The notes beneath the pieces were generated by a model that was given only the letters and a program-made list of their open reading frames with translations, had not been told where the DNA came from and ran no database searches. Positions 1 to 64,000 of a stretch of DNA of 64,000 bases are shown here, one piece after another. How positions within the stretch are numbered: the stretch's first letter is position 1; every line of letters starts with the position of its first letter. Both the position numbers and the translations under genes were made by a program. The DNA comes from Leucobacter chromiiresistens (GTDB lineage Bacteria; Actinomycetota; Actinomycetes; Actinomycetales; Microbacteriaceae): assembly GCF_900102345.1 (NCBI RefSeq), contig NZ_FNKB01000001.1:1302001-1366000 (forward strand), read 5' to 3'.

Positions 1-463
1 GCACGCCCTTGCCGGCGGCGAGCCCGTCGGCCTTCACCACGTACGGTGCGCCGAACTCGTCGAGCACCGCCCCGGCGGCCTCCGCAGAGGCGACGCGGGA
101 AGCCCGCCCGGTGGGCACCTGCGCCTCGTCCATGATGCGCTTCGCGAACGCCTTCGAGCCCTCCAGCTGGGCGGCGGCGCGATCCGGCCCGAAGACCGGA
201 ACCCCGGCGGCGCGCAGCGGATCCGCCACCCCCGCGACGAGCGGCGCTTCGGGGCCGATCACGACGAGGTCGAAGCCGCGATCCTGCACGAACGAGGCGA
301 CCGCCTGCGGGTCGGTGTACGCGAGCTCCGGGGTCTCGACACCGCTCGCAGCGATGCCCGCGTTGCCCGGTGCGCAGACGATCTCGTGATCGGCGCCCTC
401 CGCGAGGAGAGCGAGGACGATGGCGTGTTCGCGGGCGCCGGGGCCCAGGACGAGGATCTTCAC
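1..463 (-). CDS. purD: Phosphoribosylamine-glycine ligase PurD (N-terminal part)
   Basis: GAR synthetase, the ATP-dependent second step of de novo purine synthesis, joining glycine to phosphoribosylamine in the cytoplasm. About 154 residues are visible: the N-terminal strand KILVLGPGAREHA, the VVIGPEAPLVAG segment, and the start of the ATP-grasp region ending in VVKADGLAAGKGV at the window edge. The rest lies outside. The GTG start is chosen because the family motif begins one residue later. A TAGTCT hexamer ends 7 nt before it with no Shine-Dalgarno, so the transcript is probably leaderless. purF and purM lie 2-4 kb away, so the purine genes are clustered but not one operon. Confidence 0.95.
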   Translation of the reverse strand, partial: MKILVLGPGAREHAIVLALLAEGADHEIVCAPGNAGIAASGVETPELAYTDPQAVASFVQDRGFDLVVIGPEAPLVAGVADPLRAAGVPVFGPDRAAAQLEGSKAFAKRIMDEAQVPTGRASRVASAEAAGAVLDEFGAPYVVKADGLAAGKGV

Positions 464-500
464 GCGCTCCAGACTACCGAAGCGCGGATAGGCTGGAATC
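464..500. promoter_or_regulatory. Back-to-back leaderless promoters for purD and the SCP-like gene
   Basis: The 37-bp gap between two divergent start codons holds TAGTCT (471-476, minus strand, 7 nt before the purD GTG) and TAGGCT (489-494, plus strand, 6 nt before the GTG at 501). The two -10-like hexamers are only 12 bp apart, so each -35 region would lie in or beyond the other gene's -10 and start codon. Neither gene has a Shine-Dalgarno. Assignment as promoters is inference. Confidence 0.55.
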
Positions 501-890
501 GTGGCGAAGCGCAGGATACCGATCGACGACGGACGTGCGGCCCTCTCGGCCGTGCGGGCCGGCAGCACCGCGCGCACCGAGGTGGCGACCGCCGTGCGCT
601 ACCTGCTCGAGGAGCTCGCCGAGCGCGCTCCCGGCAACACGGTCGAGGTGCGGGTGCCGCCCTACGGGGCGACCCAGTGCGTGAGCGGCCCGAGGCACAC
701 CCGGGGCACGCCCCCGAACGTGATCGAGACCGATGCCGAGACCTGGATCGCGCTGGCATGCGGCGACGTCGGCTGGAGCACGGCGATCGGCGACTCCCGC
801 GTCGTCGCCTCGGGATCGCGCGCCGTGCTGACGGGGCTGCTCCCGCTCGTGCGCGAGTACCCAGTCGAAGCTGAGACACTAGAGGCATGA
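501..890 (+). CDS. Sterol carrier family (SCP2-like) protein
   Basis: A 129-residue protein resembling the small 'sterol carrier family' proteins that actinobacteria often encode beside purine genes. It has a basic helical N-terminus, RYLLEELAERAPGN, then a compact beta-rich part with VEVRVPPYGATQC, the RGTPPNVIETD segment and WIALACGDVGW. There is no signal peptide or membrane segment, so it is probably cytoplasmic. The ligand is unknown and none can be inferred. Its stop codon overlaps the ATG of the next gene (ATGA), so the two are probably co-transcribed from the TAGGCT element. Family assignment is by recognition of the overall pattern, not an active site. Confidence 0.7.
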   Translation: MAKRRIPIDDGRAALSAVRAGSTARTEVATAVRYLLEELAERAPGNTVEVRVPPYGATQCVSGPRHTRGTPPNVIETDAETWIALACGDVGWSTAIGDSRVVASGSRAVLTGLLPLVREYPVEAETLEA

Positions 891-1339
891 GTCAGTCCGA
901 TCCTCCGACGGGCCTCCCTGCGCGGGAGCCCGCCGACGCCGCACCCGCAGCGGAGGCGCCCGCAGCACCCTCAGCGGATGCGCCCGCAGCACCCGCACCC
1001 GCACCCGAGTCGCCCGCGGCGGAGCCCGGCGATACGCCGGTCGACCGCGAGCCGATCGTCGAGGTCGCGCAGCGCGAGGTCGCCATCGAGCGCTCGGTGC
1101 GGGTCGGCCGCATCGTCATCGGCGGGATCGTCGCCGGGGCGGTCGTCGCGATGCTCGCGTGCCTGTTCTTCCCGATCGAGGAGGGCGCCGAGTATACGCT
1201 CGGCCAGATCGTCGGGTTCATGGCGCTCATCGGAGCGGCCATCGGCGCGGGCCTCGCCGGGCTCTTCGCGATCCTGCTCGGGGCAGCGGTGCGGCGGCAG
1301 CGCGGCACCGGTATCGCCATACAGTCCGACGTGCGATAA
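887..1339 (+). CDS. Small membrane protein with Ala/Pro-rich N-terminus
   Basis: A 150-residue hypothetical protein, function unknown. Residues 1-55 are low-complexity Ala/Pro/Glu. Residues about 72-92 and 104-132 form two hydrophobic helices (IVIGGIVAGAVVAMLAC and a Gly/Ala-rich second helix), and the tail is basic (RRQRG), so the N-terminus is probably cytoplasmic. The start ATG overlaps the stop of the upstream SCP-like gene, which suggests translational coupling. The tatA genes follow 30 nt downstream in the same direction, so it may belong to a four-gene transcription unit. Confidence 0.75.
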   Translation: MSQSDPPTGLPAREPADAAPAAEAPAAPSADAPAAPAPAPESPAAEPGDTPVDREPIVEVAQREVAIERSVRVGRIVIGGIVAGAVVAMLACLFFPIEEGAEYTLGQIVGFMALIGAAIGAGLAGLFAILLGAAVRRQRGTGIAIQSDVR

Positions 1340-1369
1340 TCCCCTCAACAACGATTCGGAGAAACTGCC

Positions 1370-1564
1370 ATGCTCGGTAACCTCACAGGGATGCACCTCG
1401 TCGCCATCCTCTTCATCATCCTGCTGATGTTCGGCGCTCCGAAGCTTCCCGCACTGGCGAAGAGCCTCGGCCAGTCGATGAAGATCCTCCGGAAGGAGGT
1501 CGGGAGCGACGCCGAGAAGACCGCGGAGACGACCCCCTCCACCACCCAGACGGACGCCTCCTGA
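1370..1564 (+). CDS. tatA: Twin-arginine translocase subunit TatA (short copy)
   Basis: A 64-residue TatA/E-type protein. The pore-forming Tat component oligomerises on the TatBC-substrate complex to carry folded proteins across the membrane. A single N-terminal transmembrane helix (residues 9-21) is followed by the family hinge FGAPKLPALAKSLGQ, an amphipathic helix and a short polar tail. A GGAG Shine-Dalgarno lies 15 nt upstream of the ATG, rather far. It is the first of two tandem copies; residues 9-44 are nearly identical to the second copy, so this is a recent or gene-converted duplication. No tatC lies nearby. Confidence 0.9.
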   Translation: MLGNLTGMHLVAILFIILLMFGAPKLPALAKSLGQSMKILRKEVGSDAEKTAETTPSTTQTDAS

Positions 1565-1597
1565 CCGTCCCGTCGCAACGATCGGAGACTGCTTTCC

Positions 1598-1990
1598 ATG
1601 ATCGGTAACCTCTCAGGGCCGACGTTGATCGTCATCCTGTTCATCGTGCTGCTGCTGTTCGGTGCGCCGAAGCTCCCCGCACTGGCGAAGAGCCTGGGGC
1701 AGTCGATGAAGATCCTGCGCAAGGAAGTCAGCTCGGATCGCGACGGCTCCGGCAGCGACGCCGCGCCCGCATCCCCGACGACGCCCGCCGATCCCGCCGC
1801 ACCGCCGGCGGCCCCGACTGCTCCGGCCGCCCCGAGCGACCCGACGACGCCGGTGGCTCCGCCCGTCGTTCCCCCGGCCCCGCCGGCCGCTCCCGAGCAG
1901 CCGCCCGCGACCGGTGCCGGTCAGGGCGGCCCCGCCGACGCGCCGCACGCCCCGCAGCGCCCGGTCGATCCCGAAGACCCGAATCGCTAG
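1598..1990 (+). CDS. tatA: Twin-arginine translocase subunit TatA (long copy with Pro-rich tail)
   Basis: A second TatA, 130 residues, 33 nt after the first. It shares the MxGNLxG start, one transmembrane helix, the FGAPKLPALAKSLGQSMK hinge and amphipathic helix. It then diverges into about 80 residues of Ala/Pro/Thr-rich low complexity, ending PEDPNR. Most TatA proteins are 60-90 residues, so the tail is unusual; it would lie in the cytoplasm. A GGAG lies 13 nt before the ATG. The pair is closed by a strong hairpin at 2003-2046. Whether one copy works as a TatB is not decidable from sequence, but both keep the TatA-type hinge. Confidence 0.88.
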   Translation: MIGNLSGPTLIVILFIVLLLFGAPKLPALAKSLGQSMKILRKEVSSDRDGSGSDAAPASPTTPADPAAPPAAPTAPAAPSDPTTPVAPPVVPPAPPAAPEQPPATGAGQGGPADAPHAPQRPVDPEDPNR

Positions 1991-2002
1991 ACCGACGAAC
2001 GA

Positions 2003-2046
2003 ACGACGAACCCCTCCCGCCGCATCCGGCCGGAGGGGTTCGTCGT
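2003..2046. terminator. Bidirectional hairpin terminator between tatA and purF
   Basis: A perfect 15-bp inverted repeat (ACGACGAACCCCTCC at 2003-2017, complement at 2032-2046) with a 14-nt loop lies between converging genes. There is no clear T-run. The arm end ACGACGAAC recurs in the wecC terminator at 42118, so this genome may favour that stem. Confidence 0.8.
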
Positions 2047-2086
2047 ATGCGCGGGCGCGCGCGGGCGACGCGCGCGCCGCCCGCGG

Positions 2087-3547
2087 TCAGCTCTCCTGCG
2101 TCGCCTCGACCCAGGAGAGGTACTCCTCGTCGACGCTGCCCGTGATGTACTCGCCCGTGAAGCAGCTCTGCTCGAGCTCGGTGACGCGATCCTGACCCGC
2201 GAGAATCGCGCGGTTCATGCCCTCGACGCTCATGTACACGAGATGGTCGGCGTTCAGCTCGGCGGCGATCTCCGCCGGGGTGCGCTCGTGCGCGATCAGC
2301 TCGCTGCGCGACGGCATGTTGATGCCGTAGACGTGCGGGAAGACGACCGGCGGCGCGGCCGACGCGAAGATGACCGACTTCGCACCCGCGGCGCGCGCCA
2401 TCTCGACGATCTCGCGCGAGGTGGTGCCGCGCACGATCGAGTCGTCGACGAGCAGAACGTTCTTGCCGGCGAACTCCGAGCTCATCGCGTTGAGCTTCTG
2501 GCGCACGCTGCGCTTGCGCACGGCCTGCCCCGGCATGATGAACGTGCGGCCGACGTAGTGGTTCTTGAAGAACCCCTCGCGATACGGCACGCCCAGGCGC
2601 TGCGCGAGCTGCATCGCGCTCGGTCGACCCGAATCGGGGATCGGCATGACGACATCGATGTCGACGTCGGGCAGCTCCGCCTGCACCTGCTCGGCGAGCA
2701 CGTCGCCGAGACGGAGCCGCGCCTCGTACACCGAGATCCCGCTGAGCACGGAGTCGGGGCGGGCGAGATAGATGTACTCGAACGCGCACGGCACCAGCCG
2801 GGTCTCGGCGGCGCACTGCTGCGAGGTCATCTTGCCGTCGGGGGAGATGAGGATCGCCTCGCCGGGCTCCACGTCGCGCACGCGCTCGTATCCGCCCGAC
2901 TCGAGCACCAGCGACTCCGAGGCGACGACCCATTCGTCGCTGCCGTTCGCCCCCGTGCGACGCCCCAGCACGAGCGGCCGGATCCCGAACGGGTCGCGGA
3001 AGGCGAGCAGGCCGTAGCCGGCGATGAGCGCGATCGCGGCGTACGACCCTTCCACGCGCTCGTGCACGCGCGAGACCGCCGCGAACACCTGCTCGGCGTC
3101 GAGCGAGAGGCCGCTGATGGTCGACTGCAGCTCGTTGGCGAGCACGTTGAGCAGCAGCTCGGTGTCGGAGTGGGTGTTGAGGTGGCGGCGGTCGACGTTG
3201 TAGAGGTCGGCGGTCAGCTCGCGGGTGTTGGTGAGGTTGCCGTTGTGCACGAGGATGATGCCGTACGGGGCGCCCACGTAGAACGGCTGCGCCTCGTCCT
3301 CGGCGGCCGCGGAGCCGCGCGTCGCGTACCGCACGTGGCCCAGGCCGACGTTGCCGGTGAGACTCCGCATGTCGCGGGTGCGGTAGGCCTCGCGCACCTG
3401 GCCCTTGGCCTTCACCATGTGGAAGAAGTCGCCGTCGAGCGTGGCGATGCCCGTCGAATCCTGGCCGCGGTGCTGCAGCAGCAGGAGGCTGTCGTAGATC
3501 TGCTGGTTGACGGGTTCGGGTGAAACGATACCGACGATGCCGCACAT
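2087..3547 (-). CDS. purF: Amidophosphoribosyltransferase PurF
   Basis: Catalyses the committed step of purine synthesis, transferring glutamine amide nitrogen to PRPP. The protein is 486 residues. The start at MCGIVGIVSP is fixed because Cys2 is the N-terminal nucleophile of the glutamine amidotransferase (Ntn) domain, exposed after Met removal; longer in-frame extensions are therefore not real. The C-terminal phosphoribosyltransferase domain carries the PRPP loop LLVDDSIVRGTTSRE near residue 355. Of the Fe-S cysteines of the Bacillus-type enzyme only some have counterparts here (CAFEYIY and SCFTGEY; the PHVYGI position is His), so a cluster is doubtful. It is divergent from purM across 136 bp. 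GGGAG lies about 15 nt upstream of the ATG. Confidence 0.96.
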   Translation of the reverse strand: MCGIVGIVSPEPVNQQIYDSLLLLQHRGQDSTGIATLDGDFFHMVKAKGQVREAYRTRDMRSLTGNVGLGHVRYATRGSAAAEDEAQPFYVGAPYGIILVHNGNLTNTRELTADLYNVDRRHLNTHSDTELLLNVLANELQSTISGLSLDAEQVFAAVSRVHERVEGSYAAIALIAGYGLLAFRDPFGIRPLVLGRRTGANGSDEWVVASESLVLESGGYERVRDVEPGEAILISPDGKMTSQQCAAETRLVPCAFEYIYLARPDSVLSGISVYEARLRLGDVLAEQVQAELPDVDIDVVMPIPDSGRPSAMQLAQRLGVPYREGFFKNHYVGRTFIMPGQAVRKRSVRQKLNAMSSEFAGKNVLLVDDSIVRGTTSREIVEMARAAGAKSVIFASAAPPVVFPHVYGINMPSRSELIAHERTPAEIAAELNADHLVYMSVEGMNRAILAGQDRVTELEQSCFTGEYITGSVDEEYLSWVEATQES

Positions 3548-3671
3548 GCTGTTGTGAATGCTCCCTGCGAGGTGGGTGATGCGTCGAGTCGAGGTGACGC
3601 ACCGCCTAGTCTCCCACACGAGGCCGCACGAACGGTCGGCGCCCGCAATCGCAGGGCGGTGCACCGCAGGG

Positions 3672-3677
3672 TACGCT
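3672..3677 (+). promoter_or_regulatory. -10-like TACGCT, leaderless purM promoter
   Basis: TACGCT ends 6 nt before the purM GTG, with no Shine-Dalgarno between. This is the spacing expected if transcription starts at the start codon. Confidence 0.5.
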
Positions 3678-3683
3678 GTTCGG

Positions 3684-4793
3684 GTGAGCGAAAACGCGTC
3701 GATCTATGCCCAGTCCGGAGTCGATACCGCTGCCGGTGATCTGGCCGTCGAGCTGATGAAATCCGCAGTGGCGCGCACGCACGGCCCCGAGGTGGTCGGC
3801 GGCGTCGGCGGGTTCGCCGGGCTCTTCGACGCATCCGCTCTGAAGGAGTACCGCCGCCCGCTGCTCGCCAGCGCCACCGACGGCGTGGGTACGAAGGTCG
3901 CGATCGCCCAGGCCATGGACATCCACGACACCATCGGCCAGGATCTCGTCGCGATGATCGTCGACGACATCGTCGTCGTCGGCGCCAAGCCGCTCGCCAT
4001 GACCGACTACATCGCCTGCGGCAAGGTCGTGCCGCAGCGCATCGCCGACATCGTGCGCGGGATCGCGCAGGCCTGCGAGGCCACGGGCACGGCGCTCGTC
4101 GGCGGCGAGACCGCGGAGCACCCCGGTCTGCTCGGCGTCGACGACTACGACGTCGCCGGCGCCGCGGTCGGCGTCGTCGAGGCCGACCGCGTGCTCGGGC
4201 CGGAGCGCGTCGCCGACGGCGACGTGATCCTCGCCCTCGGCGCCTCCGGGCTGCACTCGAACGGATTCTCGCTCGTGCGGCACATCCTGGCCGAGCGGGG
4301 CGTCTCGTACACGGACCGCAGCGCCGAGCTCGGCGCGAGCTACGGCGAGGCGCTGCTCGTGCCGACTGCGCTCTACACGTCGCCCCTGCTGCGCGTGCTC
4401 GACGACCCGGCGCTCGACGGCGCCGTCCACGCCCTCTCGCACGTCACCGGCGGGGGCATCGCGGCGAACCTCGCCCGCGTGCTGCCGGTCGGCACCTGGA
4501 CGGAGCTGGATCGCGGCGCGTGGTCGCCGCTCCCCGTCTTCCGCCACCTCGCCGATCTCGGCGGGCACACGCTCGAGTCGGTCGAGGGTGCCTGGAATCT
4601 CGGCGTCGGCATGTTCGCCGTCGTGGACGCCGCATCGGCGCAGCACGTCGCCGCCGCGCTGACCGCCGAGGGGCTCGACGTGTGGGTCGTGGGCGAGGTC
4701 TCCGCGTCGGCGCGCGATCTCGACGGGTTCGAGCAGGGCGCGAAGGGCGTGCATGGAGGCGCGGTGCGCCTCGTGGGGTCGTACGCGGCCTGA
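3684..4793 (+). CDS. purM: Phosphoribosylformylglycinamidine cyclo-ligase PurM
   Basis: AIR synthetase, the ATP-dependent fifth step of purine synthesis, closing FGAM to aminoimidazole ribotide. The protein is 369 residues, slightly longer than the usual 345. It begins VSENASIYAQSGVD. Family motifs are the ATP-binding DGVGTKVAIAQ near residue 65, GGETAEHPG, ASGLHSNGFSLVR and the C-terminal THVTGGG-type loop (SHVTGGGIAANLARVLP). The GTG start is preferred over an in-frame upstream extension because the TACGCT hexamer sits 6 nt before it and family similarity begins there. purF is divergent on the other side. Confidence 0.95.
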   Translation: MSENASIYAQSGVDTAAGDLAVELMKSAVARTHGPEVVGGVGGFAGLFDASALKEYRRPLLASATDGVGTKVAIAQAMDIHDTIGQDLVAMIVDDIVVVGAKPLAMTDYIACGKVVPQRIADIVRGIAQACEATGTALVGGETAEHPGLLGVDDYDVAGAAVGVVEADRVLGPERVADGDVILALGASGLHSNGFSLVRHILAERGVSYTDRSAELGASYGEALLVPTALYTSPLLRVLDDPALDGAVHALSHVTGGGIAANLARVLPVGTWTELDRGAWSPLPVFRHLADLGGHTLESVEGAWNLGVGMFAVVDAASAQHVAAALTAEGLDVWVVGEVSASARDLDGFEQGAKGVHGGAVRLVGSYAA

Positions 4794-4814
4794 TCGGTGC
4801 GGCGGGCTCGGGGA

Positions 4815-4894
4815 CCGGATCCTGCTCGCGCGGATCCTGCTCGCTCGAGTGTGCCTCGCCCGGATCCTGCTCGCGCGGATCCTGCTCGCTCGAG
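4815..4894. repeat. Nested direct repeats downstream of purM
   Basis: Two identical 35-nt units (4815-4849 and 4860-4894) are separated by 10 nt. Each unit itself contains two copies of CGGATCCTGCTCGC spaced 15 nt apart, so the 14-mer occurs four times (4816, 4831, 4861, 4876). The tract is non-coding, between convergent purM and ispF. No hairpin with a T-run is present, so it is not an obvious terminator. Confidence 0.8.
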
Positions 4895-4973
4895 AGCCCG
4901 CGAAAGCTCAGTTCGTGCTCGCGCAAGAGCCTGCCCGGTGCAGAATCGCGCTTTGGGCGATCCTGCAGCCTGA

Positions 4974-5008
4974 TGGTGAGGCGTGCCAGCGATGCCAGAG
5001 CCTCACCA
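4974..5008. terminator. Possible hairpin terminator between purM and ispF
   Basis: A 9-bp inverted repeat, TGGTGAGGC (4974-4982) and GCCTCACCA (5000-5008), with a 17-nt loop lies between converging genes. There is no T-run on either side, so this is only a candidate. Confidence 0.4.
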
Positions 5009-5022
5009 CAGGAGGGGGCGGG

Positions 5023-5529
5023 TCAGGCGTCGGCGCGCTCGATCAGTGCCGTCGCGATCACGGCGAGGCCCTCCCCGCGCCCGGTGAACCCGAGGCGGTC
5101 CGTGGTGGTCGCGGCGAGTGAGACAGGGGCGCCGACGAGCGCCGACATCGCGCGCTGAGCCTCGGTGCGGCGGGCCGCGAAGCGCGGACGCTCGCCCACG
5201 ATCTGCACGGACACGTTGACGGGCGCCCAGCCGTCTGCGGCGAGGCGGGCGAGCGCCGCCGTCACGAACCCGGTGCTCGCGGCCCCGGCCGCGGCCGGAT
5301 CATCGACCCCGACCAGCTCCCCGATATCGCCGAGGCCGGCGGCCGAGAGCAGCGCGTCGACCACCGCGTGGCACACCGCGTCGCCGTCGCTGTGCCCGGC
5401 GAGCGCGGGCTCGCCCGGCCAGTCCAGCCCGGCTAGCCGCAGGCCGCCGCCCTCAGCGGGGCCGCCGCCGCCCCCGCTCCCGGCATCCGCGTAGGCGTGC
5501 ACGTCGACGCCGATGCCGACGCGGATCAC
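5023..5529 (-). CDS. ispF: 2-C-methyl-D-erythritol 2,4-cyclodiphosphate synthase IspF
   Basis: Converts CDP-methylerythritol 2-phosphate to the cyclodiphosphate in the MEP isoprenoid pathway. The protein is 168 residues. The zinc site is visible as GVDVHAY (Asp9, His11) and the following His in LAGHSDGDAVCHAV. The C-terminus has the family pattern ATTTDRLGFTGRGEGL. A glycine-rich insert (AGSGGGGGPAEGGG) near residue 15 lengthens the loop after the metal ligands. The ATG overlaps the ispD stop by 4 nt, so the pair is translationally coupled, as in many actinobacteria. Confidence 0.95.
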   Translation of the reverse strand: MIRVGIGVDVHAYADAGSGGGGGPAEGGGLRLAGLDWPGEPALAGHSDGDAVCHAVVDALLSAAGLGDIGELVGVDDPAAAGAASTGFVTAALARLAADGWAPVNVSVQIVGERPRFAARRTEAQRAMSALVGAPVSLAATTTDRLGFTGRGEGLAVIATALIERADA

Positions 5530-6299
5530 TGCTCGGGCTCCAGCCCGGCCGCGTTCGCCGCGAGGAAGTGCTCGAGGATCGCGATGTCGTCGGGCGTCGT
5601 CAGCTTGTGGGCGCGCATCTCGCCGGGCACGGTCCGCACGCGTCCGCCGCCGCGCTGCACCACGTCGGCGTCGTCGGTCGGGGCGGCGCTCTGCAGCTCG
5701 GCGTCGGCGTACGCCGCGGCGAGGAGTTCGCGCGGAAACCCCTGCGGAGTCTGCACGCCGACGAGCGCGTCGCGATCCACCGTCTCGTGCACGAGTCCGT
5801 CGGCGTCCACGCGCTTCAGCGTGTCGGTGACGCGCAGCGCGGGTACGACACCGTCGCCCGTCGCCCGCACCTCGGCGATCACCCGCTCGAAGAGCGCGGC
5901 GCTCGCGAAGGGGCGCGCGGCGTCGTGCACGAGCACGGTGTCGATGGACTCGGGCAGCGCGTCGAGGCCGAATCGCACGGACTCGTAGCGCTCGCGTCCG
6001 CCGGCGACGACCGACACCTCCCAGCGGGTGCGCTCGGGCAGCACCTGCTCGACGAGTTCGAGTGCGCGCGCCGCGTGCGACTCGGGCACGACCACGACGA
6101 GGTGGCCCGCGTGGGGGAGCGACGTGACGACGCCGACGCCGAATTCGATGAGCGGGCGCCCGTGCAACTCGGTGAACGCTTTCGGCTGCGCGGCGCCGAG
6201 TCGCCGCCCGCTGCCGGCGCCGACGAGCACGACGCCGAGCGCGGCGAGCGGGTGCGGAACGGCGTCGTCCGCTTCGGTGAGAAAGGCTGAGCTGCTCAT
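5526..6299 (-). CDS. ispD: 2-C-methyl-D-erythritol 4-phosphate cytidylyltransferase IspD
   Basis: Attaches CMP to methylerythritol 4-phosphate, the third MEP-pathway step. The protein is 257 residues, with a Rossmann-like nucleotidyltransferase fold. The CTP-binding loop is GAGSGRRLGAAQPKAF (residues about 27-42), followed by VVAGGRERYESVRFGL and VLVHDAARPF, the family's Asp-containing motif. About 20 residues precede the conserved fold. The TAGCCT hexamer at 6306-6311 ends 6 nt before the ATG, so the start is consistent with a leaderless message. It forms an operon with ispF and lies 77 bp downstream of carD, the order known from Mycobacterium. Confidence 0.95.
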   Translation of the reverse strand: MSSSAFLTEADDAVPHPLAALGVVLVGAGSGRRLGAAQPKAFTELHGRPLIEFGVGVVTSLPHAGHLVVVVPESHAARALELVEQVLPERTRWEVSVVAGGRERYESVRFGLDALPESIDTVLVHDAARPFASAALFERVIAEVRATGDGVVPALRVTDTLKRVDADGLVHETVDRDALVGVQTPQGFPRELLAAAYADAELQSAAPTDDADVVQRGGGRVRTVPGEMRAHKLTTPDDIAILEHFLAANAAGLEPEQ

Positions 6300-6305
6300 G
6301 CGCCC

Positions 6306-6311
6306 AGGCTA
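6306..6311 (-). promoter_or_regulatory. -10-like TAGCCT, leaderless ispD promoter
   Basis: TAGCCT on the minus strand ends 6 nt before the ispD ATG, with no ribosome site between them. It would let ispDF be transcribed separately from carD. Confidence 0.45.
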
Positions 6312-6376
6312 CTCGGTGGGGCGCCGCCGGGCGGGGCGGGATCGGGCCGGATCGGCGATACGCGATCCGGCGCTCG

Positions 6377-6862
6377 TCACGAGGCCAGCACCTCGTCGAC
6401 GAGCGAACCGGCGCTCGCCTCGTCGGTCCGCTCGGCGAGGGCGACCTCCGAGACGAGGATCTGCCGGGCCTTGGCGAGCATGCGCTTCTCGCCGGCGGAG
6501 AGGGCGCGGATGTCGCGGTCGCGGCGCCACAGGTCGCGCACCACCTCGGAGACCTTGAACACGTCGCCCGAGGCGAGCTTCTCGAGATTGGCCTTGTAGC
6601 GCCGCGACCAGTTCGTCGGCTCCTCCGTGAAGGGCGCGCGCAGCACGTCGAAGACGCGCTCGAGGCCCTGCTGATCGATCACGTCGCGCACGCCGACGAG
6701 CTCGCAGTTCTCGGCCGGAACCTCGATCGTCAGGTTGTCCTCGTCGACCTGCAGCGTGAGGAAGGTCTGCTCCCGGCCGCCGAGCCTGCGCTGCTTGACC
6801 GCCACGATCTTCGCTGCACCATGGTGGGGATACACCACCGTCTCTCCGACCTCGAACTGCAT
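6377..6862 (-). CDS. carD: RNA-polymerase-binding transcription regulator CarD
   Basis: CarD binds the RNA polymerase beta subunit and the upstream edge of the transcription bubble, stabilising open complexes, notably at rRNA promoters. The protein is 161 residues, the usual length. The N-terminal CarD_TRCF/RID domain starts [19 protein letters not shown], and the C-terminal DNA-binding part contains the conserved Trp region [17 protein letters not shown] lies 9 nt before the ATG. A TATTCT -10 (6890-6895) is 28 nt upstream; its -35 position coincides with a TTAGG/CCTAA palindrome. It is essential in Mycobacterium. Synteny with ispD-ispF and the lpqE-like gene matches that genus. Confidence 0.96.
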
Positions 6863-6889
6863 CGAACGGCTCCTTCACGATCCGCGCTC

Positions 6890-6932
6890 AGAATATCACA
6901 GCGCACGGAGAAGTTAGGAGAGCCTAAGCTGC
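6890..6932. promoter_or_regulatory. carD promoter overlapped by an iron-box-like palindrome
   Basis: On the minus strand TATTCT (6890-6895) is a good -10 for carD. The -35 position 17 bp further (6913-6918) falls in the inverted repeat TTAGG-AGAG-CCTAA (6914-6927). Read as 19 bp (6914-6932), this matches the known DtxR/IdeR consensus at about 14 positions. The promoter call is moderate and the operator call tentative. Confidence 0.4.
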
Positions 6933-6951
6933 ACCTCACGGGCGCCACCGA

Positions 6952-6957
6952 TAAGAT
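6952..6957 (+). promoter_or_regulatory. -10-like TAAGAT for the LpqE-like gene
   Basis: TAAGAT lies about 68 nt before the TTG start of the lipoprotein gene, leaving room for a leader with the GGAGG at 7015-7019. No convincing -35 is visible. Confidence 0.35.
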
Positions 6958-7024
6958 GATCTCAACTGTGCGCTCGTGTTTCGGTGCGCAATTCGCGGAT
7001 CACCATACGGCTCGGAGGACCACC

Positions 7025-7630
7025 TTGAAGACTCGGATCGCCTCGACCGTCGCTGTTGCGGCGGCCATCGTGCTCGGCGCGACCGGCTGCAGCCTCGTCG
7101 CTCCGATCGCCACCGCCACCCCGTACGGCCCGAGCGACGGAGTCAACGTCGACGTCGGAGCGGTCGACGTGCGCAACATCATGCTCGTGGCCGACGAGTC
7201 GGGCGAGAACTTCAACGTCGTGTTCGGCGCGGTCAACCAGTCGGGCGAGCCGCAGGATCTCACCATCACGTTCATCGGGTCGGGATCGCAGCAGGCGAGC
7301 GCCGAGTTCGAGGTGCCCACGGGCAACACGCTATTCGGCGATCCCGAGGGCGAGCAGACGCCCGTGCTCGTGACGCTCGACGGGCTCGAGGTCGGGTCGA
7401 CCATCGAGGCGTACTTCCAGATCGCCGGATCGCCGGAGGTGCCCTACCAGGTGCCCGTGCTCGACGGCACGCTCGAGGAGTACCGCCAGTACGTGCTCCC
7501 CGAGAACTTCAGCGCCGACGAGAACGGCGACAGCACGGTCGGCGACGAGATCACCGAGGCCGACGAGGTCGCGGATCAGTCGAAGGTCGGCGACGATGTG
7601 ACCGACGAAGAGGCGGCGCAGGCCGAGTAG
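7025..7630 (+). CDS. lpqE: LpqE-like lipoprotein
   Basis: A 201-residue predicted lipoprotein. The N-terminus has a basic start, a hydrophobic stretch and the lipobox LGATGC (Cys22), so it is probably anchored on the outer face of the membrane. The rest looks beta-rich (VDVRNIMLVADESGENFNVVF, ending in an acidic tail), and no catalytic motif is seen. The TTG start is chosen because GGAGG precedes it by 5 nt and it yields a proper signal peptide; a longer ATG at 6956 would not. Its position divergent from carD matches mycobacterial lpqE (Rv3584 beside carD Rv3583c), which is the main basis for the name. Function is unknown. Confidence 0.75.
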   Translation: MKTRIASTVAVAAAIVLGATGCSLVAPIATATPYGPSDGVNVDVGAVDVRNIMLVADESGENFNVVFGAVNQSGEPQDLTITFIGSGSQQASAEFEVPTGNTLFGDPEGEQTPVLVTLDGLEVGSTIEAYFQIAGSPEVPYQVPVLDGTLEEYRQYVLPENFSADENGDSTVGDEITEADEVADQSKVGDDVTDEEAAQAE

Positions 7631-7642
7631 GCTCGCTCGACG

Positions 7643-7676
7643 GCCCCCGCATCCGAGAGGATCGCGGGGGCTTTCT
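7643..7676 (+). terminator. Intrinsic terminator after the LpqE-like gene
   Basis: GCCCCCGC (7643-7650) pairs with GCGGGGGC (7664-7671), with extra pairing in the loop (ATCC/GGAT), followed by TTTCT. It begins 12 nt after the stop codon and has the best T-run of the window's terminators. Confidence 0.8.
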
Positions 7677-7729
7677 CATGCGCGGCGTGCTGCGGCCCGC
7701 TCGGCCCCGTCTGCCGTGTGCGCGCGTCC

Positions 7730-7795
7730 GTGAGAGATTCGGCGTCGGTGAGCCGGGTGCCTCGGAGAGGAGCTCACGGAAGTCGAATCTCTCAC
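7730..7795. repeat. Nested inverted repeat between lpqE-like gene and regX3
   Basis: An outer 12-bp perfect stem (GTGAGAGATTCG 7730-7741; CGAATCTCTCAC 7784-7795) encloses an inner stem GTGAGC (7748-7753) / GCTCAC (7772-7777). The two arms start with the same GTGAG, so alternative pairings are possible. It is non-coding, between converging genes. Confidence 0.8.
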
Positions 7796-7861
7796 CGAGG
7801 CCGGCGCGGCGCCGCACCGAGGCCGGCGTGACGCCGCACTGAGGCCGGCGCGACGCCGCAC
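7796..7861. repeat. Three tandem 22-nt repeats
   Basis: Three near-identical units (7796-7817, 7818-7839, 7840-7861) follow the pattern CGAGGCCGGCGCGACGCCGC plus AC. They directly abut the preceding inverted repeat and stop 6 nt before the regX3 stop codon. Each unit contains GGCG/CGCC self-complementarity. Confidence 0.8.
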
Positions 7862-7867
7862 CACCCG

Positions 7868-8563
7868 CTACCCGAAGCGGTAGCCCACCCCGCGCACCGT
7901 CGAGATCAGCTTCGGCTTCGACGGCTCCTCCTCGATGCGGGCCCGGATGCGCTTGATGTGCACGTCGAGGGTCTTCGTGTCGCCGTAGTAGTTGCTGCCC
8001 CACACCCGGTCGATGAGCTGACCCCGGGTCAGCACGCGGCCCGCATGCCGCATCAGCATCTCGAGCAGCTCGAACTCGCGCAGCGGCATGGAGATCTCCT
8101 CGCCGCGCACGGCGACCGCGTGCCGCTCGGAGTCGAGGCGGATCCCGAGCTCGTCGAGCACCAGCGCGTCGAAGTCGTCGGCCCGTTCCTCCTCGACGGA
8201 TCCCGACCTCCGCAGTGCGGCGCGCACGCGGGCGAGCAGCTCGCGCGTGGAGTAGGGCTTCGTGATGTAGTCGTCCGCCCCGAGCTCGAGGCCCACGACG
8301 ATGTCGATCTCGCTGTCCTTCGCGGTGAGCATGATGACCGGCACCTGCGAGGTCTGGCGGATCGCTCGGCAGACCTCCGTGCCGGGCAGACTCGGCAGCA
8401 TCAGGTCGAGCAGCACCAGGTCGGGCTGCGCAGCCGCGAACGCGGTCACCGCCTCCGCCCCGTCGTCGACCACGGTGACCCGGTAGCCCTCGCGCTCGAG
8501 CAGGTACGAGAGCGGCCGGGAGATCGACTCCTCGTCTTCGACGAGCAGGATGTGCTGTGCCAC
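7868..8563 (-). CDS. regX3: Response regulator RegX3 (OmpR/PhoB family)
   Basis: A 231-residue response regulator. The N-terminal receiver domain (residues 1-120) has the acidic pair EDEE, the phospho-acceptor Asp in LLDLMLP and the Lys of ITKPYS. The C-terminal winged helix (about 130-231) ends STVRGVGYRFG, as in the OmpR/PhoB class. The GTG start is chosen because the receiver strand begins AQHILLVEDEE; an in-frame upstream extension only reflects high GC. It overlaps the senX3 stop, and PhoU is divergent from that kinase, so it is assigned as the phosphate-responsive RegX3. Candidate targets are the GTTCA-type repeats at 9858, 60952 and 47713. Confidence 0.93.
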   Translation of the reverse strand: MAQHILLVEDEESISRPLSYLLEREGYRVTVVDDGAEAVTAFAAAQPDLVLLDLMLPSLPGTEVCRAIRQTSQVPVIMLTAKDSEIDIVVGLELGADDYITKPYSTRELLARVRAALRRSGSVEEERADDFDALVLDELGIRLDSERHAVAVRGEEISMPLREFELLEMLMRHAGRVLTRGQLIDRVWGSNYYGDTKTLDVHIKRIRARIEEEPSKPKLISTVRGVGYRFG

Positions 8564-9816
8564 TACTGTGGTCCTTTCTCGTGACCCGACTCCGCCGGAG
8601 CCGGGGCGTTCATGCGTGCCGCCTGGTTCGCGAGCCCCGCCGACTTCATCGCGCGCTTCGCCTTCTTCACGCGCTTCGCGCTCTTCGACGAGTCGTTCTC
8701 CGGGTGGAGCGGGAAGGTGAGCGTGAAGCTCGATCCCACGCCCTGCTGCGACCACACGTCGACGTCGCCGCCGTGCGCGCGCATCGTGTGCCGGGCGATG
8801 CTCAGCCCGAGCCCGGTGCCGCCGTCCACCCGCGTGCGGGCGCCGTCGACCCGGTAGAAGCGCTCGAAGATGCGCGGCAGGTGCTCGGGGGGGATGCCCT
8901 CGCCCTGATCGGTGACGGTCACGACGAAACGATTCTTCTCCCGCGCCATGCCCACGCCCACGCGGCCGCCCTCCGGGGAGTGGCGGATCGCGTTGCTGAG
9001 CAGGTTGGCGACGGCCGAGCTGAGCGAGGTGGGGCGTCCCAGGATCACCGCGTCCCGCTCCCGGGCATCGTCGGCCGTGACGACCAGGTCGACGTGATGC
9101 TGCTCGGCGAACGCGCGGTGCGTCTCGACCTCGGCGCGCACGAGGTCGATCAGCGACACGGATTCGCGATCCTCGGGACGCAGCGTCGACTGCGCCTCCG
9201 AGAGCTGGATGATGTCGCGCGAGAGCTCGCCGAGGCGGCGCGACTCCTTCACGAGGCTCTTCGCGAAGTCGCGCACGAGCACGGGATCGTCGGCCGCCTC
9301 CTGCACCGCCTCCGCGAGGAGCCCGATCGCCGCGATGGGCGTCTTCAGCTCGTGACTCACGTTCGCGATGAAGTCGCGGCGCATCGCATTCACGCGCTGC
9401 TCCTCGCCCATGTCCTCCGCCAGGATCACGACGAACCGCTGCTGCAGGCGCACGATGTGGATGCGCACCGTGTCGGCCGGGTTGCTCGGATCCGGGTCGT
9501 GCGTATCGGGAACGCCCGACGTCATCACCCGGCGCACACGACTGAGGAACTCGGTGTCCAGGAGCTCCTCGTCGCTCAGGTGCCGTTCCTGGCGGGCCAC
9601 CGGATTGACGTACACCGGCGCGAGCGACGAATCGAGCACGACGGCGAACGTGTCGACCTCGTCGAGGATCGCGGTGGCCACCTCGGGCAGCTCGGGCCGC
9701 ATCTCCTTCGACCGTCGAACGCCCGCCGCGCGGGCGCCCACGATTGCTAGGGTGGTGCCTGCACCCACGACGATGCCCAGTGCCGTCGCCGCGAGTACGA
9801 GCAGGGTCGGGTCCAT
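8563..9816 (-). CDS. senX3: Sensor histidine kinase SenX3
   Basis: The membrane sensor kinase partner of RegX3, controlling the phosphate-starvation response. The protein is 417 residues from the chosen ATG. One N-terminal transmembrane helix (residues about 3-25) is followed by a PAS-like region (FAVVLDSSLAPVYVNP). The HisKA domain carries the phospho-acceptor His in NVSHELKTPIAAI. The ATPase domain has the N-box NLLSNAIRHSPEGG and G-boxes (DQGEGIPP and GGTGLGLSI). The tail is Lys/Ala-rich. Starts at 9825 (ATG) or 9840 (GTG) are also possible, and no start has a well-spaced ribosome site. The stop overlaps the regX3 GTG. Confidence 0.93.
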   Translation of the reverse strand: MDPTLLVLAATALGIVVGAGTTLAIVGARAAGVRRSKEMRPELPEVATAILDEVDTFAVVLDSSLAPVYVNPVARQERHLSDEELLDTEFLSRVRRVMTSGVPDTHDPDPSNPADTVRIHIVRLQQRFVVILAEDMGEEQRVNAMRRDFIANVSHELKTPIAAIGLLAEAVQEAADDPVLVRDFAKSLVKESRRLGELSRDIIQLSEAQSTLRPEDRESVSLIDLVRAEVETHRAFAEQHHVDLVVTADDARERDAVILGRPTSLSSAVANLLSNAIRHSPEGGRVGVGMAREKNRFVVTVTDQGEGIPPEHLPRIFERFYRVDGARTRVDGGTGLGLSIARHTMRAHGGDVDVWSQQGVGSSFTLTFPLHPENDSSKSAKRVKKAKRAMKSAGLANQAARMNAPAPAESGHEKGPQ

Positions 9817-9857
9817 GCCTCTCATCGTAGATGTGCGCACAGACCCGAGACCCCAGA

Positions 9858-9901
9858 GTTCAACTGTTGTTTACCTGTTGGTGCGCCGCGGTTCATCGGT
9901 T
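9858..9901. promoter_or_regulatory. PHO-box-like 11-nt direct repeats between senX3 and phoU
   Basis: GTTCAACTGTT (9858-9868) is immediately followed by GTTTACCTGTT (9869-9879). After one 11-nt gap comes GTTCATCGGTT (9891-9901), in the same phase, and a weaker GGTTGAGGTTG falls in phase at 9913. The known actinobacterial PHO box is a tandem 11-nt repeat with a GTTCA core. Autoregulation by RegX3 is inferred. Confidence 0.65.
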
Positions 9902-9926
9902 CCGCCCAAACTGGTTGAGGTTGCGC

Positions 9927-9938
9927 GTCTGCGCAGAC
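9927..9938. promoter_or_regulatory. Perfect 12-bp palindrome in the phoU leader
   Basis: GTCTGCGCAGAC is fully palindromic and ends 2 nt before the AGAGGAAA ribosome-binding region of phoU. It could be an operator or a short mRNA hairpin limiting access to the ribosome site. Its function is unknown. Confidence 0.4.
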
Positions 9939-9953
9939 AAGAGAGGAAACCCC

Positions 9954-10595
9954 ATGCGTGAGGTCTTTCAGCAGTCGCTCCGCGATGTGCAGGATCGCCT
10001 GGTACTGATCGCCGAGCTCGTCGAGCAGGCCATCACCGAGGCGACCACCGCCTTCGGTAGCTCCGACGTCGGGATCGCCGAGAAGGTGATCGACCGCGTC
10101 GAGGAGATCGAGATCCTGGCCGCCGAGCTCGATCAGCTGACCATCGACATCCTGGCCCGTCAGCAGCCCGTCGCCTCCGACCTGCGCCTCATGGTCGGGT
10201 CGCTGCGCATGAGCGCATCGCTCGAGCGCATGGCCGACCTGGCGCAGCACATCGCCCAGCTCGCCCGATACCGCTACCCCGAGAGCGCGATCCCGGCCGG
10301 GCTCACCAAGACGTTCGCCCGCATGGGCGCGCTCGACGTCGAGATGGCGCGCAAGATCGTGGATCTGCTGCGCACGCAGGATCCGCGGCTCATCGCCGAG
10401 GTGCGCGACCTCGACGACGACCTCGACGAGCTGCACGCCAAGGTGTTCGAGAAGGTGCTCAGCGACAACCTCGCCGAGACGCCCGCGAACGTGGTCGACT
10501 CGACCCTCGCCAGCCGGTACCACGAGCGCTTCGGCGATCACGCGGTCGGCATCGCGCGCCAGATCCAGTACTTCATCAGCGGCTCGCTCGACTGA
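9954..10595 (+). CDS. phoU: Phosphate-signalling protein PhoU
   Basis: A helical regulator that links phosphate transport to the SenX3-RegX3 kinase pair and holds it inactive when phosphate is plentiful. The protein is 213 residues with the two three-helix-bundle repeats of the family. Metal-binding-type motifs are recognisable as ELVEQAITEATTAF and, in repeat 2, VDSTLASRYHERFGDHAVGIARQI. The ATG is preceded by AGAGGAAA at a normal distance; an in-frame extension upstream would run through the PHO-box-like array. No pst transporter genes are in the window, but a Pit transporter is at 61.1 kb. Confidence 0.95.
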   Translation: MREVFQQSLRDVQDRLVLIAELVEQAITEATTAFGSSDVGIAEKVIDRVEEIEILAAELDQLTIDILARQQPVASDLRLMVGSLRMSASLERMADLAQHIAQLARYRYPESAIPAGLTKTFARMGALDVEMARKIVDLLRTQDPRLIAEVRDLDDDLDELHAKVFEKVLSDNLAETPANVVDSTLASRYHERFGDHAVGIARQIQYFISGSLD

Positions 10596-10618
10596 GAGCG
10601 CTCGCGGCTCGCTGCTCC

Positions 10619-10651
10619 GCGCCCCGTTCGGCCCCGTGCCGGGCGGGGCGC
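10619..10651 (+). terminator. Possible hairpin terminator after phoU
   Basis: GCGCCCCG (10619-10626) and CGGGGCGC (10644-10651) form an 8-bp stem 23 nt after the phoU stop, without a T-run. The remainder of the 170-bp spacer to cysS is GC-rich with imperfect GGCTGCGGGTG repeats and no visible gene. Confidence 0.4.
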
Positions 10652-10752
10652 CGTCGTACGCGGGCGTGACGCGGGCGGCTGCGGGTGTGGCGCGGGTGGC
10701 GCCGGCGGCTGCGGGTGGCGCGCGCTCCCGGAGCGCGCCGAGGGCGCGACGG

Positions 10753-10758
10753 TAGGCT
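10753..10758 (+). promoter_or_regulatory. -10-like TAGGCT, leaderless cysS promoter
   Basis: TAGGCT ends 7 nt before the cysS GTG. No Shine-Dalgarno and no convincing -35 were seen. Confidence 0.45.
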
Positions 10759-10765
10759 GATACCC

Positions 10766-12220
10766 GTGAATCAACGCATCTACGACTCGCGCGCCCAGGC
10801 GGTCGTCGACTTCGCCCCGCTCGAAGCGGGCAGGGTCGGCCTCTACGTGTGCGGCCCGACCGTGCAGTCGGCACCCCACATCGGCCACCTGCGGAGCGCC
10901 CTCGTCTACGACCAGATGCGCCGGTGGTTCGCCGCCACGGGGCACGACGTCACGCTGATCCGCAACGTCACCGATATCGACGACAAGATCCTCGACAACG
11001 CGCGCACCGCCCGGGCGGAGCGCGGCTCCCGCGAGGAGTGGTGGGCGCTCGCGTACCGCGTCGAGCGCGTGTTCACCGCCGCGTACGACGCGATCGGCGT
11101 GCTCGCCCCCACGTACGAGCCCCGGGCGACCGCGAACATCCGCGAGATGGTCGAGCTCATCGAGCTGCTGATCGAGCGCGGGCACGCGTACCCGGCCGCT
11201 GACGGATCGGCGAGCGTCTACTTCGACACCGCCAGTTGGTCCGAGTACGGGGCGCTCACCCGTCAGCAGCGCGACCAGATGGAGGACGCGGCGGACTCCG
11301 AGCCGGTCGGCAAGCGCGACCCCCGCGACTTCGCGCTCTGGAAGGCGCACCGCGACGGCGAACCGCTCACCGCCGCATGGCCGTCGCCGTGGGGGCTCGG
11401 CCGCCCCGGATGGCACATCGAGTGCTCGGCGATGGCGACCCGGTATCTCGGCGAGGAGTTCGACATCCACGGCGGCGGGCTCGACCTCCGCTTCCCGCAC
11501 CACGAGAACGAGCTCGCGCAGTCGCAGGCGGCGGGCCACGCGTTCGCGCGGCACTGGATCCACAACGGGCTCGTGAACACCGGCGGGCAGAAGATGTCGA
11601 AGTCGCTCGGCAACTCGCTGTTCGCCGAGGACCTGCTGGCCCGGGCGCGGCCGATCGTGCTGCGCTACTTCCTCGGATCGGCGCACTACCGCTCGGTGCT
11701 CGAGTACTCCGAGACCTCGCTCGCCGAGGCCGAGGCCGCGTTCTCGCGGATCGAGGGGTTCCTGGCGCGGGCCGCCGAGCTGCCGGGCTTCGCCGCACCG
11801 CTCGCCGCGCCGCTCGCCGCGCCTGCCGCCGACCGGCTGCCCGAGGCGTTCGTCGCCGCGATGCTCGACGATTTCGCGATCCCGCAGGCCCTCGCCGCGC
11901 TGCACGAGGCGGTGCGGGCCGGCAACTCGGCACTGGCCGACGGGGATGCGCAGCTCGCCGCCCGGCACGGCGTCGCAGTGTCGCGTATGCTTGACGTTCT
12001 CGGCTTGAATCCGCGCGACCCGCACTGGGCCGCGGGCAGCGCCGATACGAGCAACGCCGAGTCCGCACTCGGCGCCCTGGTCGATGACCTCCTCGCACAG
12101 CGCACCCGGGCGCGCGCAGACAAAGACTTCGCCACGAGCGACGCGATCCGCGACCGCCTGCTGTCGGCCGGCATCGTGCTCGAAGACACCCCGAACGGAC
12201 CCCGCTGGAGCCTGACATGA
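10766..12220 (+). CDS. cysS: Cysteinyl-tRNA synthetase CysS
   Basis: A class I aminoacyl-tRNA synthetase charging tRNA-Cys. The protein is 484 residues, the family length. The catalytic signature is [13 protein letters not shown] (HIGH motif, about residues 37-40) and KMSKSLGNS near residue 278. Zinc ligands are visible in [16 protein letters not shown] and FPHHENE. The C-terminal DALR-type helical domain begins near residue 350 and has Ala-rich repeats ([12 protein letters not shown]). The GTG start follows the TAGGCT element and fits the family N-terminus. The stop overlaps the rlmB ATG by 4 nt. The cysS-rlmB order is the same as in Mycobacterium. Confidence 0.96.
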
Positions 12221-13215
12221 GTAATAAGAAGAGCCGTACCGGCGCTGTCCGCAAGAAGGGCCTCGGCAAGGCCGTCGGATCGGGCGGGCAGGGGCGCCAG
12301 GCGCTCGAGGGCCGCGGCCCCACGCCGCGCGCCGAGGATCGCGAGTACCACGCGAAGTACAAGGAGAAGAAGGCCCGCGAGCGGTACGAGGCGGCGAAGG
12401 CGCGCTACACCGAGCGCACGGGCCGCCCCGCCGAGCGCGGCGGACGCTCCAAGAAGGACGAGAGCGAGCTCGTCACGGGCCGCAACGCCGTGCTCGAGGC
12501 GCTGCGCGCGAAGATTCCGGCGACCACGCTGTACATCGCGGCCCGCGTCGAGATGGACGATCGCATGCGCGAGATCCTCCGCATCGCGACCAACCGGGGG
12601 CTCGCCGTGCTCGAGATCATGCGGCCCGAGATGGATCGCATGGTCGAGCGCGACACCGTGCATCAGGGCGTCGTGCTGAAGGTGCCGCCGCTCGAGCACG
12701 CGCACCCCATGGAGGTGCTCGACGAGGTGATCGGCCGCGGCGAGATGCCGCTGTTCGTCGCGCTCGACGGCGTCACCGACCCGCGCAATCTCGGAGCGAT
12801 CATCCGCTCCGTCGCCGCGTTCGGCGGGCAGGCGGTCATCGTGCCGCAGCGCCGCTCGGCCAGCCTCAACTCGGCGGCGTGGAAGACGTCGGCGGGGGCC
12901 GCCGCCCGGGTGCCGGTCGCGATGGCCTCGAACCTGACTCAGACGCTCAAGGAGTTCAAGAAGCAGGGCGTCTTCGTGGTCGGGCTCGACGGCGACGGCG
13001 ACGTCTCGCTGCCCGGTCTCGAGCTGGCGGATCGCCCGGTCGTCGTGGTGGTCGGCAGCGAGGGCAAGGGTCTCTCACGCCTCGTCACCGAGACCTGCGA
13101 CGCGGTGGTGTCGATTCCGATCTCGTCGGCGACCGAGTCGCTGAATGCGGGCATCGCGGCGAGCGTGTCGCTCTACGAGATCGCGCGCCTGCGGGCGGAG
13201 CGCGGGGAGCGCTGA
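12217..13215 (+). CDS. rlmB: 23S rRNA 2'-O-ribose methyltransferase RlmB/TrmH family
   Basis: A SPOUT-class SAM-dependent RNA methyltransferase, probably methylating a 23S rRNA ribose. The protein is 332 residues. A long, very basic, Lys/Arg-rich extension (residues 1-85) probably binds RNA. An L30e-like substrate-binding domain follows ([13 protein letters not shown]), then the trefoil-knot SPOUT domain with motif 1 ([15 protein letters not shown]), motif 2 ([12 protein letters not shown]) and motif 3 ([18 protein letters not shown]). It is translationally coupled to cysS. The target nucleotide cannot be told from sequence, and the symbol follows usual actinobacterial annotation. Confidence 0.92.
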
Positions 13216-13289
13216 GCCGGGGGCGTTGAGCGGCCCCGGCCGCGGGCGCGCGGCCGCAGCTGCGCGGCCCGCTCCCGCCGCCGCGCCTA

Positions 13290-13355
13290 CGGCGAGCGGT
13301 CAGTTCGGTGCAGTACTCCGGCGAGTGGCGCACATTTCTGACCGCTCACGCCGCC
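13290..13355. repeat. Dispersed palindromic repeat, copy 1
   Basis: About 66 nt bounded by inverted arms GAGCGGTCAG (13294-13303) and CTGACCGCTC (13338-13347), with an inner sequence TTCGGTGCAGTACTCCGGC. Copy 2 at 14485 shares GGTCAGTTCGGTGC, the TATTCCGGC-like centre, CGCAT and the closing CTGACCGCTCAC. The copies bracket the DUF559-type gene. Confidence 0.75.
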
Positions 13356-13388
13356 GAAGGCGCCCACCCACGCTCACGCCGCCGAAGG
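13343..13388. repeat. 18-nt direct repeat overlapping a gene end
   Basis: CGCTCACGCCGCCGAAGG occurs at 13343-13360 and again at 13371-13388. The first copy starts inside the right arm of the palindromic repeat. The second contains the stop codon (13374-13376, minus strand) and last codons of the DUF559-type gene. Confidence 0.75.
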
Positions 13389-14360
13389 GTGCCACCCCCG
13401 ATCGCGCAGTGCGCTTTCGATCCGCGCGCGCAGTTCGTGGGTGCGCACGTACTGCAGGTCCGCTGTGACGCGAATCGGCCACCAGCCCGCGCTCGCGTAG
13501 GCGTGGTACTTGTCGATGTCGCGGTTCCACTGGGCCGCGAGCAGCCGGTGATGCGATCCCTCGTACTCGAGCGCGACCCGGTACTCGGGATACGCGAGCT
13601 CGCTCGCCCCGAGCAGCCGGCCGTTCGCGTCGTACACGTCGACATCGAGCTGAGGGGGCGGAAGCCCCCAGGTGTGCAGCCTGACGCGCAGGTGACTCTC
13701 GGGCGCCGATGCGCTCCCGGTAGCCAGGAGGGGAAGCGCGGCACGCAGCGCCGTGTTGCCGCGCCGACGCGTCGCGCAGATGATCGCCGCGAGCTCATCG
13801 CACGTCGCGTGCGGTGCGCGTTCGAGCCGCTGCGTTCCCGGGATGCGCGGACGGCGGATCACCGCGTCGCCGAGCGCTACGAGGTCGGGTAACGACAGGA
13901 CGCCGCCGAGCATCGCCCACATGCTCGCGGGTGCCGCGGTCGGCAGGCCGCGCGAGGTGCCCACGCGCACCGATGCGGGCGCGAGACGGTGGCTGCGCAC
14001 CCCGGGTGCGCGCGACACCCACCGGTCCGAGCAGCACGAGATGTCGACGTCGTCGTCGGATCGGGGAGGCACGGGGAGACCGAGGATCACGGCCGCGGTG
14101 GCGTGGCTGAAGAACTGGCCGCGGGAGAGCGTTCTTGATATCGCGCGGGCGTTCGCGATCTGCTGCCGGCGCCAGCGCACTGCACGGTGCTCGCCCGCCT
14201 CGTCGGGGCTCGCGACGCCGACGCGGCGGTACACGCCGCGCGTCACCCGCGCGACATCAGGGGCGGCCAGGCGGCGTGAGGAGAGGCCCGCGGCTCGCGC
14301 TTCGGCCGCGGTGAACGCAGCGCTCAGGGCGTCGGGAAGGGGCACGCGTGCTCGGGGCAT
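13374..14360 (-). CDS. DUF559/Vsr-like protein with AbiEi-type N-terminus
   Basis: A 328-residue protein of a class common in Actinobacteria. The N-terminal part resembles a helix-turn-helix/AbiEi-antitoxin-like region (AAGLSSRRLAAPDVARVTRGVYRR with FFSHATAAVILGLPVP). The C-terminal 100 residues resemble a DUF559/Vsr endonuclease-like fold (LDVDVYDANGRLLG, then ALEYEGSHHR and WWPIRVT). The acidic D-x-D...E-Y-E pattern could bind metal, but activity is unproven. The ATG at 14360 is chosen because the conserved N-terminus starts there. It lies alone between two palindromic repeats, and its last codons sit in a direct repeat, which suggests a mobile or recently inserted gene. No toxin partner is adjacent. 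Confidence 0.7.
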   Translation of the reverse strand: MPRARVPLPDALSAAFTAAEARAAGLSSRRLAAPDVARVTRGVYRRVGVASPDEAGEHRAVRWRRQQIANARAISRTLSRGQFFSHATAAVILGLPVPPRSDDDVDISCCSDRWVSRAPGVRSHRLAPASVRVGTSRGLPTAAPASMWAMLGGVLSLPDLVALGDAVIRRPRIPGTQRLERAPHATCDELAAIICATRRRGNTALRAALPLLATGSASAPESHLRVRLHTWGLPPPQLDVDVYDANGRLLGASELAYPEYRVALEYEGSHHRLLAAQWNRDIDKYHAYASAGWWPIRVTADLQYVRTHELRARIESALRDRGWHPSAA

Positions 14361-14484
14361 ACGCCGAGCCTGACACCTCTCGCGCACGCGGTGCGTGCGG
14401 AGTCGCGGTTCGTGGATAAGTGTGCGCGCCGAGCGCCGCGCCAGCTCTGTGAGCGGTGCTTCTGCCGGGCCGCGTCTGGTTCTC

Positions 14485-14552
14485 CGGCGTGACCGGTCAG
14501 TTCGGTGCGCTATTCCGGCCCGAAGCGCATGATACTGACCGCTCACCGGTGG
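14485..14552. repeat. Dispersed palindromic repeat, copy 2
   Basis: Inverted arms GTGACCGGTCAG (14489-14500) and CTGACCGCTCAC (14535-14546) surround TTCGGTGCGCTATTCCGGC. It is in the same orientation as copy 1 at 13290 and about 1.2 kb from it, on the other side of the DUF559-type gene. Confidence 0.75.
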
Positions 14553-14601
14553 CGGGGCGGGCGGGGCCGGGCGGGGCGGGCGGGGCCGGGCGGGCGGGCG
14601 G
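14552..14601 (+). repeat. G-run tandem repeat upstream of a glycosyltransferase gene
   Basis: Two perfect 19-nt units (14552-14570, 14571-14589; start GCGGGGCGGGCGGGG) are followed by GCGGGCGGGCGG. There are more than ten runs of three or four G on the plus strand, so quadruplex formation is plausible. It lies 50-100 nt upstream of the GTG at 14655. Confidence 0.7.
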
Positions 14602-14641
14602 AGCGCGGGGGCGCAGAGCGTGGGGCGCGGAGCGCGGCCGC

Positions 14642-14647
14642 TAGGCT
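14642..14647 (+). promoter_or_regulatory. -10-like TAGGCT before the GT2 gene
   Basis: TAGGCT ends 7 nt before the GTG. The gap itself reads GGAGGGC, so either a leaderless start or a very close Shine-Dalgarno is possible. Confidence 0.45.
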
Positions 14648-14654
14648 GGAGGGC

Positions 14655-15497
14655 GTGCCGACCGCCGACTTCTCCCTGCTCCTGCCGGTGTACGCCGGCG
14701 ACGACGCCGCATTCGTGCGGGCCGCGTTCGAGAGCTCGGTCGACGCCCAGACGCTGCGCCCGGCCGAGGCGGTGATCGTGCAGGACGGGCCGGTGCCCGC
14801 CGCGCTCGCCGCCGAGCTCGACCGCCTCGTCGCCGAGAGTCCCGTTCCGGTGCGGCTCGTGCGACTCCCCGAGAATCTCGGGCTGGCGGAGGCCCTCAAC
14901 CGGGGTCTCGATGCCGCGCGGCATCCGGTGGTCGCCCGCATGGACGCCGACGACGTCTCAGTGCCCGAGCGCTTCGCCCGCCAGTGGGAGCTGATCGACG
15001 CGGGCTTCGACCTCGTGGGCACGGGAATGGCGGAGTTCGAGTCGGATCCGGATCGCCCGGTCTCGGTGCGCACCCCGCCGGTCGGGGCGGAGCGCATTCG
15101 CGCGCATGCCCGCACGCACAACCCGTTCAACCATCCGACGATGATGTACCGCGTCGCCGCGCTCGACCGCGTCGGCCGCTACGAGCCGTTCGGCAGGATG
15201 GAGGACTACTGGCTCGGCGTGCGCCTCATCGACGCCGGAGCCCGGGTGGAGAACATCGCCGAGCCGCTGCTGCGGTACCGGGTGGGCGCGGGAGCGTTCG
15301 CCCGGCGCGGCGGTTGGGCCGAGGCGCGCACCGAGTGGCGGTTGCAGCGCGAACTGCTGCGCATGGGGTTCGTGTCGGCCCCGCAGTACGCGCGTAATGT
15401 GGTGATGAAGGGCGCGTACCGCCTGCTGCCCGCGGGGGTGAAGCGGCGGCTCTTCAGGGGGCTGATCAGCCGTGGGCTGCCCGGCGACCGGGCGTAG
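14655..15497 (+). CDS. Family 2 glycosyltransferase (AmsE-like)
   Basis: A 280-residue GT-A fold glycosyltransferase, cytoplasmic and probably membrane-associated. The N-terminal motif FSLLLPVYAGDD, the second strand VIVQDGP, the LPENLGLAEALNRGL segment and the metal-binding ARMDADDVSVPERF (DxD) define family GT2, resembling exopolysaccharide transferases such as AmsE. The acceptor-side motif GRMEDYWLGVRLI holds the candidate catalytic acid ED. It is separated from the main glycan locus by two genes, so its pathway is uncertain; a wall or capsule glycan is most likely. The GTG start fits the fold's first strand. Confidence 0.85.
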   Translation: MPTADFSLLLPVYAGDDAAFVRAAFESSVDAQTLRPAEAVIVQDGPVPAALAAELDRLVAESPVPVRLVRLPENLGLAEALNRGLDAARHPVVARMDADDVSVPERFARQWELIDAGFDLVGTGMAEFESDPDRPVSVRTPPVGAERIRAHARTHNPFNHPTMMYRVAALDRVGRYEPFGRMEDYWLGVRLIDAGARVENIAEPLLRYRVGAGAFARRGGWAEARTEWRLQRELLRMGFVSAPQYARNVVMKGAYRLLPAGVKRRLFRGLISRGLPGDRA

Positions 15498-15506
15498 CCC
15501 GGGAGT

Positions 15507-16376
15507 TCACTCGCCCGCGAAGATCTGACCCGCGGCGCTCCGCTTCTCGGCCTGGAAGCCGTCTTCGGCGCGGCCGAGCGCCCAGTACGCGGAGAGCGAG
15601 AGCGCCCGCCGCTCGATGCCCCAGGTGTCGTGCAGCAGCACGCGGAGCTGCTGCATCGCGCCGCGCTCTCCGTGCGCGAATACCTCGGGGTGGCGGTCGG
15701 GCTGCGGCAGGGCGCGCACGGCCTCGACGAGCACCGTGCCGTGCTCGGCCGCGCTGCCGTCGGCACGGGTGCGGTGCAGCCACCGCACCTCGATGCCGGC
15801 GGGGTGCGCGAGCTCGATCTCGTCGGCCGCGTCGCCGACCTCGACGAGCACGAGCCCGGTGGCGCTCGCCGGGGTGGCTTCGAGGGCGGCCGCGATGGCG
15901 GGGAGCGCCGACTCGTCGCCGAGGTAGAGGCGTGGCACCTGCGCGTCGATGGACGGCTCGAACATGCCGCCGGGGCCCGAGAAGCAGAGGCGCTCACCCG
16001 GGGTCGCCGCGGCCGCCCACGGGCCCGCGACGCCCTCGTCGCCGTGCACGACGAAGTCGATGGCGAGCGTATCGGTCGCGGTGTCGATCGAGCGGATCGT
16101 GTAGGTGCGGCGCACCGGAAGGTCTTCGAGCGGCAGGCGCTCGCGCAGCTGCTCGAGGTCGTACGGCGGTTCGAGGCCGAGTTCGGGTTTGGCGAAGAGC
16201 AGCTTCACGTACTTGTCGGTCTTGGCGAGCCGTGCGGGATCGGCCTCGCCCATGAACGCGGCGAAGTCCTCGCCGCCGAGGTGCACGCGCACGAGGTGCG
16301 GGCTGATGCGCTCGGTGCGTTCGACGGTCAGGACTCGCGCGGGGCCGCCCCGGCGGGGGCGAGAGGTTTCGTTCAC
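15507..16376 (-). CDS. Siderophore-interacting protein (FAD-dependent ferric reductase family)
   Basis: A 289-residue protein of the ViuB/SIP family, which reduces ferric siderophores in the cytoplasm to release iron. The N-terminal FAD-binding barrel has VRRTYTIRS (flavin motif RxYT) near residue 93 and VVHGDEGVAGPWA. The C-terminal NAD(P)H-binding SIP domain has LYLGDESALPAIAAAL and ends in the family's helix YWALGRAEDGF. It stands alone, convergent with the GT2 gene and divergent from map. A TACGGT hexamer ends 6 nt before the GTG start, and no iron box is visible in its short upstream region. The electron donor cannot be determined. Confidence 0.9.
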   Translation of the reverse strand: MNETSRPRRGGPARVLTVERTERISPHLVRVHLGGEDFAAFMGEADPARLAKTDKYVKLLFAKPELGLEPPYDLEQLRERLPLEDLPVRRTYTIRSIDTATDTLAIDFVVHGDEGVAGPWAAAATPGERLCFSGPGGMFEPSIDAQVPRLYLGDESALPAIAAALEATPASATGLVLVEVGDAADEIELAHPAGIEVRWLHRTRADGSAAEHGTVLVEAVRALPQPDRHPEVFAHGERGAMQQLRVLLHDTWGIERRALSLSAYWALGRAEDGFQAEKRSAAGQIFAGE

Positions 16377-16382
16377 CCCCTT

Positions 16383-16388
16383 ACCGTA
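16383..16388 (-). promoter_or_regulatory. -10-like TACGGT, leaderless SIP promoter
   Basis: On the minus strand TACGGT ends 6 nt before the GTG of the siderophore-interacting protein. Confidence 0.4.
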
Positions 16389-16460
16389 CCCCCGTGGCGG
16401 GCACGTTCTCCAGCTTCATCGGATGAATGGCGGATCGGGGCGGCGACGGCGCGGCGCGAC

Positions 16461-16466
16461 TAACAT
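16461..16466 (+). promoter_or_regulatory. -10-like TAACAT, leaderless map promoter
   Basis: TAACAT ends 8 nt before the map ATG, with no ribosome-binding sequence between. Confidence 0.45.
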
Positions 16467-16474
16467 GAATACCG

Positions 16475-17248
16475 ATGATCGAGATTCTGAACGACGACCA
16501 GCTGAGCCGCGCACGACGGGCCGGGGCGCTCGTCGGCACCATTCTGCAGACCTTGAGGGAGCGTGCGCGCGTCGGCACGAACCTGCTCGAGCTCGACCGC
16601 TGGACGGGCGAGATGATCCGCGAGGGCGGGGGAGTGTCGTGCTACATCGACTACGCGCCCTCGTTCGGCAACGGCCCGTTCGGGCACTACGTGTGCACCG
16701 CCGTGAACGATGCGGTGCTGCACGGCATGCCGCACGACTACGCGCTGGCCGACGGAGACCTGCTGACGCTCGATCTCGCCCTCACGGTCGACGGGATCGC
16801 GGCCGACGCGGCGATCAGTTTCATCGTCGGCGAGCGGCGCGATCCGGCCGATGTCGCGCTCATCGAGGCGACGGAGGAGGCGCTGCGCGCGGGCATCGCC
16901 GCGGCCCGGCCCGACGGGCGCCTGGGCGACATCTCGCACGCGATCGGCGGGGTGCTGAAGGCGGCCGGCTACTCGATCAACATGGAGTTCGGCGGTCACG
17001 GCATCGGAACGACGATGCACCAGGAGCCCCACGTGGCGAACAACGGCCGTGCCGGCCGCGGCTACCGGCTGCGGCCGGGGCTGCTCCTCGCGATCGAGCC
17101 GTGGGTCATGGCCGATACCGACAAGCTCGTGTTCGACGCCGACGGGTGGACGCTGCGAAGCGCCACGGGCAGCCGCACGGCGCACACCGAGCACACGGTC
17201 GCGATCACTGAGACGGGCGCCGAGATCCTCACCCTGCCGCCGCGGTAG
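16475..17248 (+). CDS. map: Methionine aminopeptidase type I
   Basis: Removes the initiator methionine from nascent proteins; a cytoplasmic dinuclear metallopeptidase. The protein is 257 residues, one pita-bread domain without an N-terminal zinc-finger extension. Metal and substrate ligands are recognisable in NDAVLHGMPHDYALADGDLLTLDLAL (the His and two Asp), GGHGIGTTMHQEPHV (His) and LLLAIEPWVM (Glu), with the last Glu in AHTEHTVAIT. The start ATG follows the TAACAT element. The acyltransferase gene is convergent and its 3' end overlaps this gene by 20 nt. Confidence 0.95.
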   Translation: MIEILNDDQLSRARRAGALVGTILQTLRERARVGTNLLELDRWTGEMIREGGGVSCYIDYAPSFGNGPFGHYVCTAVNDAVLHGMPHDYALADGDLLTLDLALTVDGIAADAAISFIVGERRDPADVALIEATEEALRAGIAAARPDGRLGDISHAIGGVLKAAGYSINMEFGGHGIGTTMHQEPHVANNGRAGRGYRLRPGLLLAIEPWVMADTDKLVFDADGWTLRSATGSRTAHTEHTVAITETGAEILTLPPR

Positions 17249-19424
17249 CCGAGAACTCGTCGAGCCGGGCGAGCGCCCCGTCGAGCTCGCGGCCGATCAC
17301 GGGTTCGAGGGTGCCGAGGTAGAACGTGCTCAGATGGTTCTTGTCGATGTACACGGCGACGTTGCCGATCACCGCAGGGCACCGCTTCGGGCAGTAGTAG
17401 TCGCTGAAGTCGAGCGCTGCGACGTGCGGCGATGCGAGGGCGTCGAGCGGGCTGGAGGCCGCGAGCGCCTGGTGCGCGTCGACGCCGCACGCCGAGCCGG
17501 CGTCGCCGGCCTCTCCGGCCTCTCCGGCGCCTCGGGCGTTCGCGGCGTCGACGCCGTCTCCCGGAGGCGACTCCTCGACGCACCGGTACGCGTCGTACGT
17601 GAACCGCGGGTTGTCGCGGATCAGCACGGTCGGTATCCCGGCCCGCGCGAGCCGATCGACGGTGCGCTCGAGCCCCTCGGGCACGGTCTCGCGCTCGCCC
17701 GCATCGCGCGGGCTCTCGGCGTCGGCCGCCTCGGTGCGCGTGCCGATCGTCACCACGGCGTCGGGCTCGATCTCCTCGATGAGGCGGATCACGTCGACGT
17801 TCCAGTCCCGGCACTCCTGACGGTAGTACCCGCCCCGATCCTCGTCGATGTCGCGGAGCCCGAACGCGCACGCGCCGAGGAGGAACGACACCACCCGCCA
17901 GTTCTCCCGCTCGGCGACGGCGCCGATCGGGGCGAGCATCTGCTGGGCGTGGGAGTCGCCGACGACGACGACGGTGCGCTCGGCCTCATCGGCGCCGACC
18001 TCGTTGTCGAGGCACGCGGGCACGGTCGCCGGGATATCGACGACGCTCCCGTCGCCGCAGTTGCGCGACAGTGTGCCCCATTGGTCGTCGAGTTCGGCGG
18101 GCAGGGGGCGCAGGGGCGCTCCGGGCACGTCGCGGCCGGTCCAGTCGTCGAACAGCACGCGGGCGCCGGGGTTGCGGTACACGCGCTGCGCCTCGGCCTC
18201 CGCGATGGCGCGCTGCTCGGCTTCGAGCTGCCGCTGCGCCGTGACCTGGGCCGGCACCACGACGCCCGCGACGAGTGCTGCGGAGAGCGCGATGACGCCG
18301 AGGCCGCGCCACCGGGAGCGCTCGATCCAGTCGAGGCGGCGCAGCGGGGCGTCGACGGCGCCCGTGAGCAGGCGTGCGACGACGATGGATCCGAGGATCA
18401 CGATGAGACCCTCGACGAGGTTCAGCGGCTGCCCGTCGCGCGCGACCAGAATGCAGACGAGCGCCGGCCAGTGCACAAGGTACAGCGCATAGGAGCTTCG
18501 GCCGAGGGCGAGCACGCGCGGCTGCTCGAGGAGCATCGCGGGGCCGTAGCGGCGATCCGCGTCGTTGCCCGAGACGATGACGGCGGCGACGCTCAGCACG
18601 GGCCACAACGCGAGGTAGCCCGGAAAGCCGCCCTGCACGTCGAGTACGAGCCCGCACGCGACGAGGGCGCCGAGCCCCGTCCACCCGATGACGGCGCGCG
18701 GGATCACGGGCAGGCGCAGGCGGTGCACGACGAGGGCGAGGATCGATCCGGCCGCGAACTCCCACAGCCGAGCCCTCGTGTCGAAGTACGCCAGGGTCTG
18801 GTCGGCGCGGGTCGCGACGATCGAGTAGGCGAGCGACACGGCGAGCACCGCGCCGAACACGGCGATCGCGATGCGGCGCGCGGGGATGCGGCCGCGGCTG
18901 CAGCGCGCGATCAGCCCGATCAGCAGGAACAGCAGGGGCCAGAGGATGAAGACCTGCCCCTGCACCGACAGCGACCAGAAGTGCTGCAGCGGGCTCGCCT
19001 GCGACTGGTCGGCGTAGTAGTCGGCTGCCTCGGCGGCGAGCAGCCAGTTCTCCGTGTACGTGAGCGACGCCCACGCGTGCCGCCACAGCTCGTCGTGCGT
19101 GGAGGCGGGCAGCACCCGCATGCCGATGACCACGGTCGCGGCGATGACGATGGCGGCGGCGGGCAGCATCCGCTTGAAGTTGCGGATCCACTGCCCGGCG
19201 ACGCCCACGCGCCCGGTCGCCTCCCAGCGCCGCATGAGCGCGCCGGTCAGCAGGAACGCCGAGATCATGAGGAAGGCGTCGACGCCGCCCGAGACGCGGC
19301 CGAGCCACACGTGGTAGACGACGACGAGCAGCACCGCGACGGCGCGGAGGCCGTCGATGTCGTGGCGATAGCCCGGCGAGCGGGCGACGGTCGGTGTCGG
19401 CGCCGCCGGGCGCGAGCCGGTCAG
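17229..19424 (-). CDS. OafA/YrhL-type membrane acyltransferase with SGNH domain
   Basis: A membrane protein of about 731 residues that probably O-acetylates a cell-surface glycan. The N-terminal Acyltransferase_3 domain (about 10 membrane helices) starts HDIDGLRAVAVLLVVVYHV, with its conserved His, and has SRSSYALYLVHWP. The C-terminal extracytoplasmic SGNH domain has VVVVGDSHAQQ (Ser nucleophile, near residue 488) and the DKNHLST acid/base motif near residue 693. A GEAGEAGDAG tract is inserted in the SGNH part. No ATG, GTG or TTG fits near the expected N-terminus. The coordinate uses CTG, overlapping the wzt stop as CTGA; an in-frame GTG at 19544 is the alternative. Confidence 0.8.
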   Translation of the reverse strand: MTGSRPAAPTPTVARSPGYRHDIDGLRAVAVLLVVVYHVWLGRVSGGVDAFLMISAFLLTGALMRRWEATGRVGVAGQWIRNFKRMLPAAAIVIAATVVIGMRVLPASTHDELWRHAWASLTYTENWLLAAEAADYYADQSQASPLQHFWSLSVQGQVFILWPLLFLLIGLIARCSRGRIPARRIAIAVFGAVLAVSLAYSIVATRADQTLAYFDTRARLWEFAAGSILALVVHRLRLPVIPRAVIGWTGLGALVACGLVLDVQGGFPGYLALWPVLSVAAVIVSGNDADRRYGPAMLLEQPRVLALGRSSYALYLVHWPALVCILVARDGQPLNLVEGLIVILGSIVVARLLTGAVDAPLRRLDWIERSRWRGLGVIALSAALVAGVVVPAQVTAQRQLEAEQRAIAEAEAQRVYRNPGARVLFDDWTGRDVPGAPLRPLPAELDDQWGTLSRNCGDGSVVDIPATVPACLDNEVGADEAERTVVVVGDSHAQQMLAPIGAVAERENWRVVSFLLGACAFGLRDIDEDRGGYYRQECRDWNVDVIRLIEEIEPDAVVTIGTRTEAADAESPRDAGERETVPEGLERTVDRLARAGIPTVLIRDNPRFTYDAYRCVEESPPGDGVDAANARGAGEAGEAGDAGSACGVDAHQALAASSPLDALASPHVAALDFSDYYCPKRCPAVIGNVAVYIDKNHLSTFYLGTLEPVIGRELDGALARLDEFSATAAAG

Positions 19425-20551
19425 TCGCGGGTGAACCGCAGCCCTCCCTCGATGGCGAAGCCCGCCGTACCGTTCTGGAACTGCATGGTGCGGGTCTCGA
19501 AGTTCTCGATGATGCCCTTCGGCGCACCGGCCATGAAGCCCCACGGCCCCGCCGGCCCACCGGCCTTGCGGTAGGCGGCGAGGAAGACGCCGTTGCCCAG
19601 ACCCACCGTCGCGTGCTCGTCGCCGAGCCGGGAGGCCAGGGCGTTCGAGTGCGTGATCATGCCGTGGTCGAACTCCTGGTACGCGCCGCCGCCGTTCTCC
19701 GCGACCTCGATCTGCGGCCCCTTCGGGCGCCCCCACCGGCGCGGATCGCGCTGGTACAGGTCGTAGATCTCGCCGACGACGGGGTGGGCGTTGCGCTCGT
19801 TGTCGTCGCGAGGCTTGACGAACTCGACGGCCTCGTCGATCGGGCCGTCGAAGATCATGCGCCCGTGCTCGAGCACGATGCCGCGCTCGCAGAGCTCCTG
19901 CACCTGGCTGGCGTTGTGGCTCACGACGAACATCGTCTTCCCGGCGTGCTGCAGTTCGAGCATGCGCGCCGTGCACTTCTGCCGGAACTGCGCGTCGCCG
20001 ACGGAGAGGATCTCGTCGACGAGCAGCACGTCGAGCTCGGTGTGGATGGCGACGGAGAAGCCGAGTCTCGAGTACATGCCCGACGAGTAGTGCTTGACCT
20101 CGGTGTCGATGAAGTCGCCGATCTCGGAGAACTCCAGGATCGACTCGAAGCGCGCATCGGTCTCCTGCTTGTCCATGCCGAGGATCGCGGCGTTCAGGTA
20201 CACGTTCTCGCGCCCCGTGAGGTCGGGGTGGAACCCGGCGCCCACCTCGAGCAGGCCGGCGACGCGGCCGCGGGTGCGCACCCAGCCCTGGTCGGGGGCC
20301 ATGACGCCCGAGAGCAGCTTCAGGGTCGTCGACTTGCCCGAGCCGTTGCGGCCGAGCAGTGCGACCGACTCGCCCTCGGCGACGGTGAAGGAGATGCCGT
20401 CGAGCGCGTTGAACGAGCTGGAGAGCGGCTTGCGGCGCATCGCCGCGATGAAGGTCTCCTTGAACGAGTGCGTGTGCTTGATCTGGAACGTCTTGCGCAC
20501 CTCGTCGAGCACGATCGCCGGCTTGGTTTCGGGCTCAGAGGCTCTGGGCAA
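19421..20551 (-). CDS. wzt: Wzt-type polysaccharide ABC exporter ATPase with LGFP-like C-terminus
   Basis: The ATPase of an ABC-2 exporter for a lipid-linked cell-wall or capsular glycan. The protein is 376 residues. The nucleotide-binding domain (1 to about 250) has Walker A GRNGSGKST, signature HYSSGMYSRLGFS, Walker B VLLVDEIL and the switch His in VVSHN. Residues about 265-376 match the LGFP repeat pattern (NGGGAYQEFDHGMI; AAYRKAGGPAGPWGF; a second FQNGTAGF), unlike the jelly-roll domain of O-antigen Wzt proteins. LGFP repeats are known as wall-glycan-binding modules, so this part probably recognises the polymer in the cytoplasm (inference). It overlaps wzm by 17 nt. Confidence 0.9.
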   Translation of the reverse strand: MPRASEPETKPAIVLDEVRKTFQIKHTHSFKETFIAAMRRKPLSSSFNALDGISFTVAEGESVALLGRNGSGKSTTLKLLSGVMAPDQGWVRTRGRVAGLLEVGAGFHPDLTGRENVYLNAAILGMDKQETDARFESILEFSEIGDFIDTEVKHYSSGMYSRLGFSVAIHTELDVLLVDEILSVGDAQFRQKCTARMLELQHAGKTMFVVSHNASQVQELCERGIVLEHGRMIFDGPIDEAVEFVKPRDDNERNAHPVVGEIYDLYQRDPRRWGRPKGPQIEVAENGGGAYQEFDHGMITHSNALASRLGDEHATVGLGNGVFLAAYRKAGGPAGPWGFMAGAPKGIIENFETRTMQFQNGTAGFAIEGGLRFTRD

Positions 20552-21401
20552 AGGACCCCTCCATCTTGCGGAAGACGAGCTGACCGATCACGAGGGTGAC
20601 GAGCGAGACCGCGAGCCCGATCAGTACGTACGTGAGGAAGTTGTCGGGGCGGGGCATCGACGGTTCGAGCGGCAGCCAGAACGCGTCGTGGAACAGTTCG
20701 ACGGCCCCGGTGATCGGGTTCGACATGTAGACGTGGTAGAGCCACAGCGGCGCGCGATCGTAGACCAGGTTCCACACGTAGAGCACGGGCGACGCCCAGG
20801 TCGAGAACATGAGGATCAGGTCGACGAAGTTGCGGGCGTCGCGGTAGGCGACGTTGATGGCTCCGAAGAAGAGCCCGAGCCCGAGGGCGAAGAGCACGAT
20901 GATGATGGTGCCCGCGACGAAGGCGACGATCTGCAGCCACCCGATCGTCCAGCCGCAGAGCAGCGCGACGATGAGCAGCAGGGCCGCCTGGGGCAGGAAG
21001 TGGACGAGGGCGACGCCGGTCGCGGCGACCGGGAAGAGCTCGCGGGGCAGATAGATCTTCTTGATGAGCGACGCGTTGTCGACGACGGCGTTCGTGGTGT
21101 TGCGGAGCGTCTCGCTGAAGAGGTTGACCGCGACGATGCCGGCGAAGAGGTACACCGGGAAGAACTGCATGCCGTGGTCGGCCTGCAGGATGACGCCGAT
21201 GACCAGGTAGTACATCAGGAACTGCGCGCCGGGGCGCACGTACGACCACACCCAGCCGAGCACGGAGCCGTGGTACCGGGTGGCGACGCCCTTCTTCAGC
21301 AGCAGCGTGAGCAGGTACCGGTGCCGGAATACGTCGAACAGCCCGCGACTCGCGCCGGGCACGCGGAAGTCGGGGTCGTTCAGCAGGGAAGCATCGCTCA
21401 C
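20535..21401 (-). CDS. wzm: Wzm-type polysaccharide ABC exporter permease
   Basis: The membrane subunit of the ABC-2 glycan exporter formed with the adjacent Wzt. The protein is 288 residues with six predicted helices. After an amphipathic N-terminus (LLTLLLKKGVATRYHGSVLGWVWS) comes the first helix FLMYYLVIGVIL, and the conserved family segment IKKIYLPRELFPVA follows. It lies in the minus-strand operon acyltransferase(LpxA-like)-wzm-wzt-SGNH acyltransferase, with overlapping ends throughout, so it is coupled to glycan modification genes. Confidence 0.92.
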   Translation of the reverse strand: MSDASLLNDPDFRVPGASRGLFDVFRHRYLLTLLLKKGVATRYHGSVLGWVWSYVRPGAQFLMYYLVIGVILQADHGMQFFPVYLFAGIVAVNLFSETLRNTTNAVVDNASLIKKIYLPRELFPVAATGVALVHFLPQAALLLIVALLCGWTIGWLQIVAFVAGTIIIVLFALGLGLFFGAINVAYRDARNFVDLILMFSTWASPVLYVWNLVYDRAPLWLYHVYMSNPITGAVELFHDAFWLPLEPSMPRPDNFLTYVLIGLAVSLVTLVIGQLVFRKMEGSFAQSL

Positions 21402-22144
21402 AACGCGATCCTATCGGCGACGCCTGAGGGTTCGAGCGCGCCGTGCGACCGCCACCAGGCGACCGCGTCGGCGAGCGGCTCGAGCTCGGGCGCCGGGGCT
21501 CCCTCGGTGAGGAGGTCGCCCGTGCGGTAGGAGTGCAGGAGGGCCTCGGCGAGCTCCGCCGAGAAGCCCGCGCGCTGCAGGCCGACGGCGTTGACCCCGG
21601 CGATGCGCGGGGGTGTGCCGTACACCTTGGCGAACGGCGGCACGTCGCGCGCCACCGGCGTGCCCATGCCGACCATCGCGCCGTGCGCGATGACGCGGCG
21701 CTGGTGCACGACCGCGTTCATGCCGATGTTGACGCGGTCGCCGATGACGCAGTGCCCGCCGACGCTCACGCCGGCCGAGACGGTCGAGTCGGCGCCGAGC
21801 AGCACGTCGTGCGCGAGGTAGGCGCGGTTCAGCACCCAGCTGCGGGGGCCGACGGTCGTCTCGCGGTAGCTGCCCTGATGGATGACGGCGCCCTCGCGGA
21901 TCACGGCGCCCGCGCAGATGCGCACGCCGGCATGCAGCAGCTCGCCCGTCCACGCCGTGTTCTGCGGCAGGTTGCTCATCTCGGGGGGAGCGCCGATGAG
22001 CGCCCCGGCCCCGATCCAGACCCCGTCCTCGATCACCGCGGGGCCGAGGATCACGGCGCCCGGGCCGATCGCGACGCCCTCGCCGATCTCGACGCCGTCG
22101 CCGATGAACGCGGTGGCGCTGACCGGCGAATCGGTACGGCTCAC
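21398..22144 (-). CDS. LpxA-like left-handed beta-helix sugar N-acyltransferase
   Basis: A 248-residue hexapeptide-repeat acyltransferase. Residues 10-175 are a left-handed beta-helix (IGDGVEIGEGVAIGPGAVI and so on). The segment NIGMNAVVHQRRVIAHGAMVG contains the His expected as catalytic base. The C-terminal part, PPRIAGVNAVGLQRAGFS, matches the LpxA hallmark rather than a simple WbpD acetyltransferase. LpxA acylates UDP-GlcNAc in lipid A synthesis, which Gram-positives lack. Here the gene is fused by overlap (GTGA) to a GnnA/WbpB-like 3-dehydrogenase, so the likely substrate is a UDP-3-amino sugar (inference). The acyl donor is unknown. It ends 4 nt into wzm. Confidence 0.8.
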   Translation of the reverse strand: MSRTDSPVSATAFIGDGVEIGEGVAIGPGAVILGPAVIEDGVWIGAGALIGAPPEMSNLPQNTAWTGELLHAGVRICAGAVIREGAVIHQGSYRETTVGPRSWVLNRAYLAHDVLLGADSTVSAGVSVGGHCVIGDRVNIGMNAVVHQRRVIAHGAMVGMGTPVARDVPPFAKVYGTPPRIAGVNAVGLQRAGFSAELAEALLHSYRTGDLLTEGAPAPELEPLADAVAWWRSHGALEPSGVADRIAL

Positions 22145-23136
22145 GCGCCCGCCCTCAGGCTCACGACGGCGCCGGTGCGCGCCGACTCGATGGCCGCCTC
22201 GGCCACGCGCAGCGTCTCCGTGCCCTCGCGCAGGGTGACGGCGTCGGCGCGGGTGCCGAGAATGGCGTCGCGGAAGGCCTCGTGCTCGCTGCGCAGGGGT
22301 TCGCGCTTCTCGAGGGAGAACCGGGTGACGGTCCCCTCGCTCACCCCCCGGAACGCCGCCACGGTGTCCCACGACCCCGCGTGCGTGCCGTTCTCGAAGA
22401 ACGTCAGATCGGCCGTGATGGTGTCGGCGACGAACGCCCCGTGCTCGCCGGTGACGACGGTGAGCCGCTCCTTGAACGGCGTGAGCCAGTTCACGAGGTG
22501 ATTGATCATGATGCCGTTCTCGAGCTTGCCCGTGATCGAGACCATGTCCTCGTGCGCGCGGCCCGAGCGGTGCGTGGTCTGCGCGGCCAGCGTCGCGTAG
22601 GGCGACTGCGCGAGCCAGGAGGTGAGGTCGATGTCGTGGCTGCCGAGATCCTTCACGACCCCCACGTCGGCGATGCGCGCGGGGAACGGCCCCTGGCGGC
22701 GCGTCTGGATCTGGTAGACGTCGCCGAGGTCGCCGTTCGCGATGCGCTCGCGCAGGCTGATGAGCGCCGGGTTGAAGCGCTCGACGTGCCCGACGGCCGC
22801 GATCCTGCCGGCGGCCTCGAACGCCTCGACGAGGCGCTCGGCGGCGGGGAGGGCGTGCGCGACGGGCTTCTCGATGAGCGCGTGGATGCCGGCCTCGGCG
22901 AGGGCGAGCCCGACCTCCTCGTGGAACTTCGTCGGCACGGCGACGACGGCCGCCTCGACACCGGCGTCGATGAGCCCCTGCACGGAGTCGTGCATGGGGG
23001 TCTTGCCGGCGACGCCGTGGGGGTCGCCCATCGCGTCCGCGACGGCGATGAGATCGATGCCGTCGACTTCGCGGATCACGCGCGCGTGGTGTCGGCCCAT
23101 CATTCCGAGGCCGATCAGGCCGTACTTGATCGTCAC
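22141..23136 (-). CDS. Gfo/Idh/MocA oxidoreductase (GnnA/WbpB-like UDP-sugar 3-dehydrogenase)
   Basis: A 331-residue NAD-dependent oxidoreductase. The Rossmann motif is YGLIGLGMMGRHHARV, and the catalytic EKP motif is in ALIEKPVAHA. The following AVGHVERFNPALI is typical of enzymes annotated as UDP-N-acetylglucosamine 3-dehydrogenase. With the WbpE-like aminotransferase (30.6 kb) and the overlapping acyltransferase it would introduce a 3-amino group (inference from known GnnA-GnnB-LpxA and WbpB-WbpE-WbpD pathways). The GTG start has AGGAGA 3 nt upstream. Inositol-type dehydrogenase is the main alternative. Confidence 0.8.
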   Translation of the reverse strand: MTIKYGLIGLGMMGRHHARVIREVDGIDLIAVADAMGDPHGVAGKTPMHDSVQGLIDAGVEAAVVAVPTKFHEEVGLALAEAGIHALIEKPVAHALPAAERLVEAFEAAGRIAAVGHVERFNPALISLRERIANGDLGDVYQIQTRRQGPFPARIADVGVVKDLGSHDIDLTSWLAQSPYATLAAQTTHRSGRAHEDMVSITGKLENGIMINHLVNWLTPFKERLTVVTGEHGAFVADTITADLTFFENGTHAGSWDTVAAFRGVSEGTVTRFSLEKREPLRSEHEAFRDAILGTRADAVTLREGTETLRVAEAAIESARTGAVVSLRAGA

Positions 23137-23180
23137 GTTCTCTCCTATCGGTTCGCATGCCGTGTCGGCGGCGAGCATAT

Positions 23181-25187
23181 CTAGTTCAGGTCGCACCCGG
23201 TGATGCGGTAGAGCACCGCTCCGCCCTCGCGATCCACCTCGGTGAGCGTAGCGGATTCCTCGACGCCGGAGATGCCGAGGTACGGGATCGCGCGCGGGGT
23301 GCCGGGGAACACGTACTCGCGCCCGAAGTCGAGCACGAACTCGGCGCCCAGGTCGGCTGCGGCGGCGCAGGCCTCCGGTGTGCCGCGGTCGATGCCGGAG
23401 GTGAGGTCGGCGACGTCGGGGTCGTACGTGCCGCTCGTGTGCGGCACGAGCACTTCGAGCCCGGTCAGGGCGTAGGCGAGCGCGCCGCCGTTCCAGGGGT
23501 TGTCGATGATGACCGCGTCGTCGGGCACGTGCTGGGGGAGGCGCTCGATGATGGCGCGCTCGTCGGGGCTCAGCAGCGGCGACCACCGGTCGAACTCGTA
23601 CTTCGAGCTGACGTAGTTGACGGCGGCGAAGGCGCCCGCACCCTGCGTCGCGGCGAGCAGGAAGAGCGTGGCGAACGCCACCCAGAACGCGTGGCGCGAC
23701 CGCTCGCCGCCCGCGGGGAACATGCGGGCCGTGCGCCGCATCGCCGTGCTGGCCACCGCCGCGGCGGCGGAGGCGCCGTGCACGGCGAGCGGCAGTGCGC
23801 CCAGCGGCACCAGCGCGGCGAGCCGCCACGGGTCGTTGTACCAGGGGGAGAGGAAGAACGTGCGCCAGTCGGAGGTGGGGAAGCCGTCGGCGATCACGTA
23901 GAACGCGATCAGCACGAGCGAGAGGCCGAGCACCCACCGCAGGCGGCGGCGCCGGAGGAGCAGTGCGGCGCCGAGCAGCACCAGCAGCGTGACCGGCCAG
24001 TTGTGGCCCTCCATCTTCGGCGTCGCGCCGACGGCGTCGAGGATCGCGCCGAACGGCGAGGGGTGGCCGCCCTCCCACGGGTTGGTGGTGGTGCGGCCGA
24101 AGTACCAGGCCAGCACGGTGAGGGCGGCGAAGGCGGCCAGCCCGACCGCGGCGAGCGAGGCGCGCAGCGCCCGGCTCCGCGAGGGCTGCACCAGCGAGCC
24201 GTCGGCGGCGGCGATCCGGCCGCCCCGGAACGCCCGCACGGCCGCGGCGATGATGGGCACGGCGAGCCACAGGATGAGCACGTGGACGGCGTTGGGGTGC
24301 GCGAGCACCGCCGCGCCGAGCGAGCCGATGAACAGGGTCCAGCTCGTGCCGATCGGCAGCGGCAGCGATCGGCGCGCCCAGCCGAGGCCGAGCAGCTGGA
24401 GGGCGGCCACGAGCACGTAGGGCAGCAGCGCCAGGGAGAGGAGGTTCGGGTACAGTACGCCGAACCCGGCGAGCGACAGCGGGAAGTTGGGGAACGCGGC
24501 GGCGACGACGCCCGAGACGACCGTGACGCGCGTCGACGGGCCGGCGAGGGCGCGCCCCAGCGCGACGGCGCCGATCGGCCAGACCACGCAGCAGACGACG
24601 AAGAGCACGGCGTTGGTGGCGAGCGGGATCGAGGCGCCGCTCAGCTGGGCGACGAGCGCGACGAACCCGTGCCACAGGGTCGGGTAGAACGCCGGGTCGC
24701 CGGGGGAGGCGAGATCCATCGCGAACGGCGAGGCGTTGCCGCTGTCGAGGATCAGGCGGGTGGCGTTGAGGTGGAAGATCGCGTCGTAGGTCTGCGAGAT
24801 CGCATCGGCCGACTTCATGCTGAGCATGAGGATCGTCGCGGTCGCGACCCCGCCGATCGCGGCCGCGCCGACGAGCACCCAGAACCGCTGCGACGGTGCG
24901 ATCCGGCGGGCGGCGGCCTCGCGGGGGGCGCCGAGCCACCTGCGGAGCACGAGCAGCACGAGGGCGAGCAGGATCGCGACGACGAACGGCGAGAGGAGCG
25001 TCCAGCGGATGCCGAGCGCGCCCGAGAAGATCGGCGCGAGCGCCAGCACGGCGAAGGCGGCGGGCACGGCGACGACGGCCGCCGCCGCGCCGCGCAGGCG
25101 CAGCGCGTAGGCGCTCGGCAGCCCGAGGAGGGCGACGACCCCGAGGGCGATCAGCGCCGGGAGGGCGAGCGGCAGCCAGGCCGTCAT
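23181..25187 (-). CDS. DUF6541-type multi-pass membrane protein
   Basis: A 668-residue integral membrane protein with about 12-14 predicted helices and a C-terminal soluble tail (residues about 560-668: DERAIIERLPQHVPDDAVIIDNP and similar). It matches the DUF6541 family, found in actinobacterial glycan loci. The overall build resembles GT-C membrane transferases that use polyprenyl-phosphate sugars: the first large loop carries SQTYDAIFHLNATR with the Asp. A glycosyltransferase role is therefore plausible but unproven. The ATG overlaps the stop of the DUF2304 gene, and with the GT2 gene upstream it forms a recurrent three-gene cassette. Confidence 0.8.
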   Translation of the reverse strand: MTAWLPLALPALIALGVVALLGLPSAYALRLRGAAAAVVAVPAAFAVLALAPIFSGALGIRWTLLSPFVVAILLALVLLVLRRWLGAPREAAARRIAPSQRFWVLVGAAAIGGVATATILMLSMKSADAISQTYDAIFHLNATRLILDSGNASPFAMDLASPGDPAFYPTLWHGFVALVAQLSGASIPLATNAVLFVVCCVVWPIGAVALGRALAGPSTRVTVVSGVVAAAFPNFPLSLAGFGVLYPNLLSLALLPYVLVAALQLLGLGWARRSLPLPIGTSWTLFIGSLGAAVLAHPNAVHVLILWLAVPIIAAAVRAFRGGRIAAADGSLVQPSRSRALRASLAAVGLAAFAALTVLAWYFGRTTTNPWEGGHPSPFGAILDAVGATPKMEGHNWPVTLLVLLGAALLLRRRRLRWVLGLSLVLIAFYVIADGFPTSDWRTFFLSPWYNDPWRLAALVPLGALPLAVHGASAAAAVASTAMRRTARMFPAGGERSRHAFWVAFATLFLLAATQGAGAFAAVNYVSSKYEFDRWSPLLSPDERAIIERLPQHVPDDAVIIDNPWNGGALAYALTGLEVLVPHTSGTYDPDVADLTSGIDRGTPEACAAAADLGAEFVLDFGREYVFPGTPRAIPYLGISGVEESATLTEVDREGGAVLYRITGCDLN

Positions 25188-25558
25188 GAGGCGGTGCCTT
25201 CGCCCGGGCCCGAGTCGTCCAGCCGCTCGGAGATGCGCGCCTCCATCAGCGCGACGGCCCGCGCGAGCTGCGTCACCCGCGCATCGCTGCGGGCCTTGGC
25301 GCGGATTACGGCCACGGCGAACGCGAGCACGGCGACGATGAAGACGTAGAGCAGCAGGTCGGTGCCGCGCCCGATGCCGAGCAGGTTCGCGACGGCGGTG
25401 AGGGCGTTCGGGAACAGGATCGCGAGCGCGGCGGCGATGACGAAGAGGATGGCGAAGATGCGCTTCAGCGCCAGCGAGCGCTCGCCGGGCAGGAAGCGCA
25501 CGGCGAGCGCGGCGAGCGCGACCATCCCGAGGATGAGCAGGAGCTGGAAGATCGACAT
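25184..25558 (-). CDS. DUF2304 small membrane protein
   Basis: A 124-residue protein with three hydrophobic helices (residues about 2-20, 33-50 and 65-85), then a cytoplasmic tail with heptad-like character (ARVTQLARAVALMEARISERL). DUF2304 proteins are encoded beside polyprenyl-phosphate glycosyltransferases and are thought to assist them, but no activity is known. It lies 6 nt after the GT2 gene and overlaps the DUF6541 gene, so the three are one unit. Confidence 0.85.
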   Translation of the reverse strand: MSIFQLLLILGMVALAALAVRFLPGERSLALKRIFAILFVIAAALAILFPNALTAVANLLGIGRGTDLLLYVFIVAVLAFAVAVIRAKARSDARVTQLARAVALMEARISERLDDSGPGEGTAS

Positions 25559-25564
25559 GGTGGC

Positions 25565-26260
25565 CTACCTGATGATGAGGTCGATGAGGATGTTGACCGA
25601 GTTGAGCAGCGACTGGCCCTTCGCCTTCGAGTACTCGCTGTAGATCACCTCGACGGGCTCTTCGGCGTACGGGAGGCCCGTGCGGCCGAGCTGCACGACG
25701 ATCTCGGTGCCGTGCGCCATGCGATCCTGCCGCAGGTGGATGCCCCGCACCGCGTCTGCGCGAATGACCCGGAGGCCGTTGTGGGCGTCGGTGAGTCGCG
25801 TGCGCGTCGTCCAGTTCGTCACGAGGACGGCGGTCTTCAGCACGACCTTCTTCATGAAGCCGGCCTGCGTGCGGTCGTCGAGGAAGCGGGATCCGAACAC
25901 GATCGCGAGGTTCTCGTCGCGTGCGCGCTGCAGCATCGCCTGCGCATCGACGACGCGGTGCTGGCCGTCGGCGTCGAACGTGACGACGTACTTCGCCCCC
26001 CGCTCGAGCGCGTACGCGAAGCCGGTCTGCAGCGCGGCGCCCTGCCCGAGGTTGATGGGGTGGTTGACCACGCGCGCGCCCGCGGCGCGGGCGATCGCCC
26101 CCGAGCCGTCTCGCGATCCGTCGTCGATGCACACGACCTGGGGGAACACGCGCAGCAGGTCCGCGAGTACGCCGCCGATCACCGATGCCTCGTTGTAGAG
26201 GGGGATCACCACCCATACGTCGAGATCGTGACGCTTCGAGGCGACGGGGGCAGAGTCCAT
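25565..26260 (-). CDS. Polyprenyl-phosphate sugar synthase-like GT2
   Basis: A 231-residue GT2 enzyme of the dolichyl-phosphate-mannose-synthase type, expected to load a sugar from a nucleotide donor onto polyprenyl phosphate at the inner membrane face. Motifs are VWVVIPLYNEASVIGGVL, CIDDGSRDGS, the DAD metal site in VTFDADGQH and GSRFLD. It has no C-terminal membrane helices; the DUF2304 partner may supply them. Its ATG faces the cell-wall protein gene 92 bp away. Sugar specificity cannot be assigned. Confidence 0.87.
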   Translation of the reverse strand: MDSAPVASKRHDLDVWVVIPLYNEASVIGGVLADLLRVFPQVVCIDDGSRDGSGAIARAAGARVVNHPINLGQGAALQTGFAYALERGAKYVVTFDADGQHRVVDAQAMLQRARDENLAIVFGSRFLDDRTQAGFMKKVVLKTAVLVTNWTTRTRLTDAHNGLRVIRADAVRGIHLRQDRMAHGTEIVVQLGRTGLPYAEEPVEVIYSEYSKAKGQSLLNSVNILIDLIIR

Positions 26261-26351
26261 GACCTCTATTCTGGCAGACGAGCGCAGATGCGCTTATTCT
26301 TTACCATCAAGAGATACGTCGAAGCTCAGGCTTCACAACGGGGGAGTCTGA
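26261..26351. promoter_or_regulatory. Divergent promoter region, GT2 cassette / wall protein
   Basis: A 91-bp AT-richer gap. On the plus strand TATTCT is a possible -10 about 55 nt before the GTG, and GGGGGAG is the ribosome site. No clear minus-strand promoter can be picked. Confidence 0.35.
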
Positions 26352-29297
26352 GTGCGCTCGAGCAGCAGCAGGAGCGGCGGCGCCCGAGCCGCCCTGGTGG
26401 GGGCGTTCGCCGCCGTCGTCATGACGGTGTCGATGCTCGTGCCGGGCCTGGGCGCGAGCCCGGCCCAGGCCGCGAACATCACCGACGGGTTCAACCCGGG
26501 GAATATCGTCTCCGACGCGAACTTCTACGACGGCCGAGCGATGGGTGTGAATGAGATTCAGACGTTTCTCAATCAGCGCGTCCCCCGGTGCACCATTGGA
26601 GATCCGGGTCGCACTGCCGGCATGAAGTGGGGCGAGACCAAAATCGCTTCGAAGTGCTTGCGCAACTTCTCGATGAATTCGCAGAGCCGCGCTTCCAATG
26701 CGTACTGCGCCGCGTACCGGGGACGAAGCGGTGAGAGCGCCGCGCAGATCATCGCCAAAGTGGGCCAGGCCTGCGGCATCAGCCAGCGCGTGCTGCTCAT
26801 CATGCTCGAGAAGGAGCAGAGCCTCGTCACCGATACCTGGCCCACAGTTCGGCAGTTCGACGTCGCGATGGGGTACGCGTGCCCCGACTCCGGCCCGGGC
26901 AACAGCGCGAACTGCGACCCCACGCAGACGGGGTTCTTCCAACAGGTCTACCGCGCCGCGTGGCAGCTCGAGGTGTATCGCGCCAACCCGAACAGCTACA
27001 ACTACAAGCCGTTCCAGAACAACCGCATCCAGTGGCACCCGAACGCGGGCTGCGGGGCGTCGACCGTCTACATCTCGAACTGGGCGACCGCAGCGCTCTA
27101 CATCTACACGCCGTACCGCCCGAACCAGGCCGCGCTGAACGCGGGCTGGGGCACCGGCGACGCCTGCTCGAGCTACGGCAACCGCAACTTCTACAACTTC
27201 TACAAGTCGTGGTTCGGCAACCCACATCTGGCGTTCCCTGTAGACGGCGCGATTCTGAACTATTGGCAGAGTAATCGCGCGTGGCTCGGCAATCCGAAGG
27301 CTGCGGCGGTTTCCAATGGAGCGAACGGCGGTGGTCGTACTCAGCAGTTCTCCGGAGGAATAGTCTTTGAGCCTAAGGCTGGCCAGGTGTCGGGTATGCA
27401 AAGGACGAGCCCGATCTATGTGGCTTACTCACGTGCCGGGGGTATTGCCGGCTCCTGGGGTTGGCCTGTGGCGCCCGCGACCAATCAAGGCTCCTCGGGG
27501 AACAACAGCATGCGCTTTCAGGGAGGCATAGCCGCGGAAGCCAAGGGGTACGGCGTGTACCTTGTTCCGGCAAAGATACAAACGCTTTGGGAAAAAGAAG
27601 GTGGATTTGCTGGAAAGCTCGGTTTCCCTGTAGCGGAGGCGCTTGTCAAACCAGGGGACATCGTCTCTCAGACCTTCAAGTCCGGGGAACTTGTGTACAG
27701 CCCGAGCGGCGGCGCGCTGAAAGTCGATCCCGAGTTTCTCCCCGCTTGGCGCGCACTAGGGCCGGGAGGTGGCTCCGTTGGCGTGCCGATCGGAACCCCG
27801 ACCACAAGCGCGGCTAACGGCGGCGGGAAGACCTACGCGATGCTTCGAGGGACGATGTACAAGAGCCCTGCTGGAGTTTACGCAATCGGGACGGGACCAT
27901 TCGGAGACGCGTACCGTGCGTCAGGAGGGCACACTGGGGCCTTCGGGTGGCCTGCTTCGCCTGCTGAATGCGGTCTGCTTGACGGCGGATGTGCCATGTC
28001 ATTCCAGCGCGGGGTTGGCCTGTGGAGTGGCGCAACTGGGATCGTGAAGCTCTCTCCTGAAGCCTATGAGAGCTGGGGGAAGCACGCGTCTGAACTTGGT
28101 TATCCAAAGACGACCGCGAAGGCGGTAGGGACCGGTTCAAACGCGGGAACGGTTCATCGTTTCGCGAGCGGCGACATCTATCAGTCGAAGCTCGGCACGT
28201 TTGCGCTCCCGGATGGGACTTTGAGAAACGCTTATCAATCGGCGGGGGGACCGACTGGCAAGTGGGGGTGGCCGTCAAGCGACATGTCTTGCGATGCAGA
28301 CGGCTCGAAATGCGTCATGTCTTTCGTGAACGGTATTGCGATCGCAAAGGGCGATGGCACCCTGACATTCTCTCGGAACCTTCAGGATTTTCCGAAGGAA
28401 CGACTGAGTGGAGCCGACCGCTATTCCACTGCTGCGCAGATCGCGAAGAGTGGATACCCGAACGCTGCGTCTACTGTGATTATCGCGAGTGGCGCCGACT
28501 ACCCGGATGCGCTGAGTGCGGGAGCGCTGGGGGCGAAGTGGAAGGCGCCTTTGCTGCTGACGAGTCAGTTGGGCGTGCCGGAGGTTACGCGCTCCGAGAT
28601 AGTACGGCTGAAGCCTGAACGGATCGTCGTTGCTGGAGGACCGGGGGCCGTCAGCGACAACGCCTTGGCACAATTGAAGAAGTTGGCTCCTCGAGTCGAC
28701 CGTATCTATGGATCAGATCGCTATCAGACTTCACTTGCCATCTCACAAGCTGGATGGCCGACAGGAGCCTCTGCTGAGGTGTTTCTCGCAACTGGTACAG
28801 ACTTTGCCGACGCGCTTTCCGCCGGAGCCGCAGCAGGTAGTAGAGGTGCGCCAGTTCTGCTCGTTCCCGGAAACGCTAACGAAATGCCGGGCGCGGTGAA
28901 GTCGGAACTCTCGCGACTCGGGGTGAAACAAGTCACAATTGCTGGCGGCGTCGGAGCAGTTTCTGCGGGCGCAGAGGCCTCAATCGCGTCCGGACGAACC
29001 GTGCAGCGTTTTGCGGGCAGAGACCGCTTCGATACATCCGCTCTTATTGCGAAAGCCTTCTTTCAAGAGAACGGAAGCAACCCCTACTGGGCGAACGGCC
29101 TGGACTTCGCTGATGCTCTTGCGGGCAATGCGATTGCGGGTTCGCTGGGGGCACCTCTCTTGCTGTCGAGGGCGAGCTGTGTTCCCGTTAGCGTCTACGA
29201 AGCTACGGCCTGGGTCGCTCGCGATAAGATCATGATCCTCGGCGGAACCGGAGTATTGACTGACGAGGTGACGCGAGCCAGGAATTGCGCACTCTGA
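26352..29297 (+). CDS. Secreted wall protein: N-terminal FNPG domain, LGFP repeats, three CWB2 repeats
   Basis: A 981-residue exported protein. The signal peptide ends near residue 40 (SPAQA-A). Residues 42-290 form an actinobacterial cysteine-containing domain (GFNPGNIVSDANF, VLLIMLEKEQSLVTDTWP, GFFQQVYRAAWQ, SYGNRNFYNFYKSWFG) whose EKEQ/GFFQQ pattern faintly recalls lysozyme-like muramidases. Residues about 295-680 are LGFP-like repeats (AGGIAGSWGWP, KLGFP, TGAFGWP, ELGYP, TGKWGWP). Residues about 683-981 are three CWB2 (PF04122) repeats, each starting R-[LF/IYG]-x-[GS]-x-DR[YF]. It is probably bound to the wall glycan made here. From residue about 291 on, GC content drops sharply. Confidence 0.85.
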   Translation: MRSSSSRSGGARAALVGAFAAVVMTVSMLVPGLGASPAQAANITDGFNPGNIVSDANFYDGRAMGVNEIQTFLNQRVPRCTIGDPGRTAGMKWGETKIASKCLRNFSMNSQSRASNAYCAAYRGRSGESAAQIIAKVGQACGISQRVLLIMLEKEQSLVTDTWPTVRQFDVAMGYACPDSGPGNSANCDPTQTGFFQQVYRAAWQLEVYRANPNSYNYKPFQNNRIQWHPNAGCGASTVYISNWATAALYIYTPYRPNQAALNAGWGTGDACSSYGNRNFYNFYKSWFGNPHLAFPVDGAILNYWQSNRAWLGNPKAAAVSNGANGGGRTQQFSGGIVFEPKAGQVSGMQRTSPIYVAYSRAGGIAGSWGWPVAPATNQGSSGNNSMRFQGGIAAEAKGYGVYLVPAKIQTLWEKEGGFAGKLGFPVAEALVKPGDIVSQTFKSGELVYSPSGGALKVDPEFLPAWRALGPGGGSVGVPIGTPTTSAANGGGKTYAMLRGTMYKSPAGVYAIGTGPFGDAYRASGGHTGAFGWPASPAECGLLDGGCAMSFQRGVGLWSGATGIVKLSPEAYESWGKHASELGYPKTTAKAVGTGSNAGTVHRFASGDIYQSKLGTFALPDGTLRNAYQSAGGPTGKWGWPSSDMSCDADGSKCVMSFVNGIAIAKGDGTLTFSRNLQDFPKERLSGADRYSTAAQIAKSGYPNAASTVIIASGADYPDALSAGALGAKWKAPLLLTSQLGVPEVTRSEIVRLKPERIVVAGGPGAVSDNALAQLKKLAPRVDRIYGSDRYQTSLAISQAGWPTGASAEVFLATGTDFADALSAGAAAGSRGAPVLLVPGNANEMPGAVKSELSRLGVKQVTIAGGVGAVSAGAEASIASGRTVQRFAGRDRFDTSALIAKAFFQENGSNPYWANGLDFADALAGNAIAGSLGAPLLLSRASCVPVSVYEATAWVARDKIMILGGTGVLTDEVTRARNCAL

Positions 29298-30640
29298 GAT
29301 GCGAATGTGTACTGATGCAGCGTAGAACTCGGCCATTCCGATGGGTTAACTCGATTCGAGCCCAAATTTGGGGAATACTAGCGCTCCGCCGCCTCAGAAG
29401 GGACGGTGTGCCATTCCCTGATTCCTGTCCGGCGGATCATGCCGCTGAACGTGTGCTTATCGGACCAGTGAATAGCGCAGGACAAGGCTATCTCTGGGCG
29501 CGAGCTTTAGAACGAGCGAGACCAGATCTTCTGCCGATCAATCTCAAGGTGTCTTCCGGGTCAGACAAGTTCAATTATCCCGCTGACTTAACTGTGAACA
29601 GCGGATACTCCGCCTACTCGCGTAAGTGGCAGAGGAATCAGACATCCGCGCTCGAAGGTTATCGAGCGGTGCTCATCGAGTCCGCTTCCCCTGTCCTGGG
29701 AGGCGCTTATCGTGGGGATGTCCTTGCCCAGATAGATGCACTGCAACGCCGGAACGTTCAACTCGGACTCTTGTTCCACGGGAGCGATCTGAGAGATCCC
29801 GATATGCACTTGGCAACCGAACCGGACTCATATTTCTCTGTCGATTCAAACTTCACAGAATCGATGCGGCAGAAGACTCGTCGCAGCAGGGCGCTGATCG
29901 AGGAATCAGGGCTGCCAGTTCTTGTATCGACTCCGGATCTTCTGCGTGAGGTTGAGGGGGCTAAGCTGCTGCCGATTGTTGTCGATCCAAAAGTTTGGGC
30001 GACAACGGACCTTCCCTTCCAGACGAGCCGACGTCCTTGTGTGGTGCATGCGCCATCGAGTTCCCACATCAAGGGGACGGACCTCATTGATAAGACCATG
30101 CACCGCCTGCACAGACTGGGTCTCATTGAGTACCGCAGACTAGCCGGAATGCGCCATCGTGAAATGCTTGACGTCTATCGCAGTGCGGACATCGTCCTCG
30201 ATCAGTTCCGTGGGGGACCCTATGGCGTTGCGGCTTGTGAGGCGCTTGCTGCCGGTCGAATCGTCGTGTCCCATGTTCCAGTTCATGTTCGAAAACTCAC
30301 CCATGAACTTTCCGGTCTAGAGCTCCCCATCGTCCAGTCGACAGCTGCGGAGCTTGAGGACGTGGTCGCCTCCATTGTCGCCGATCCGGGCGATGCATTG
30401 AAGAGGGCAAACCAAGGGCCAGGTTTTATTTCGCACTGGCACGATGGGCGAGAGAGCGGCCACGTGCTTTCGCAGTGGCTTGATTCCCGTCTACCCTCTT
30501 AAGGCTTCTGCCGTAACATTCTCGGTCGAACCAGGACCTCGATCGCGCGGGCGCATGAGCGCTTCGGCTAACCTTGGACCATACTCGCTCCGGCAACAGG
30601 GCGAATTTAAATTGAGAGGCCGAGATCATATGGCAATCGA
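27225..30640. other. Low-GC block 1
   Basis: From about 27225 the DNA is clearly AT-richer and GC3 falls, covering the LGFP/CWB2 part of the wall protein and the following glycosyltransferase. GC-rich codon use returns within about 30 nt of the aminotransferase start at 30630. A small AT-richer patch also occurs at about 26530-26720. No transposase or tRNA flanks it, so homologous exchange is likelier than an element insertion. Confidence 0.7.
29315..30502 (+). CDS. Glycosyltransferase, family 4-like
   Basis: About 395 residues with a GT-B fold. The C-terminal half has a typical GT4 pattern: VVHAPSSSHIKGTDLI (donor-domain start), a helix-rich middle, ADIVLDQFRGGPYGVAACEALAAG with the E-x7-E region, and VVSHVP. 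The N-terminal half has LIGPVNSAGQGYLWARALE, a glycine-loop-like start. The ATG at 29315 is preferred; a TTG at 29285 would overlap the previous gene by 13 nt. No good ribosome site is seen for either. The gene lies in the low-GC block with rare codons for this genome. Donor and acceptor are unknown. Confidence 0.75.
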   Translation: MQRRTRPFRWVNSIRAQIWGILALRRLRRDGVPFPDSCPADHAAERVLIGPVNSAGQGYLWARALERARPDLLPINLKVSSGSDKFNYPADLTVNSGYSAYSRKWQRNQTSALEGYRAVLIESASPVLGGAYRGDVLAQIDALQRRNVQLGLLFHGSDLRDPDMHLATEPDSYFSVDSNFTESMRQKTRRSRALIEESGLPVLVSTPDLLREVEGAKLLPIVVDPKVWATTDLPFQTSRRPCVVHAPSSSHIKGTDLIDKTMHRLHRLGLIEYRRLAGMRHREMLDVYRSADIVLDQFRGGPYGVAACEALAAGRIVVSHVPVHVRKLTHELSGLELPIVQSTAAELEDVVASIVADPGDALKRANQGPGFISHWHDGRESGHVLSQWLDSRLPS

Positions 30641-31742
30641 ATTTATTCCTCCGGCCAAGCCGATCATCGGCCAGGAGGAGCGGGAGGCCGTCGACCGGGT
30701 GCTCCGCTCCGGCATGATCGCCCAGGGGCCCGAGGTGGCCGCCTTCGAGCAGGAGTTCGGCGCGCACTTCGCCGATGGCCGCGAGACCGTCGCCGTCAAC
30801 TCGGGAACGAGCGGGCAGCATCTCGGCCTGCTCGCCGCCGGCGTCGGCCCCGGCGACGAGGTCATCGTGCCCTCCTTCACCTTCGCCGCGACCGGCAACT
30901 CCGTCGCGCTGACCGGTGCGACCCCCGTCTTCGTCGACATCGAGCCCGAGTACTTCACGCTCGATCCCGAGGCCGTGCGCGCGGCGATCACGCCCCGCAC
31001 CAAGGGCATCATGCCGGTGCACCTGTACGGCCACCCGTTCCTCGTCGACCAGATCGAGGCGATCGCGCGCGAGCACGGCGTCGCCATCTACGAGGACGCC
31101 GCTCAGGCGCACGGCGCGAGCTGGAACGGCCGGCAGGTCGGCACCATCGGCGACTTCGCCATGTTCAGCCTCTACCCGACGAAGAACATGACGTCGGGCG
31201 AGGGCGGCATGGTCACCTGCGCCTCCGAGACGATCGCCCGCAACGTGCGACTGCTCCGCAACCAGGGCATGGAGACGCAGTACGCCAACGAGGTCATCGG
31301 GTTCAACGCCCGCATGACCGACGTGCACGCGGCGATCGGCCGCGTGCAGCTCACGAAGGTGGACGCGTGGACGGCGCAGCGCCAGCGCAACGCCGCGGCG
31401 CTCGACGCCGGGCTCGCGGGAGTCGCGGGCGTGCAGACCCCGAAGGTGCACGACAGCGCGGTGCACGTCTACCACCAGTACACGGTGCGCCTCGATGCGG
31501 GCGAGCGCGACCGCATCCGCGAAGCGCTGAAGCAGGAGCACAACGTCGGATCGGGCGTCTACTACCCGATCCCGAACCATCGCCTGCCGTCGCTCGAGAA
31601 GTACGCGCCGGGGCTCGACCTGCCCGAGACAGAGCGCGCCGCCGCCGAGGTGCTGTCGCTGCCGGTGCACCCGTCGCTGAGCGAGGCCGATCTCGACCGC
31701 ATCATCGCCGCGGTGACCGCCGTCGCCGGGGCGGGCGCGTGA
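30630..31742 (+). CDS. DegT/DnrJ/EryC1 aminotransferase (WbpE/GnnB-like)
   Basis: A PLP-dependent sugar aminotransferase, 370 residues. The start is MAIEFIPPAKP; SGTSGQHLGL binds the cofactor phosphate, the Asp is in YEDAAQAHGA, and the Schiff-base Lys is in LYPTKNMTSGEGG. The segments HVYHQYTVRLD and VYYPIPNHRLPS are close to WbpE, which aminates C3 of UDP-3-keto-GlcNAcA. With the GnnA/WbpB-like dehydrogenase and LpxA-like acyltransferase at 21.4-23.1 kb it completes a 3-amino-sugar branch (inference). The ATG is preceded by GAGAGG. C4-specific aminotransfer is the alternative. Confidence 0.85.
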   Translation: MAIEFIPPAKPIIGQEEREAVDRVLRSGMIAQGPEVAAFEQEFGAHFADGRETVAVNSGTSGQHLGLLAAGVGPGDEVIVPSFTFAATGNSVALTGATPVFVDIEPEYFTLDPEAVRAAITPRTKGIMPVHLYGHPFLVDQIEAIAREHGVAIYEDAAQAHGASWNGRQVGTIGDFAMFSLYPTKNMTSGEGGMVTCASETIARNVRLLRNQGMETQYANEVIGFNARMTDVHAAIGRVQLTKVDAWTAQRQRNAAALDAGLAGVAGVQTPKVHDSAVHVYHQYTVRLDAGERDRIREALKQEHNVGSGVYYPIPNHRLPSLEKYAPGLDLPETERAAAEVLSLPVHPSLSEADLDRIIAAVTAVAGAGA

Positions 31743-31761
31743 TCGCGGAGGCCGCGTCAGC

Positions 31762-32967
31762 TTGAGGATCGCAATCGCAAGCCGCATCTTCGAGCCCGAG
31801 CCGAGTGCGGCGTCGTTCCGGCTGGCCGCGCTCGCCCGCGCCCTCGTCGAGGCCGGGCACGAGGTCGAGGTGCTGACGGTGCGGGCTCCGTCGCGGTTGC
31901 GCGGCACGGGCGAGATGATCCGCGGCTGCCGCGTCAAGCGGTTCCCCGTGCTCCGCGATGCGACGGGGTACGTGCGCGGGTACCTGCCGTACCTGAGCTT
32001 CGACGTGCCGCTGTTCTTCAGGCTGCTGCTCGGGCGCAAGCGCGACCTCGTCGTCTCCGAACCGCCGCCGACGACGGGGTTCTTCGTGCGCCTCGCGACC
32101 CGGCTGCGGCGCACGCCGTACGCGTACTACGCCGCAGACATCTGGTCCGACGCGGCCTCGCAGACCGGCGCGCCCGCATGGATGCTGCGCGTCGTGCGCG
32201 CGCTCGAGGCGTTCTCGCTCCGCGGCGCTCGCAGCGTGCTCTCCGTCTCCTCCGGCGTCACGAGTCGGTTGTCGGAGTTCGCGATCGACACCGTGGCGAC
32301 CGTCGGCAACGGCGTCGACGCCTCGCGCTTCTCGGGGGCGCTAGCCGCCGCGCGGAGGGGCGCGGAGGATCTGCGCGGCCGCGACGCCGAGTACGTCTAC
32401 GCGGGCACCGCCTCCGAATGGCACGGCGCCGACGTCTTCGTGGACGCCCTGCCCGCGGTGCTGCGCGACGTGCCGCGAGCGCGCCTCCGATTCATCGGCG
32501 GCGGCGCGGAGCTGGAGCACCTGCAGCGCCGCGCGGAGGAGCTCGGCGTGGCGGGCGCGGTCTCGTTCGAGCCCGTGATGAACGCGGAGCGCATCGCTCC
32601 CGTGCTGGCCTCGGCGACCGCGGCGATCGCGAGCGTGCGCCCGGGAGCGGGATACGATTTCGCGTTCCCCACCAAGCTCTACAGCGCGGCCGTGTGCGGC
32701 GCGCCCCTGATCTACGCCGGAGCCGGACCCGCGGAGGAGTTCGTGCGCACCCGCGTCGACGGCGCGCCGCTGGGAGCATCGGTGACGCACGACGCGACGG
32801 AGGTGGCGGCGGCGATGGTGTCGGCCGCCCGCGCCCTCGAGGCCGACGAGCCCCAGGCGAATTGGGAGCGGCGCGGCGCGGTATCGCGTTGGGCGACGCA
32901 GCACGTCGGCCTGGAGGCGGTCGCCGGCCGCGCGGTCGGCGTGCTCACCGAAGCGGTCCGCCGGTGA
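31762..32967 (+). CDS. Family 4 glycosyltransferase (WbuB-like)
   Basis: A 401-residue GT-B transferase starting at a TTG (MRIAIASRIFEPEPSAASFR), 19 nt after the aminotransferase and probably co-transcribed. It resembles fucosyl/amino-sugar transferases of the WbuB group: SEPPPTTGFFVRLATRL, YYAADIWSDAA, VVGNGVD-type hinge (VGNGVDASRF), VYAGTASEWHGADVFVDAL and FPTKLYSAAVCGAPLIYAG. It is GC-rich like the core genome, between the two low-GC blocks. A TTG start is required because upstream in-frame codons give no better choice. The linkage is not predictable. Confidence 0.85.
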   Translation: MRIAIASRIFEPEPSAASFRLAALARALVEAGHEVEVLTVRAPSRLRGTGEMIRGCRVKRFPVLRDATGYVRGYLPYLSFDVPLFFRLLLGRKRDLVVSEPPPTTGFFVRLATRLRRTPYAYYAADIWSDAASQTGAPAWMLRVVRALEAFSLRGARSVLSVSSGVTSRLSEFAIDTVATVGNGVDASRFSGALAAARRGAEDLRGRDAEYVYAGTASEWHGADVFVDALPAVLRDVPRARLRFIGGGAELEHLQRRAEELGVAGAVSFEPVMNAERIAPVLASATAAIASVRPGAGYDFAFPTKLYSAAVCGAPLIYAGAGPAEEFVRTRVDGAPLGASVTHDATEVAAAMVSAARALEADEPQANWERRGAVSRWATQHVGLEAVAGRAVGVLTEAVRR

Positions 32968-33049
32968 CCCGCCGGTACTCGACGCAGACGGGCGGGGGCG
33001 ACGCCGCGGACGGCTCGCGGAGCAGCTCGACGATGAAGGAGACGGAACG

Positions 33050-34828
33050 ATGAAGCAGTTATGGCGCACGCTGGTCGAGCTGTTTGACGTGTTGCCGAAG
33101 GGTGCGAAGCCCTTCTACATTGCGTACTCGATCCTCACGGGAGCGCTCGCGATCCTCGATACGCTGGCCCTTGCTCTCATCGTCGCCGTAGTGACTCCGG
33201 TAGCGAGCGGCGCGCCGATCACGCTGCCGCTTATTGGTGAGATTCCCACAGAGGCGACCGTCTGGATCGTTTTGGTGATCTGTGCGCTCTTTCTGCTCAA
33301 GGGGGTCCTCGCGATTGTCTTGCACTGGTTCGCAACGCGACGGTTCGCCAAATACGAACTGGAGGTTGGGAACGCACTATTTCGGGCGTACACCCATTCG
33401 AGCTGGGAAAAGCGGTCTCAAATCAGCACGGCCGAAGTCACGCGTATCGTCGACAGCTCAATGGCGAACGCGAATATGGGCTTCATCCTCCCGCTTTCGC
33501 AGGTTCCCGGCAACGTGCTGACTTTCGTTTCTGTGCTGACGGTACTTGTCATCGCGCAGCCGAGTACTGCGATCATCGCGTTGATCTATCTTCTCGCGTT
33601 CTCCGCGCTCATGCTCCTGGTAATCTCTCGGCGCGCTCGCAAGGCTGGGCAGAACAACAGAAAGTACGCCTATCGAGTTGCGACGATCATGACGGAGATG
33701 GTGGAAGCGCTTAAGGAAGTGGTGCTGCGCGGCAAGCTCGATGACATCGGTCAGGTCGTGTCCGACAACCGTCGCATAGCGACGCGCGCCCGAGCCAACA
33801 TTTCCTTTCTCGGGATCGTTCCCAAATACGCGTTCGAAAGCGCGCTTATCGGCGGTTTCGTGGTGATCGGGGGCAGTGCCTACCTGATGGGCGGAATGGC
33901 CGCAGCGATGACTGCGGTCGCCCTCTTCGCGGCGACTGGTTTCCGGATGATTCCCGCGATGACCACGGTGCAGTCGGCGTTCACGACAGCTGGTGCCAAT
34001 GAAGTCTATGCACGTGACGTGATCCGTGAACTCGCAGCCTCAACGCGTGAGGACGTGGTGAGTTCGCAGGCCGAGGATCGTGCCATCTTGCCCCCGGTTG
34101 CGAAGGCTGTCGAGCTGCGCGACGTTGGTTTCCGTTATCCGGGTGCCGAGAAGAATGTTCTCGATGGTCTGACATTAACTGTGCCATTCGGCAGCAGCCT
34201 CGCAGTCGTGGGGCCCTCGGGTGCCGGAAAATCCACTCTGATCGACATATTGCTTGGACTGAGCTTGCCCACGGCGGGTGAACTCCTCGTGGACGGGGTG
34301 CCGATCGCGCACGTGATGAAGCAGTGGCGCACGCAAGTTGGTTACGTGCCGCAGCGGGTGGCGCTGTTCGACGCGTCTATCGCTCAAAATGTGGCTCTGA
34401 CTTGGCGCGACGATTACGACCCCGACAAGGTGCGTTCAGCGCTCGAGCGCGCGCATCTCGGCGAGTTGGCGCTCAGGGGTCGCGGCATCGAGGAGCATAT
34501 CGGTGAGCGCGGCACATCGATATCGGGTGGTCAGCAGCAGAGACTGGGCATCGCTCGAGCCTTGTACTCGAACCCACGGGTGATGGTGATGGATGAGGCC
34601 ACGAGCTCGCTGGATACAGCCACGGAAAACAGAGTCACCGAGTCGATGCGGGATCTGAAGGGCGAAGTCACATTCGTCACGGTTGCGCACCGCCTCTCGA
34701 CTATTCGCGACTATGACCAGGTCTGCTACCTGGATAAGGGCAGAATCCTCGGACGCGGCTCGTTCGAGGACGTCGTTGATCAGGTGCCCGAGTTTCGACT
34801 TCAGGCAGAATTGGCGGGGTTGCTATGA
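33050..34828 (+). CDS. PglK-like lipid-linked oligosaccharide ABC flippase
   Basis: A 592-residue half-transporter with an N-terminal ABC transmembrane domain (six helices, residues 1 to about 320) and a C-terminal ATPase. Walker A is GPSGAGKST, the Q-loop VGYVPQRVALFD, the signature SISGGQQQRLGIARAL, Walker B VMVMDEATSSLD and the switch AHRLS. The build and WRTQVGYVPQ region resemble PglK, which flips lipid-linked oligosaccharides. The locus also has Wzm/Wzt, so two export routes coexist. GAAGGAGA precedes the ATG. The last codons overlap the next glycosyltransferase (ATGA). Confidence 0.85.
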   Translation: MKQLWRTLVELFDVLPKGAKPFYIAYSILTGALAILDTLALALIVAVVTPVASGAPITLPLIGEIPTEATVWIVLVICALFLLKGVLAIVLHWFATRRFAKYELEVGNALFRAYTHSSWEKRSQISTAEVTRIVDSSMANANMGFILPLSQVPGNVLTFVSVLTVLVIAQPSTAIIALIYLLAFSALMLLVISRRARKAGQNNRKYAYRVATIMTEMVEALKEVVLRGKLDDIGQVVSDNRRIATRARANISFLGIVPKYAFESALIGGFVVIGGSAYLMGGMAAAMTAVALFAATGFRMIPAMTTVQSAFTTAGANEVYARDVIRELAASTREDVVSSQAEDRAILPPVAKAVELRDVGFRYPGAEKNVLDGLTLTVPFGSSLAVVGPSGAGKSTLIDILLGLSLPTAGELLVDGVPIAHVMKQWRTQVGYVPQRVALFDASIAQNVALTWRDDYDPDKVRSALERAHLGELALRGRGIEEHIGERGTSISGGQQQRLGIARALYSNPRVMVMDEATSSLDTATENRVTESMRDLKGEVTFVTVAHRLSTIRDYDQVCYLDKGRILGRGSFEDVVDQVPEFRLQAELAGLL

Positions 34829-35976
34829 CTGTGAGACCGAACATGTTGATCCTGTCGTTCTCGAGAATCGAGTCGGATGCGCGGATCCTGAAGCAGATCC
34901 GACTATTCGCCGACGACTTCGCGATCACGACGTGCGGTTACGGCGCTCGGCCCGAGGGTACGGTCGCGCACATCGAGGTGGATTCCGCCGAGCCACGTCT
35001 CGTCGTACTCCTCCGGGCGGCGTTCATAAGGCTCCATCTCTTCGCCCTCGCCTACTGGATTACGCCGGCGGTGCGACAGGCGAAGCGGGGTCTTCGAAAG
35101 CGCGACTTCGATGTCGTTCTTGCAAACGACCTCGACACTGTCGGCGTAGCACTCACGGTTGCACCGCAGAACCGCGTGCACGTTGATCTGCATGAGTACT
35201 GGCCCGGACGTGAAGATCAGAATCCGGCGTGGGTGAAGGTTCGGCTGCCCTACTATCTCTGGCAGCTTCGCCGGAAAGCGACGCGAGCTCGCTCGGTGAC
35301 GACCGTCAGCTCGACGATCGCGGCTCGGTATGCAGATGAATTCGGTATCTCGGCAGGTGTGGTGACGAACGCGAGTCCTCTTCGGCATCTTTCTCCCAGG
35401 ACGGTTTCGGATCCGCTACGCATCGTTCATTCGGGCGCGAGCCTGTCCAATCGGCGCGTAGAGAACATCATGCGAGGTGTAGCTGCCGCGAGCAACGGAG
35501 CAACCCTCGATCTTTACCTTGTAGGCGAGGGCACTCCTTACCACGTTAGTTTGCAGCAGTTGGCGGAAGAACTAGGCCCACGTGTTACGTTGCATCCTCC
35601 AGTGCCTCACTCGCAGTTGCTCGGTACTTTGAATACTTACGACGTCGGAATCCATGTTTTGCCGCCCACCAACACCAATAATTCGCTCGCGTTACCCAAC
35701 AAATTCTTCGATTACGTGCAGGCGCGCCTAGCGCTACTTATCGGTCCGACAGACTCGATGGTGGATTTGCTGAACGAGTTCGGGCTCGGCATTGTTACTG
35801 ATGGCTTCGAGGCCGAAGACATTTCGAGATCCGTGAATGCCCTGGACGTCGAGAAGGTCCGCAACTTCAAAGGTCGGTCGCACGATGCGGCCGAACAGCT
35901 TTCTTCGGAGCGGCAGAACGAGGGATGGGCAGCGGCAGTCGACACTATCGTTCACAACGGGGAGGACGAACAATGA
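34825..35976 (+). CDS. Family 4 glycosyltransferase
   Basis: A 383-residue GT-B protein. The N-terminus MLILSFSRIESDARILKQ and the donor-side IVHSGASLSNRRVENIMRGV, LYLVGEGTPYH, and YDVGIHVLPPTNTNNSLALPNKFFDY with the KFFDY signature are typical of GT4 enzymes using UDP- or GDP-sugars. Its start overlaps the flippase stop and its own stop overlaps the next gene, so the three genes are translationally coupled. It is within low-GC block 2. Specificity is unknown. Confidence 0.82.
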   Translation: MTVRPNMLILSFSRIESDARILKQIRLFADDFAITTCGYGARPEGTVAHIEVDSAEPRLVVLLRAAFIRLHLFALAYWITPAVRQAKRGLRKRDFDVVLANDLDTVGVALTVAPQNRVHVDLHEYWPGREDQNPAWVKVRLPYYLWQLRRKATRARSVTTVSSTIAARYADEFGISAGVVTNASPLRHLSPRTVSDPLRIVHSGASLSNRRVENIMRGVAAASNGATLDLYLVGEGTPYHVSLQQLAEELGPRVTLHPPVPHSQLLGTLNTYDVGIHVLPPTNTNNSLALPNKFFDYVQARLALLIGPTDSMVDLLNEFGLGIVTDGFEAEDISRSVNALDVEKVRNFKGRSHDAAEQLSSERQNEGWAAAVDTIVHNGEDEQ

Positions 35977-37091
35977 CGCGCCGCCCCATAATGATTTTCC
36001 ACGCCGCGTATCGATTGAATCCAAACGCGAAGAGTGCGAGCGGAATTCGACCCGTTCGCATGCGCGAAGCCTTTTCCAATATCGGTTACGAGGTCATTGA
36101 AGTCACGGGAAGCCATGCAGAACGGCGTGCACTGATTCGCGACGTGAAGGGTCGTATCTCTGCCGGCCTGAGTGTTGATTTTGTCTATTCGGAATCTTCT
36201 ACGCAGCCGACGGGATTCGGGGAACCGGTGACGAGAGCGACGAGTTACCTGCGTGACATAGCGTTCTTGCGCTTCTGCCAGCGTGCTGACATTCCGGTCG
36301 GGTTGTTCTACAGAGACATCTATTGGCGCTTCCCCCTGTACGATGCGCTTGTCGGAAGACCGATGGCAACGCTCATGAGACGCTTCTATCGAATGGACCT
36401 GCGCGGGTACCGGCGTGCGCGGCTTCGGCTGTTTCTACCGTCGATGCGCATGGCTGAATGGGTGCCTATAGTGCCGCAGGATCGTTTTTATGAGCTCCCT
36501 CCAGGGAGCGACGCCATCGATCTTGAGCGTCCAGTACAGGCAGAATCAAATCGCGCGATGAATCTGCTTTACATCGGAGGACTCGGTAGCGAGTATCGCA
36601 TGCAAGAAACCATGCGAGCTGTTGCGGGATGCTCAGACGTGACGTTGACAATTTGCACGCGTGAAAGCGATTGGGAGGTTGTCAAAAGCGAGTACCGAAG
36701 CGTTCTCAGTCCGAATACGACTGTCGTGCACCGCTCTGGTGACGAGCTTCGGGAATTGTACGCGGCATCGGACATCTGCTCACTCCTAATGGAGCCGAGT
36801 ACCTACCGTGAATTTGCTGCGCCCATGAAGCTTTACGAATATCTCGGGCATGGAAAGCCGATTATTGCCACCGAAGGCAGCCTTGTGGGTGAGTTCGTGA
36901 CGGCGAACGGCCTTGGCTGGGCGATTCCGTACTCAGCGGACGCTTTGCGTACGCTCCTGAATCGCCTGACCGCGCGACCGGAAGAACTCGAGGAGGTTCG
37001 CGAGCGCGTAAGAGCTGCGCGACTTGAGCACACCTGGGAGGCACGCGCCGTGCAAGCGGCGCGCATTTTGCTCACCGGCATGAGAACGTAG
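35973..37091 (+). CDS. Glycosyltransferase, paralogue A
   Basis: A 372-residue GT-B glycosyltransferase. It is clearly paralogous to the protein at 38453: both start PIMIFHxAYRL/PVMIFHxAYRL and share ASGIRPxKMR, VDFVYSES, IPVGLFYRDIYW, RGYRRAx and YRMxExxRAxAG. Donor-side motifs are LLYIGGLGSEYRMQE and KLYEYLGHGKPIIA. The ATG, preceded by GGGGAGGA, aligns with the paralogue's TTG. It is coupled to the upstream glycosyltransferase and in low-GC block 2. The acceptor is probably a lipid-linked glycan intermediate. Confidence 0.82.
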   Translation: MTRRPIMIFHAAYRLNPNAKSASGIRPVRMREAFSNIGYEVIEVTGSHAERRALIRDVKGRISAGLSVDFVYSESSTQPTGFGEPVTRATSYLRDIAFLRFCQRADIPVGLFYRDIYWRFPLYDALVGRPMATLMRRFYRMDLRGYRRARLRLFLPSMRMAEWVPIVPQDRFYELPPGSDAIDLERPVQAESNRAMNLLYIGGLGSEYRMQETMRAVAGCSDVTLTICTRESDWEVVKSEYRSVLSPNTTVVHRSGDELRELYAASDICSLLMEPSTYREFAAPMKLYEYLGHGKPIIATEGSLVGEFVTANGLGWAIPYSADALRTLLNRLTARPEELEEVRERVRAARLEHTWEARAVQAARILLTGMRT

Positions 37092-37120
37092 CCCAGCTCT
37101 CACGCCGGATGCGCTTGTTC

Positions 37121-38194
37121 CTATCGCTTTGCGTAGAGTGCCTCGATTGCGGCGATCGCTCGTTGAGCGGCATGTCCATCGCCGTACGGAGTGGCATCGG
37201 TCGCGGGAGGTGCTGTGCGCGTCAGAGCCTTTGTGATCTCCGCAGAGGTATTCGCGAGAACGTTCCAGCCAAGTTCGATGGTCTCCACCCATTCTGTTTC
37301 TCGCCGAACAGTCGTGCACGGCACTCGGAGCAAGAATGCTTCCTTCTGCAATCCGCCGGAATCAGTGACCACTCCCGCGCTATTGACTACGGCCGCGATG
37401 AGTTCAGGGTAAGCAAGTGGATCATGAACAGCCAGCGCTCCCTTCTCAAGCACTATGCCGTGATCAGCTGCCTTCGCTCGCACTCGCGGATGAGCAAGCA
37501 GAACGACAGGTCGGTCTGCAGCGGCGAGGGCATCCACTATTTCGCGCAGTCGCTCCGGGTCGTCCGTATTCTCAGCTCGGTGAATCGTCGCCACATAGTA
37601 CCCGAGAGGGGCGTCGATGTCTGCGAGTGGGTTTTCTGCCTTCGTTGAAAGGACTGAGTCTCGTACCTGCAAGAGGACATCCGTCATGACGTCTCCGACG
37701 AGCTCGGACCGCGCCGCAAGACCTTCACTTTCGAGATGATGCATCGCAACTTTGGTCGGAGCAAGACATAGATCCGCAGCATGATCGGTCAATACTCTGT
37801 TGTGCTCTTCGGGCATTGACCGGTTGAAGGAACGAAGGCCAGCTTCCAAATGAGCGACCGGATAATGAAGCTTAACGGCGCTGACCGCAGCAGCTAGTGT
37901 CGAGTTCGTGTCACCGTAAACGAGTACGCAATCTGGCTCGTGCTGCTGTAGAACTTGATCCATCTGGGCGAGCATCGCCCCCGTCTGCGCACCGTGGGAG
38001 CCGGACCCGACACCAAGATGAGCATCGGGCTCCGGAATCCCGAGATCCCGGAAGAACACATCAGAGAGCATAGGGTCATAGTGCTGGCCCGTGTGCACGA
38101 TGATGTGCTCGTGACCAACCTCGCGCAGGACATTCGCGATGGGCGCAAGCTTGACGAACTGGGGTCGGGCTCCGACAACACTCATGATCTTCAC
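37121..38194 (-). CDS. wecB: UDP-N-acetylglucosamine 2-epimerase (WecB/WbpI family)
   Basis: A 357-residue non-hydrolysing 2-epimerase. The start VKIMSVVGARPQFVKLAPI is followed by VHTGQHYDPMLSDVFF, VYGDTNSTLA, HLEAGLRSFNRSMPEEHNR with catalytic acidic residues, and TDSGGLQKEA near the C-terminus. It makes UDP-ManNAc from UDP-GlcNAc, or the 3-N-acylated uronic acid counterpart if it is WbpI-like; sequence alone does not separate these. It is the only minus-strand gene in the 26-42 kb stretch. TACAAT lies about 8 nt before the GTG; an ATG nine nt inside the gene is an alternative start. Confidence 0.9.
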   Translation of the reverse strand: MKIMSVVGARPQFVKLAPIANVLREVGHEHIIVHTGQHYDPMLSDVFFRDLGIPEPDAHLGVGSGSHGAQTGAMLAQMDQVLQQHEPDCVLVYGDTNSTLAAAVSAVKLHYPVAHLEAGLRSFNRSMPEEHNRVLTDHAADLCLAPTKVAMHHLESEGLAARSELVGDVMTDVLLQVRDSVLSTKAENPLADIDAPLGYYVATIHRAENTDDPERLREIVDALAAADRPVVLLAHPRVRAKAADHGIVLEKGALAVHDPLAYPELIAAVVNSAGVVTDSGGLQKEAFLLRVPCTTVRRETEWVETIELGWNVLANTSAEITKALTRTAPPATDATPYGDGHAAQRAIAAIEALYAKR

Positions 38195-38452
38195 CCAACC
38201 ATTGTATGGTTTGAGCACCGGCGGCCCCCGGTACGAGTGGCGCGCCGCAGCAGTCGGGGATGACGTCAGCCGCGTTGAGCATTGGACTGCCAATGCACTC
38301 GAGTTCGGCGTCGCGACGAACACAGTGCGATACTCTTGCGATCGGGCTATCGGACTCGCCTCGGGGTTGCTCGATCAGCAGTGACTAAGTGGCTCAGCGT
38401 TCTATCGGTGCGGCCGGTACTGACACGTCATGAGCAGAACGAAGGGACCGTA
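38195..38452. other. Divergent spacer, epimerase / glycosyltransferase
   Basis: A 258-bp gap without a convincing gene. The minus-strand TACAAT for the epimerase sits at its left end, and GAAGGGA at its right end is the ribosome site for the TTG at 38453. An in-frame extension of the glycosyltransferase runs through part of it but has no family similarity. Confidence 0.5.
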
Positions 38453-39556
38453 TTGTCTGAACAGCCGGTGATGATCTTCCACGTCGCGTACCGGCTCGAT
38501 CCGGAGGCGACCAGCGCCAGCGGCATTCGGCCTTTGAAGATGCGCCGCGCTTTCGAGGACCTCGGGTATCGGGTTATCGAGATTTCTGGTCGTCACTCTG
38601 AAAGGCGAGGTCGTCTGAAGAGAGTTCGCAAGGAGATCCGCAGCGGGCTCCGTGTTGATTTCGTGTATTCGGAGTCGGCAACGGCTCCAACAGGTCTCGG
38701 CGAACCGCTCACGCTCCACACGAGTTTCAGTCGGGACGTCCGCTTCCTGCATTTCTGCAAACGGTTCGGCATTCCGGTCGGGCTCTTTTATCGCGACATC
38801 TACTGGAATTTTCCGATCTATCGCAAGATAGTGAAGTGGCCGTTTTCGATGGTTCTGCGCGCGCTGCACCGGCGCGACCTGCGGGGCTACCGCCGGGCGG
38901 GGATCGACATCTACCTCCCGTCGATGGAGATGAGCCAGTGGGTGCCCACCATCGACCGCGCCCGGTTCCGGGAGCTGCCGCCTGGGTGCGAGATCCGCGA
39001 CGGCGCCCCCGCACCGGAGGGCGAGCGCGCGCCGCTGCGCCTGCTCTACGTGGGCGGGCTGAGCGACAACTACCGCATGCACGAGAGCGTGCGCGCCATC
39101 GCCGGGCGGCCGGGCGTCACGCTCACCATCTGCACGCGCGAGGCGGAGTGGAAGCTCCGCGAACCCGAGTACCGGGAGATGATGGCCCCGAACATCCGCG
39201 TCGTGCACCGCAGCGGCGATGAGCTGCGCGAGCTCTACGACGAGGCGAACGCGTGCCTGCTCGCGGTCGAGCCGATCGTCTACTGGACGTTCGCCGTTCC
39301 GGTGAAGCTCTTCGAATACCTCGGCAACGGCAAGCCGGTGCTCGCCTCGTCGGGCAGCTACTCGGGGCGCTTCGTGCGCGACCAGAGCGTCGGATGGACG
39401 GTCGACTACGGGAGCGCAGAGTTCGCGGAGACGCTCGACCGCTTGGTCGAACGGCCGGAGGAGCTGGAGGCGGTGACGGAGTGGGTGCGCAAGGTGCGGC
39501 ACGATCACACGTGGCAGTCCCGGGCCCGGCAGGTGGTCGCCGACCTCGCGGGGTGA
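38453..39556 (+). CDS. Glycosyltransferase, paralogue B (compositional chimera)
   Basis: A 367-residue GT-B enzyme starting at TTG (MSEQPVMIFHVAYRLDPEA), with GAAGGGA upstream; the start aligns with paralogue A. Shared motifs are FVYSESATAPTG, IPVGLFYRDIYWNFP, LYVGGLSDNYRMHE and KLFEYLGNGKPVLAS. Codons 1 to about 131 are AT-richer like low-GC block 2. From about 38845 to the end third positions are almost entirely G/C, so the gene looks spliced from two sources in a conserved region. It stays open, so the product is probably functional. Confidence 0.82.
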   Translation: MSEQPVMIFHVAYRLDPEATSASGIRPLKMRRAFEDLGYRVIEISGRHSERRGRLKRVRKEIRSGLRVDFVYSESATAPTGLGEPLTLHTSFSRDVRFLHFCKRFGIPVGLFYRDIYWNFPIYRKIVKWPFSMVLRALHRRDLRGYRRAGIDIYLPSMEMSQWVPTIDRARFRELPPGCEIRDGAPAPEGERAPLRLLYVGGLSDNYRMHESVRAIAGRPGVTLTICTREAEWKLREPEYREMMAPNIRVVHRSGDELRELYDEANACLLAVEPIVYWTFAVPVKLFEYLGNGKPVLASSGSYSGRFVRDQSVGWTVDYGSAEFAETLDRLVERPEELEAVTEWVRKVRHDHTWQSRARQVVADLAG

Positions 39557-39559
39557 GTG

Positions 39560-39620
39560 CGGCGAGCCCCGTGCGCTCGCTGAGCCCCGCGGGCCCCGTG
39601 GGCTCGGCGAGCCTCGTGCG
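39560..39620. repeat. Short imperfect direct repeat in intergenic GC-rich tract
   Basis: CGGCGAGCCCCGTGCG (39560-39575) and CGGCGAGCCTCGTGCG (39605-39620) differ by one base. Between them GAGCCC and GGGCTC could pair. The tract separates two glycosyltransferase genes and may act as a weak terminator. Confidence 0.5.
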
Positions 39621-39645
39621 TCGGTTTCGGCCGGGCGGCAGGTCG

Positions 39646-39651
39646 TAGTGT
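39646..39651 (+). promoter_or_regulatory. -10-like TAGTGT, leaderless promoter
   Basis: TAGTGT ends 6 nt before the ATG of the glycosyltransferase at 39658, with no ribosome site between. Confidence 0.4.
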
Positions 39652-39657
39652 AGGCGT

Positions 39658-40776
39658 ATGCGCGTTCTGGTCGTCACCCCCTGGTTCCCCTCCCGCATGC
39701 ACACGGGATCGGGCGTGTTCAACCTCAGGGACGCCGAGATGATCGCAGCCGGGCGCGACGTGCGCGTGCTGCACCTCATCCGCCCCGACTGGTATCTCGA
39801 GGCGGAGGAGGCGGGCACCGACCTGAGCGTGCGCCGAGTGCCCTTCTCGGCGACGCGCCCGCGCACCTGGCGAGGGGCGCGGTCTGCGATTCGCGGCGAG
39901 CTCGCGCGAGCCGACGTGCTGCACACGATGGCGTTCCCCGCACTGCTCCCGTTCTGGGGCCTGCGCGTGCGTCTGCCGTGGGTGCACAGCGAGCACTGGT
40001 CGGGGCTCGCGAAGCCCGTCACCGGCGTCAAGGGTGGGATCAAGCGCCTCGTGTTCCGCCGGCTGCGCCGCCCCGACCGGGTGGTGGCGGTGAGCGCGTC
40101 GCTCGCGCGATCGATCCGCCGGTGGTGCCGGGCCGAGCCGCGGGTGATCGAGAACGCTGTGCCGATGCCGCCGCTCGGCCGCCACTCCACGCCCGCCGCG
40201 GTGGGCGCAGCGGTGCGATTGATCGCGGTCGGCGGCCTGACCCCGCACAAGGGGCCCGGGATCGCCGTCGACACCCTCGCGGAGCTGGTGCGGCGCGGAG
40301 TCGACGCGGAGCTGCGCTGGGTGGGCCAGGGGCCGGAGCGCGGCGCCGTGGACGCCGCCGTCGCCGAGGCGGGGCTCCAGTCGCGGGTGCACCTGCTCGG
40401 CCAGCTGGAGCGCGCGGATCTGGAGGCGGAGCTGCTCGCAGCGCACGTCTTCGTGCTGCCGACGGCGGGGGAGACGTTCGGGATCGCGCTCGCGGAGGCG
40501 CTCGCGTGCGGCCTCCCCGTCGTGGCCTCGGGCACCGGCGGGCACACGGGGCTGCTCGAGGAGTTCGCCGCCGCGCGGCTCGCGAAGCGCGCGGCTCCGG
40601 ATCTCGCGGACGCGGTTCAGGAGCTGCTCCGCGCCGACAGCGTCGAGCAGCGCGCGGCGACGGCCGCGCAGGCCCGTGAGCGCTTCTCCCCGGAGCGGCG
40701 ATCCGAGGCGTACGCGGCGGTGTATGCGGAGGCCCGCGAGCAGGCGGGCGCCGCCGCGGATTCGGGTGTTCGCTGA
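39658..40776 (+). CDS. Family 4 glycosyltransferase
   Basis: A 372-residue GT-B enzyme of the PimB/GPGTF group. Motifs are MRVLVVTPWFPSRMHTGSGVF, HSEHWSGLAKP, VIENAVPMPP, the donor domain's LIAVGGLTPHKGPGIAVD and the E-x7-E acid pair in GETFGIALAEALACGLPVVAS. It is GC-rich like core genes. It has its own leaderless-type promoter and precedes the UDP-sugar dehydrogenase by 41 bp. The sugar is not predictable. Confidence 0.87.
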   Translation: MRVLVVTPWFPSRMHTGSGVFNLRDAEMIAAGRDVRVLHLIRPDWYLEAEEAGTDLSVRRVPFSATRPRTWRGARSAIRGELARADVLHTMAFPALLPFWGLRVRLPWVHSEHWSGLAKPVTGVKGGIKRLVFRRLRRPDRVVAVSASLARSIRRWCRAEPRVIENAVPMPPLGRHSTPAAVGAAVRLIAVGGLTPHKGPGIAVDTLAELVRRGVDAELRWVGQGPERGAVDAAVAEAGLQSRVHLLGQLERADLEAELLAAHVFVLPTAGETFGIALAEALACGLPVVASGTGGHTGLLEEFAAARLAKRAAPDLADAVQELLRADSVEQRAATAAQARERFSPERRSEAYAAVYAEAREQAGAAADSGVR

Positions 40777-40805
40777 GGGATCAGCCGGGCGGCGCGCCGT
40801 GGCGC

Positions 40806-40811
40806 TAGACT
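40806..40811 (+). promoter_or_regulatory. -10-like TAGACT, leaderless promoter of the UDP-sugar dehydrogenase
   Basis: TAGACT ends 6 nt before the GTG at 40818. No Shine-Dalgarno is present. Confidence 0.45.
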
Positions 40812-40817
40812 GATCCC

Positions 40818-42107
40818 GTGAAAATTGCAGTCGTCGCCACCGGAAAGATCGGGCTCCCGCTCGCCACGCAGTACGCCTCGATGGGGCACGAAGTCGTGGG
40901 GGTCGACGTCAACCAGGCTCTGGTCGACTGCATCAACCGCGGCGAAGAGCCCTTCCCGGGCGAGGCGGGTCTCGCCGAGAAGCTCGCCGAGCAGGTGCCC
41001 GCGGGCAGGCTGCGCGCGACGAGCGATTACGCCGACGCCATTCCCGGGGCCGACGCGGTCGTGCTCGTCGTGCCGCTCCTCGTCGACGAGGAGACCTGGG
41101 AGCCCGACTTCAAGTGGATGGATGCGGCGACGCGCTCGCTCGCCGAGCACCTGACCCCCGGCACCCTCGTCTCCTACGAGACCACCCTGCCGGTCGGCAC
41201 GACGCGCGGCCGCTGGAAGCCGCTCATCGAGGAGGTCTCCGGGCTCGCCGAGGGCACCGACTTCCACCTCGTGTTCTCGCCCGAGCGCGTGCTCACCGGC
41301 CGTGTGTACGCCGACCTGAAGAAGTACCCGAAGCTCGTGGGCGGTCTGAACGAGGCCGGCACCCGCAAGGCGATCGACTTCTACGAGTCGGTGCTCACCT
41401 TCGACGAGCGCACCGATCTGCCCCGGCCCAACGGCGTCTGGGACATGGGCACCGCCGAAGCGGCCGAGATGGCGAAGCTGGCCGAGACGACGTACCGCGA
41501 CGTGAACATCGGCCTCGCGAACCAGTTCGCGCGCTTCGCCGACACCGCGGGCATCGACGTGTACAAGGTGATCGAGGCCTGCAACTCGCAGCCGTTCAGC
41601 CACATCCACCGCCCCGGCATCGCCGTCGGCGGCCACTGCATCCCGGTCTACCCGCGTCTCTACCTGTCGACCGACCCCGACGCCGACATCGTGCGCACCG
41701 CCCGCAACTACAACGCGACGATGCCCGAGTACGTGGTGGATCGCGTGCAGCAGACCATCGGCGACCTTTCGGGCCAGCGCGTCGTCGTGCTCGGCGCGGC
41801 CTACCGCGGCGGCGTCAAGGAGACCGCGGTCTCCGGTGTGTTCCCGACGGTCGAGGCGCTCGTCGAGCGGGGCGCCGCGGTCACCGTGCACGACCCGCTG
41901 TTCTCCGACGAGGAGCTGGCGGGGTACGGATTCACGGCCCACACGATCGGCGACCCGGTGGACGTCGCGATCCTGCAGGCCGACCACGCCGACTACCTGG
42001 CGCTCGGGCCCGCCGACTTCCCCGAGATCAAGCTGTTCGCCGATGGGCGCAACGCCACCGATCCGGCGAAGTGGACCGGGGTGCCGCGCATCGTCATCGG
42101 CGCCTGA
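40818..42107 (+). CDS. wecC: UDP-HexNAc 6-dehydrogenase (WecC/WbpA family)
   Basis: A 429-residue NAD-dependent nucleotide-sugar dehydrogenase that oxidises C6 of UDP-GlcNAc (WbpA) or UDP-ManNAc (WecC) to the uronic acid. The N-terminal Rossmann motif is degenerate (VVATGKIGLPLATQYASMGHEVVGVD). The catalytic Cys is in AVGGHCIPVYP near residue 273, with the Lys/Asn of AEMAKLAETTYRDVN, and the C-terminal UDP-binding domain has LGAAYRGGVKETAVS. With the epimerase at 37.1 kb it gives a HexNAc uronic acid. WecC and WbpA activity cannot be separated by eye, so the symbol is provisional. Confidence 0.9.
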   Translation: MKIAVVATGKIGLPLATQYASMGHEVVGVDVNQALVDCINRGEEPFPGEAGLAEKLAEQVPAGRLRATSDYADAIPGADAVVLVVPLLVDEETWEPDFKWMDAATRSLAEHLTPGTLVSYETTLPVGTTRGRWKPLIEEVSGLAEGTDFHLVFSPERVLTGRVYADLKKYPKLVGGLNEAGTRKAIDFYESVLTFDERTDLPRPNGVWDMGTAEAAEMAKLAETTYRDVNIGLANQFARFADTAGIDVYKVIEACNSQPFSHIHRPGIAVGGHCIPVYPRLYLSTDPDADIVRTARNYNATMPEYVVDRVQQTIGDLSGQRVVVLGAAYRGGVKETAVSGVFPTVEALVERGAAVTVHDPLFSDEELAGYGFTAHTIGDPVDVAILQADHADYLALGPADFPEIKLFADGRNATDPAKWTGVPRIVIGA

Positions 42108-42117
42108 GCCGCACGGA

Positions 42118-42163
42118 ACGACGAACGCCGCCGCGACCATCGGTTCGCGGCGGCGTTCGTCGT
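42118..42163. terminator. Bidirectional terminator after wecC
   Basis: A perfect 18-bp inverted repeat (ACGACGAACGCCGCCGCG at 42118-42135, complement 42146-42163) with a 10-nt loop lies between converging genes. The arm begins with the same ACGACGAAC as the terminator at 2003. Confidence 0.85.
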
Positions 42164-42174
42164 CTGTCGGGCGC

Positions 42175-43164
42175 TCAGCGCCGGTAGCGCGGATCGTTCG
42201 GGAACCGCGGCTGCGGGTCGAACGAGCGCGCCGCTTTGAGCGCGCGGAACATGCGCTTGCGCACCGGCTTCGCCACCCCGCCCTCGCGCATCTCGAGGAA
42301 CAGGCGCCGGTAGTACATGAGGTAGGAGACGCGGCCCTCGCGGCGCAGCCGGTAGGAGGCCTGATTGCGGGCGCCCTTCTCGAACTTCCAGACGTTGCTC
42401 TCGTCGATGAAGCGGTAGTTCACGCCGGCGTTCACGCCCATGTCGTGCACGACCTCGCTGTCGAGCGCGATGATGCCCGGGCCGTAGGCGTGGGTGAGCC
42501 GCTTCGTGTACTCCTTGTCGTCGAACCAGATGAAGTACTCGCCGAGCGGCAGCCCCTGCTCCTCGATCGCCCAGCGCGGCACGAGCACCGAGACGAAGGT
42601 GCACTCGACCACGAGCAGCGACTTGACGCCCGCGAGGTAGGCGCGGGGCCAATCCCACGTGGTGATCGGGTTGTTCATCTCGCACAGCGATCCGTCGATG
42701 TACTTCACCATCGAGCACGCGAACGGCACCTCGCGGCCGAGCGCGCGCGACGAGGCGTCGCGCTGTTCGAGCAGCGTCGCGAGGGCGTCGGGATCGGGGT
42801 AGCAGTCGTCGTCCATGATCCAGACGAAGTCGGCGCCGAGATTCACGCCGTGCGCCATGCCGTGCTCGAACCCGCCCGCGCCGCCGAGGTTCTCGTCGAG
42901 GTGCAGCACCACGAGCCGCGGGTCGTCGAGACCGTCGAGGTACTCCTTCGTGCCGTCCGTCGACGCGTTGTTCACGACGACGATCCAGTCGCACTCGTGG
43001 GTCTGCGCACTCACGGTCGCGAGGGTCTGCGGCAGTTTCGCCAGACGGTTGAACGTCACGATGACGGCGGCGACGCGGGCGCGGTCGCTGTCTGCGGAGA
43101 GCGCAGCGCCGACGATGGGCACGGGGTGCGTGCCGGGATGGAATTCGGATTCGGATTCGGTCAT
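42175..43164 (-). CDS. Family 2 glycosyltransferase (GlfT1-like)
   Basis: A 329-residue GT2 enzyme. Motifs are VAAVIVTFNRLAKLPQTL, VVNNASTDGT, DENLGGAGGFEHGM, the metal site WIMDDDCYPDPD, and EYFIWFDDKEYTKRL with the candidate catalytic Asp. This set is typical of galactofuranosyl/rhamnosyl transferases such as GlfT1. The ATG overlaps the stop of the LicD-like gene, and Glf lies beyond that, which supports transfer of galactofuranose or initiation of a galactan (inference). It is GC-rich. Confidence 0.85.
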   Translation of the reverse strand: MTESESEFHPGTHPVPIVGAALSADSDRARVAAVIVTFNRLAKLPQTLATVSAQTHECDWIVVVNNASTDGTKEYLDGLDDPRLVVLHLDENLGGAGGFEHGMAHGVNLGADFVWIMDDDCYPDPDALATLLEQRDASSRALGREVPFACSMVKYIDGSLCEMNNPITTWDWPRAYLAGVKSLLVVECTFVSVLVPRWAIEEQGLPLGEYFIWFDDKEYTKRLTHAYGPGIIALDSEVVHDMGVNAGVNYRFIDESNVWKFEKGARNQASYRLRREGRVSYLMYYRRLFLEMREGGVAKPVRKRMFRALKAARSFDPQPRFPNDPRYRR

Positions 43165-45062
43165 GCTTCCGCTCTCGGGGTCTCGCTGTGGGGGTGTTCG
43201 GGAGTCGCTGCGGGGCGGGCTGCGCCGGTGCCGGTGCCGGGGTCGCCGGATCCGTCGCCCGCTCCGCCGTCGTCCGACGCCGGGGTGAGGCGCTGCTCGG
43301 CGAGATCGAGCAGCTCGGCCACGCGCAGGCTGTCGCGGCGGTACTCGTCGAGCTCGTTCTCGAGCTCGCTGACGCGCTCCGTGAGCGCTTCGATCTGCGC
43401 GCGGGCGCCGGTGGGGCGAGCGCGCATGACGAGTCGCTTCAGGCGTTGCTTCATCGAGATCTCCTTGCGAATGGGCGGGGCGGCGCCGAGGGTGAACCTG
43501 ACCCCGTAGGGTCGTCGTTCGCGCTCGTGGGGCTGCGGGTCGATCGGCTCGACGTCGATGTCGAGGCCGTACGCTCGTGCTTCTCGCGCCAAGTCGATCG
43601 TACTCAGATGCCACGTCGTCGGGTCGCCGAACGACACGTCTGCGGCGTGCTCCCGGTACGCCGTCGCTCGGGCGGTGCCGCCCGAGCGCAGCGCCATGCG
43701 GATCAGGCGCAGCGCGTTCGCGCGGGCGATGTGACCGACCTGCTCGAGCAGATGGTTGGCGACGATGTCGACGGGGCCCGAGACGCCGAGGCGACGGAAG
43801 ACGTCGAGGGAGAGCGTGCGGTACAGATTGAGGTGGTCGACCTCGAAGCCGGGGCCCGCGCCCGCCCCGCCTTCGGCAGGCGTGCGCGCGTTCGCGTTCG
43901 CGCGAGCGCGCGCCGCGGAGAGCGCGCTGGAGGAGTAGTCGGAGGCGATGACTCGGGTGCGATGGCGGTGGGGGCCCGGATCGCTGCTCAACCGCGCCGC
44001 GAGAGCGCCGCTCCCGGCGCCGAGCTCGAGCAGCACGGGCGCGCGCAGCGCGTCGCGCTCGCCCAGAATCCACTCCGCGCCCGAGGCCCACTGGGCATCG
44101 GGATCCGGGTCGCCGCCCGTCGCGTAGAACTCGTTCCAGAAGTCCCGCTTGAAGTGGTAGGAGCCGAACCAGCTCTGGAACCGCCGCGAGGTGCTGCGGG
44201 GCGTGCCGAGATGGTAGCCGGGGATGGGCGTGCGCCAGTTCTCGTCGTAGTTGATGACGAGCCAGGCCTCGGGATCCGCCGGCGCCGGGAACGCGCGCCC
44301 CGCGATCTGCACCGAGCCGAACGGCAGCATCTGGTCCGCGCGCAGCGGCCCCCGCACGTGGAACGGCTGATTGATCATGCCGTCGTCGGTGAAGAAGGCG
44401 GTGAAGACGTCGACGTAGTGGTCCACCGACCCGGCCGGGGTGCGGAAGTAGAGCTGCATGTGCGTCGCGCTGTGCCGCACGAGCTCGTACCCGAGCTGCT
44501 GCAGGCGATGCCCCACGGCGAAGCCCTCGCGCGCCACGTCGGCCGGGTTGCGCAGCTCCGACAGGTACGCCACATCGGCGTCGTCGTCGTGCGGCAGCAG
44601 CGCGCCCTCGCGCACGCCGCCGAGCAGGGTGCCGCCGACGACGAACGGCCGCAGCCCCATGCCGACGAGGTGCCCGATGATCTCCTCGGTGCGGTCGAGG
44701 ATGCGCTCCTGCACGCCCGCGTTCCCCGCTCCCAGCGTCTTCCCGAGCCGCCCCCACTTGTTGATGGCGAGCGGGATGCCCTCGGCGTCCACCACGCGGG
44801 TGGGGTGCGGCTCGTCGGTGAAGGCGACGCGCGATCGGCCGAGCTCCTCGCCGTCGCCCGAGCGGCGCAGCACCACGTCGGCCGATCCCGTGAGGTGCGG
44901 GTGCAGTGCGGGCGGCCAGGGCAGCGCCTGCGTCGGAGCCTCCTCGCGATCCAACAGGTCGATGGACCACACCCGTTGCTCGCCGAAGTGCACGTCGACC
45001 GACCGAACGTCCTCGGTGAGGTCGGGGAGGGTGAGACCCTGCGGAGTCGCGATGAAGGGCAT
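43161..45062 (-). CDS. LicD-family transferase fused to a methyltransferase and coiled coil
   Basis: A 633-residue multidomain protein. Residues about 115-290 carry the LicD/nucleotidyltransferase pattern FVVGGTLLGGVREGALLPHDDDADVAYL; LicD proteins attach phosphocholine or other phospho-substituents to wall glycans. Residues about 335-500 are a SAM methyltransferase-like domain (VLLELGAGSGALAARL; ASDYSSSALSAARARA). Residues about 545-590 are a coiled coil (IEALTERVSELENELDEY), then an Ala/Pro/Gly tail. The ATG is forced by an in-frame stop 11 codons upstream. There is no Shine-Dalgarno; a TAAACT at 45112-45117 may be the promoter. Decoration of the galactan or polymer end is inferred. Confidence 0.8.
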   Translation of the reverse strand: MPFIATPQGLTLPDLTEDVRSVDVHFGEQRVWSIDLLDREEAPTQALPWPPALHPHLTGSADVVLRRSGDGEELGRSRVAFTDEPHPTRVVDAEGIPLAINKWGRLGKTLGAGNAGVQERILDRTEEIIGHLVGMGLRPFVVGGTLLGGVREGALLPHDDDADVAYLSELRNPADVAREGFAVGHRLQQLGYELVRHSATHMQLYFRTPAGSVDHYVDVFTAFFTDDGMINQPFHVRGPLRADQMLPFGSVQIAGRAFPAPADPEAWLVINYDENWRTPIPGYHLGTPRSTSRRFQSWFGSYHFKRDFWNEFYATGGDPDPDAQWASGAEWILGERDALRAPVLLELGAGSGALAARLSSDPGPHRHRTRVIASDYSSSALSAARARANANARTPAEGGAGAGPGFEVDHLNLYRTLSLDVFRRLGVSGPVDIVANHLLEQVGHIARANALRLIRMALRSGGTARATAYREHAADVSFGDPTTWHLSTIDLAREARAYGLDIDVEPIDPQPHERERRPYGVRFTLGAAPPIRKEISMKQRLKRLVMRARPTGARAQIEALTERVSELENELDEYRRDSLRVAELLDLAEQRLTPASDDGGAGDGSGDPGTGTGAARPAATPEHPHSETPRAEA

Positions 45063-45110
45063 GGGCGGAGGAGCTGCTCGTTTCTGCGCCGTTCATCAGA
45101 CGCTCCCTGA

Positions 45111-46334
<1,224 letters not shown>

Positions 46335-46350
46335 ACGGGCCCGGCCCGAC

Positions 46351-47691
46351 TCACGCCTGCGGCGGAGCGCCCTGATACACGTCGGGCACTCCGTCGCCGT
46401 CGGCGTCCACCCGGTCTCGGCGCTGCACGCGCCCGAACTGGCGGTTGCGCACGCCGAGCAGGATCGCGGCGAGTGCGGCGGCGATCACCGATGCCGCGAG
46501 AATCGCCGCCTTCGCGGTGTCGTGCGCCGGGGTGCCCGCGGCGAAGCTGAGCTCGGCGACCAGCAGCGACACCGTGAATCCGATCCCCGCGAGCAGACCG
46601 ACGCCGACGATGTCGATCCAGCGCAGCGCCGGATCGAGCCGTGCGCGCGTCGCCTTCGTGACCAGCCAGGTCGTGAGCACGATGCCGACCGGCTTGCCCA
46701 GCACGAGCGCGGCCACGATTCCGAACGTGACGGGGTTCGCGGCGGCCGCGCGCAGGCCCTCCCAGCCGCCCACCGAGACTCCCGCGGCGAAGAAGGCGAA
46801 GATCGGCACGGCGAAGCCCGCCGAGATGGGGCGGAACCGGTGCTCGAACCCCTCGGCGAGGCCTGGAGCGGTGCGCTGCTCGTCGCGCCGGGCGTGCAGC
46901 ACCGGAATGGTGAAGCCGAGCAGCACGCCCGCGATCGTCGCGTGGATGCCGGATGCGTGCATGAACGCCCAGGCGGTGACGCCGATCGGCAGCAGCACGA
47001 TCCAGGCGGCGAGCGGCCGCGTGCTGAAGAACCGGCGGAAGGCCTGGGCGATCGCTCCGTAGACCGCGATGGAGAGGAGCGCGAGCAGGAGCGGGAGCAC
47101 CGCGATGCTGTCGGTGTAGAAGATCGCGATGATGCTGATCGCGAGCAGGTCGTCGACGACGGCGAGCGTGAGCAGGAAGATGCGGAGCGCGGCGGGCAGC
47201 TTCGAGCCGATGATCGCGAGCACGGCGACCGCGAACGCGATATCGGTGGCCGTGGGGATGGCCCATCCGGCGCGCAGTTCGGGATGCGACCAGACCACCG
47301 CGGCGTAGATGCCGGCCGGCACGAGCACGCCGCCGACCGCGGCCGCGATCGGCAGCATCGCGGTGCGCACGTGCTTGAGGTCGCCCGCGACGAATTCGCG
47401 CTTCAGCTCCAGGCCGACGAGGAAGAAGAAGATCGCGAGCAGGCCGTCGGCGGCCCAGGCGCCCAGGCTGAGGCGCAGGTGCCAGGGCTCGTACCCGAAC
47501 TCCCAGTCGCGCAGGGCGAAGTACGTGTCGGCGCCCGGCGAGTTCGCCCAGACGATCGCGACGAGGGCCGCGCAGACGAGCAGGATGCCGCCGACGGCTT
47601 CTGTGCGCAGGATCGTGCTGATCCTGCGCGCTTCCGAGAAGGTTCCGTAACGCGGAACGGTCTGATCAGGTGTTCGGGGCGTGGATGCCAC
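46351..47691 (-). CDS. nhaA: Na+/H+ antiporter NhaA
   Basis: An electrogenic sodium/proton antiporter of the plasma membrane, 446 residues with about 12 helices. Family residues are seen in [13 protein letters not shown], the [13 protein letters not shown] unwound helix and the VVDDLLAI motif with the paired Asp essential for transport. The C-terminus has an unusual extension, [15 protein letters not shown], resembling a single thrombospondin-3/EF-hand-like Ca-binding loop. Upstream (47713-47734) are two GTTCA-type 11-nt repeats on the coding strand. It lies between glf and GlfT2 with no functional link to glycan synthesis apparent. Confidence 0.94.
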
Positions 47692-47712
47692 AGCGTCTCC
47701 CAGGGTTCACTC

Positions 47713-47734
47713 GCAGTCTGAACAGTTCGTGAAC
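47713..47734 (-). promoter_or_regulatory. PHO-box-like repeat upstream of nhaA
   Basis: On the minus strand GTTCACGAACT (47734-47724) is followed directly by GTTCAGACTGC (47723-47713), 21 nt before the nhaA ATG. This is the same 11-nt tandem format as at phoU. Only the GTTCA cores are conserved, so it is weaker evidence. Confidence 0.35.
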
Positions 47735-47785
47735 GGCAGCGCGCATCGGCGTGGCTGCAGAGCAGACCACGGTGCAGGCGCCGTT

Positions 47786-47917
47786 CTAGGCTGCGGCGAA
47801 CGTGGGGGTGGTGCCCGAGAGCATGGCGCCCCAGGAGGAGACGTATCCGTTGGTGCCCGGGTGCGACAGCATCCACTCCACCGGAGTGAAGGTCTGGGGG
47901 AACCCGTGCGAAGTCAT
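47786..47917 (-). CDS. 43-residue small protein, probably leaderless
   Basis: An ORF of 43 codons (MTSHGFPQTFTPVEWMLSH, ending GTTPTFAAA). It has almost exclusively G/C third positions and TACGCT ends 7 nt before its ATG, like many annotated genes here. It has no membrane helix; Trp and Pro are frequent. It sits between GlfT2 and nhaA. No family is recognised, and it could belong to the glycan locus or be a regulatory peptide. Short length makes chance coding possible. Confidence 0.5.
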   Translation of the reverse strand: MTSHGFPQTFTPVEWMLSHPGTNGYVSSWGAMLSGTTPTFAAA

Positions 47918-47924
47918 CGGATCC

Positions 47925-47930
47925 AGCGTA
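47925..47930 (-). promoter_or_regulatory. -10-like TACGCT before the 43-residue ORF
   Basis: TACGCT on the minus strand ends 7 nt before the ATG at 47917. It lies in the 32-bp gap after the GlfT2-like gene. Confidence 0.4.
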
Positions 47931-47949
47931 GCAAACGAGGGGCCCGCGA

Positions 47950-49854
47950 TCAGCGGCCCTCGAAGGTGCGCCTCCACTCCTCGGCCGAGGTGATCTGCGG
48001 CAGTGCCGCGCGATACTCGGCGGCGAGGCGATCCCAGTTCTTCTCGATCTCGCGCACCAGGTCGCGCGACTCCTTCAGCAGGCGGCGGAACTTCGCCCGA
48101 TCGTGGCGGTACCACATCTTGCCGCTGCCGTCGGCGGCCCCGATGAGCACGCTCGAGTGGCGCGGAATGCGCCACCACAGCGCGTCCACCTTCGCGTACT
48201 CCAGCTCGGGCGCCTGCGCGTCGTGCTCGCTCACGGTGCGCCGCCAGTGGACCGGGATCATGCGCGCGGTGAACGCGCCGAGACGGAGACCCGTCGGATA
48301 GTCCTTCGGCTTCTTGAGCAGCGGGAGCGCGCGACCGCCGCGCGCGTACGGCGTATCGGGATCGCCGGAGCGGTACACGTGCGTCTCGGGGAAATCGGCC
48401 GCCCGGGCCCGGGCCGCGGGCATGTCCTTCGGCAGATCCTCATGGAGACCGCTCGGGCCCCGCAGCACCGAGCGCATGCCGTCGACCGCGAGCTGCGTCG
48501 CGTAGTACTGCATGTTCAGCAGCTTCTTGATGTCTTGCCGGCCGCTGTTCTGCAGCAGCTTGCCGCTGCCCGGCTGGTCGGAGTGCAGCAGGCCGGCGAT
48601 GATGCGGTTGCGGGTGTGGAAGAACGCCTGCCAGTCCTGCGAGTCGTCCTTGTCGATCCAGGAGACGTGCCAGAGGGCCACGCCGGGCATCGACACCGTG
48701 CGGTAGCCGGCGGAGCGGGCGCGCAGGCCGTACTCCGCGTCGTCCCACTTGATGAACACCGGCAGCGACAGGCCGATCTCGGCGATGATCTTCTTCGGGA
48801 TCATGCACATCCACCAGCCGTTGTAGTCGGCGTCGAGACGCGCGTGCATCCACGGGGTCTGCCGCAGATTGCGCTTGCGGAAGTCGTGGCGGTGCTGCTC
48901 CTCGAACGAGGGACCCCAGAGGAAGGGGCCTGGCCGTACCACCTCGGCCCAGGCGTGCAGCACGGGCTTGTCGAGCAGATCGAACATGTGGCCGCCCACG
49001 ATCACCGGCGTGCGGCTGAAACGGCCGAACTGCAGGGCGCGGAGCGCGCTCTCCGCCTCGAACTCCACATCGTCGTCGAGCAGGAGCAGGAAGTCGCTGT
49101 CCTCCCGCTCCAGCGTCTCGGCCATCGAGCGCGCGAACCCGCCCGAGCCGCCCAGGTTGCCCTGCTCGATGACCTGCAGCTTCTCGCCGAGCGCCGCCGC
49201 CACCTCGTCGAACCCGGCCTCGTCGCGCACCTTCTGCGTGCCCTGATCGACCAGGAAGATGCGATCGATCCCGTCGAGCAGCCCGGGGTTCTCGGCGACG
49301 TTGCGGAGCGTGCCGACGCAGTAGTCGGGCTTGTTGTACGTGGTCATGCCCAGGCTGAGCTTGCCCGTCTCCACCGGCTGAGCGTCGGTCGACCAGCGGC
49401 CGCCCTGCAGCTCGAGATCCTCGGTGCTCGCGATGAGATCGAACCAGTACCAGCCGCCGTCGCTGAAGGAGCGCAGGGGGAGATCGAACGTGGAGGTCGC
49501 CTCCCCGGTCACCGCGCACGAGTCGACGCGCTGCTGCACGCCCGACGCGTTCGAGCGGTACACGATGATCGTGCCGGGGCCCTGCGTGGTCAGCTCGAGC
49601 CGCACCCGGTCGACGACCGTCCAGTGCTGCCAGTACGCCGCCGGGAACGCGTTGAAGTAGCTCGCGAACGAGACGCGGTGCCCCGAGCGCACGCGCATGC
49701 TGTCGCGGGAGAGCACGTGGTCGATGTGCGCGTTCTCGCTGAGGCGCACGGGCCGGTTGCGCACCGTGGTCCAGGTCTCGGCGTCCGCGTAGAGCGGCAG
49801 CATGTCCGGGTCTTTGGCGACGGGGAACACGACGTTCTGCAGGATGGTCGGCAT
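47950..49854 (-). CDS. glfT2: GlfT2-like galactofuranosyltransferase
   Basis: A 634-residue processive GT2 enzyme resembling mycobacterial GlfT2, which polymerises the galactan from UDP-galactofuranose. An N-terminal beta-sandwich (residues about 1-165) precedes the GT-A domain, with [31 protein letters not shown], the metal triad in [12 protein letters not shown], the catalytic Asp region [12 protein letters not shown] and [12 protein letters not shown] (His metal ligand). A C-terminal helical part ends near the tail [10 protein letters not shown]. The start follows AGAGAGG, and TAGACT at 49899-49904 is a likely -10. glf nearby supports the role. Confidence 0.9.
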
Positions 49855-49898
49855 CGGAGCGAGCCTCTCTGGGCGTGCGGCGGGCAGAGTACCGATTC

Positions 49899-49904
49899 AG
49901 TCTA
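49899..49904 (-). promoter_or_regulatory. -10-like TAGACT of the GlfT2 gene
   Basis: TAGACT on the minus strand lies 45 nt before the ATG, leaving a leader of about 38 nt with AGAGAGG. It faces the TAGGCT of deoC at 49969. Confidence 0.4.
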
Positions 49905-49968
49905 GCGGCGCGGTTGCGCCCGGAGGCTGGGGGTCGAGCGGGGGTGCGGGCCGAGCGGGGGCGCCGCT

Positions 49969-49974
49969 TAGGCT
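49969..49974 (+). promoter_or_regulatory. -10-like TAGGCT of deoC
   Basis: TAGGCT lies 55 nt before the GTG at 50030, giving a leader with an AGGAG ribosome site. Unlike most TAGGCT genes here, deoC would therefore be led. Confidence 0.4.
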
Positions 49975-50029
49975 GGAGCGGAGCGGTCCGATCCCGTGCC
50001 GCCGATCCCCGTCTCGAACAGGAGCCCCC

Positions 50030-50776
50030 GTGGTCGCACCCGAACACGCCGCCGACGCCGGGCGCGGCGCCGATCTCGCCCGCGCCGATCTCGCCAGCGC
50101 CGATCTCGCTCGCGCTGATCTCGCCCGCGCCATCGATCACACCTTCTTGAAGCCCGAGGGGCGGCGGGCGGACGTGGAGCGCGCCGTCGCCGAGGCCGAG
50201 GAGCTCGGCGTGTACAGCGTCTGCGTGTCGCCCAGCGAGCTGCCGCTGGAGCTGCCCGCGGGGAGCGCGCTCCAGGTCACGGCCGTGTGCGGGTTTCCGA
50301 GCGGCAAGCACCGCTCCGCCGTCAAGGCCGCGGAGGCGGCGTTCGCCGTGGCGCAGGGCGCCGACGAGATCGACATGGTGATCGACGTCGGGGCCGCGCT
50401 CGACGGGCGCATCGAGGCGGTCGAGGCCGACATCCGGGCCGTGCGCGCCGCGGTGCCCGCGCCCACCGTGCTGAAGGTGATCATCGAATCGGCCGCGCTC
50501 GACGACTACACGATCGTCGCGGTGTGCGGCGCGGCCGAGGCCGCGGGGGCCGACTTCGTGAAGACGTCGACCGGCTTCCACCCCGCGGGAGGAGCCACGG
50601 TGCACGCTGTGGAGGTGATGCGGCGGGCCGTGGGGGATCGCCTCGCCATCAAGGCGTCGGGCGGCATCCGCAGCCGCGAGGACGCGGAGGCGATGCTGCG
50701 CGCCGGTGCGAGCCGGCTCGGCCTCTCGTCGAGCCGGGCCGTGCTCTCGGGCGGAACGGGTTCGTCCGGGTACTGA
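50030..50776 (+). CDS. deoC: Deoxyribose-phosphate aldolase DeoC
   Basis: A class I aldolase cleaving 2-deoxyribose 5-phosphate to glyceraldehyde 3-phosphate and acetaldehyde in deoxynucleoside catabolism. The protein is 248 residues, about 25 longer than usual. The TIM-barrel has [35 protein letters not shown], the Schiff-base Lys in TVLKVIIES and IKASGGIRS near the C-terminus. The extra N-terminus encodes four pentapeptides of type ADLA[RS] from a 15-nt DNA repeat. The GTG with AGGAG upstream is the chosen start; a later start would remove the repeats. No other deo genes are adjacent. Confidence 0.93.
50069..50128 (+). repeat. Four 15-nt tandem repeats in deoC
   Basis: Units at 50069, 50084, 50099 and 50114 follow GCCGATCTCGCCCGC with one or two changes each, in frame, encoding A-D-L-A-R/S. 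The pattern meets the pentapeptide-repeat signature but is too short to form that fold by itself. Confidence 0.85.
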
Positions 50777-50810
50777 GCGGGGTGTGCTTCCGCCCGGCGT
50801 GCGGAGGCGG

Positions 50811-50874
50811 GCGCCTGATCGCTCGAGTGTCGTCGGCCGGGCGCCTGCCCGCTTGAGCGTTGTCGGGTGCTCAA
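50811..50874. repeat. Imperfect 30-nt repeat and hairpin after deoC
   Basis: GCGCCTGATCGCTCGAGTGT (from 50811) is echoed at 50841 (GCGCCTGCCCGCTTGAGCGT), period 30. The second unit overlaps a possible hairpin, TTGAGC (50853-50858) with GCTCAA (50869-50874). It is intergenic between two plus-strand genes and may terminate deoC. Confidence 0.5.
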
Positions 50875-50954
50875 CAACGGATGCCCCGAAATCTTGGAAT
50901 CGAACCCGCGGTCTCGACCTCGTGAGTGTCGGTGGTGCCGACCAGGCTTGTTCC

Positions 50955-52337
50955 ATGGAGGCCGAACCGTTCTTTCCCGACCCGCAGGGCGCCGAGCTCG
51001 ATGCGGTCGTGACGGCGATCGCCGCGGTCGAACGGGAGATCCGCGGTCTCGAGGGTCGCAAGCGGGCGCTGCTCGCGCGGGTGCGGCAGGTCTCCGATGC
51101 GGTGTGCGCAGCTGAGGGCCGCACCGGGCGAGCCGCCGAACTGGTGCACCGCGCGGCCTCGGCCGAGGTGGGGTTCGCGCTCGGCATCGCCGATCGCAGC
51201 GCGGAGGCCCTGATCGAGCGGTCGCACGATCTGTGCACGCGGTTCGCGGGGGCCCACGCCGCACTCGCGTCAGGGCGCATCTCGGTCGCGCACGCCTCCG
51301 CCATCGCCGACGCCGGGCTGATCATCGCGCGCCCGGTCGCTCGTGAGGCGTACACGCGGGCAGCCGTGGAGGTCGCGGAGGCCGAGACGCCGAACCGGGC
51401 GCGTCGGGCCGCGAAGGTGCTCGCGGAGCGGTTCGCCGAGCGAACGCTCGACGAACGATGCGCGCGTGCCGCCGAAGCGCGACGGGTGTGGGTGACGCCG
51501 CTCGACGACGGGATGGCGGAGCTGCACGCGGTCGTCGACGCGGCGCTCGCCGCGGCCCTGCACGACCGTCTGACGCGGATCGCGCGGGTGCAGGTAGACG
51601 CCGATGCGGCGGCGGCTGCTACAGGCGAGAGCGGTGAGCGTGACGTCGGCGGGGTCGTGCCGCGCACGCTCGATCAGGCGCGGGCCGACCTCTGCACGGA
51701 GCTGCTGCTGAACGGCGACCCGTCGCAGGCGTGGCGCGCGCACGGCGGGGTGAGTGGCGAGCGGATCGATGCGCGGGTGCAGGTGATCGTGCCGGTGAGC
51801 GCTCTGACCGAGGATGCCCCCGCGGTGGGCGCCCCCGCCACGCATACCGGCCTCCCGGCGCCGGCGATGCTCAGCGGGTACGGTGCGATCGGCGCGGACC
51901 GCGCGCGGCTGCTCGCGGGTCTCTCCCGGAGCTGGGACCGAGTCGCCGTCGACCACGCGACGGGCGAGGTGCTCGCCGTGGATCGCTACCGGCCCTCCGA
52001 GGAGCTGCTCCGCTACCTCCGTGCGCGGGATCAGCACTGCCGGTTCCCGGGTTGCCAGATCGTGCCGTTCCGCGCAGACGTCGACCACACGCACGACGCG
52101 GCCCGGGGAGGAGCGACCTCAGTCGTCAATCTGGCGGTGCTGTGCCGACGCCACCACACGATGAAGCACCACGCGGGCATCGAGATGACGCAGCACCCCG
52201 ACGGTTCGATCGACTGGGCGACGCCGCTGGGGCGCCGAAAACGGGAGCGGCCGCCATCCCGGGTGATGTTCGGCCCCGTCGCAGACGCCGGTGGCGGCGC
52301 GGAGGTCTCGCAGCACGAGCAGAGCGCGGCGGCCTGA
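50955..52337 (+). CDS. DUF222/HNH endonuclease-family protein
   Basis: A 460-residue protein of the DUF222-HNH class that is highly multiplied in actinobacterial genomes. The N-terminal DUF222 region (residues 1 to about 330) is helical, with GRISVAHASAIADAGLI. The C-terminal HNH nuclease motif has the zinc-binding CRFPGC, the catalytic DVDHTHDAARGG and NLAVLCRRHHTMKH. Some members are thought to be mobile or homing-type nucleases, but no role is established. The ATG at 50955 fits the usual N-terminus; a GTG at 50923 is possible. No intron, intein or inserted target site is visible. Confidence 0.88.
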   Translation: MEAEPFFPDPQGAELDAVVTAIAAVEREIRGLEGRKRALLARVRQVSDAVCAAEGRTGRAAELVHRAASAEVGFALGIADRSAEALIERSHDLCTRFAGAHAALASGRISVAHASAIADAGLIIARPVAREAYTRAAVEVAEAETPNRARRAAKVLAERFAERTLDERCARAAEARRVWVTPLDDGMAELHAVVDAALAAALHDRLTRIARVQVDADAAAAATGESGERDVGGVVPRTLDQARADLCTELLLNGDPSQAWRAHGGVSGERIDARVQVIVPVSALTEDAPAVGAPATHTGLPAPAMLSGYGAIGADRARLLAGLSRSWDRVAVDHATGEVLAVDRYRPSEELLRYLRARDQHCRFPGCQIVPFRADVDHTHDAARGGATSVVNLAVLCRRHHTMKHHAGIEMTQHPDGSIDWATPLGRRKRERPPSRVMFGPVADAGGGAEVSQHEQSAAA

Positions 52338-52373
52338 GCGCTGCCCGAGCGCGGCGCCCGAATGCCGGCGGCC

Positions 52374-52745
52374 TCAGTCGTCGTGGACCTGCAGCTCCTG
52401 ACCGGCGCGCCACACGGCGACGGTGAGCGGCGGCGCGCTCGCCGCGATCTCGCGCAGCAGTTCGAACTCCACGCGATCCGCGTTGCGCCGGTGCACCGCG
52501 GCGTCGGTGCCGCCCGCCCGTGCGGCGAGGCGCGCGAGCCCGAATTCGGCGAGCAGCCCGCGGTCTTCGAGCATCTCGTCGCGGAGGGCGCGCACCACGA
52601 AATCGTCGACCTCCGGAGTCTCGGCGTATGCGGTGGCGGGGTCTTCGCCGTCGCGCACGAGGTGCTCCAAGATGGTCTCGCGTTCGAGGCGCGCATCGGA
52701 GCGCAGCTGCACGAGCCGCTCGGTGGTGAGGTGCAGCGCGGTCAT
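52374..52745 (-). CDS. Hypothetical 123-residue protein after the O-antigen-ligase-like gene
   Basis: A 123-residue soluble, acidic, helix-rich protein (TERLVQLRSDARLERETILEH; FVVRALRDEMLEDRGLLAEFG) ending in a short beta-like stretch TVAVWRAGQELQVHDD. No signal peptide, membrane helix or known motif is seen. Its ATG overlaps the stop of the ligase-like gene, so it is translationally coupled and probably linked to glycan ligation or polymerisation, but no function can be assigned. Confidence 0.65.
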   Translation of the reverse strand: MTALHLTTERLVQLRSDARLERETILEHLVRDGEDPATAYAETPEVDDFVVRALRDEMLEDRGLLAEFGLARLAARAGGTDAAVHRRNADRVEFELLREIAASAPPLTVAVWRAGQELQVHDD

Positions 52746-54133
52746 CGCTGCACCCCGACGGCGCCGGTCTCCGACGTGATGGGCACGCGCCGCCAGGGCA
52801 GCTGCGTGGGTTCGGCCTCGAGCGAGGGCAGCTGGAAGTCGAAGCGCGATTTCACGGCCAGCAGCACGAGGAGCAGCCAGTTCCCCTCGATGATGAGGCG
52901 GCTCTCCGTGAGCGACTGCACGAGCAGGGCGATCATCACGAGGAACGGCCAGAGCGCACTGGTCGCGTAGGTCAGCGGCGGCCCGTAGCCGCGCCGCGGC
53001 GGGTCGACGGCGCGGAACCAGACGCGCCACGTGGTGAGCACGACCAGCGGGGCGAACGCGAGCAGCCCCACGATGCCGAGCTGGAACCAGACGTCGAGCC
53101 ACGCGTTGTGGGCGCTCATCACCTGGATGCCGGCCTTCTCGTCGAGCGAGGCGAACGGCTCGGCCCACGGCGCCCAGTAGCTCACCCAGCCCCAGCCGAA
53201 CCAGGGGCGCTGCTCCGCCAGGTCGATGACCTTCTGCCAGGTCTCGACGCGGCCGGTGAGGTCTCCGCTCTTGCCGAGCAGCCCGAAGACGAAGTCGCGC
53301 GCGAACAGCACGAGCCCGATGGCGGCGACCAGCACGGCCCCGCCGGTGGCGTAGAGCGGCACGCGGCGCTCGGGCCCGAGCCTGCGGGCCCACAGGGCGA
53401 GGACCAGCCCGACCACCACCGCGGCGAGCGCGACCCAGACGGTCGCCCCGCGGGTGAGCAGGATCGTGCCGAAGGAGACGACCACCCAGAACCATCCCCG
53501 TACGGGGCGCACGAGACCGGCGCGCAGCTGGATGCCGAAGATGATGAGCCCGAGCAGGGCGATGAACCCGAGCAGCACCGAGCTCGCGACGAGGCCCTGG
53601 ATGGGGCCGCCGGCGAAGAGCAGGTCGCGGCTCCAGTAGAGGAGCTTCGGCACCTTCCCCGATTCGGGCACGTCGACGAAGCCGTCGATGAAGTTCTGGA
53701 AGACGGGGCGCTGCACGAAGACCGCGACGATCAGCTCGAAGACGAGCGAGAGCCCGATGAGGTACCGCAGCGCGGTGCCGAGCGTGCGCAGCACCTCGTG
53801 CCACGACAGCACGAAGGCGATGACGACGGCGAGCAGCGTGGTGGCGAGCTGCCCGAGCACGCCGAGCACGCTCTCGAAGCGGTACTGCGACCAGAGGATC
53901 GAGAGGATCGCGAGGCCGAGGAACCAGTAGAGCGGCGCGGGCAGGCGATACCAGCGGAACCGCTCCGGTCGCTCGCGCACGAAGATGACGATCCCCCACA
54001 CGACGAGCGCGGCGGCGAGGCCCAGGAAACCGGCCCATCCGACGAGATTGCGCACACCGTTGCTGCCCAGCGCCAGGATGAAGACGCAGATCGCGAACGC
54101 GCTCACACCGAGTCTGGTCTTGCTCTCCGACAT
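52742..54133 (-). CDS. O-antigen ligase-like (WaaL/RfaL-type) membrane protein
   Basis: A 463-residue membrane protein with about 11-12 helices. The large extracytoplasmic loop before the last helices holds SGDLTGRVETWQKVI, RPWFGWGW and AHNAWLDVWFQLGIVG, the signature (R and H) of the O-antigen ligase/polymerase (PF04932) family. In Gram-positives such proteins may attach or polymerise lipid-linked glycans at the outer membrane face. TACCAT ends 7 nt before the ATG, so it is probably leaderless. It closes the glycan locus on the right side. Ligase and Wzy-like polymerase roles cannot be separated here. Confidence 0.85.
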   Translation of the reverse strand: MSESKTRLGVSAFAICVFILALGSNGVRNLVGWAGFLGLAAALVVWGIVIFVRERPERFRWYRLPAPLYWFLGLAILSILWSQYRFESVLGVLGQLATTLLAVVIAFVLSWHEVLRTLGTALRYLIGLSLVFELIVAVFVQRPVFQNFIDGFVDVPESGKVPKLLYWSRDLLFAGGPIQGLVASSVLLGFIALLGLIIFGIQLRAGLVRPVRGWFWVVVSFGTILLTRGATVWVALAAVVVGLVLALWARRLGPERRVPLYATGGAVLVAAIGLVLFARDFVFGLLGKSGDLTGRVETWQKVIDLAEQRPWFGWGWVSYWAPWAEPFASLDEKAGIQVMSAHNAWLDVWFQLGIVGLLAFAPLVVLTTWRVWFRAVDPPRRGYGPPLTYATSALWPFLVMIALLVQSLTESRLIIEGNWLLLVLLAVKSRFDFQLPSLEAEPTQLPWRRVPITSETGAVGVQR

Positions 54134-54140
54134 AGTCGGT

Positions 54141-54146
54141 ATGGTA
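54141..54146 (-). promoter_or_regulatory. -10-like TACCAT, leaderless promoter
   Basis: TACCAT on the minus strand ends 7 nt before the ATG of the O-antigen-ligase-like gene. Confidence 0.4.
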
Positions 54147-54232
54147 GTTCATGCCCCGCGACGGTCGGTGCGCGCAGGCGGCCCCGAGTCGGTCGATGTG
54201 CGGCGGCCGAGAGGCGGAGGCGGAGGAGTGAC

Positions 54233-55540
54233 GTGCTGATCTTCATCGAGAACACCCCGCGCGCGTACGCCTGGGGGTCGACCGAGGCGCTCCCCGACAT
54301 GCTCGGCACGGCCCCGACGGGCGAGCCGCAGGCGGAGCTCTGGCTCGGCACGCATCCGGGCAGCCCGGCCCAGGTGGCGAAGGCGACCCCGGTGCAGCAC
54401 ACGCTCATCGACCTCGTCGAGAGCGATCCCGAGCGCTACGGCGTCGATGGCGGCCCGCTCCCGTTCCTGCTGAAGGTGCTCGCGATCGGCGCGCCGCTGT
54501 CGTTGCAGGTGCACCCGAATCGCGAGCAGGCGGCGGCCGGATTCGCCGCGGAGGAGCGGGCGGGCGTGCCGCGCGATGCCCGCGAGCGCAACTACTGCGA
54601 TCCGACGCACAAGCCGGAGCTGCTGGTCGCGCTGACCGAGGTGACGGCGCTGAGCGGGTTCCGCGATCTGGCGCTCGCCCGCGAGGATCTGCTGCTGCTG
54701 GCGGCCGCCGCCCGCGAGCTCGGCCTCGCACCGGGGGCGGCGGGGTTCGAGCGCGCCGCCTGCCGACTGGTCGGGCGCGACGCGGGCGAGCTGCGACGCG
54801 ACTTCCTGACCTGGGTGTTCAGCCGCGAGCCGGCGGTCGGCGACGCCCTGGCGTGTCTCGTGGAGGTGCTCGCGGCCGCGGAGTCGGGCGTGCTCGGGTT
54901 CTGGGAGCGCGCGCTCGAAGAGGGTGCGGTCGATCCGGATCGCCTCGCCGCGCTCCGCGCCCTCGCCGCGGCGCATCCGGGCGACCCGGGGGTGCTCGTC
55001 TCGCTGCTGCTGCACCTCGTGCGGCTCGCACCGGGGGAGGCGATCTACCTGGGCGCGGGGCAGATCCACGCCTACCTCTCGGGCGTCGCCGTCGAGGTGA
55101 TGGCGTCCTCCGACAACGTCTTGCGCGCGGGCCTCACGCAGAAGCACGTCGACATCGACGAGCTGTGCCGCATCGTCGACACGGGAGAGCTCGCCGACCC
55201 CCGCTTCCCGGCCGAGCGCCTCGGCAGCGGGGTGCTCGCGTGGCGCCCCGCGGTGCCCGAGTTCCAGCTCGTGCGCGCCCGCGTGCGCGAGGCCGAGGCG
55301 GAGGCGGGCAGCGGCTACGCGGCGTCGGAGGCCGCCACCCGCGTCGATCTCCCGGCGCACGCCCCCGTCGTGCTCGTCGTGACCGCCGGCAAGGTGCGCA
55401 TCGAGCGCCCCGATGCGCAGCCCGCCGAGGTGGTGAGCGCGCGCCGGGGCCAGTCGCTGTACGTGTCGGCCGGCGAGCCGATCTGCATCACCGGGCACGG
55501 GGAGGTCTTCCTCGCGACCGTGGGAGTCGGCGAGCGCTGA
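54233..55540 (+). CDS. manA: Mannose-6-phosphate isomerase, class I, ManA
   Basis: A zinc enzyme interconverting fructose 6-phosphate and mannose 6-phosphate, feeding GDP-mannose for glycans. The protein is 435 residues. The start is VLIFIENTPRAYAWGS. Zinc ligands are in LSLQVHPNREQA (Gln, His), DPTHKPELLVAL (Glu) and GAGQIHAYLSG (His); the active-site Arg region is VLRAGLTQKHVD. The GTG is preceded by GGAGG 5 nt upstream. It is divergent from the O-antigen-ligase-like gene across 99 bp. Proximity to the glycan locus suggests precursor supply, though ManA is also a general enzyme. Confidence 0.93.
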   Translation: MLIFIENTPRAYAWGSTEALPDMLGTAPTGEPQAELWLGTHPGSPAQVAKATPVQHTLIDLVESDPERYGVDGGPLPFLLKVLAIGAPLSLQVHPNREQAAAGFAAEERAGVPRDARERNYCDPTHKPELLVALTEVTALSGFRDLALAREDLLLLAAAARELGLAPGAAGFERAACRLVGRDAGELRRDFLTWVFSREPAVGDALACLVEVLAAAESGVLGFWERALEEGAVDPDRLAALRALAAAHPGDPGVLVSLLLHLVRLAPGEAIYLGAGQIHAYLSGVAVEVMASSDNVLRAGLTQKHVDIDELCRIVDTGELADPRFPAERLGSGVLAWRPAVPEFQLVRARVREAEAEAGSGYAASEAATRVDLPAHAPVVLVVTAGKVRIERPDAQPAEVVSARRGQSLYVSAGEPICITGHGEVFLATVGVGER

Positions 55541-55558
55541 TCGGCCTGCGAAGGCGAG

Positions 55559-55564
55559 TACACT
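55559..55564 (+). promoter_or_regulatory. -10-like TACACT, leaderless promoter
   Basis: TACACT ends 7 nt before the GTG at 55572. Confidence 0.4.
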
Positions 55565-55571
55565 GATCCGC

Positions 55572-56069
55572 GTGTCGAACGCCGAATCCGAAGCCCCCGC
55601 CTCGCGAACCGCCGCAGCCCCCGCCGCCGCGCGGTCCGCTGCGCGCGCTCCGGAGCCGGGATCGGCGGCGGCCTCCGACCGCCTCGGCGGCCTCGGCCGC
55701 GTGCTCATCGCGGTGTACATCGTGCTCGCGCTCGCCGCGACCTTCCGCTCCGTCTATCAGATCATCGCGAAGTTCGACGAGGCGCCGCTCGCGTACTCCC
55801 TGTCGGCGCTGTCGGGCGCGGTCTACATCGTGGCGACCATCGCGCTCATCAAGCGCCGCGGCGTGTGGCGCGGCATCGCCTGGGGCGCGCTCATCTTCGA
55901 GCTCTGCGGCGTGCTCGTCGTCGGGCTGCTCAGCATCCTCGAGCCCCAGCTCTTCGGCCATCCGTCGGTCTGGTCGTTCTTCGGCAGCGGCTACCTCTTC
56001 ATCCCGCTCGTGCTGCCGGTGCTCGGGCTGATCTGGCTCCGCAGCACGGCTCGTGCAGGATCCGCCTGA
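55572..56069 (+). CDS. Small integral membrane protein upstream of ribF
   Basis: A 165-residue hypothetical membrane protein. About 40 Ala-rich residues precede four hydrophobic helices (about 45-63, 75-95, 103-123 and 135-155). Recognisable segments are LIAVYIVLALAATFRSVYQI and FGSGYLFIPLVLPVLG. No catalytic motif is seen. Its stop codon overlaps the ribF ATG by 1 nt, so the two are co-transcribed; the same small membrane gene precedes ribF in other actinobacteria, to my recollection. A role in flavin uptake is only a guess. Confidence 0.75.
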   Translation: MSNAESEAPASRTAAAPAAARSAARAPEPGSAAASDRLGGLGRVLIAVYIVLALAATFRSVYQIIAKFDEAPLAYSLSALSGAVYIVATIALIKRRGVWRGIAWGALIFELCGVLVVGLLSILEPQLFGHPSVWSFFGSGYLFIPLVLPVLGLIWLRSTARAGSA

Positions 56070-57007
56070 TGCAGATCATCGAATCGCTCGACGCGATCCG
56101 CCCCGCCGATTTCGCGTCCGGCAGCTGCGTCGCCATCGGCAAGTTCGACGGCCTCCATCTCGGGCACCAGGCGATCCTCGAGCGCATGCGCACCGCCGCC
56201 CGCTCCTCGGGCGCGCGCAGCGTCGCCTTCACCTTCGCGAACCACCCGCTCAGCTACCTGCGCCCCGAGGCCTGCCCCCGTCCGCTCATGAGTCGCGCGC
56301 AGCGGCTGGAGGCGATCGCGGGTCTCGGCCTCGACGCGTGCGTGATGGTCGAGTTCGACGAGGCGTTCGCGTCGATCCCTGCCGAGGAGTTCGTCGTCGA
56401 CGTGCTCGTGGGGCGGCTCAACGCGAAGCACGTGCTCATGGGCGCCGACTTCCGCTTCGGGCACCGCGGCTCGGGCGACGGTGCGCTGCTGCGCGCACTC
56501 GGCGAGCGGCACGGCTTCACCGCCGAGGTGCTCGACTGGGTCGAGGACGACGAGGCGGGTCAGGTGTCGTCCTCCCGCATCCGCGAGGCGCTGCTCGCGG
56601 GCGACGTGGAGGGGGCCGGGCGCATGACGGGCCGCCCCGTCGCGGTGCGCGGCGAGGTGGTGCACGGCGACGCGCGCGGGCGGGAGCTCGGGTTCCCCAC
56701 CGCGAATCTGGGCGGGGTCATCGAGGGGCTGGTGCCCGCCGACGGAGTGTACGCGGGCTGGGCCGTGCTCGACGGCGTCTCGCATCCCGCCGCGATCTCG
56801 GTCGGCAACAATCCGACGTTCACGCCCGACGAGGTCTCGCGCGTCGAGGCGTACCTCCTCGACTTCTCGGACGACATCTACGGTCGCACGCTCGAGATCC
56901 GCTTCGCGCACCGCCTGCGCGGCATGGAGCGGTTCGACGGCCTCGACGCGCTCGTCGTGCAGATGCACGCCGACGTGGCGCGGGCGCGGGAGCTGCTCGG
57001 GGCCTGA
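56069..57007 (+). CDS. ribF: Bifunctional riboflavin kinase / FMN adenylyltransferase RibF
   Basis: Makes FMN and then FAD from riboflavin and ATP. The protein is 312 residues. The N-terminal adenylyltransferase domain has the nucleotidyltransferase motif GKFDGLHLGHQAIL near residue 24, GADFRFGHRGSGD and the SSSRIREALLAG (ISSTxIR-type) motif. The C-terminal kinase domain has the GRELGFPTANL phosphate-binding motif and PADGVYAGWAVL, with the SVGNNPTF segment and a catalytic Glu in SRVEAYLLDF. It is coupled to the membrane protein gene upstream. Confidence 0.95.
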   Translation: MQIIESLDAIRPADFASGSCVAIGKFDGLHLGHQAILERMRTAARSSGARSVAFTFANHPLSYLRPEACPRPLMSRAQRLEAIAGLGLDACVMVEFDEAFASIPAEEFVVDVLVGRLNAKHVLMGADFRFGHRGSGDGALLRALGERHGFTAEVLDWVEDDEAGQVSSSRIREALLAGDVEGAGRMTGRPVAVRGEVVHGDARGRELGFPTANLGGVIEGLVPADGVYAGWAVLDGVSHPAAISVGNNPTFTPDEVSRVEAYLLDFSDDIYGRTLEIRFAHRLRGMERFDGLDALVVQMHADVARARELLGA

Positions 57008-57055
57008 GCGCGCCCGCTGCGAGCGCGCTCTCGCGATCCTCCCGGCGCCGGATGC

Positions 57056-57061
57056 TAGAAT
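57056..57061 (+). promoter_or_regulatory. -10-like TAGAAT of the SNF2 helicase gene
   Basis: TAGAAT lies 128 nt before the TTG start. The long leader contains no second gene that I can support. An AGGAG site lies directly before the start. Confidence 0.4.
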
Positions 57062-57189
57062 CGGTGGCACGGTCGCGCTTTCTGCGGTTCGCGAGTCCCA
57101 TGCCGCGCATGAGGTCAGGCTCCGAACCCGCGAGCGACCTGCGACTCGGTACGCGTTCCGAGACTGCAACTCGCCGATCAGGAGATCCA

Positions 57190-59349
57190 TTGGCATCCAC
57201 CACTGCCACGCGTCAGCCCCAGACGAAGAGCGGCGCGCAGCGCGGCCAGTCGCGCTCGAACGGTCGCCGCAAGCACACGCACAACGAGGGCATCATCCCG
57301 CTGCTCGCCCGCGCCGTACGCGAGGTCGAGGCGTCTGCGCAGCGCGGCAAGGCGACGCCCGCGAACCGCACCAAATTCCACGTGATCGCGCTGCTGATGC
57401 GCGAGGAGCGCGCCCGCGTCAAGACCGACGAGCAGGTCAGCGACGCGGAGCGGGCCGAGACCCTGAAGCGCCTCGACGGCGTCGCCTCGATCCTCGCGAA
57501 GACCGCGGCCCGCGACACGAGCCTCATCACGCTGCTCGAGCCGACCGCGCCGATCACCGACGCGACGCGACTGCTGAAGCGCAAGATGCTGACGCAGGCC
57601 GGCATCGAACTGCCCGAGGAGGAGAAGGCGGCGCCCGAGCCCGCTCGCGCGATCGTGCCCCCCGAGCTGGCCGAGCGGCAGGTGGAGCCCGCGGGCATCG
57701 AATCGCGCATGCGCGCGAACCCGTTCCTCAAGCCCGATCTCGCGCCGCCGAAGCAGCCCACCCCGGTCGTGCGACTCGCGAACTGGGAGCTGCTCGGGCC
57801 GCTGCTCAAGTCGTTCGAGCAGGGCGGCGGCGGCTCGGCCTGCATGGAGCTCCCGGAGCCCCCGGTGCCGGATCGCCTCGCCCCCGCCGGGCGTGAGCTC
57901 ATGCCGCACCAGGCGCGCTTCCTCGCGAGCGTGCGCGACGGCCACCGCAGCTTCCTGCTCGCCGACGAGCCGGGCCTCGGCAAGACCGCGCAGTCGGTGC
58001 TCGCCGCCTCCGTCGCCGACGCCTACCCGCTGCTCGTCGTGGTGCCCAACGTGGTGAAGATGAACTGGGCGCGCGAGGTCGAGCGGTGGACGCCGCAGCG
58101 GCGCGTCACCGTGATCCACGGCGACGGCAACGACGTCGACGCGTTCGCCGACGTGTTCATCGTGAACTACGACATCCTCGACCGGCACCTCAGCTGGATC
58201 TCCGACTTCGGCTTCGCGGGCATGGTCGTCGACGAGGCGCACATGATCAAGAACGTGCAGTCGCAGCGATCCCGCAACGTGCTCGCGATCTCGGAGCGCA
58301 TCCGCGAGCGCACCCCCGGGGTGTCGCCGCTGCTCATCGCGCTGACCGGCACGCCGCTCATCAACGACATCGACGACTTCCGGGCGATCTGGCGCTTCCT
58401 CGGCTGGACCGAGAGCGACAAGCCGGGGCCCGAGCTCATGGCGCAGCTCGAGAACAACGGGTGGACGCCCGCCGACGCGGCGTTCTACCCGGAGGCGCGC
58501 CAGAGCGTCATCGACATGGGCATCGTGCGGCGCCGCAAGATCGACGTCGCCGCCGACCTGCCGGCGAAGCGCGTCGTCGACCTGCCGGTCGAACTGGACG
58601 ACGAGCTCGGGCGCGGCATCCGCGACGCGGAGGCGCAGCTCGCGAAGAAGCTGCTCGACCGGTTCCGCGCGGTGAAGCGCGGCAAGCTCGGCGAGAAGCT
58701 CGACGACGCCGCGATCATCCGCATGGTCGCCTCGCAGGAGCTCGAGGAGTCGCACGCCTCCGCCGACGGTCTCAACGTGTTCACGATGGTGCGCCAGATC
58801 GGTCAGGCGAAGGCGCAGCTCGCCGCCGACTACGCGGTGCAGCTCGCACGTTCGGTCGGCAAGGTCGTGTTCTTCGCGAAGCACATCGACGTGATGGATC
58901 GGGTCGAGCGCCAGCTCGCCGACGCCGGGCTCAAGACGGTGTCGATCCGCGGCGACCAGACCGCGGCGTTCCGCCAGGAGCAGATCGACGCCTTCAACCA
59001 GGATCCCGACGTCTCGGTCGCGGTCTGCTCGCTGACCGCCGCCGGCGTGGGCGTCAACCTGCAGGCGTCGTCGAACGTGGTGCTCGCCGAGCTCAGCTGG
59101 ACGGACGCCGAGCAGACGCAGGCCATCGACCGCGTGCACCGCATCGGCCAGGAGGAGCCCGTCACCGCGTGGCGCATCGTCGCCGCGCAGACGATCGACG
59201 CCAAGATCGCGGAGCTCATCGACGGCAAGGCGGGCCTCGCCGCTCGCGCGCTCGACGGAGCGGCCGCCCCCGCGGAGGATGCGGATTCGGTGCAGCTGCT
59301 CGCGCTCGTCAGCGTGCTCGCGCAGGCGGTGGAGCGCGAGGGCGCGTAG
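57190..59349 (+). CDS. SNF2-family (SMARCAL1-like) DNA helicase/translocase
   Basis: A 719-residue superfamily 2 ATPase. Residues 1-230 are a basic, helical N-terminal region. The DEXH core has Walker A LADEPGLGKTAQS (near 258), VVVPNVVKMNW (Ia), VDEAHMIKN (II, near 348) and LTGTPLIN (III). The C-terminal helicase domain has VVFFAKHIDVMDRVE, VSIRGDQTAAFRQE and DRVHRIGQEEPVTAWR (VI). The RIGQ box marks SNF2 proteins, which remodel or anneal DNA rather than unwind it. The TTG start has AGGAG 5 nt upstream. Its role in this bacterium is unknown; genome maintenance is likely. Confidence 0.88.
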   Translation: MASTTATRQPQTKSGAQRGQSRSNGRRKHTHNEGIIPLLARAVREVEASAQRGKATPANRTKFHVIALLMREERARVKTDEQVSDAERAETLKRLDGVASILAKTAARDTSLITLLEPTAPITDATRLLKRKMLTQAGIELPEEEKAAPEPARAIVPPELAERQVEPAGIESRMRANPFLKPDLAPPKQPTPVVRLANWELLGPLLKSFEQGGGGSACMELPEPPVPDRLAPAGRELMPHQARFLASVRDGHRSFLLADEPGLGKTAQSVLAASVADAYPLLVVVPNVVKMNWAREVERWTPQRRVTVIHGDGNDVDAFADVFIVNYDILDRHLSWISDFGFAGMVVDEAHMIKNVQSQRSRNVLAISERIRERTPGVSPLLIALTGTPLINDIDDFRAIWRFLGWTESDKPGPELMAQLENNGWTPADAAFYPEARQSVIDMGIVRRRKIDVAADLPAKRVVDLPVELDDELGRGIRDAEAQLAKKLLDRFRAVKRGKLGEKLDDAAIIRMVASQELEESHASADGLNVFTMVRQIGQAKAQLAADYAVQLARSVGKVVFFAKHIDVMDRVERQLADAGLKTVSIRGDQTAAFRQEQIDAFNQDPDVSVAVCSLTAAGVGVNLQASSNVVLAELSWTDAEQTQAIDRVHRIGQEEPVTAWRIVAAQTIDAKIAELIDGKAGLAARALDGAAAPAEDADSVQLLALVSVLAQAVEREGA

Positions 59350-59528
59350 GGAGTGGCGGTCTCCGCCCACCCCCGGGGCGACCCCGGGGGATTCGGCGCA
59401 GACGCGCCGTGGCAGGTTCGATGCCGCATTTTGGCGAGAATGATCGTATCCGCGTCGATCCTGCCAAAGCTAGGGTGGAACGGGGCGATCCCGCCCCGTT
59501 GCTCGCGCGCCGAAGAATGAGGAGTCGC

Positions 59529-60566
59529 ATGCGCATTGGTGTCCTGTGCTCAGGGGGAGACAGCCCCGGAATGAACGCCGCGATCCGCGGCGCGGTGCTC
59601 CGCGGCGTCGAGGTCCACGGCTTCGAGATGGTCGGCTTCATGGACGGCTGGCGCGGCTTCCACGAGGACGACCGGGTGCCCCTCGACCGCGCCGCGGTGC
59701 GCGGCATCTCACCGCTCGGCGGCGTGATCCTCGGCACGAGCCGGGTGCAGCCGTTCGTCTCGGGGCGGGGCGACGAGGCCGACATCCGGGTGATCCGCGA
59801 GCGCGTCGACGCATACGGCCTCGACGCCTTCCTGCTGATCGGCGGCAACGGCACGCAGACCGTTGCGCAGATGCTCACGGACCACGGCATCCCCGCCATC
59901 GGGCTCCCGAAGACCATCGACAACGACCTCAGCGGAACCGACTACACGTTCGGCTTCGACACCGCCGTCTCGATCGCCTCCGAGGCGATCGACCGCCTGC
60001 GCACCACCGGCGACTCGCACCGGCGCTGCATGGTGCTCGAGGTCATGGGCCGCGATGCCGGGTGGATCGCGCTGCACGCGGGCATGGCCGGCGGCGCGCA
60101 GGTCACCCTCGTTCCCGAGTTCCCCGAGTCGATCGAGCAGATCAGCGAGTGGGTGCTGAGCGTGCGCGACCGCGGCCGGTCATCGCTCGTAGTGGTAGCC
60201 GAGGGCTTCCGGCTCGCGGGCGACGCCGCGCAGACCACGCGCGACGGGCTCGACGGGTTCGGTCGCAAGCGGCTCGGCGGGGTGGCCGAGGTGCTCGCGC
60301 CGCTCATCGAGCAGCACACGGGCATCGAGACCCGCGCGACCGTGCTCGGGCACGTGCAGCGGGGCGGATCGCCCACCGCCTTCGACCGCGTGCTCGCCAC
60401 CCGCACGGGCATCGCCGCCGCCGACGCCGCGCAGGCGGGGCAGTGGGGCACCATGGCGGGGCTGCGGGGCGACCGCATCGCGATGGTGCCGCTCGCCGAA
60501 GCCGTCGGGCACCTCAAGACGGTGCCGGAGGCGCGCTACGAAGAGGCCCGACTCAACTTCGGCTGA
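59529..60566 (+). CDS. pfkA: 6-phosphofructokinase PfkA
   Basis: Phosphorylates fructose 6-phosphate in glycolysis. The protein is 345 residues. The start is MRIGVLCSGGDSPGMNAAIRG. The phosphoryl-donor loop reads LIGGNGTQTVAQ, and GLPKTIDNDLSGTD holds the catalytic Asp and the Lys124-type residue of actinobacterial (group III) enzymes. The Gly in the equivalent of position 104 predicts ATP rather than pyrophosphate use. Asn replaces the acidic residue usual at position 103 (GGDG or GGEG), which is atypical. The ATG is chosen because GAGGAG is correctly spaced; an upstream ATG at 59517 overlaps that site. Confidence 0.93.
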   Translation: MRIGVLCSGGDSPGMNAAIRGAVLRGVEVHGFEMVGFMDGWRGFHEDDRVPLDRAAVRGISPLGGVILGTSRVQPFVSGRGDEADIRVIRERVDAYGLDAFLLIGGNGTQTVAQMLTDHGIPAIGLPKTIDNDLSGTDYTFGFDTAVSIASEAIDRLRTTGDSHRRCMVLEVMGRDAGWIALHAGMAGGAQVTLVPEFPESIEQISEWVLSVRDRGRSSLVVVAEGFRLAGDAAQTTRDGLDGFGRKRLGGVAEVLAPLIEQHTGIETRATVLGHVQRGGSPTAFDRVLATRTGIAAADAAQAGQWGTMAGLRGDRIAMVPLAEAVGHLKTVPEARYEEARLNFG

Positions 60567-60599
60567 ACGGCAACGCGTTCTCGCTGGGACGGAGGCGCG

Positions 60600-60875
60600 T
60601 CAGACGGCGAGGCGCTCCTGCACGTCCTTGAGCGACGGGTTCGTCGCCGTCGACCCGTCGGGGAAGACGAGCGTCGGCACGACCGCGTTGCCGCCGTTCA
60701 CCGACTTCACGAGCTCCTCCGTGCCGGGCGTCTCCTCGATGTCGACGACGGTGTAGCCGATGCCGGTCTTGTCGAGCATCAGCTTGAGGCGCTTGCAGTA
60801 CCCGCACCAGGTCGTCGAGAACATGGTGACCGTGCCGGACTCGGGCGTGAACTCGTTCAGCGTTGCAGTACTCAT
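60600..60875 (-). CDS. mrx1: Mycoredoxin-type glutaredoxin-like protein
   Basis: A 91-residue thioredoxin-fold protein with the redox motif TTWCGYCKRLK, GxVVPTLVF-type cis-Pro loop (NAVVPTLVFPDGS) and TNPSLKDVQERL. Actinobacterial CGYC glutaredoxins are mycoredoxins, which use mycothiol to reduce mixed disulfides. The start ATG has TACCCT 6 nt upstream, so it is probably leaderless. It is convergent with pfkA, and its start faces the pit promoter region. The substrate is unknown. Confidence 0.9.
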   Translation of the reverse strand: MSTATLNEFTPESGTVTMFSTTWCGYCKRLKLMLDKTGIGYTVVDIEETPGTEELVKSVNGGNAVVPTLVFPDGSTATNPSLKDVQERLAV

Positions 60876-60881
60876 GCGCAC

Positions 60882-60887
60882 AGGGTA
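60882..60887 (-). promoter_or_regulatory. -10-like TACCCT, leaderless mycoredoxin promoter
   Basis: TACCCT on the minus strand ends 6 nt before the mycoredoxin ATG. Confidence 0.4.
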
Positions 60888-60951
60888 CTCGCCGAAGCCC
60901 CGGAGCGACTGTGCGCGTCGACTGGCGACGCTCCCGCGATCCGACTCCCAG

Positions 60952-61011
60952 GTGAACGGGGCGTGAACGGCCACCCCCCAGCTTGACCTGCCGAAGGCGA
61001 GGTGGAACCAT
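60952..61011 (+). promoter_or_regulatory. pit promoter with PHO-box-like direct repeat
   Basis: GTGAACGGGGC (60952-60962) is followed by GTGAACGGCCA (60963-60973); on the other strand this is GTTCAC-type repeats with 11-nt period. Nine nt downstream are TTGACC (60983-60988) and, after 17 bp, AACCAT (61006-61011), a plausible -35/-10. The layout fits activation by a PhoB-class regulator such as RegX3 (inference). Confidence 0.55.
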
Positions 61012-61041
61012 GATTACGGCGCTTGCGGGGGCACCCTCGGG

Positions 61042-61059
61042 GTTCACGGGAACGTGAAC
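61042..61059. promoter_or_regulatory. GTTCACG-GGAA-CGTGAAC inverted repeat in the pit leader
   Basis: A perfect 7-4-7 inverted repeat of the same GTTCAC core, about 25 nt downstream of the predicted transcription start and 58 nt before the GTG. It could be a second operator or an mRNA hairpin. Confidence 0.5.
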
Positions 61060-61117
61060 GAGAGATGACTTCGCCGGTGTTCGACAGGACCCCCCGACCC
61101 CGAACCGAAAGACGCCG

Positions 61118-62485
61118 GTGGAACTCACCATCATCGTGCTGCTGGTCATCGTACTGGCCCTCTTCTTCGACTTCACGAACGGTTTCCACGACACTGCGAA
61201 CGCGATGGCGACGCCCATCGCGACGGGTGCGCTGAAGCCGAAGACCGCCGTGATGCTCGCCGCGATCCTCAATCTCGTCGGGGCGTTCCTCTCGACCGAG
61301 GTCGCGAAGACCATCTCGGGCGGCCTCATCAACGAGGGCGGCGACGGGGTGCTGATCACGCCCGAGCTGATCTTCGCCGGACTCATTGGCGCCATCGTCT
61401 GGAACCTGGTGACCTGGCTCTACGGGCTCCCCTCCAGCTCGTCGCACGCCCTGTTCGGCGGCCTCATCGGCGCCGCCATCGTCGGAGCGGGCGTCGCGTC
61501 GATCAACGGGGGCGTCTTCCTCTCGAAGATCCTCATCCCCATGGTCGCCGCACCGCTCACCGCGGGCATCGTCGCCTTCACCGCCACGAAGGCCGCCTAC
61601 GCGATCACCCGCCGCCACGACGGCAAGAAGGATGGGCGCGGCCGGTTCCGCTACGCGCAGATCGCCTCCTCGTCGCTCATCGCCCTCGCGCACGGCACGA
61701 ACGATGCGCAGAAGACCATGGGCGTCATCACCCTGACGCTCGTTGCCGCGAACCTGCAGGAGCCGGGAACGGGGCCGCACCTCTGGGTCGTCGTCGCCTG
61801 CGCGCTCGCGATCGCGATCGGCACCTACTCGGGCGGGTGGCGCATCATCCGCACCCTCGGCGCCGGGCTGACGCAGGTGAAGCCCGCGCAGGGCTTCGCC
61901 GCCGAGACGAGCAGCGCGGCCACGATCCTGGCCTCGAGCCACCTCGGGTTCGCCCTGTCGACAACGCAGGTCGCCTCCGGCTCGGTCATCGGCTCCGGCC
62001 TCGGCCGCCGCGGATCGAGCGTGCGCTGGCGCACCGTCGGCCGCATCGCCTCGGGGTGGCTCTTCACCCTGCCCGCCTCCGGCGCGGTCGGCGCGATCGC
62101 CGCCGCCATCGCGCACACCGGCATGGTCGGCGTCATCATCGACGCAGTGCTCGGCTTCGCCTTCATCATCTTCATCTTCTGGCGCTCGCGCCGCAACAAG
62201 GTCGACCACTCCAACGCCATCCCCGCGCCCGACGTCGCCGAGTCGGGCTACGCGGTGCGCATCCGCAAGGGGAAGGTGAAGGTGCCCAAGTCGAAGGCCG
62301 GCGCCCCGGCGCCCCTGAACTCGGTCGCGCAGACCGCGATGCGCGACGACGAGGCCGCGCGCGAGGCGGCCCGCGAAGCCGCTCGCGAGGCGGCACTCGC
62401 GGCCGAGCGCGCGGGCGATGCGCTGCCCGGCGGCTACGGGCCGATCCCGACGCGCAGCACCCGGCAGCAGGAGGGCGACCGATGA
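61118..62485 (+). CDS. pit: Low-affinity inorganic phosphate transporter Pit
   Basis: A proton (or metal-phosphate) coupled phosphate permease of the PiT family, 455 residues with about 10-11 helices. The duplicated family signature is FFDFTNGFHDTANAMA near residue 17 and LIALAHGTNDAQKTMG near residue 190. LYGLPSSSSHALFGG is also typical. The C-terminal 90 residues are cytoplasmic, basic, then Ala/Arg-rich (AREAAREAAREAA), possibly a helix. The GTG start begins directly at the first helix. Its stop overlaps the next gene (ATGA). PHO-box-like repeats upstream tie it to SenX3-RegX3. Confidence 0.93.
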   Translation: MELTIIVLLVIVLALFFDFTNGFHDTANAMATPIATGALKPKTAVMLAAILNLVGAFLSTEVAKTISGGLINEGGDGVLITPELIFAGLIGAIVWNLVTWLYGLPSSSSHALFGGLIGAAIVGAGVASINGGVFLSKILIPMVAAPLTAGIVAFTATKAAYAITRRHDGKKDGRGRFRYAQIASSSLIALAHGTNDAQKTMGVITLTLVAANLQEPGTGPHLWVVVACALAIAIGTYSGGWRIIRTLGAGLTQVKPAQGFAAETSSAATILASSHLGFALSTTQVASGSVIGSGLGRRGSSVRWRTVGRIASGWLFTLPASGAVGAIAAAIAHTGMVGVIIDAVLGFAFIIFIFWRSRRNKVDHSNAIPAPDVAESGYAVRIRKGKVKVPKSKAGAPAPLNSVAQTAMRDDEAAREAAREAAREAALAAERAGDALPGGYGPIPTRSTRQQEGDR

Positions 62486-62778
62486 TCGACTGGACGGCAT
62501 TCCTCATCGTCTTCGGCTCGGCGCTCGTCGCCGCGCTGTTCGTCGTATCCCTCTACTCGCTGGGCCTCCGCTTCCTCGCGACCCCCGCCCCGCCGGCGCG
62601 ACTGGCAGACGGATCCGTCGCGCCCAACGGGCCCTCCCGCGACGACGAGGACGACGACGTCGACGCAATCGGCCGCCCGCGGTGGGCGACGGTGCTGGCG
62701 AACATCTGCTTCGGGCTCTCCGTGCTGGTCGTACTCGTCGGCATCTTCCTCATCGTTCCCGCGTTGCACTTCTGGTGA
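62482..62778 (+). CDS. Small two-helix membrane protein coupled to pit
   Basis: A 98-residue protein with an N-terminal helix (residues 5-28), an acidic central loop (RDDEDDDVDAIG) and a C-terminal helix (about 73-95). The ATG overlaps the pit stop codon, so it is translationally coupled. Such small proteins commonly follow actinobacterial pit genes and may assist the transporter; no function is known. Confidence 0.8.
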   Translation: MIDWTAFLIVFGSALVAALFVVSLYSLGLRFLATPAPPARLADGSVAPNGPSRDDEDDDVDAIGRPRWATVLANICFGLSVLVVLVGIFLIVPALHFW

Positions 62779-62789
62779 GTCGCCCGGAG

Positions 62790-62795
62790 TAGTGT
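62790..62795 (+). promoter_or_regulatory. -10-like TAGTGT, leaderless aldehyde dehydrogenase promoter
   Basis: TAGTGT ends 6 nt before the ATG at 62802. Confidence 0.4.
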
Positions 62796-62801
62796 GACCG
62801 C

Positions 62802-64000
62802 ATGACTGCGACCGCACTGCACCGCATTCCGACACTCGTCGCCGGCCTCCGGCACAGCCACGCGCGCGGCATCACCCGGCCCGAGGAGTGGCGCCGGGAG
62901 CAGCTCACCCGCCTGCGGGCGCTGCTCGAGGAGCGCGGCGCCGATTTCGAGGCCGCGCTGCGCTCGGATCTCGGCAAGTCGGGCACCGAGGCGATGCTCA
63001 CCGAGATCGGGTTCCTCGTCTCCGAGATCGACCACGCCCTCGCGCACCTCGCGCGCTGGATGCGGCCCCGGCGCGTACGGGTGCCGCTCGCCGTGCAGCC
63101 GGCCACGGCGAGGATCGTGCCCGAGCCGCTCGGCGTCGTGCTCGTGATCGCCCCCTGGAACTACCCCCTCATGCTCGCGCTCTCGCCCGTCGTCGGAGCG
63201 CTCGCCGCGGGCGACTCCGTCGTCATCAAGCCGAGCGAGCTCGCGCCCGCGACCTCCCGGCTGATCGCCCGGCTCGTACCCGACGTGCTCGACCGCCGCG
63301 CGGTCGCCGTCGTGGAGGGCGGCGCGCCCGAGACCACGGCGCTCCTCGCCGAGCGCTTCGACCACATCTTCTACACCGGCAGCGCCCGCGTCGGCCGCAT
63401 CGTGGCGCGCGCGGCAGCCGAGCACCTCACCCCGGTCACCCTCGAGCTCGGCGGCAAGTCGCCCGTCTACGTCGACGACACCGTGCCCCTCCACCTCGCC
63501 GCGCAGCGCATCGCCTGGGCCAAGTTCATGAACGCCGGCCAGACCTGCGTCGCGCCCGACTACGTGCTCGGCCGGCCCGAGGTGCTCCGCGAGCTGGCCC
63601 CGCTGCTCGCCGAGGCCGTCCACACGCTCTACGGCAGCGCCCCGCAGCAGAACCCCGACTACGGCCGCATCGTGAACGCGGATCAGTTCGACCGGCTCGT
63701 CGGATACCTCGCAGACGGCGACGTCGTGTTCGGCGGCGAGCACGATGCTGCGGACCGCTTCATCGCGCCCACCGCCCTGAGCGGCGTCGACCCCGCCGCA
63801 CCGGTGATGCGCGACGAGATCTTCGGACCGATCCTGCCCCTCGTCGACGTCGCGGGTCTCGACGACGCGCTCGCCCTCGTGAACGGCCGCGAGAAGCCCC
63901 TCGCCGCGTACGTGTTCAGCGCCGACGCCGAGACCCGCCATCGGTGGGAGCGCGAGACCAGCTCGGGAGGGCTCGGCTTCGACGCGCCCGCGCTCCACCT
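62802..64000 (+). CDS. Aldehyde dehydrogenase, ALDH3-like (C-terminus beyond window)
   Basis: An NAD(P)-dependent aldehyde dehydrogenase; about 399 residues are visible and the frame is open at the window end, so only the last 50-70 residues are missing. Motifs are [17 protein letters not shown] and VIKPSELAP (cofactor binding), [24 protein letters not shown] with the catalytic Glu, and [14 protein letters not shown] with the nucleophile Cys. EIFGPILPL follows. The N-terminus lacks the extra oligomerisation strands of classical ALDH2, typical of class 3 or coniferyl-type enzymes. The ATG is preceded by a TAGTGT hexamer. The substrate is unknown. Confidence 0.93.

What the first reader, a model, noticed from the sequence alone, without database searches (positions are those of the whole stretch)
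21398..42107. Complete enzyme set for a 3-N-acylated diamino-uronic acid, using an LpxA-like acyltransferase in a Gram-positive
Scattered through the locus are a GnnA/WbpB-like 3-dehydrogenase (22141-23136), a WbpE-like aminotransferase (30630-31742), a beta-helix acyltransferase (21398-22144), a WecB/WbpI-type 2-epimerase (37121-38194) and a WecC/WbpA-type 6-dehydrogenase (40818-42107). Known precedents are WbpA-B-E-D-I (UDP-ManNAc3NAcA) and GnnA-GnnB-LpxA. The acyltransferase has the LpxA C-terminal motif GVNAVGLQRAGFS, not a simple WbpD pattern, and overlaps the dehydrogenase gene. This predicts a wall sugar N-acylated at C3, possibly with an acyl group other than acetyl.
Basis: partly seen in the sequence, partly recalled or inferred. 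Interest (0 to 1): 0.72.

Follow-up and report, generated by a model that had tools for sequence, protein, structure and literature searches.

The report
Diamino-uronic wall sugar pathway, Leucobacter
A Gram-positive bacterium, Leucobacter, carries the five enzymes expected to make an unusual acidic amino sugar for its cell surface; its LpxA-like enzyme most likely adds an ordinary acetyl group, not a fatty acid, so this looks like a variant of a known pathway.

Summary
The reading 'complete set for a 3-N-acylated diamino-uronic acid' is well supported: in 54 genomes of the genus the acyltransferase and the aminotransferase occur in the same 43, and each of the 43 has exactly one of two kinds of 3-dehydrogenase. 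The 2-epimerase is nearest to a characterised UDP-2,3-diacetamido-glucuronic acid 2-epimerase and carries its Trp in place of the Arg of UDP-GlcNAc enzymes. The 'LpxA motif' does not point to a fatty acyl group: the best solved sequence match is Pcryo_0615, an N-acetyltransferase of a diacetamido sugar pathway with a similar motif. Best reading: UDP-ManNAc3NAcA for an ABC-exported surface glycan. That sugar is already known in actinobacteria (PMC6598116, PMC13274773; passages read). What looks new: the 3-dehydrogenase is GnnA-like and replaces another kind used by relatives, and 7 of the 43 genomes show no NDP-sugar 6-dehydrogenase over the family cut-off, so the 3-amino group is probably made first. 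No enzyme was assayed, and gene content alone gives the order.

The parts
21398..22144 (-). AcT: LpxA-like left-handed beta-helix acyltransferase, most likely a 3-N-acetyltransferase acting on UDP-GlcNAc3N or its uronic acid
   Evidence: Pfam Acetyltransf_11; best PDB sequence hit 8e62, titled Pcryo_0615, N-acetyltransferase for a diacetamido sugar; model pLDDT 95
22141..23136 (-). DH3: GnnA-like NAD-dependent UDP-GlcNAc 3-dehydrogenase (Gfo/Idh/MocA)
   Evidence: NCBIfam UDP-GlcNAc 3-dehydrogenase 220 bits (cut-off 450) against IolG 105; best PDB sequence hit 7bvj, titled GnnA; tree
30630..31742 (+). AT: PLP sugar aminotransferase (DegT/DnrJ/EryC1), inferred to aminate the 3-keto sugar
   Evidence: Pfam; WbpE among PDB hits, 234 bits, not the best; present in the same 43 of 54 genomes as AcT
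37121..38194 (-). EPI: non-hydrolysing 2-epimerase of the UDP-GlcNAc3NAcA type
   Evidence: best PDB 8sxv, 347 bits, against 1f6d UDP-GlcNAc 2-epimerase 121; Trp and Tyr diagnostic residues met, Ala not
40818..42107 (+). DH6: NDP-sugar 6-dehydrogenase, the only match over the TIGR03026 cut-off in this genome
20535..21401 (-). Wzm: ABC-2 type membrane subunit of a glycan exporter, presumably same operon
   Evidence: Pfam ABC2_membrane; 4-base overlap with AcT
19421..20551 (-). Wzt/TagH-like ATPase of the glycan exporter, with a C-terminal LGFP repeat
   Evidence: Pfam ABC_tran and LGFP; NCBIfam teichoic acid export ATPase 184 bits, cut-off 538
23181..25565 (-). DUF6541 protein, presumably same operon
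   Evidence: Pfam DUF6541 503 bits
25565..26260 (-). GT2, like polyprenyl-phospho-N-acetylgalactosaminyl synthase PpgS, presumably same operon
   Evidence: 262 bits, cut-off 370
17229..19349 (-). Acyl_transf_3-SGNH protein, possible O-acyltransferase for the glycan; start codon not settled
31762..32967 (+). GT4 glycosyltransferase
39658..40776 (+). GT4 glycosyltransferase upstream of DH6

Best explanation
The five enzymes make UDP-2,3-diacetamido-2,3-dideoxy-D-mannuronic acid (UDP-ManNAc3NAcA) from UDP-GlcNAc for a wall or capsule-like glycan exported by the Wzm/Wzt transporter of the same gene run. DH3 oxidises C3, AT aminates it, AcT acetylates the new amine from acetyl-CoA, DH6 oxidises C6 to the carboxylate, and EPI inverts C2. 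Shown here: family membership, co-distribution, gene overlaps, and two of three epimerase residues for the 3-acetamido-uronate substrate. Inferred: the order (C3 first, then C6, C2 last), the use of acetyl-CoA, the position of amination, the exported polymer, and that all five work on one sugar.
For: AcT and AT are found in the same 43 of 54 genomes of the genus; 43 of 43 have exactly one of two 3-dehydrogenase kinds, and only 1 of the 11 others has either. DH6 orthologs are in 29 of the 43 and 1 of the 11; EPI orthologs in 18, each of them with DH6. In 3 of the 4 genomes with the second dehydrogenase kind and a DH6 ortholog (G021, G042, G069; not G038), the matched DH6 stretch ends 26 to 165 bases upstream of that dehydrogenase (positions). 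EPI: best match a UDP-GlcNAc3NAcA 2-epimerase; Trp at its 307 position and Tyr at 96. AcT: best sequence match Pcryo_0615, 104 bits, 33% identity by structure alignment. 13 of 17 actinobacterial loci outside Leucobacter and Canibacter carry a DH3 homologue and 12 of 17 an AT homologue (E up to 1e-8) within the stretch held around AcT.
Against: The third epimerase residue, Ala18, is Leu in the window. DH6 resembles UDP-ManNAc dehydrogenases (archaeal model 244 bits, WecC 201) more than the UDP-GlcNAc 6-dehydrogenase TviB (92), which would also fit a separate ManNAcA route. All NCBIfam equivalog scores for AcT, DH3 and AT are below their cut-offs. Pcryo_0615 groups with the window's family at 98/94, but an AU test does not reject placing it with lipid A LpxA (p 0.204). 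4 of 17 actinobacterial loci show neither DH3 nor AT near AcT. The 11 genomes without AcT are a weak negative set: only G030, G037, G043 and G067 are 98% complete or more, and G050 has DH3 and DH6 but neither AcT nor AT. Genomes are not independent samples.
Confidence: 0.72

Rival explanations
1. The core trio makes only a neutral 3-acetamido sugar (UDP-GlcNAc3NAc), while DH6 and EPI separately make UDP-ManNAcA from UDP-GlcNAc. Two sugars, not one diamino-uronic acid.
For: 7 of 43 core genomes have no NDP-sugar 6-dehydrogenase over the TIGR03026 cut-off; DH6 scores best, among the equivalog models, against UDP-ManNAc dehydrogenase.
Against: EPI has the Trp that marks the 3-acetamido-uronate substrate. 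10 core genomes have a DH6 ortholog but no EPI homologue at E 1e-30, so DH6 there does not depend on this kind of epimerase. DH6 orthologs are in 29 of 43 genomes with the core, against 1 of 11 without.
Confidence: 0.14
2. AcT works like lipid A LpxA and puts a longer acyl chain (for example 3-hydroxyacyl from acyl-ACP) on the 3-amino group, giving a lipid-modified sugar.
Against: Best sequence hit is an acetyltransferase of a diacetamido sugar pathway. The residue after HQ is Arg in 43 of 47 rows of the window's family (Phe in 3, Gly in 1), Phe in the 6 rows from lipid A loci and in E. coli LpxA; the 25 residues after the motif carry a mean charge of -3.6 (n 47, range -6 to +2), against 0 to +4 in the 6 lipid A rows (one of them truncated) and +2 in E. 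coli LpxA. No FabZ, LpxB, LpxC or LpxD homologue in the window at E 1e-5; the rest of the genome was not tested for these.
Confidence: 0.06
3. AT aminates C4 of a 4-keto-6-deoxy sugar and AcT is a PglD/VioB-like 4-N-acetyltransferase.
For: AT matches C4 enzymes (perosamine synthetase 259 bits, ArnB 223) about as well as C3 enzymes (WbpE 234, QdtB 216; positions of action recalled); a PF02719 match (family of UDP-GlcNAc dehydratases) is in 54 of 54 genomes.
Against: PF02719 presence does not follow AT; a 3-dehydrogenase does, in 43 of 43. AcT is nearer to 8e62 (104 bits) than to VioB (44 bits).
Confidence: 0.04

Closest known systems
WbpA-B-E-D-I pathway to UDP-ManNAc3NAcA (Pseudomonas aeruginosa; order as told in PMC10622841)
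   Same: Same five reaction types; the 2-epimerase is of the UDP-GlcNAc3NAcA kind.
   Different: DH3 is nearer to GnnA (69.7 bits) than to the WbpB-like WlbA (49.7 bits); DH6 resembles WecC; C3 chemistry probably precedes C6 oxidation.
Pcryo_0615 (8e62), N-acetyltransferase of a diacetamido-2,3-dideoxy sugar pathway of Psychrobacter cryohalolentis
   Same: Best sequence match of AcT; shared HQR, Met at the E. coli LpxA Gly173 position, similar C-terminal motif.
   Different: 189-residue chain against 248; the structure alignment covers 181 residues, so most of the window's C-terminal tail has no counterpart; a Gram-negative.
GnnA-GnnB-LpxA (lipid A with GlcN3N; GnnA solved as 7bvj from Acidithiobacillus ferrooxidans)
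   Same: DH3 lies on the same side of a 100/99 branch as GnnA and as dehydrogenases found behind lpxA in Acidobacteriota and a myxococcal MAG.
   Different: No lipid A genes in the window; AcT is not in the LpxA group of the tree; linked to glycan export.
Utr locus of Streptomyces griseus (teichuronic-acid-like polymer with ManNAc3NAcA; PMC13274773, passages)
   Same: Same proposed five steps in an actinobacterial wall polymer.
   Different: There the polymer is carried on wall teichoic acid; here the genes lie with an ABC exporter. UtrB and UtrJ sequences were not compared.

Membership tests
UDP-ManNAc3NAcA pathway | 3-dehydrogenase, aminotransferase, N-acetyltransferase, 6-dehydrogenase and 2-epimerase families in one genome | tested here: met
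   co-distribution
UDP-ManNAc3NAcA pathway | 2-epimerase nearest to the characterised UDP-GlcNAc3NAcA enzyme, with its Trp for Arg | tested here: met
   best match 8sxv; Trp and Tyr met, Ala18 is Leu (2 of 3). Substrate specificity itself needs an assay
UDP-ManNAc3NAcA pathway | the sugar is present in the polymer | not testable with these tools
   needs wall chemistry
Lipid A LpxA | score over the curated LpxA cut-offs | tested here: not met
   143.5 of 226 and 135.8 of 231.05 bits
Lipid A LpxA | HQF motif and full C-terminal domain | tested here: not met
   HQR; PF13720 matched over 42 of 82 positions
Lipid A LpxA | catalytic His (His125 of E. coli, number recalled) | tested here: met
   His112 aligned
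Pcryo_0615-type N-acetyltransferase | sequence grouping with Pcryo_0615 apart from LpxA | tested here: inconclusive
   98/94 support, but long branch, and the AU test does not reject the alternative, p 0.204
UDP-GlcNAc 3-dehydrogenase (GnnA) | groups with GnnA rather than with inositol dehydrogenases | tested here: inconclusive
   profile scores and best PDB sequence hit favour GnnA; the tree holds no inositol dehydrogenase; fold scores tie
C3-specific sugar aminotransferase (WbpE) | nearest to C3 enzymes | tested here: inconclusive
   mixed hits

The most novel reading that the evidence does not exclude
Leucobacter builds the sugar in modules and in a different order from Pseudomonas: a core of 3-dehydrogenase, aminotransferase and acetyltransferase makes UDP-GlcNAc3NAc straight from UDP-GlcNAc; C6 oxidation and then C2 inversion are optional later modules gained or lost between species, which switches the charge of the surface glycan; and the 3-dehydrogenase slot is filled by one of two distantly related enzymes that never occur together in the 54 genomes, one of them GnnA-like as in lipid A biosynthesis.
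Probability: 0.5. Interest if true: 0.5.

Novelty: new variant of a known kind. Interest (0 to 1): 0.38.

Why it matters
It removes a tempting wrong inference (an LpxA motif in a Gram-positive means a fatty-acylated sugar) and gives a genus-wide natural experiment: two exchangeable 3-dehydrogenases and two optional modules on one core. That makes the order of steps testable in vitro and predicts which species have a neutral, a glucuronic or a mannuronic diamino sugar on the surface, which bears on lectins that read such glycans (as the umbrella toxin lectins of PMC13274773 do).

Tried and rejected

Identity limits for 'ortholog' (DH6 at least 78%, EPI at least 73%) were set after seeing the gaps in the lists (next best 40% and 47%). 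In one search at most 26 candidates per genome were scored; for the seven genomes without a 6-dehydrogenase, (where each listed candidate was scored) also found none at 1e-25. The Fisher and partition figures ignore kinship and are not used as evidence. In one search one row (L078) was read in a wrong frame; the tree was rebuilt. Rows dropped from the DH3 tree: L001 (the window's own), L037 and L043 (truncated). L001 was dropped from the AcT tree, where L002, 96% identical, stands for the window. The 47 rows are the window, 36 of the 46 actinobacterial loci held (L002-L047) and 10 of the 120 listed database proteins. Entry codes 8E62 and 7BVJ: no paper held. For the absence of a Leucobacter report of this sugar the searches were made; one search listed 15 of 33 hits and 12 of 1,993.
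Full report
What is there. The window lies in a 3.21-Mb genome in two contigs. The nearest named relative found is Leucobacter chromiiresistens, 96% identical over the acyltransferase. On the minus strand a run of close-set or overlapping genes reads GT2 (PpgS-like), DUF6541, DH3, AcT, Wzm, Wzt and then an acyltransferase-SGNH protein, so DH3 and AcT probably belong to a glycan-export operon. AT, EPI and DH6 lie among glycosyltransferases; the five genes span 21 kb.

The dehydrogenases. The window's DH3 scores 220 bits against the archaeal UDP-GlcNAc 3-dehydrogenase model (cut-off 450) and 105 against inositol 2-dehydrogenase (cut-off 355). The best solved sequence match is 7bvj (69.7 bits), titled GnnA of Acidithiobacillus ferrooxidans; WlbA (3q2k) scores 49.7. 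Relatives in other actinobacterial genera use a second kind, 24-31% identical to the window's over 12 alignment rows, and so do some Leucobacter, 58-63% identical to the Cellulosimicrobium protein. The second kind too has 7bvj as its best solved match. In the tree the second kind (21 rows) is one side of a branch with support 100/99; on the other side stand the window's kind (19 rows, itself one group at 97/94), GnnA, an Eremiobacterota protein and dehydrogenases from loci with lpxA. Holding the two actinobacterial kinds together is not rejected at 0.05 (p 0.059). On the AcT tree the kind changes at least twice.

Co-distribution. Over 54 genomes of the genus: AcT in 43, AT in the same 43, the window's kind of DH3 in 29, the second kind in 15, never both; each of the 43 has exactly one. 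Of the 11 without AcT only G050, a fragmented assembly, has one; but only 4 of these 11 are 98% complete or more, so the negative set is weak. DH6 orthologs are in 30 (29 of the 43, and G050), EPI orthologs in 18, each with DH6. Seven of the 43 (G017, G022, G036, G040, G044, G045, G056; 99-100% complete), two of them with the window's kind of DH3, have no 6-dehydrogenase over the TIGR03026 cut-off. Ten have DH6 and no EPI homologue at 1e-30 (completeness 84-100%). This nested pattern (core, then DH6, then EPI) fits a pathway in which C3 amination comes first, C6 oxidation second and C2 inversion last. It is an inference from gene content; some absences could be assembly gaps or non-homologous replacements. 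In seven further core genomes (G018, G035, G039, G041, G049, G060, G065) a different 6-dehydrogenase is over the cut-off and no DH6 ortholog.

Epimerase and 6-dehydrogenase. EPI matches the T. thermophilus UDP-GlcNAc3NAcA 2-epimerase at 347 bits, the UDP-GlcNAc 2-epimerases 4neq at 259 and 1f6d (E. coli, recalled) at 121. The structure paper (PMC10622841; outline, part 1 of 3 of the Results, Discussion and passages seen) names Trp307 in place of an Arg that binds the 3-hydroxyl, Tyr96 and Ala18 as marks of this substrate. By the alignment the window has Trp, Tyr and Leu: two of three. DH6 is the only NDP-sugar 6-dehydrogenase over the cut-off in this genome.

What is known. ManNAc3NAcA occurs in the matrix and wall polysaccharide of Cutibacterium acnes (PMC6598116, passages) and in the teichuronic-acid-like polymer of Streptomyces griseus, for which a Wbp-like route UtrD, UtrA/B, UtrJ, UtrH was proposed (PMC13274773, passages). 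So neither the sugar nor a Gram-positive pathway is new, and an LpxA-like N-acetyltransferase of this kind is already solved. No report on this sugar in Leucobacter was seen in the listings, two of which were capped. New as far as seen here: the GnnA-like dehydrogenase in this setting, its exclusive exchange with another kind, and cores without a 6-dehydrogenase.

Verdict. Interest is moderate.

Noticed in passing
L077:2579-3481(+), L071:489-1391(-), L075:500-1390(-): Beside the second kind of 3-dehydrogenase, 3 of the 10 Leucobacter loci looked at (L071-L080, about 1.5 kb of flank each) show an LpxD-like protein of about 300 aa (LpxD model 165 bits, cut-off 242.5, for L077; PF04613 below its cut-off in all three). 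An LpxD-like acyltransferase in a Gram-positive is unexpected and may be a second N-acyltransferase of the glycan.
   Followed up: partly
window 19421-20551(-): The ABC exporter ATPase ends in an LGFP repeat (23.8 bits, cut-off 22), a cell-wall-associated repeat, at the place where Wzt proteins carry a glycan-binding domain (roles recalled).
   Followed up: no
window 26352-29297(+): A 981-aa protein with LGFP repeats and three cell wall binding 2 stretches lies between the export genes and AT; matches to it recur in 20 of the 61 loci scanned.
   Followed up: no
window 35925-37091(+) and 38282-39556(+): Two GT4-like glycosyltransferases flank EPI and share the stretches MIFHAAYRLNPNAKSASGIRP and MIFHVAYRLDPEATSASGIRP near their starts, apparently a duplicated pair.
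   Followed up: no
window 45183-46334(+) and 47950-49854(-): UDP-galactopyranose mutase (over its curated cut-off) and a GlfT2-like galactofuranosyltransferase suggest a second, galactofuranose-containing polymer next door.
   Followed up: no
window 43161-45062(-): A 633-aa protein with a LicD match just over its cut-off, weak methyltransferase matches and DUF6752.
   Followed up: no
   Followed up: no
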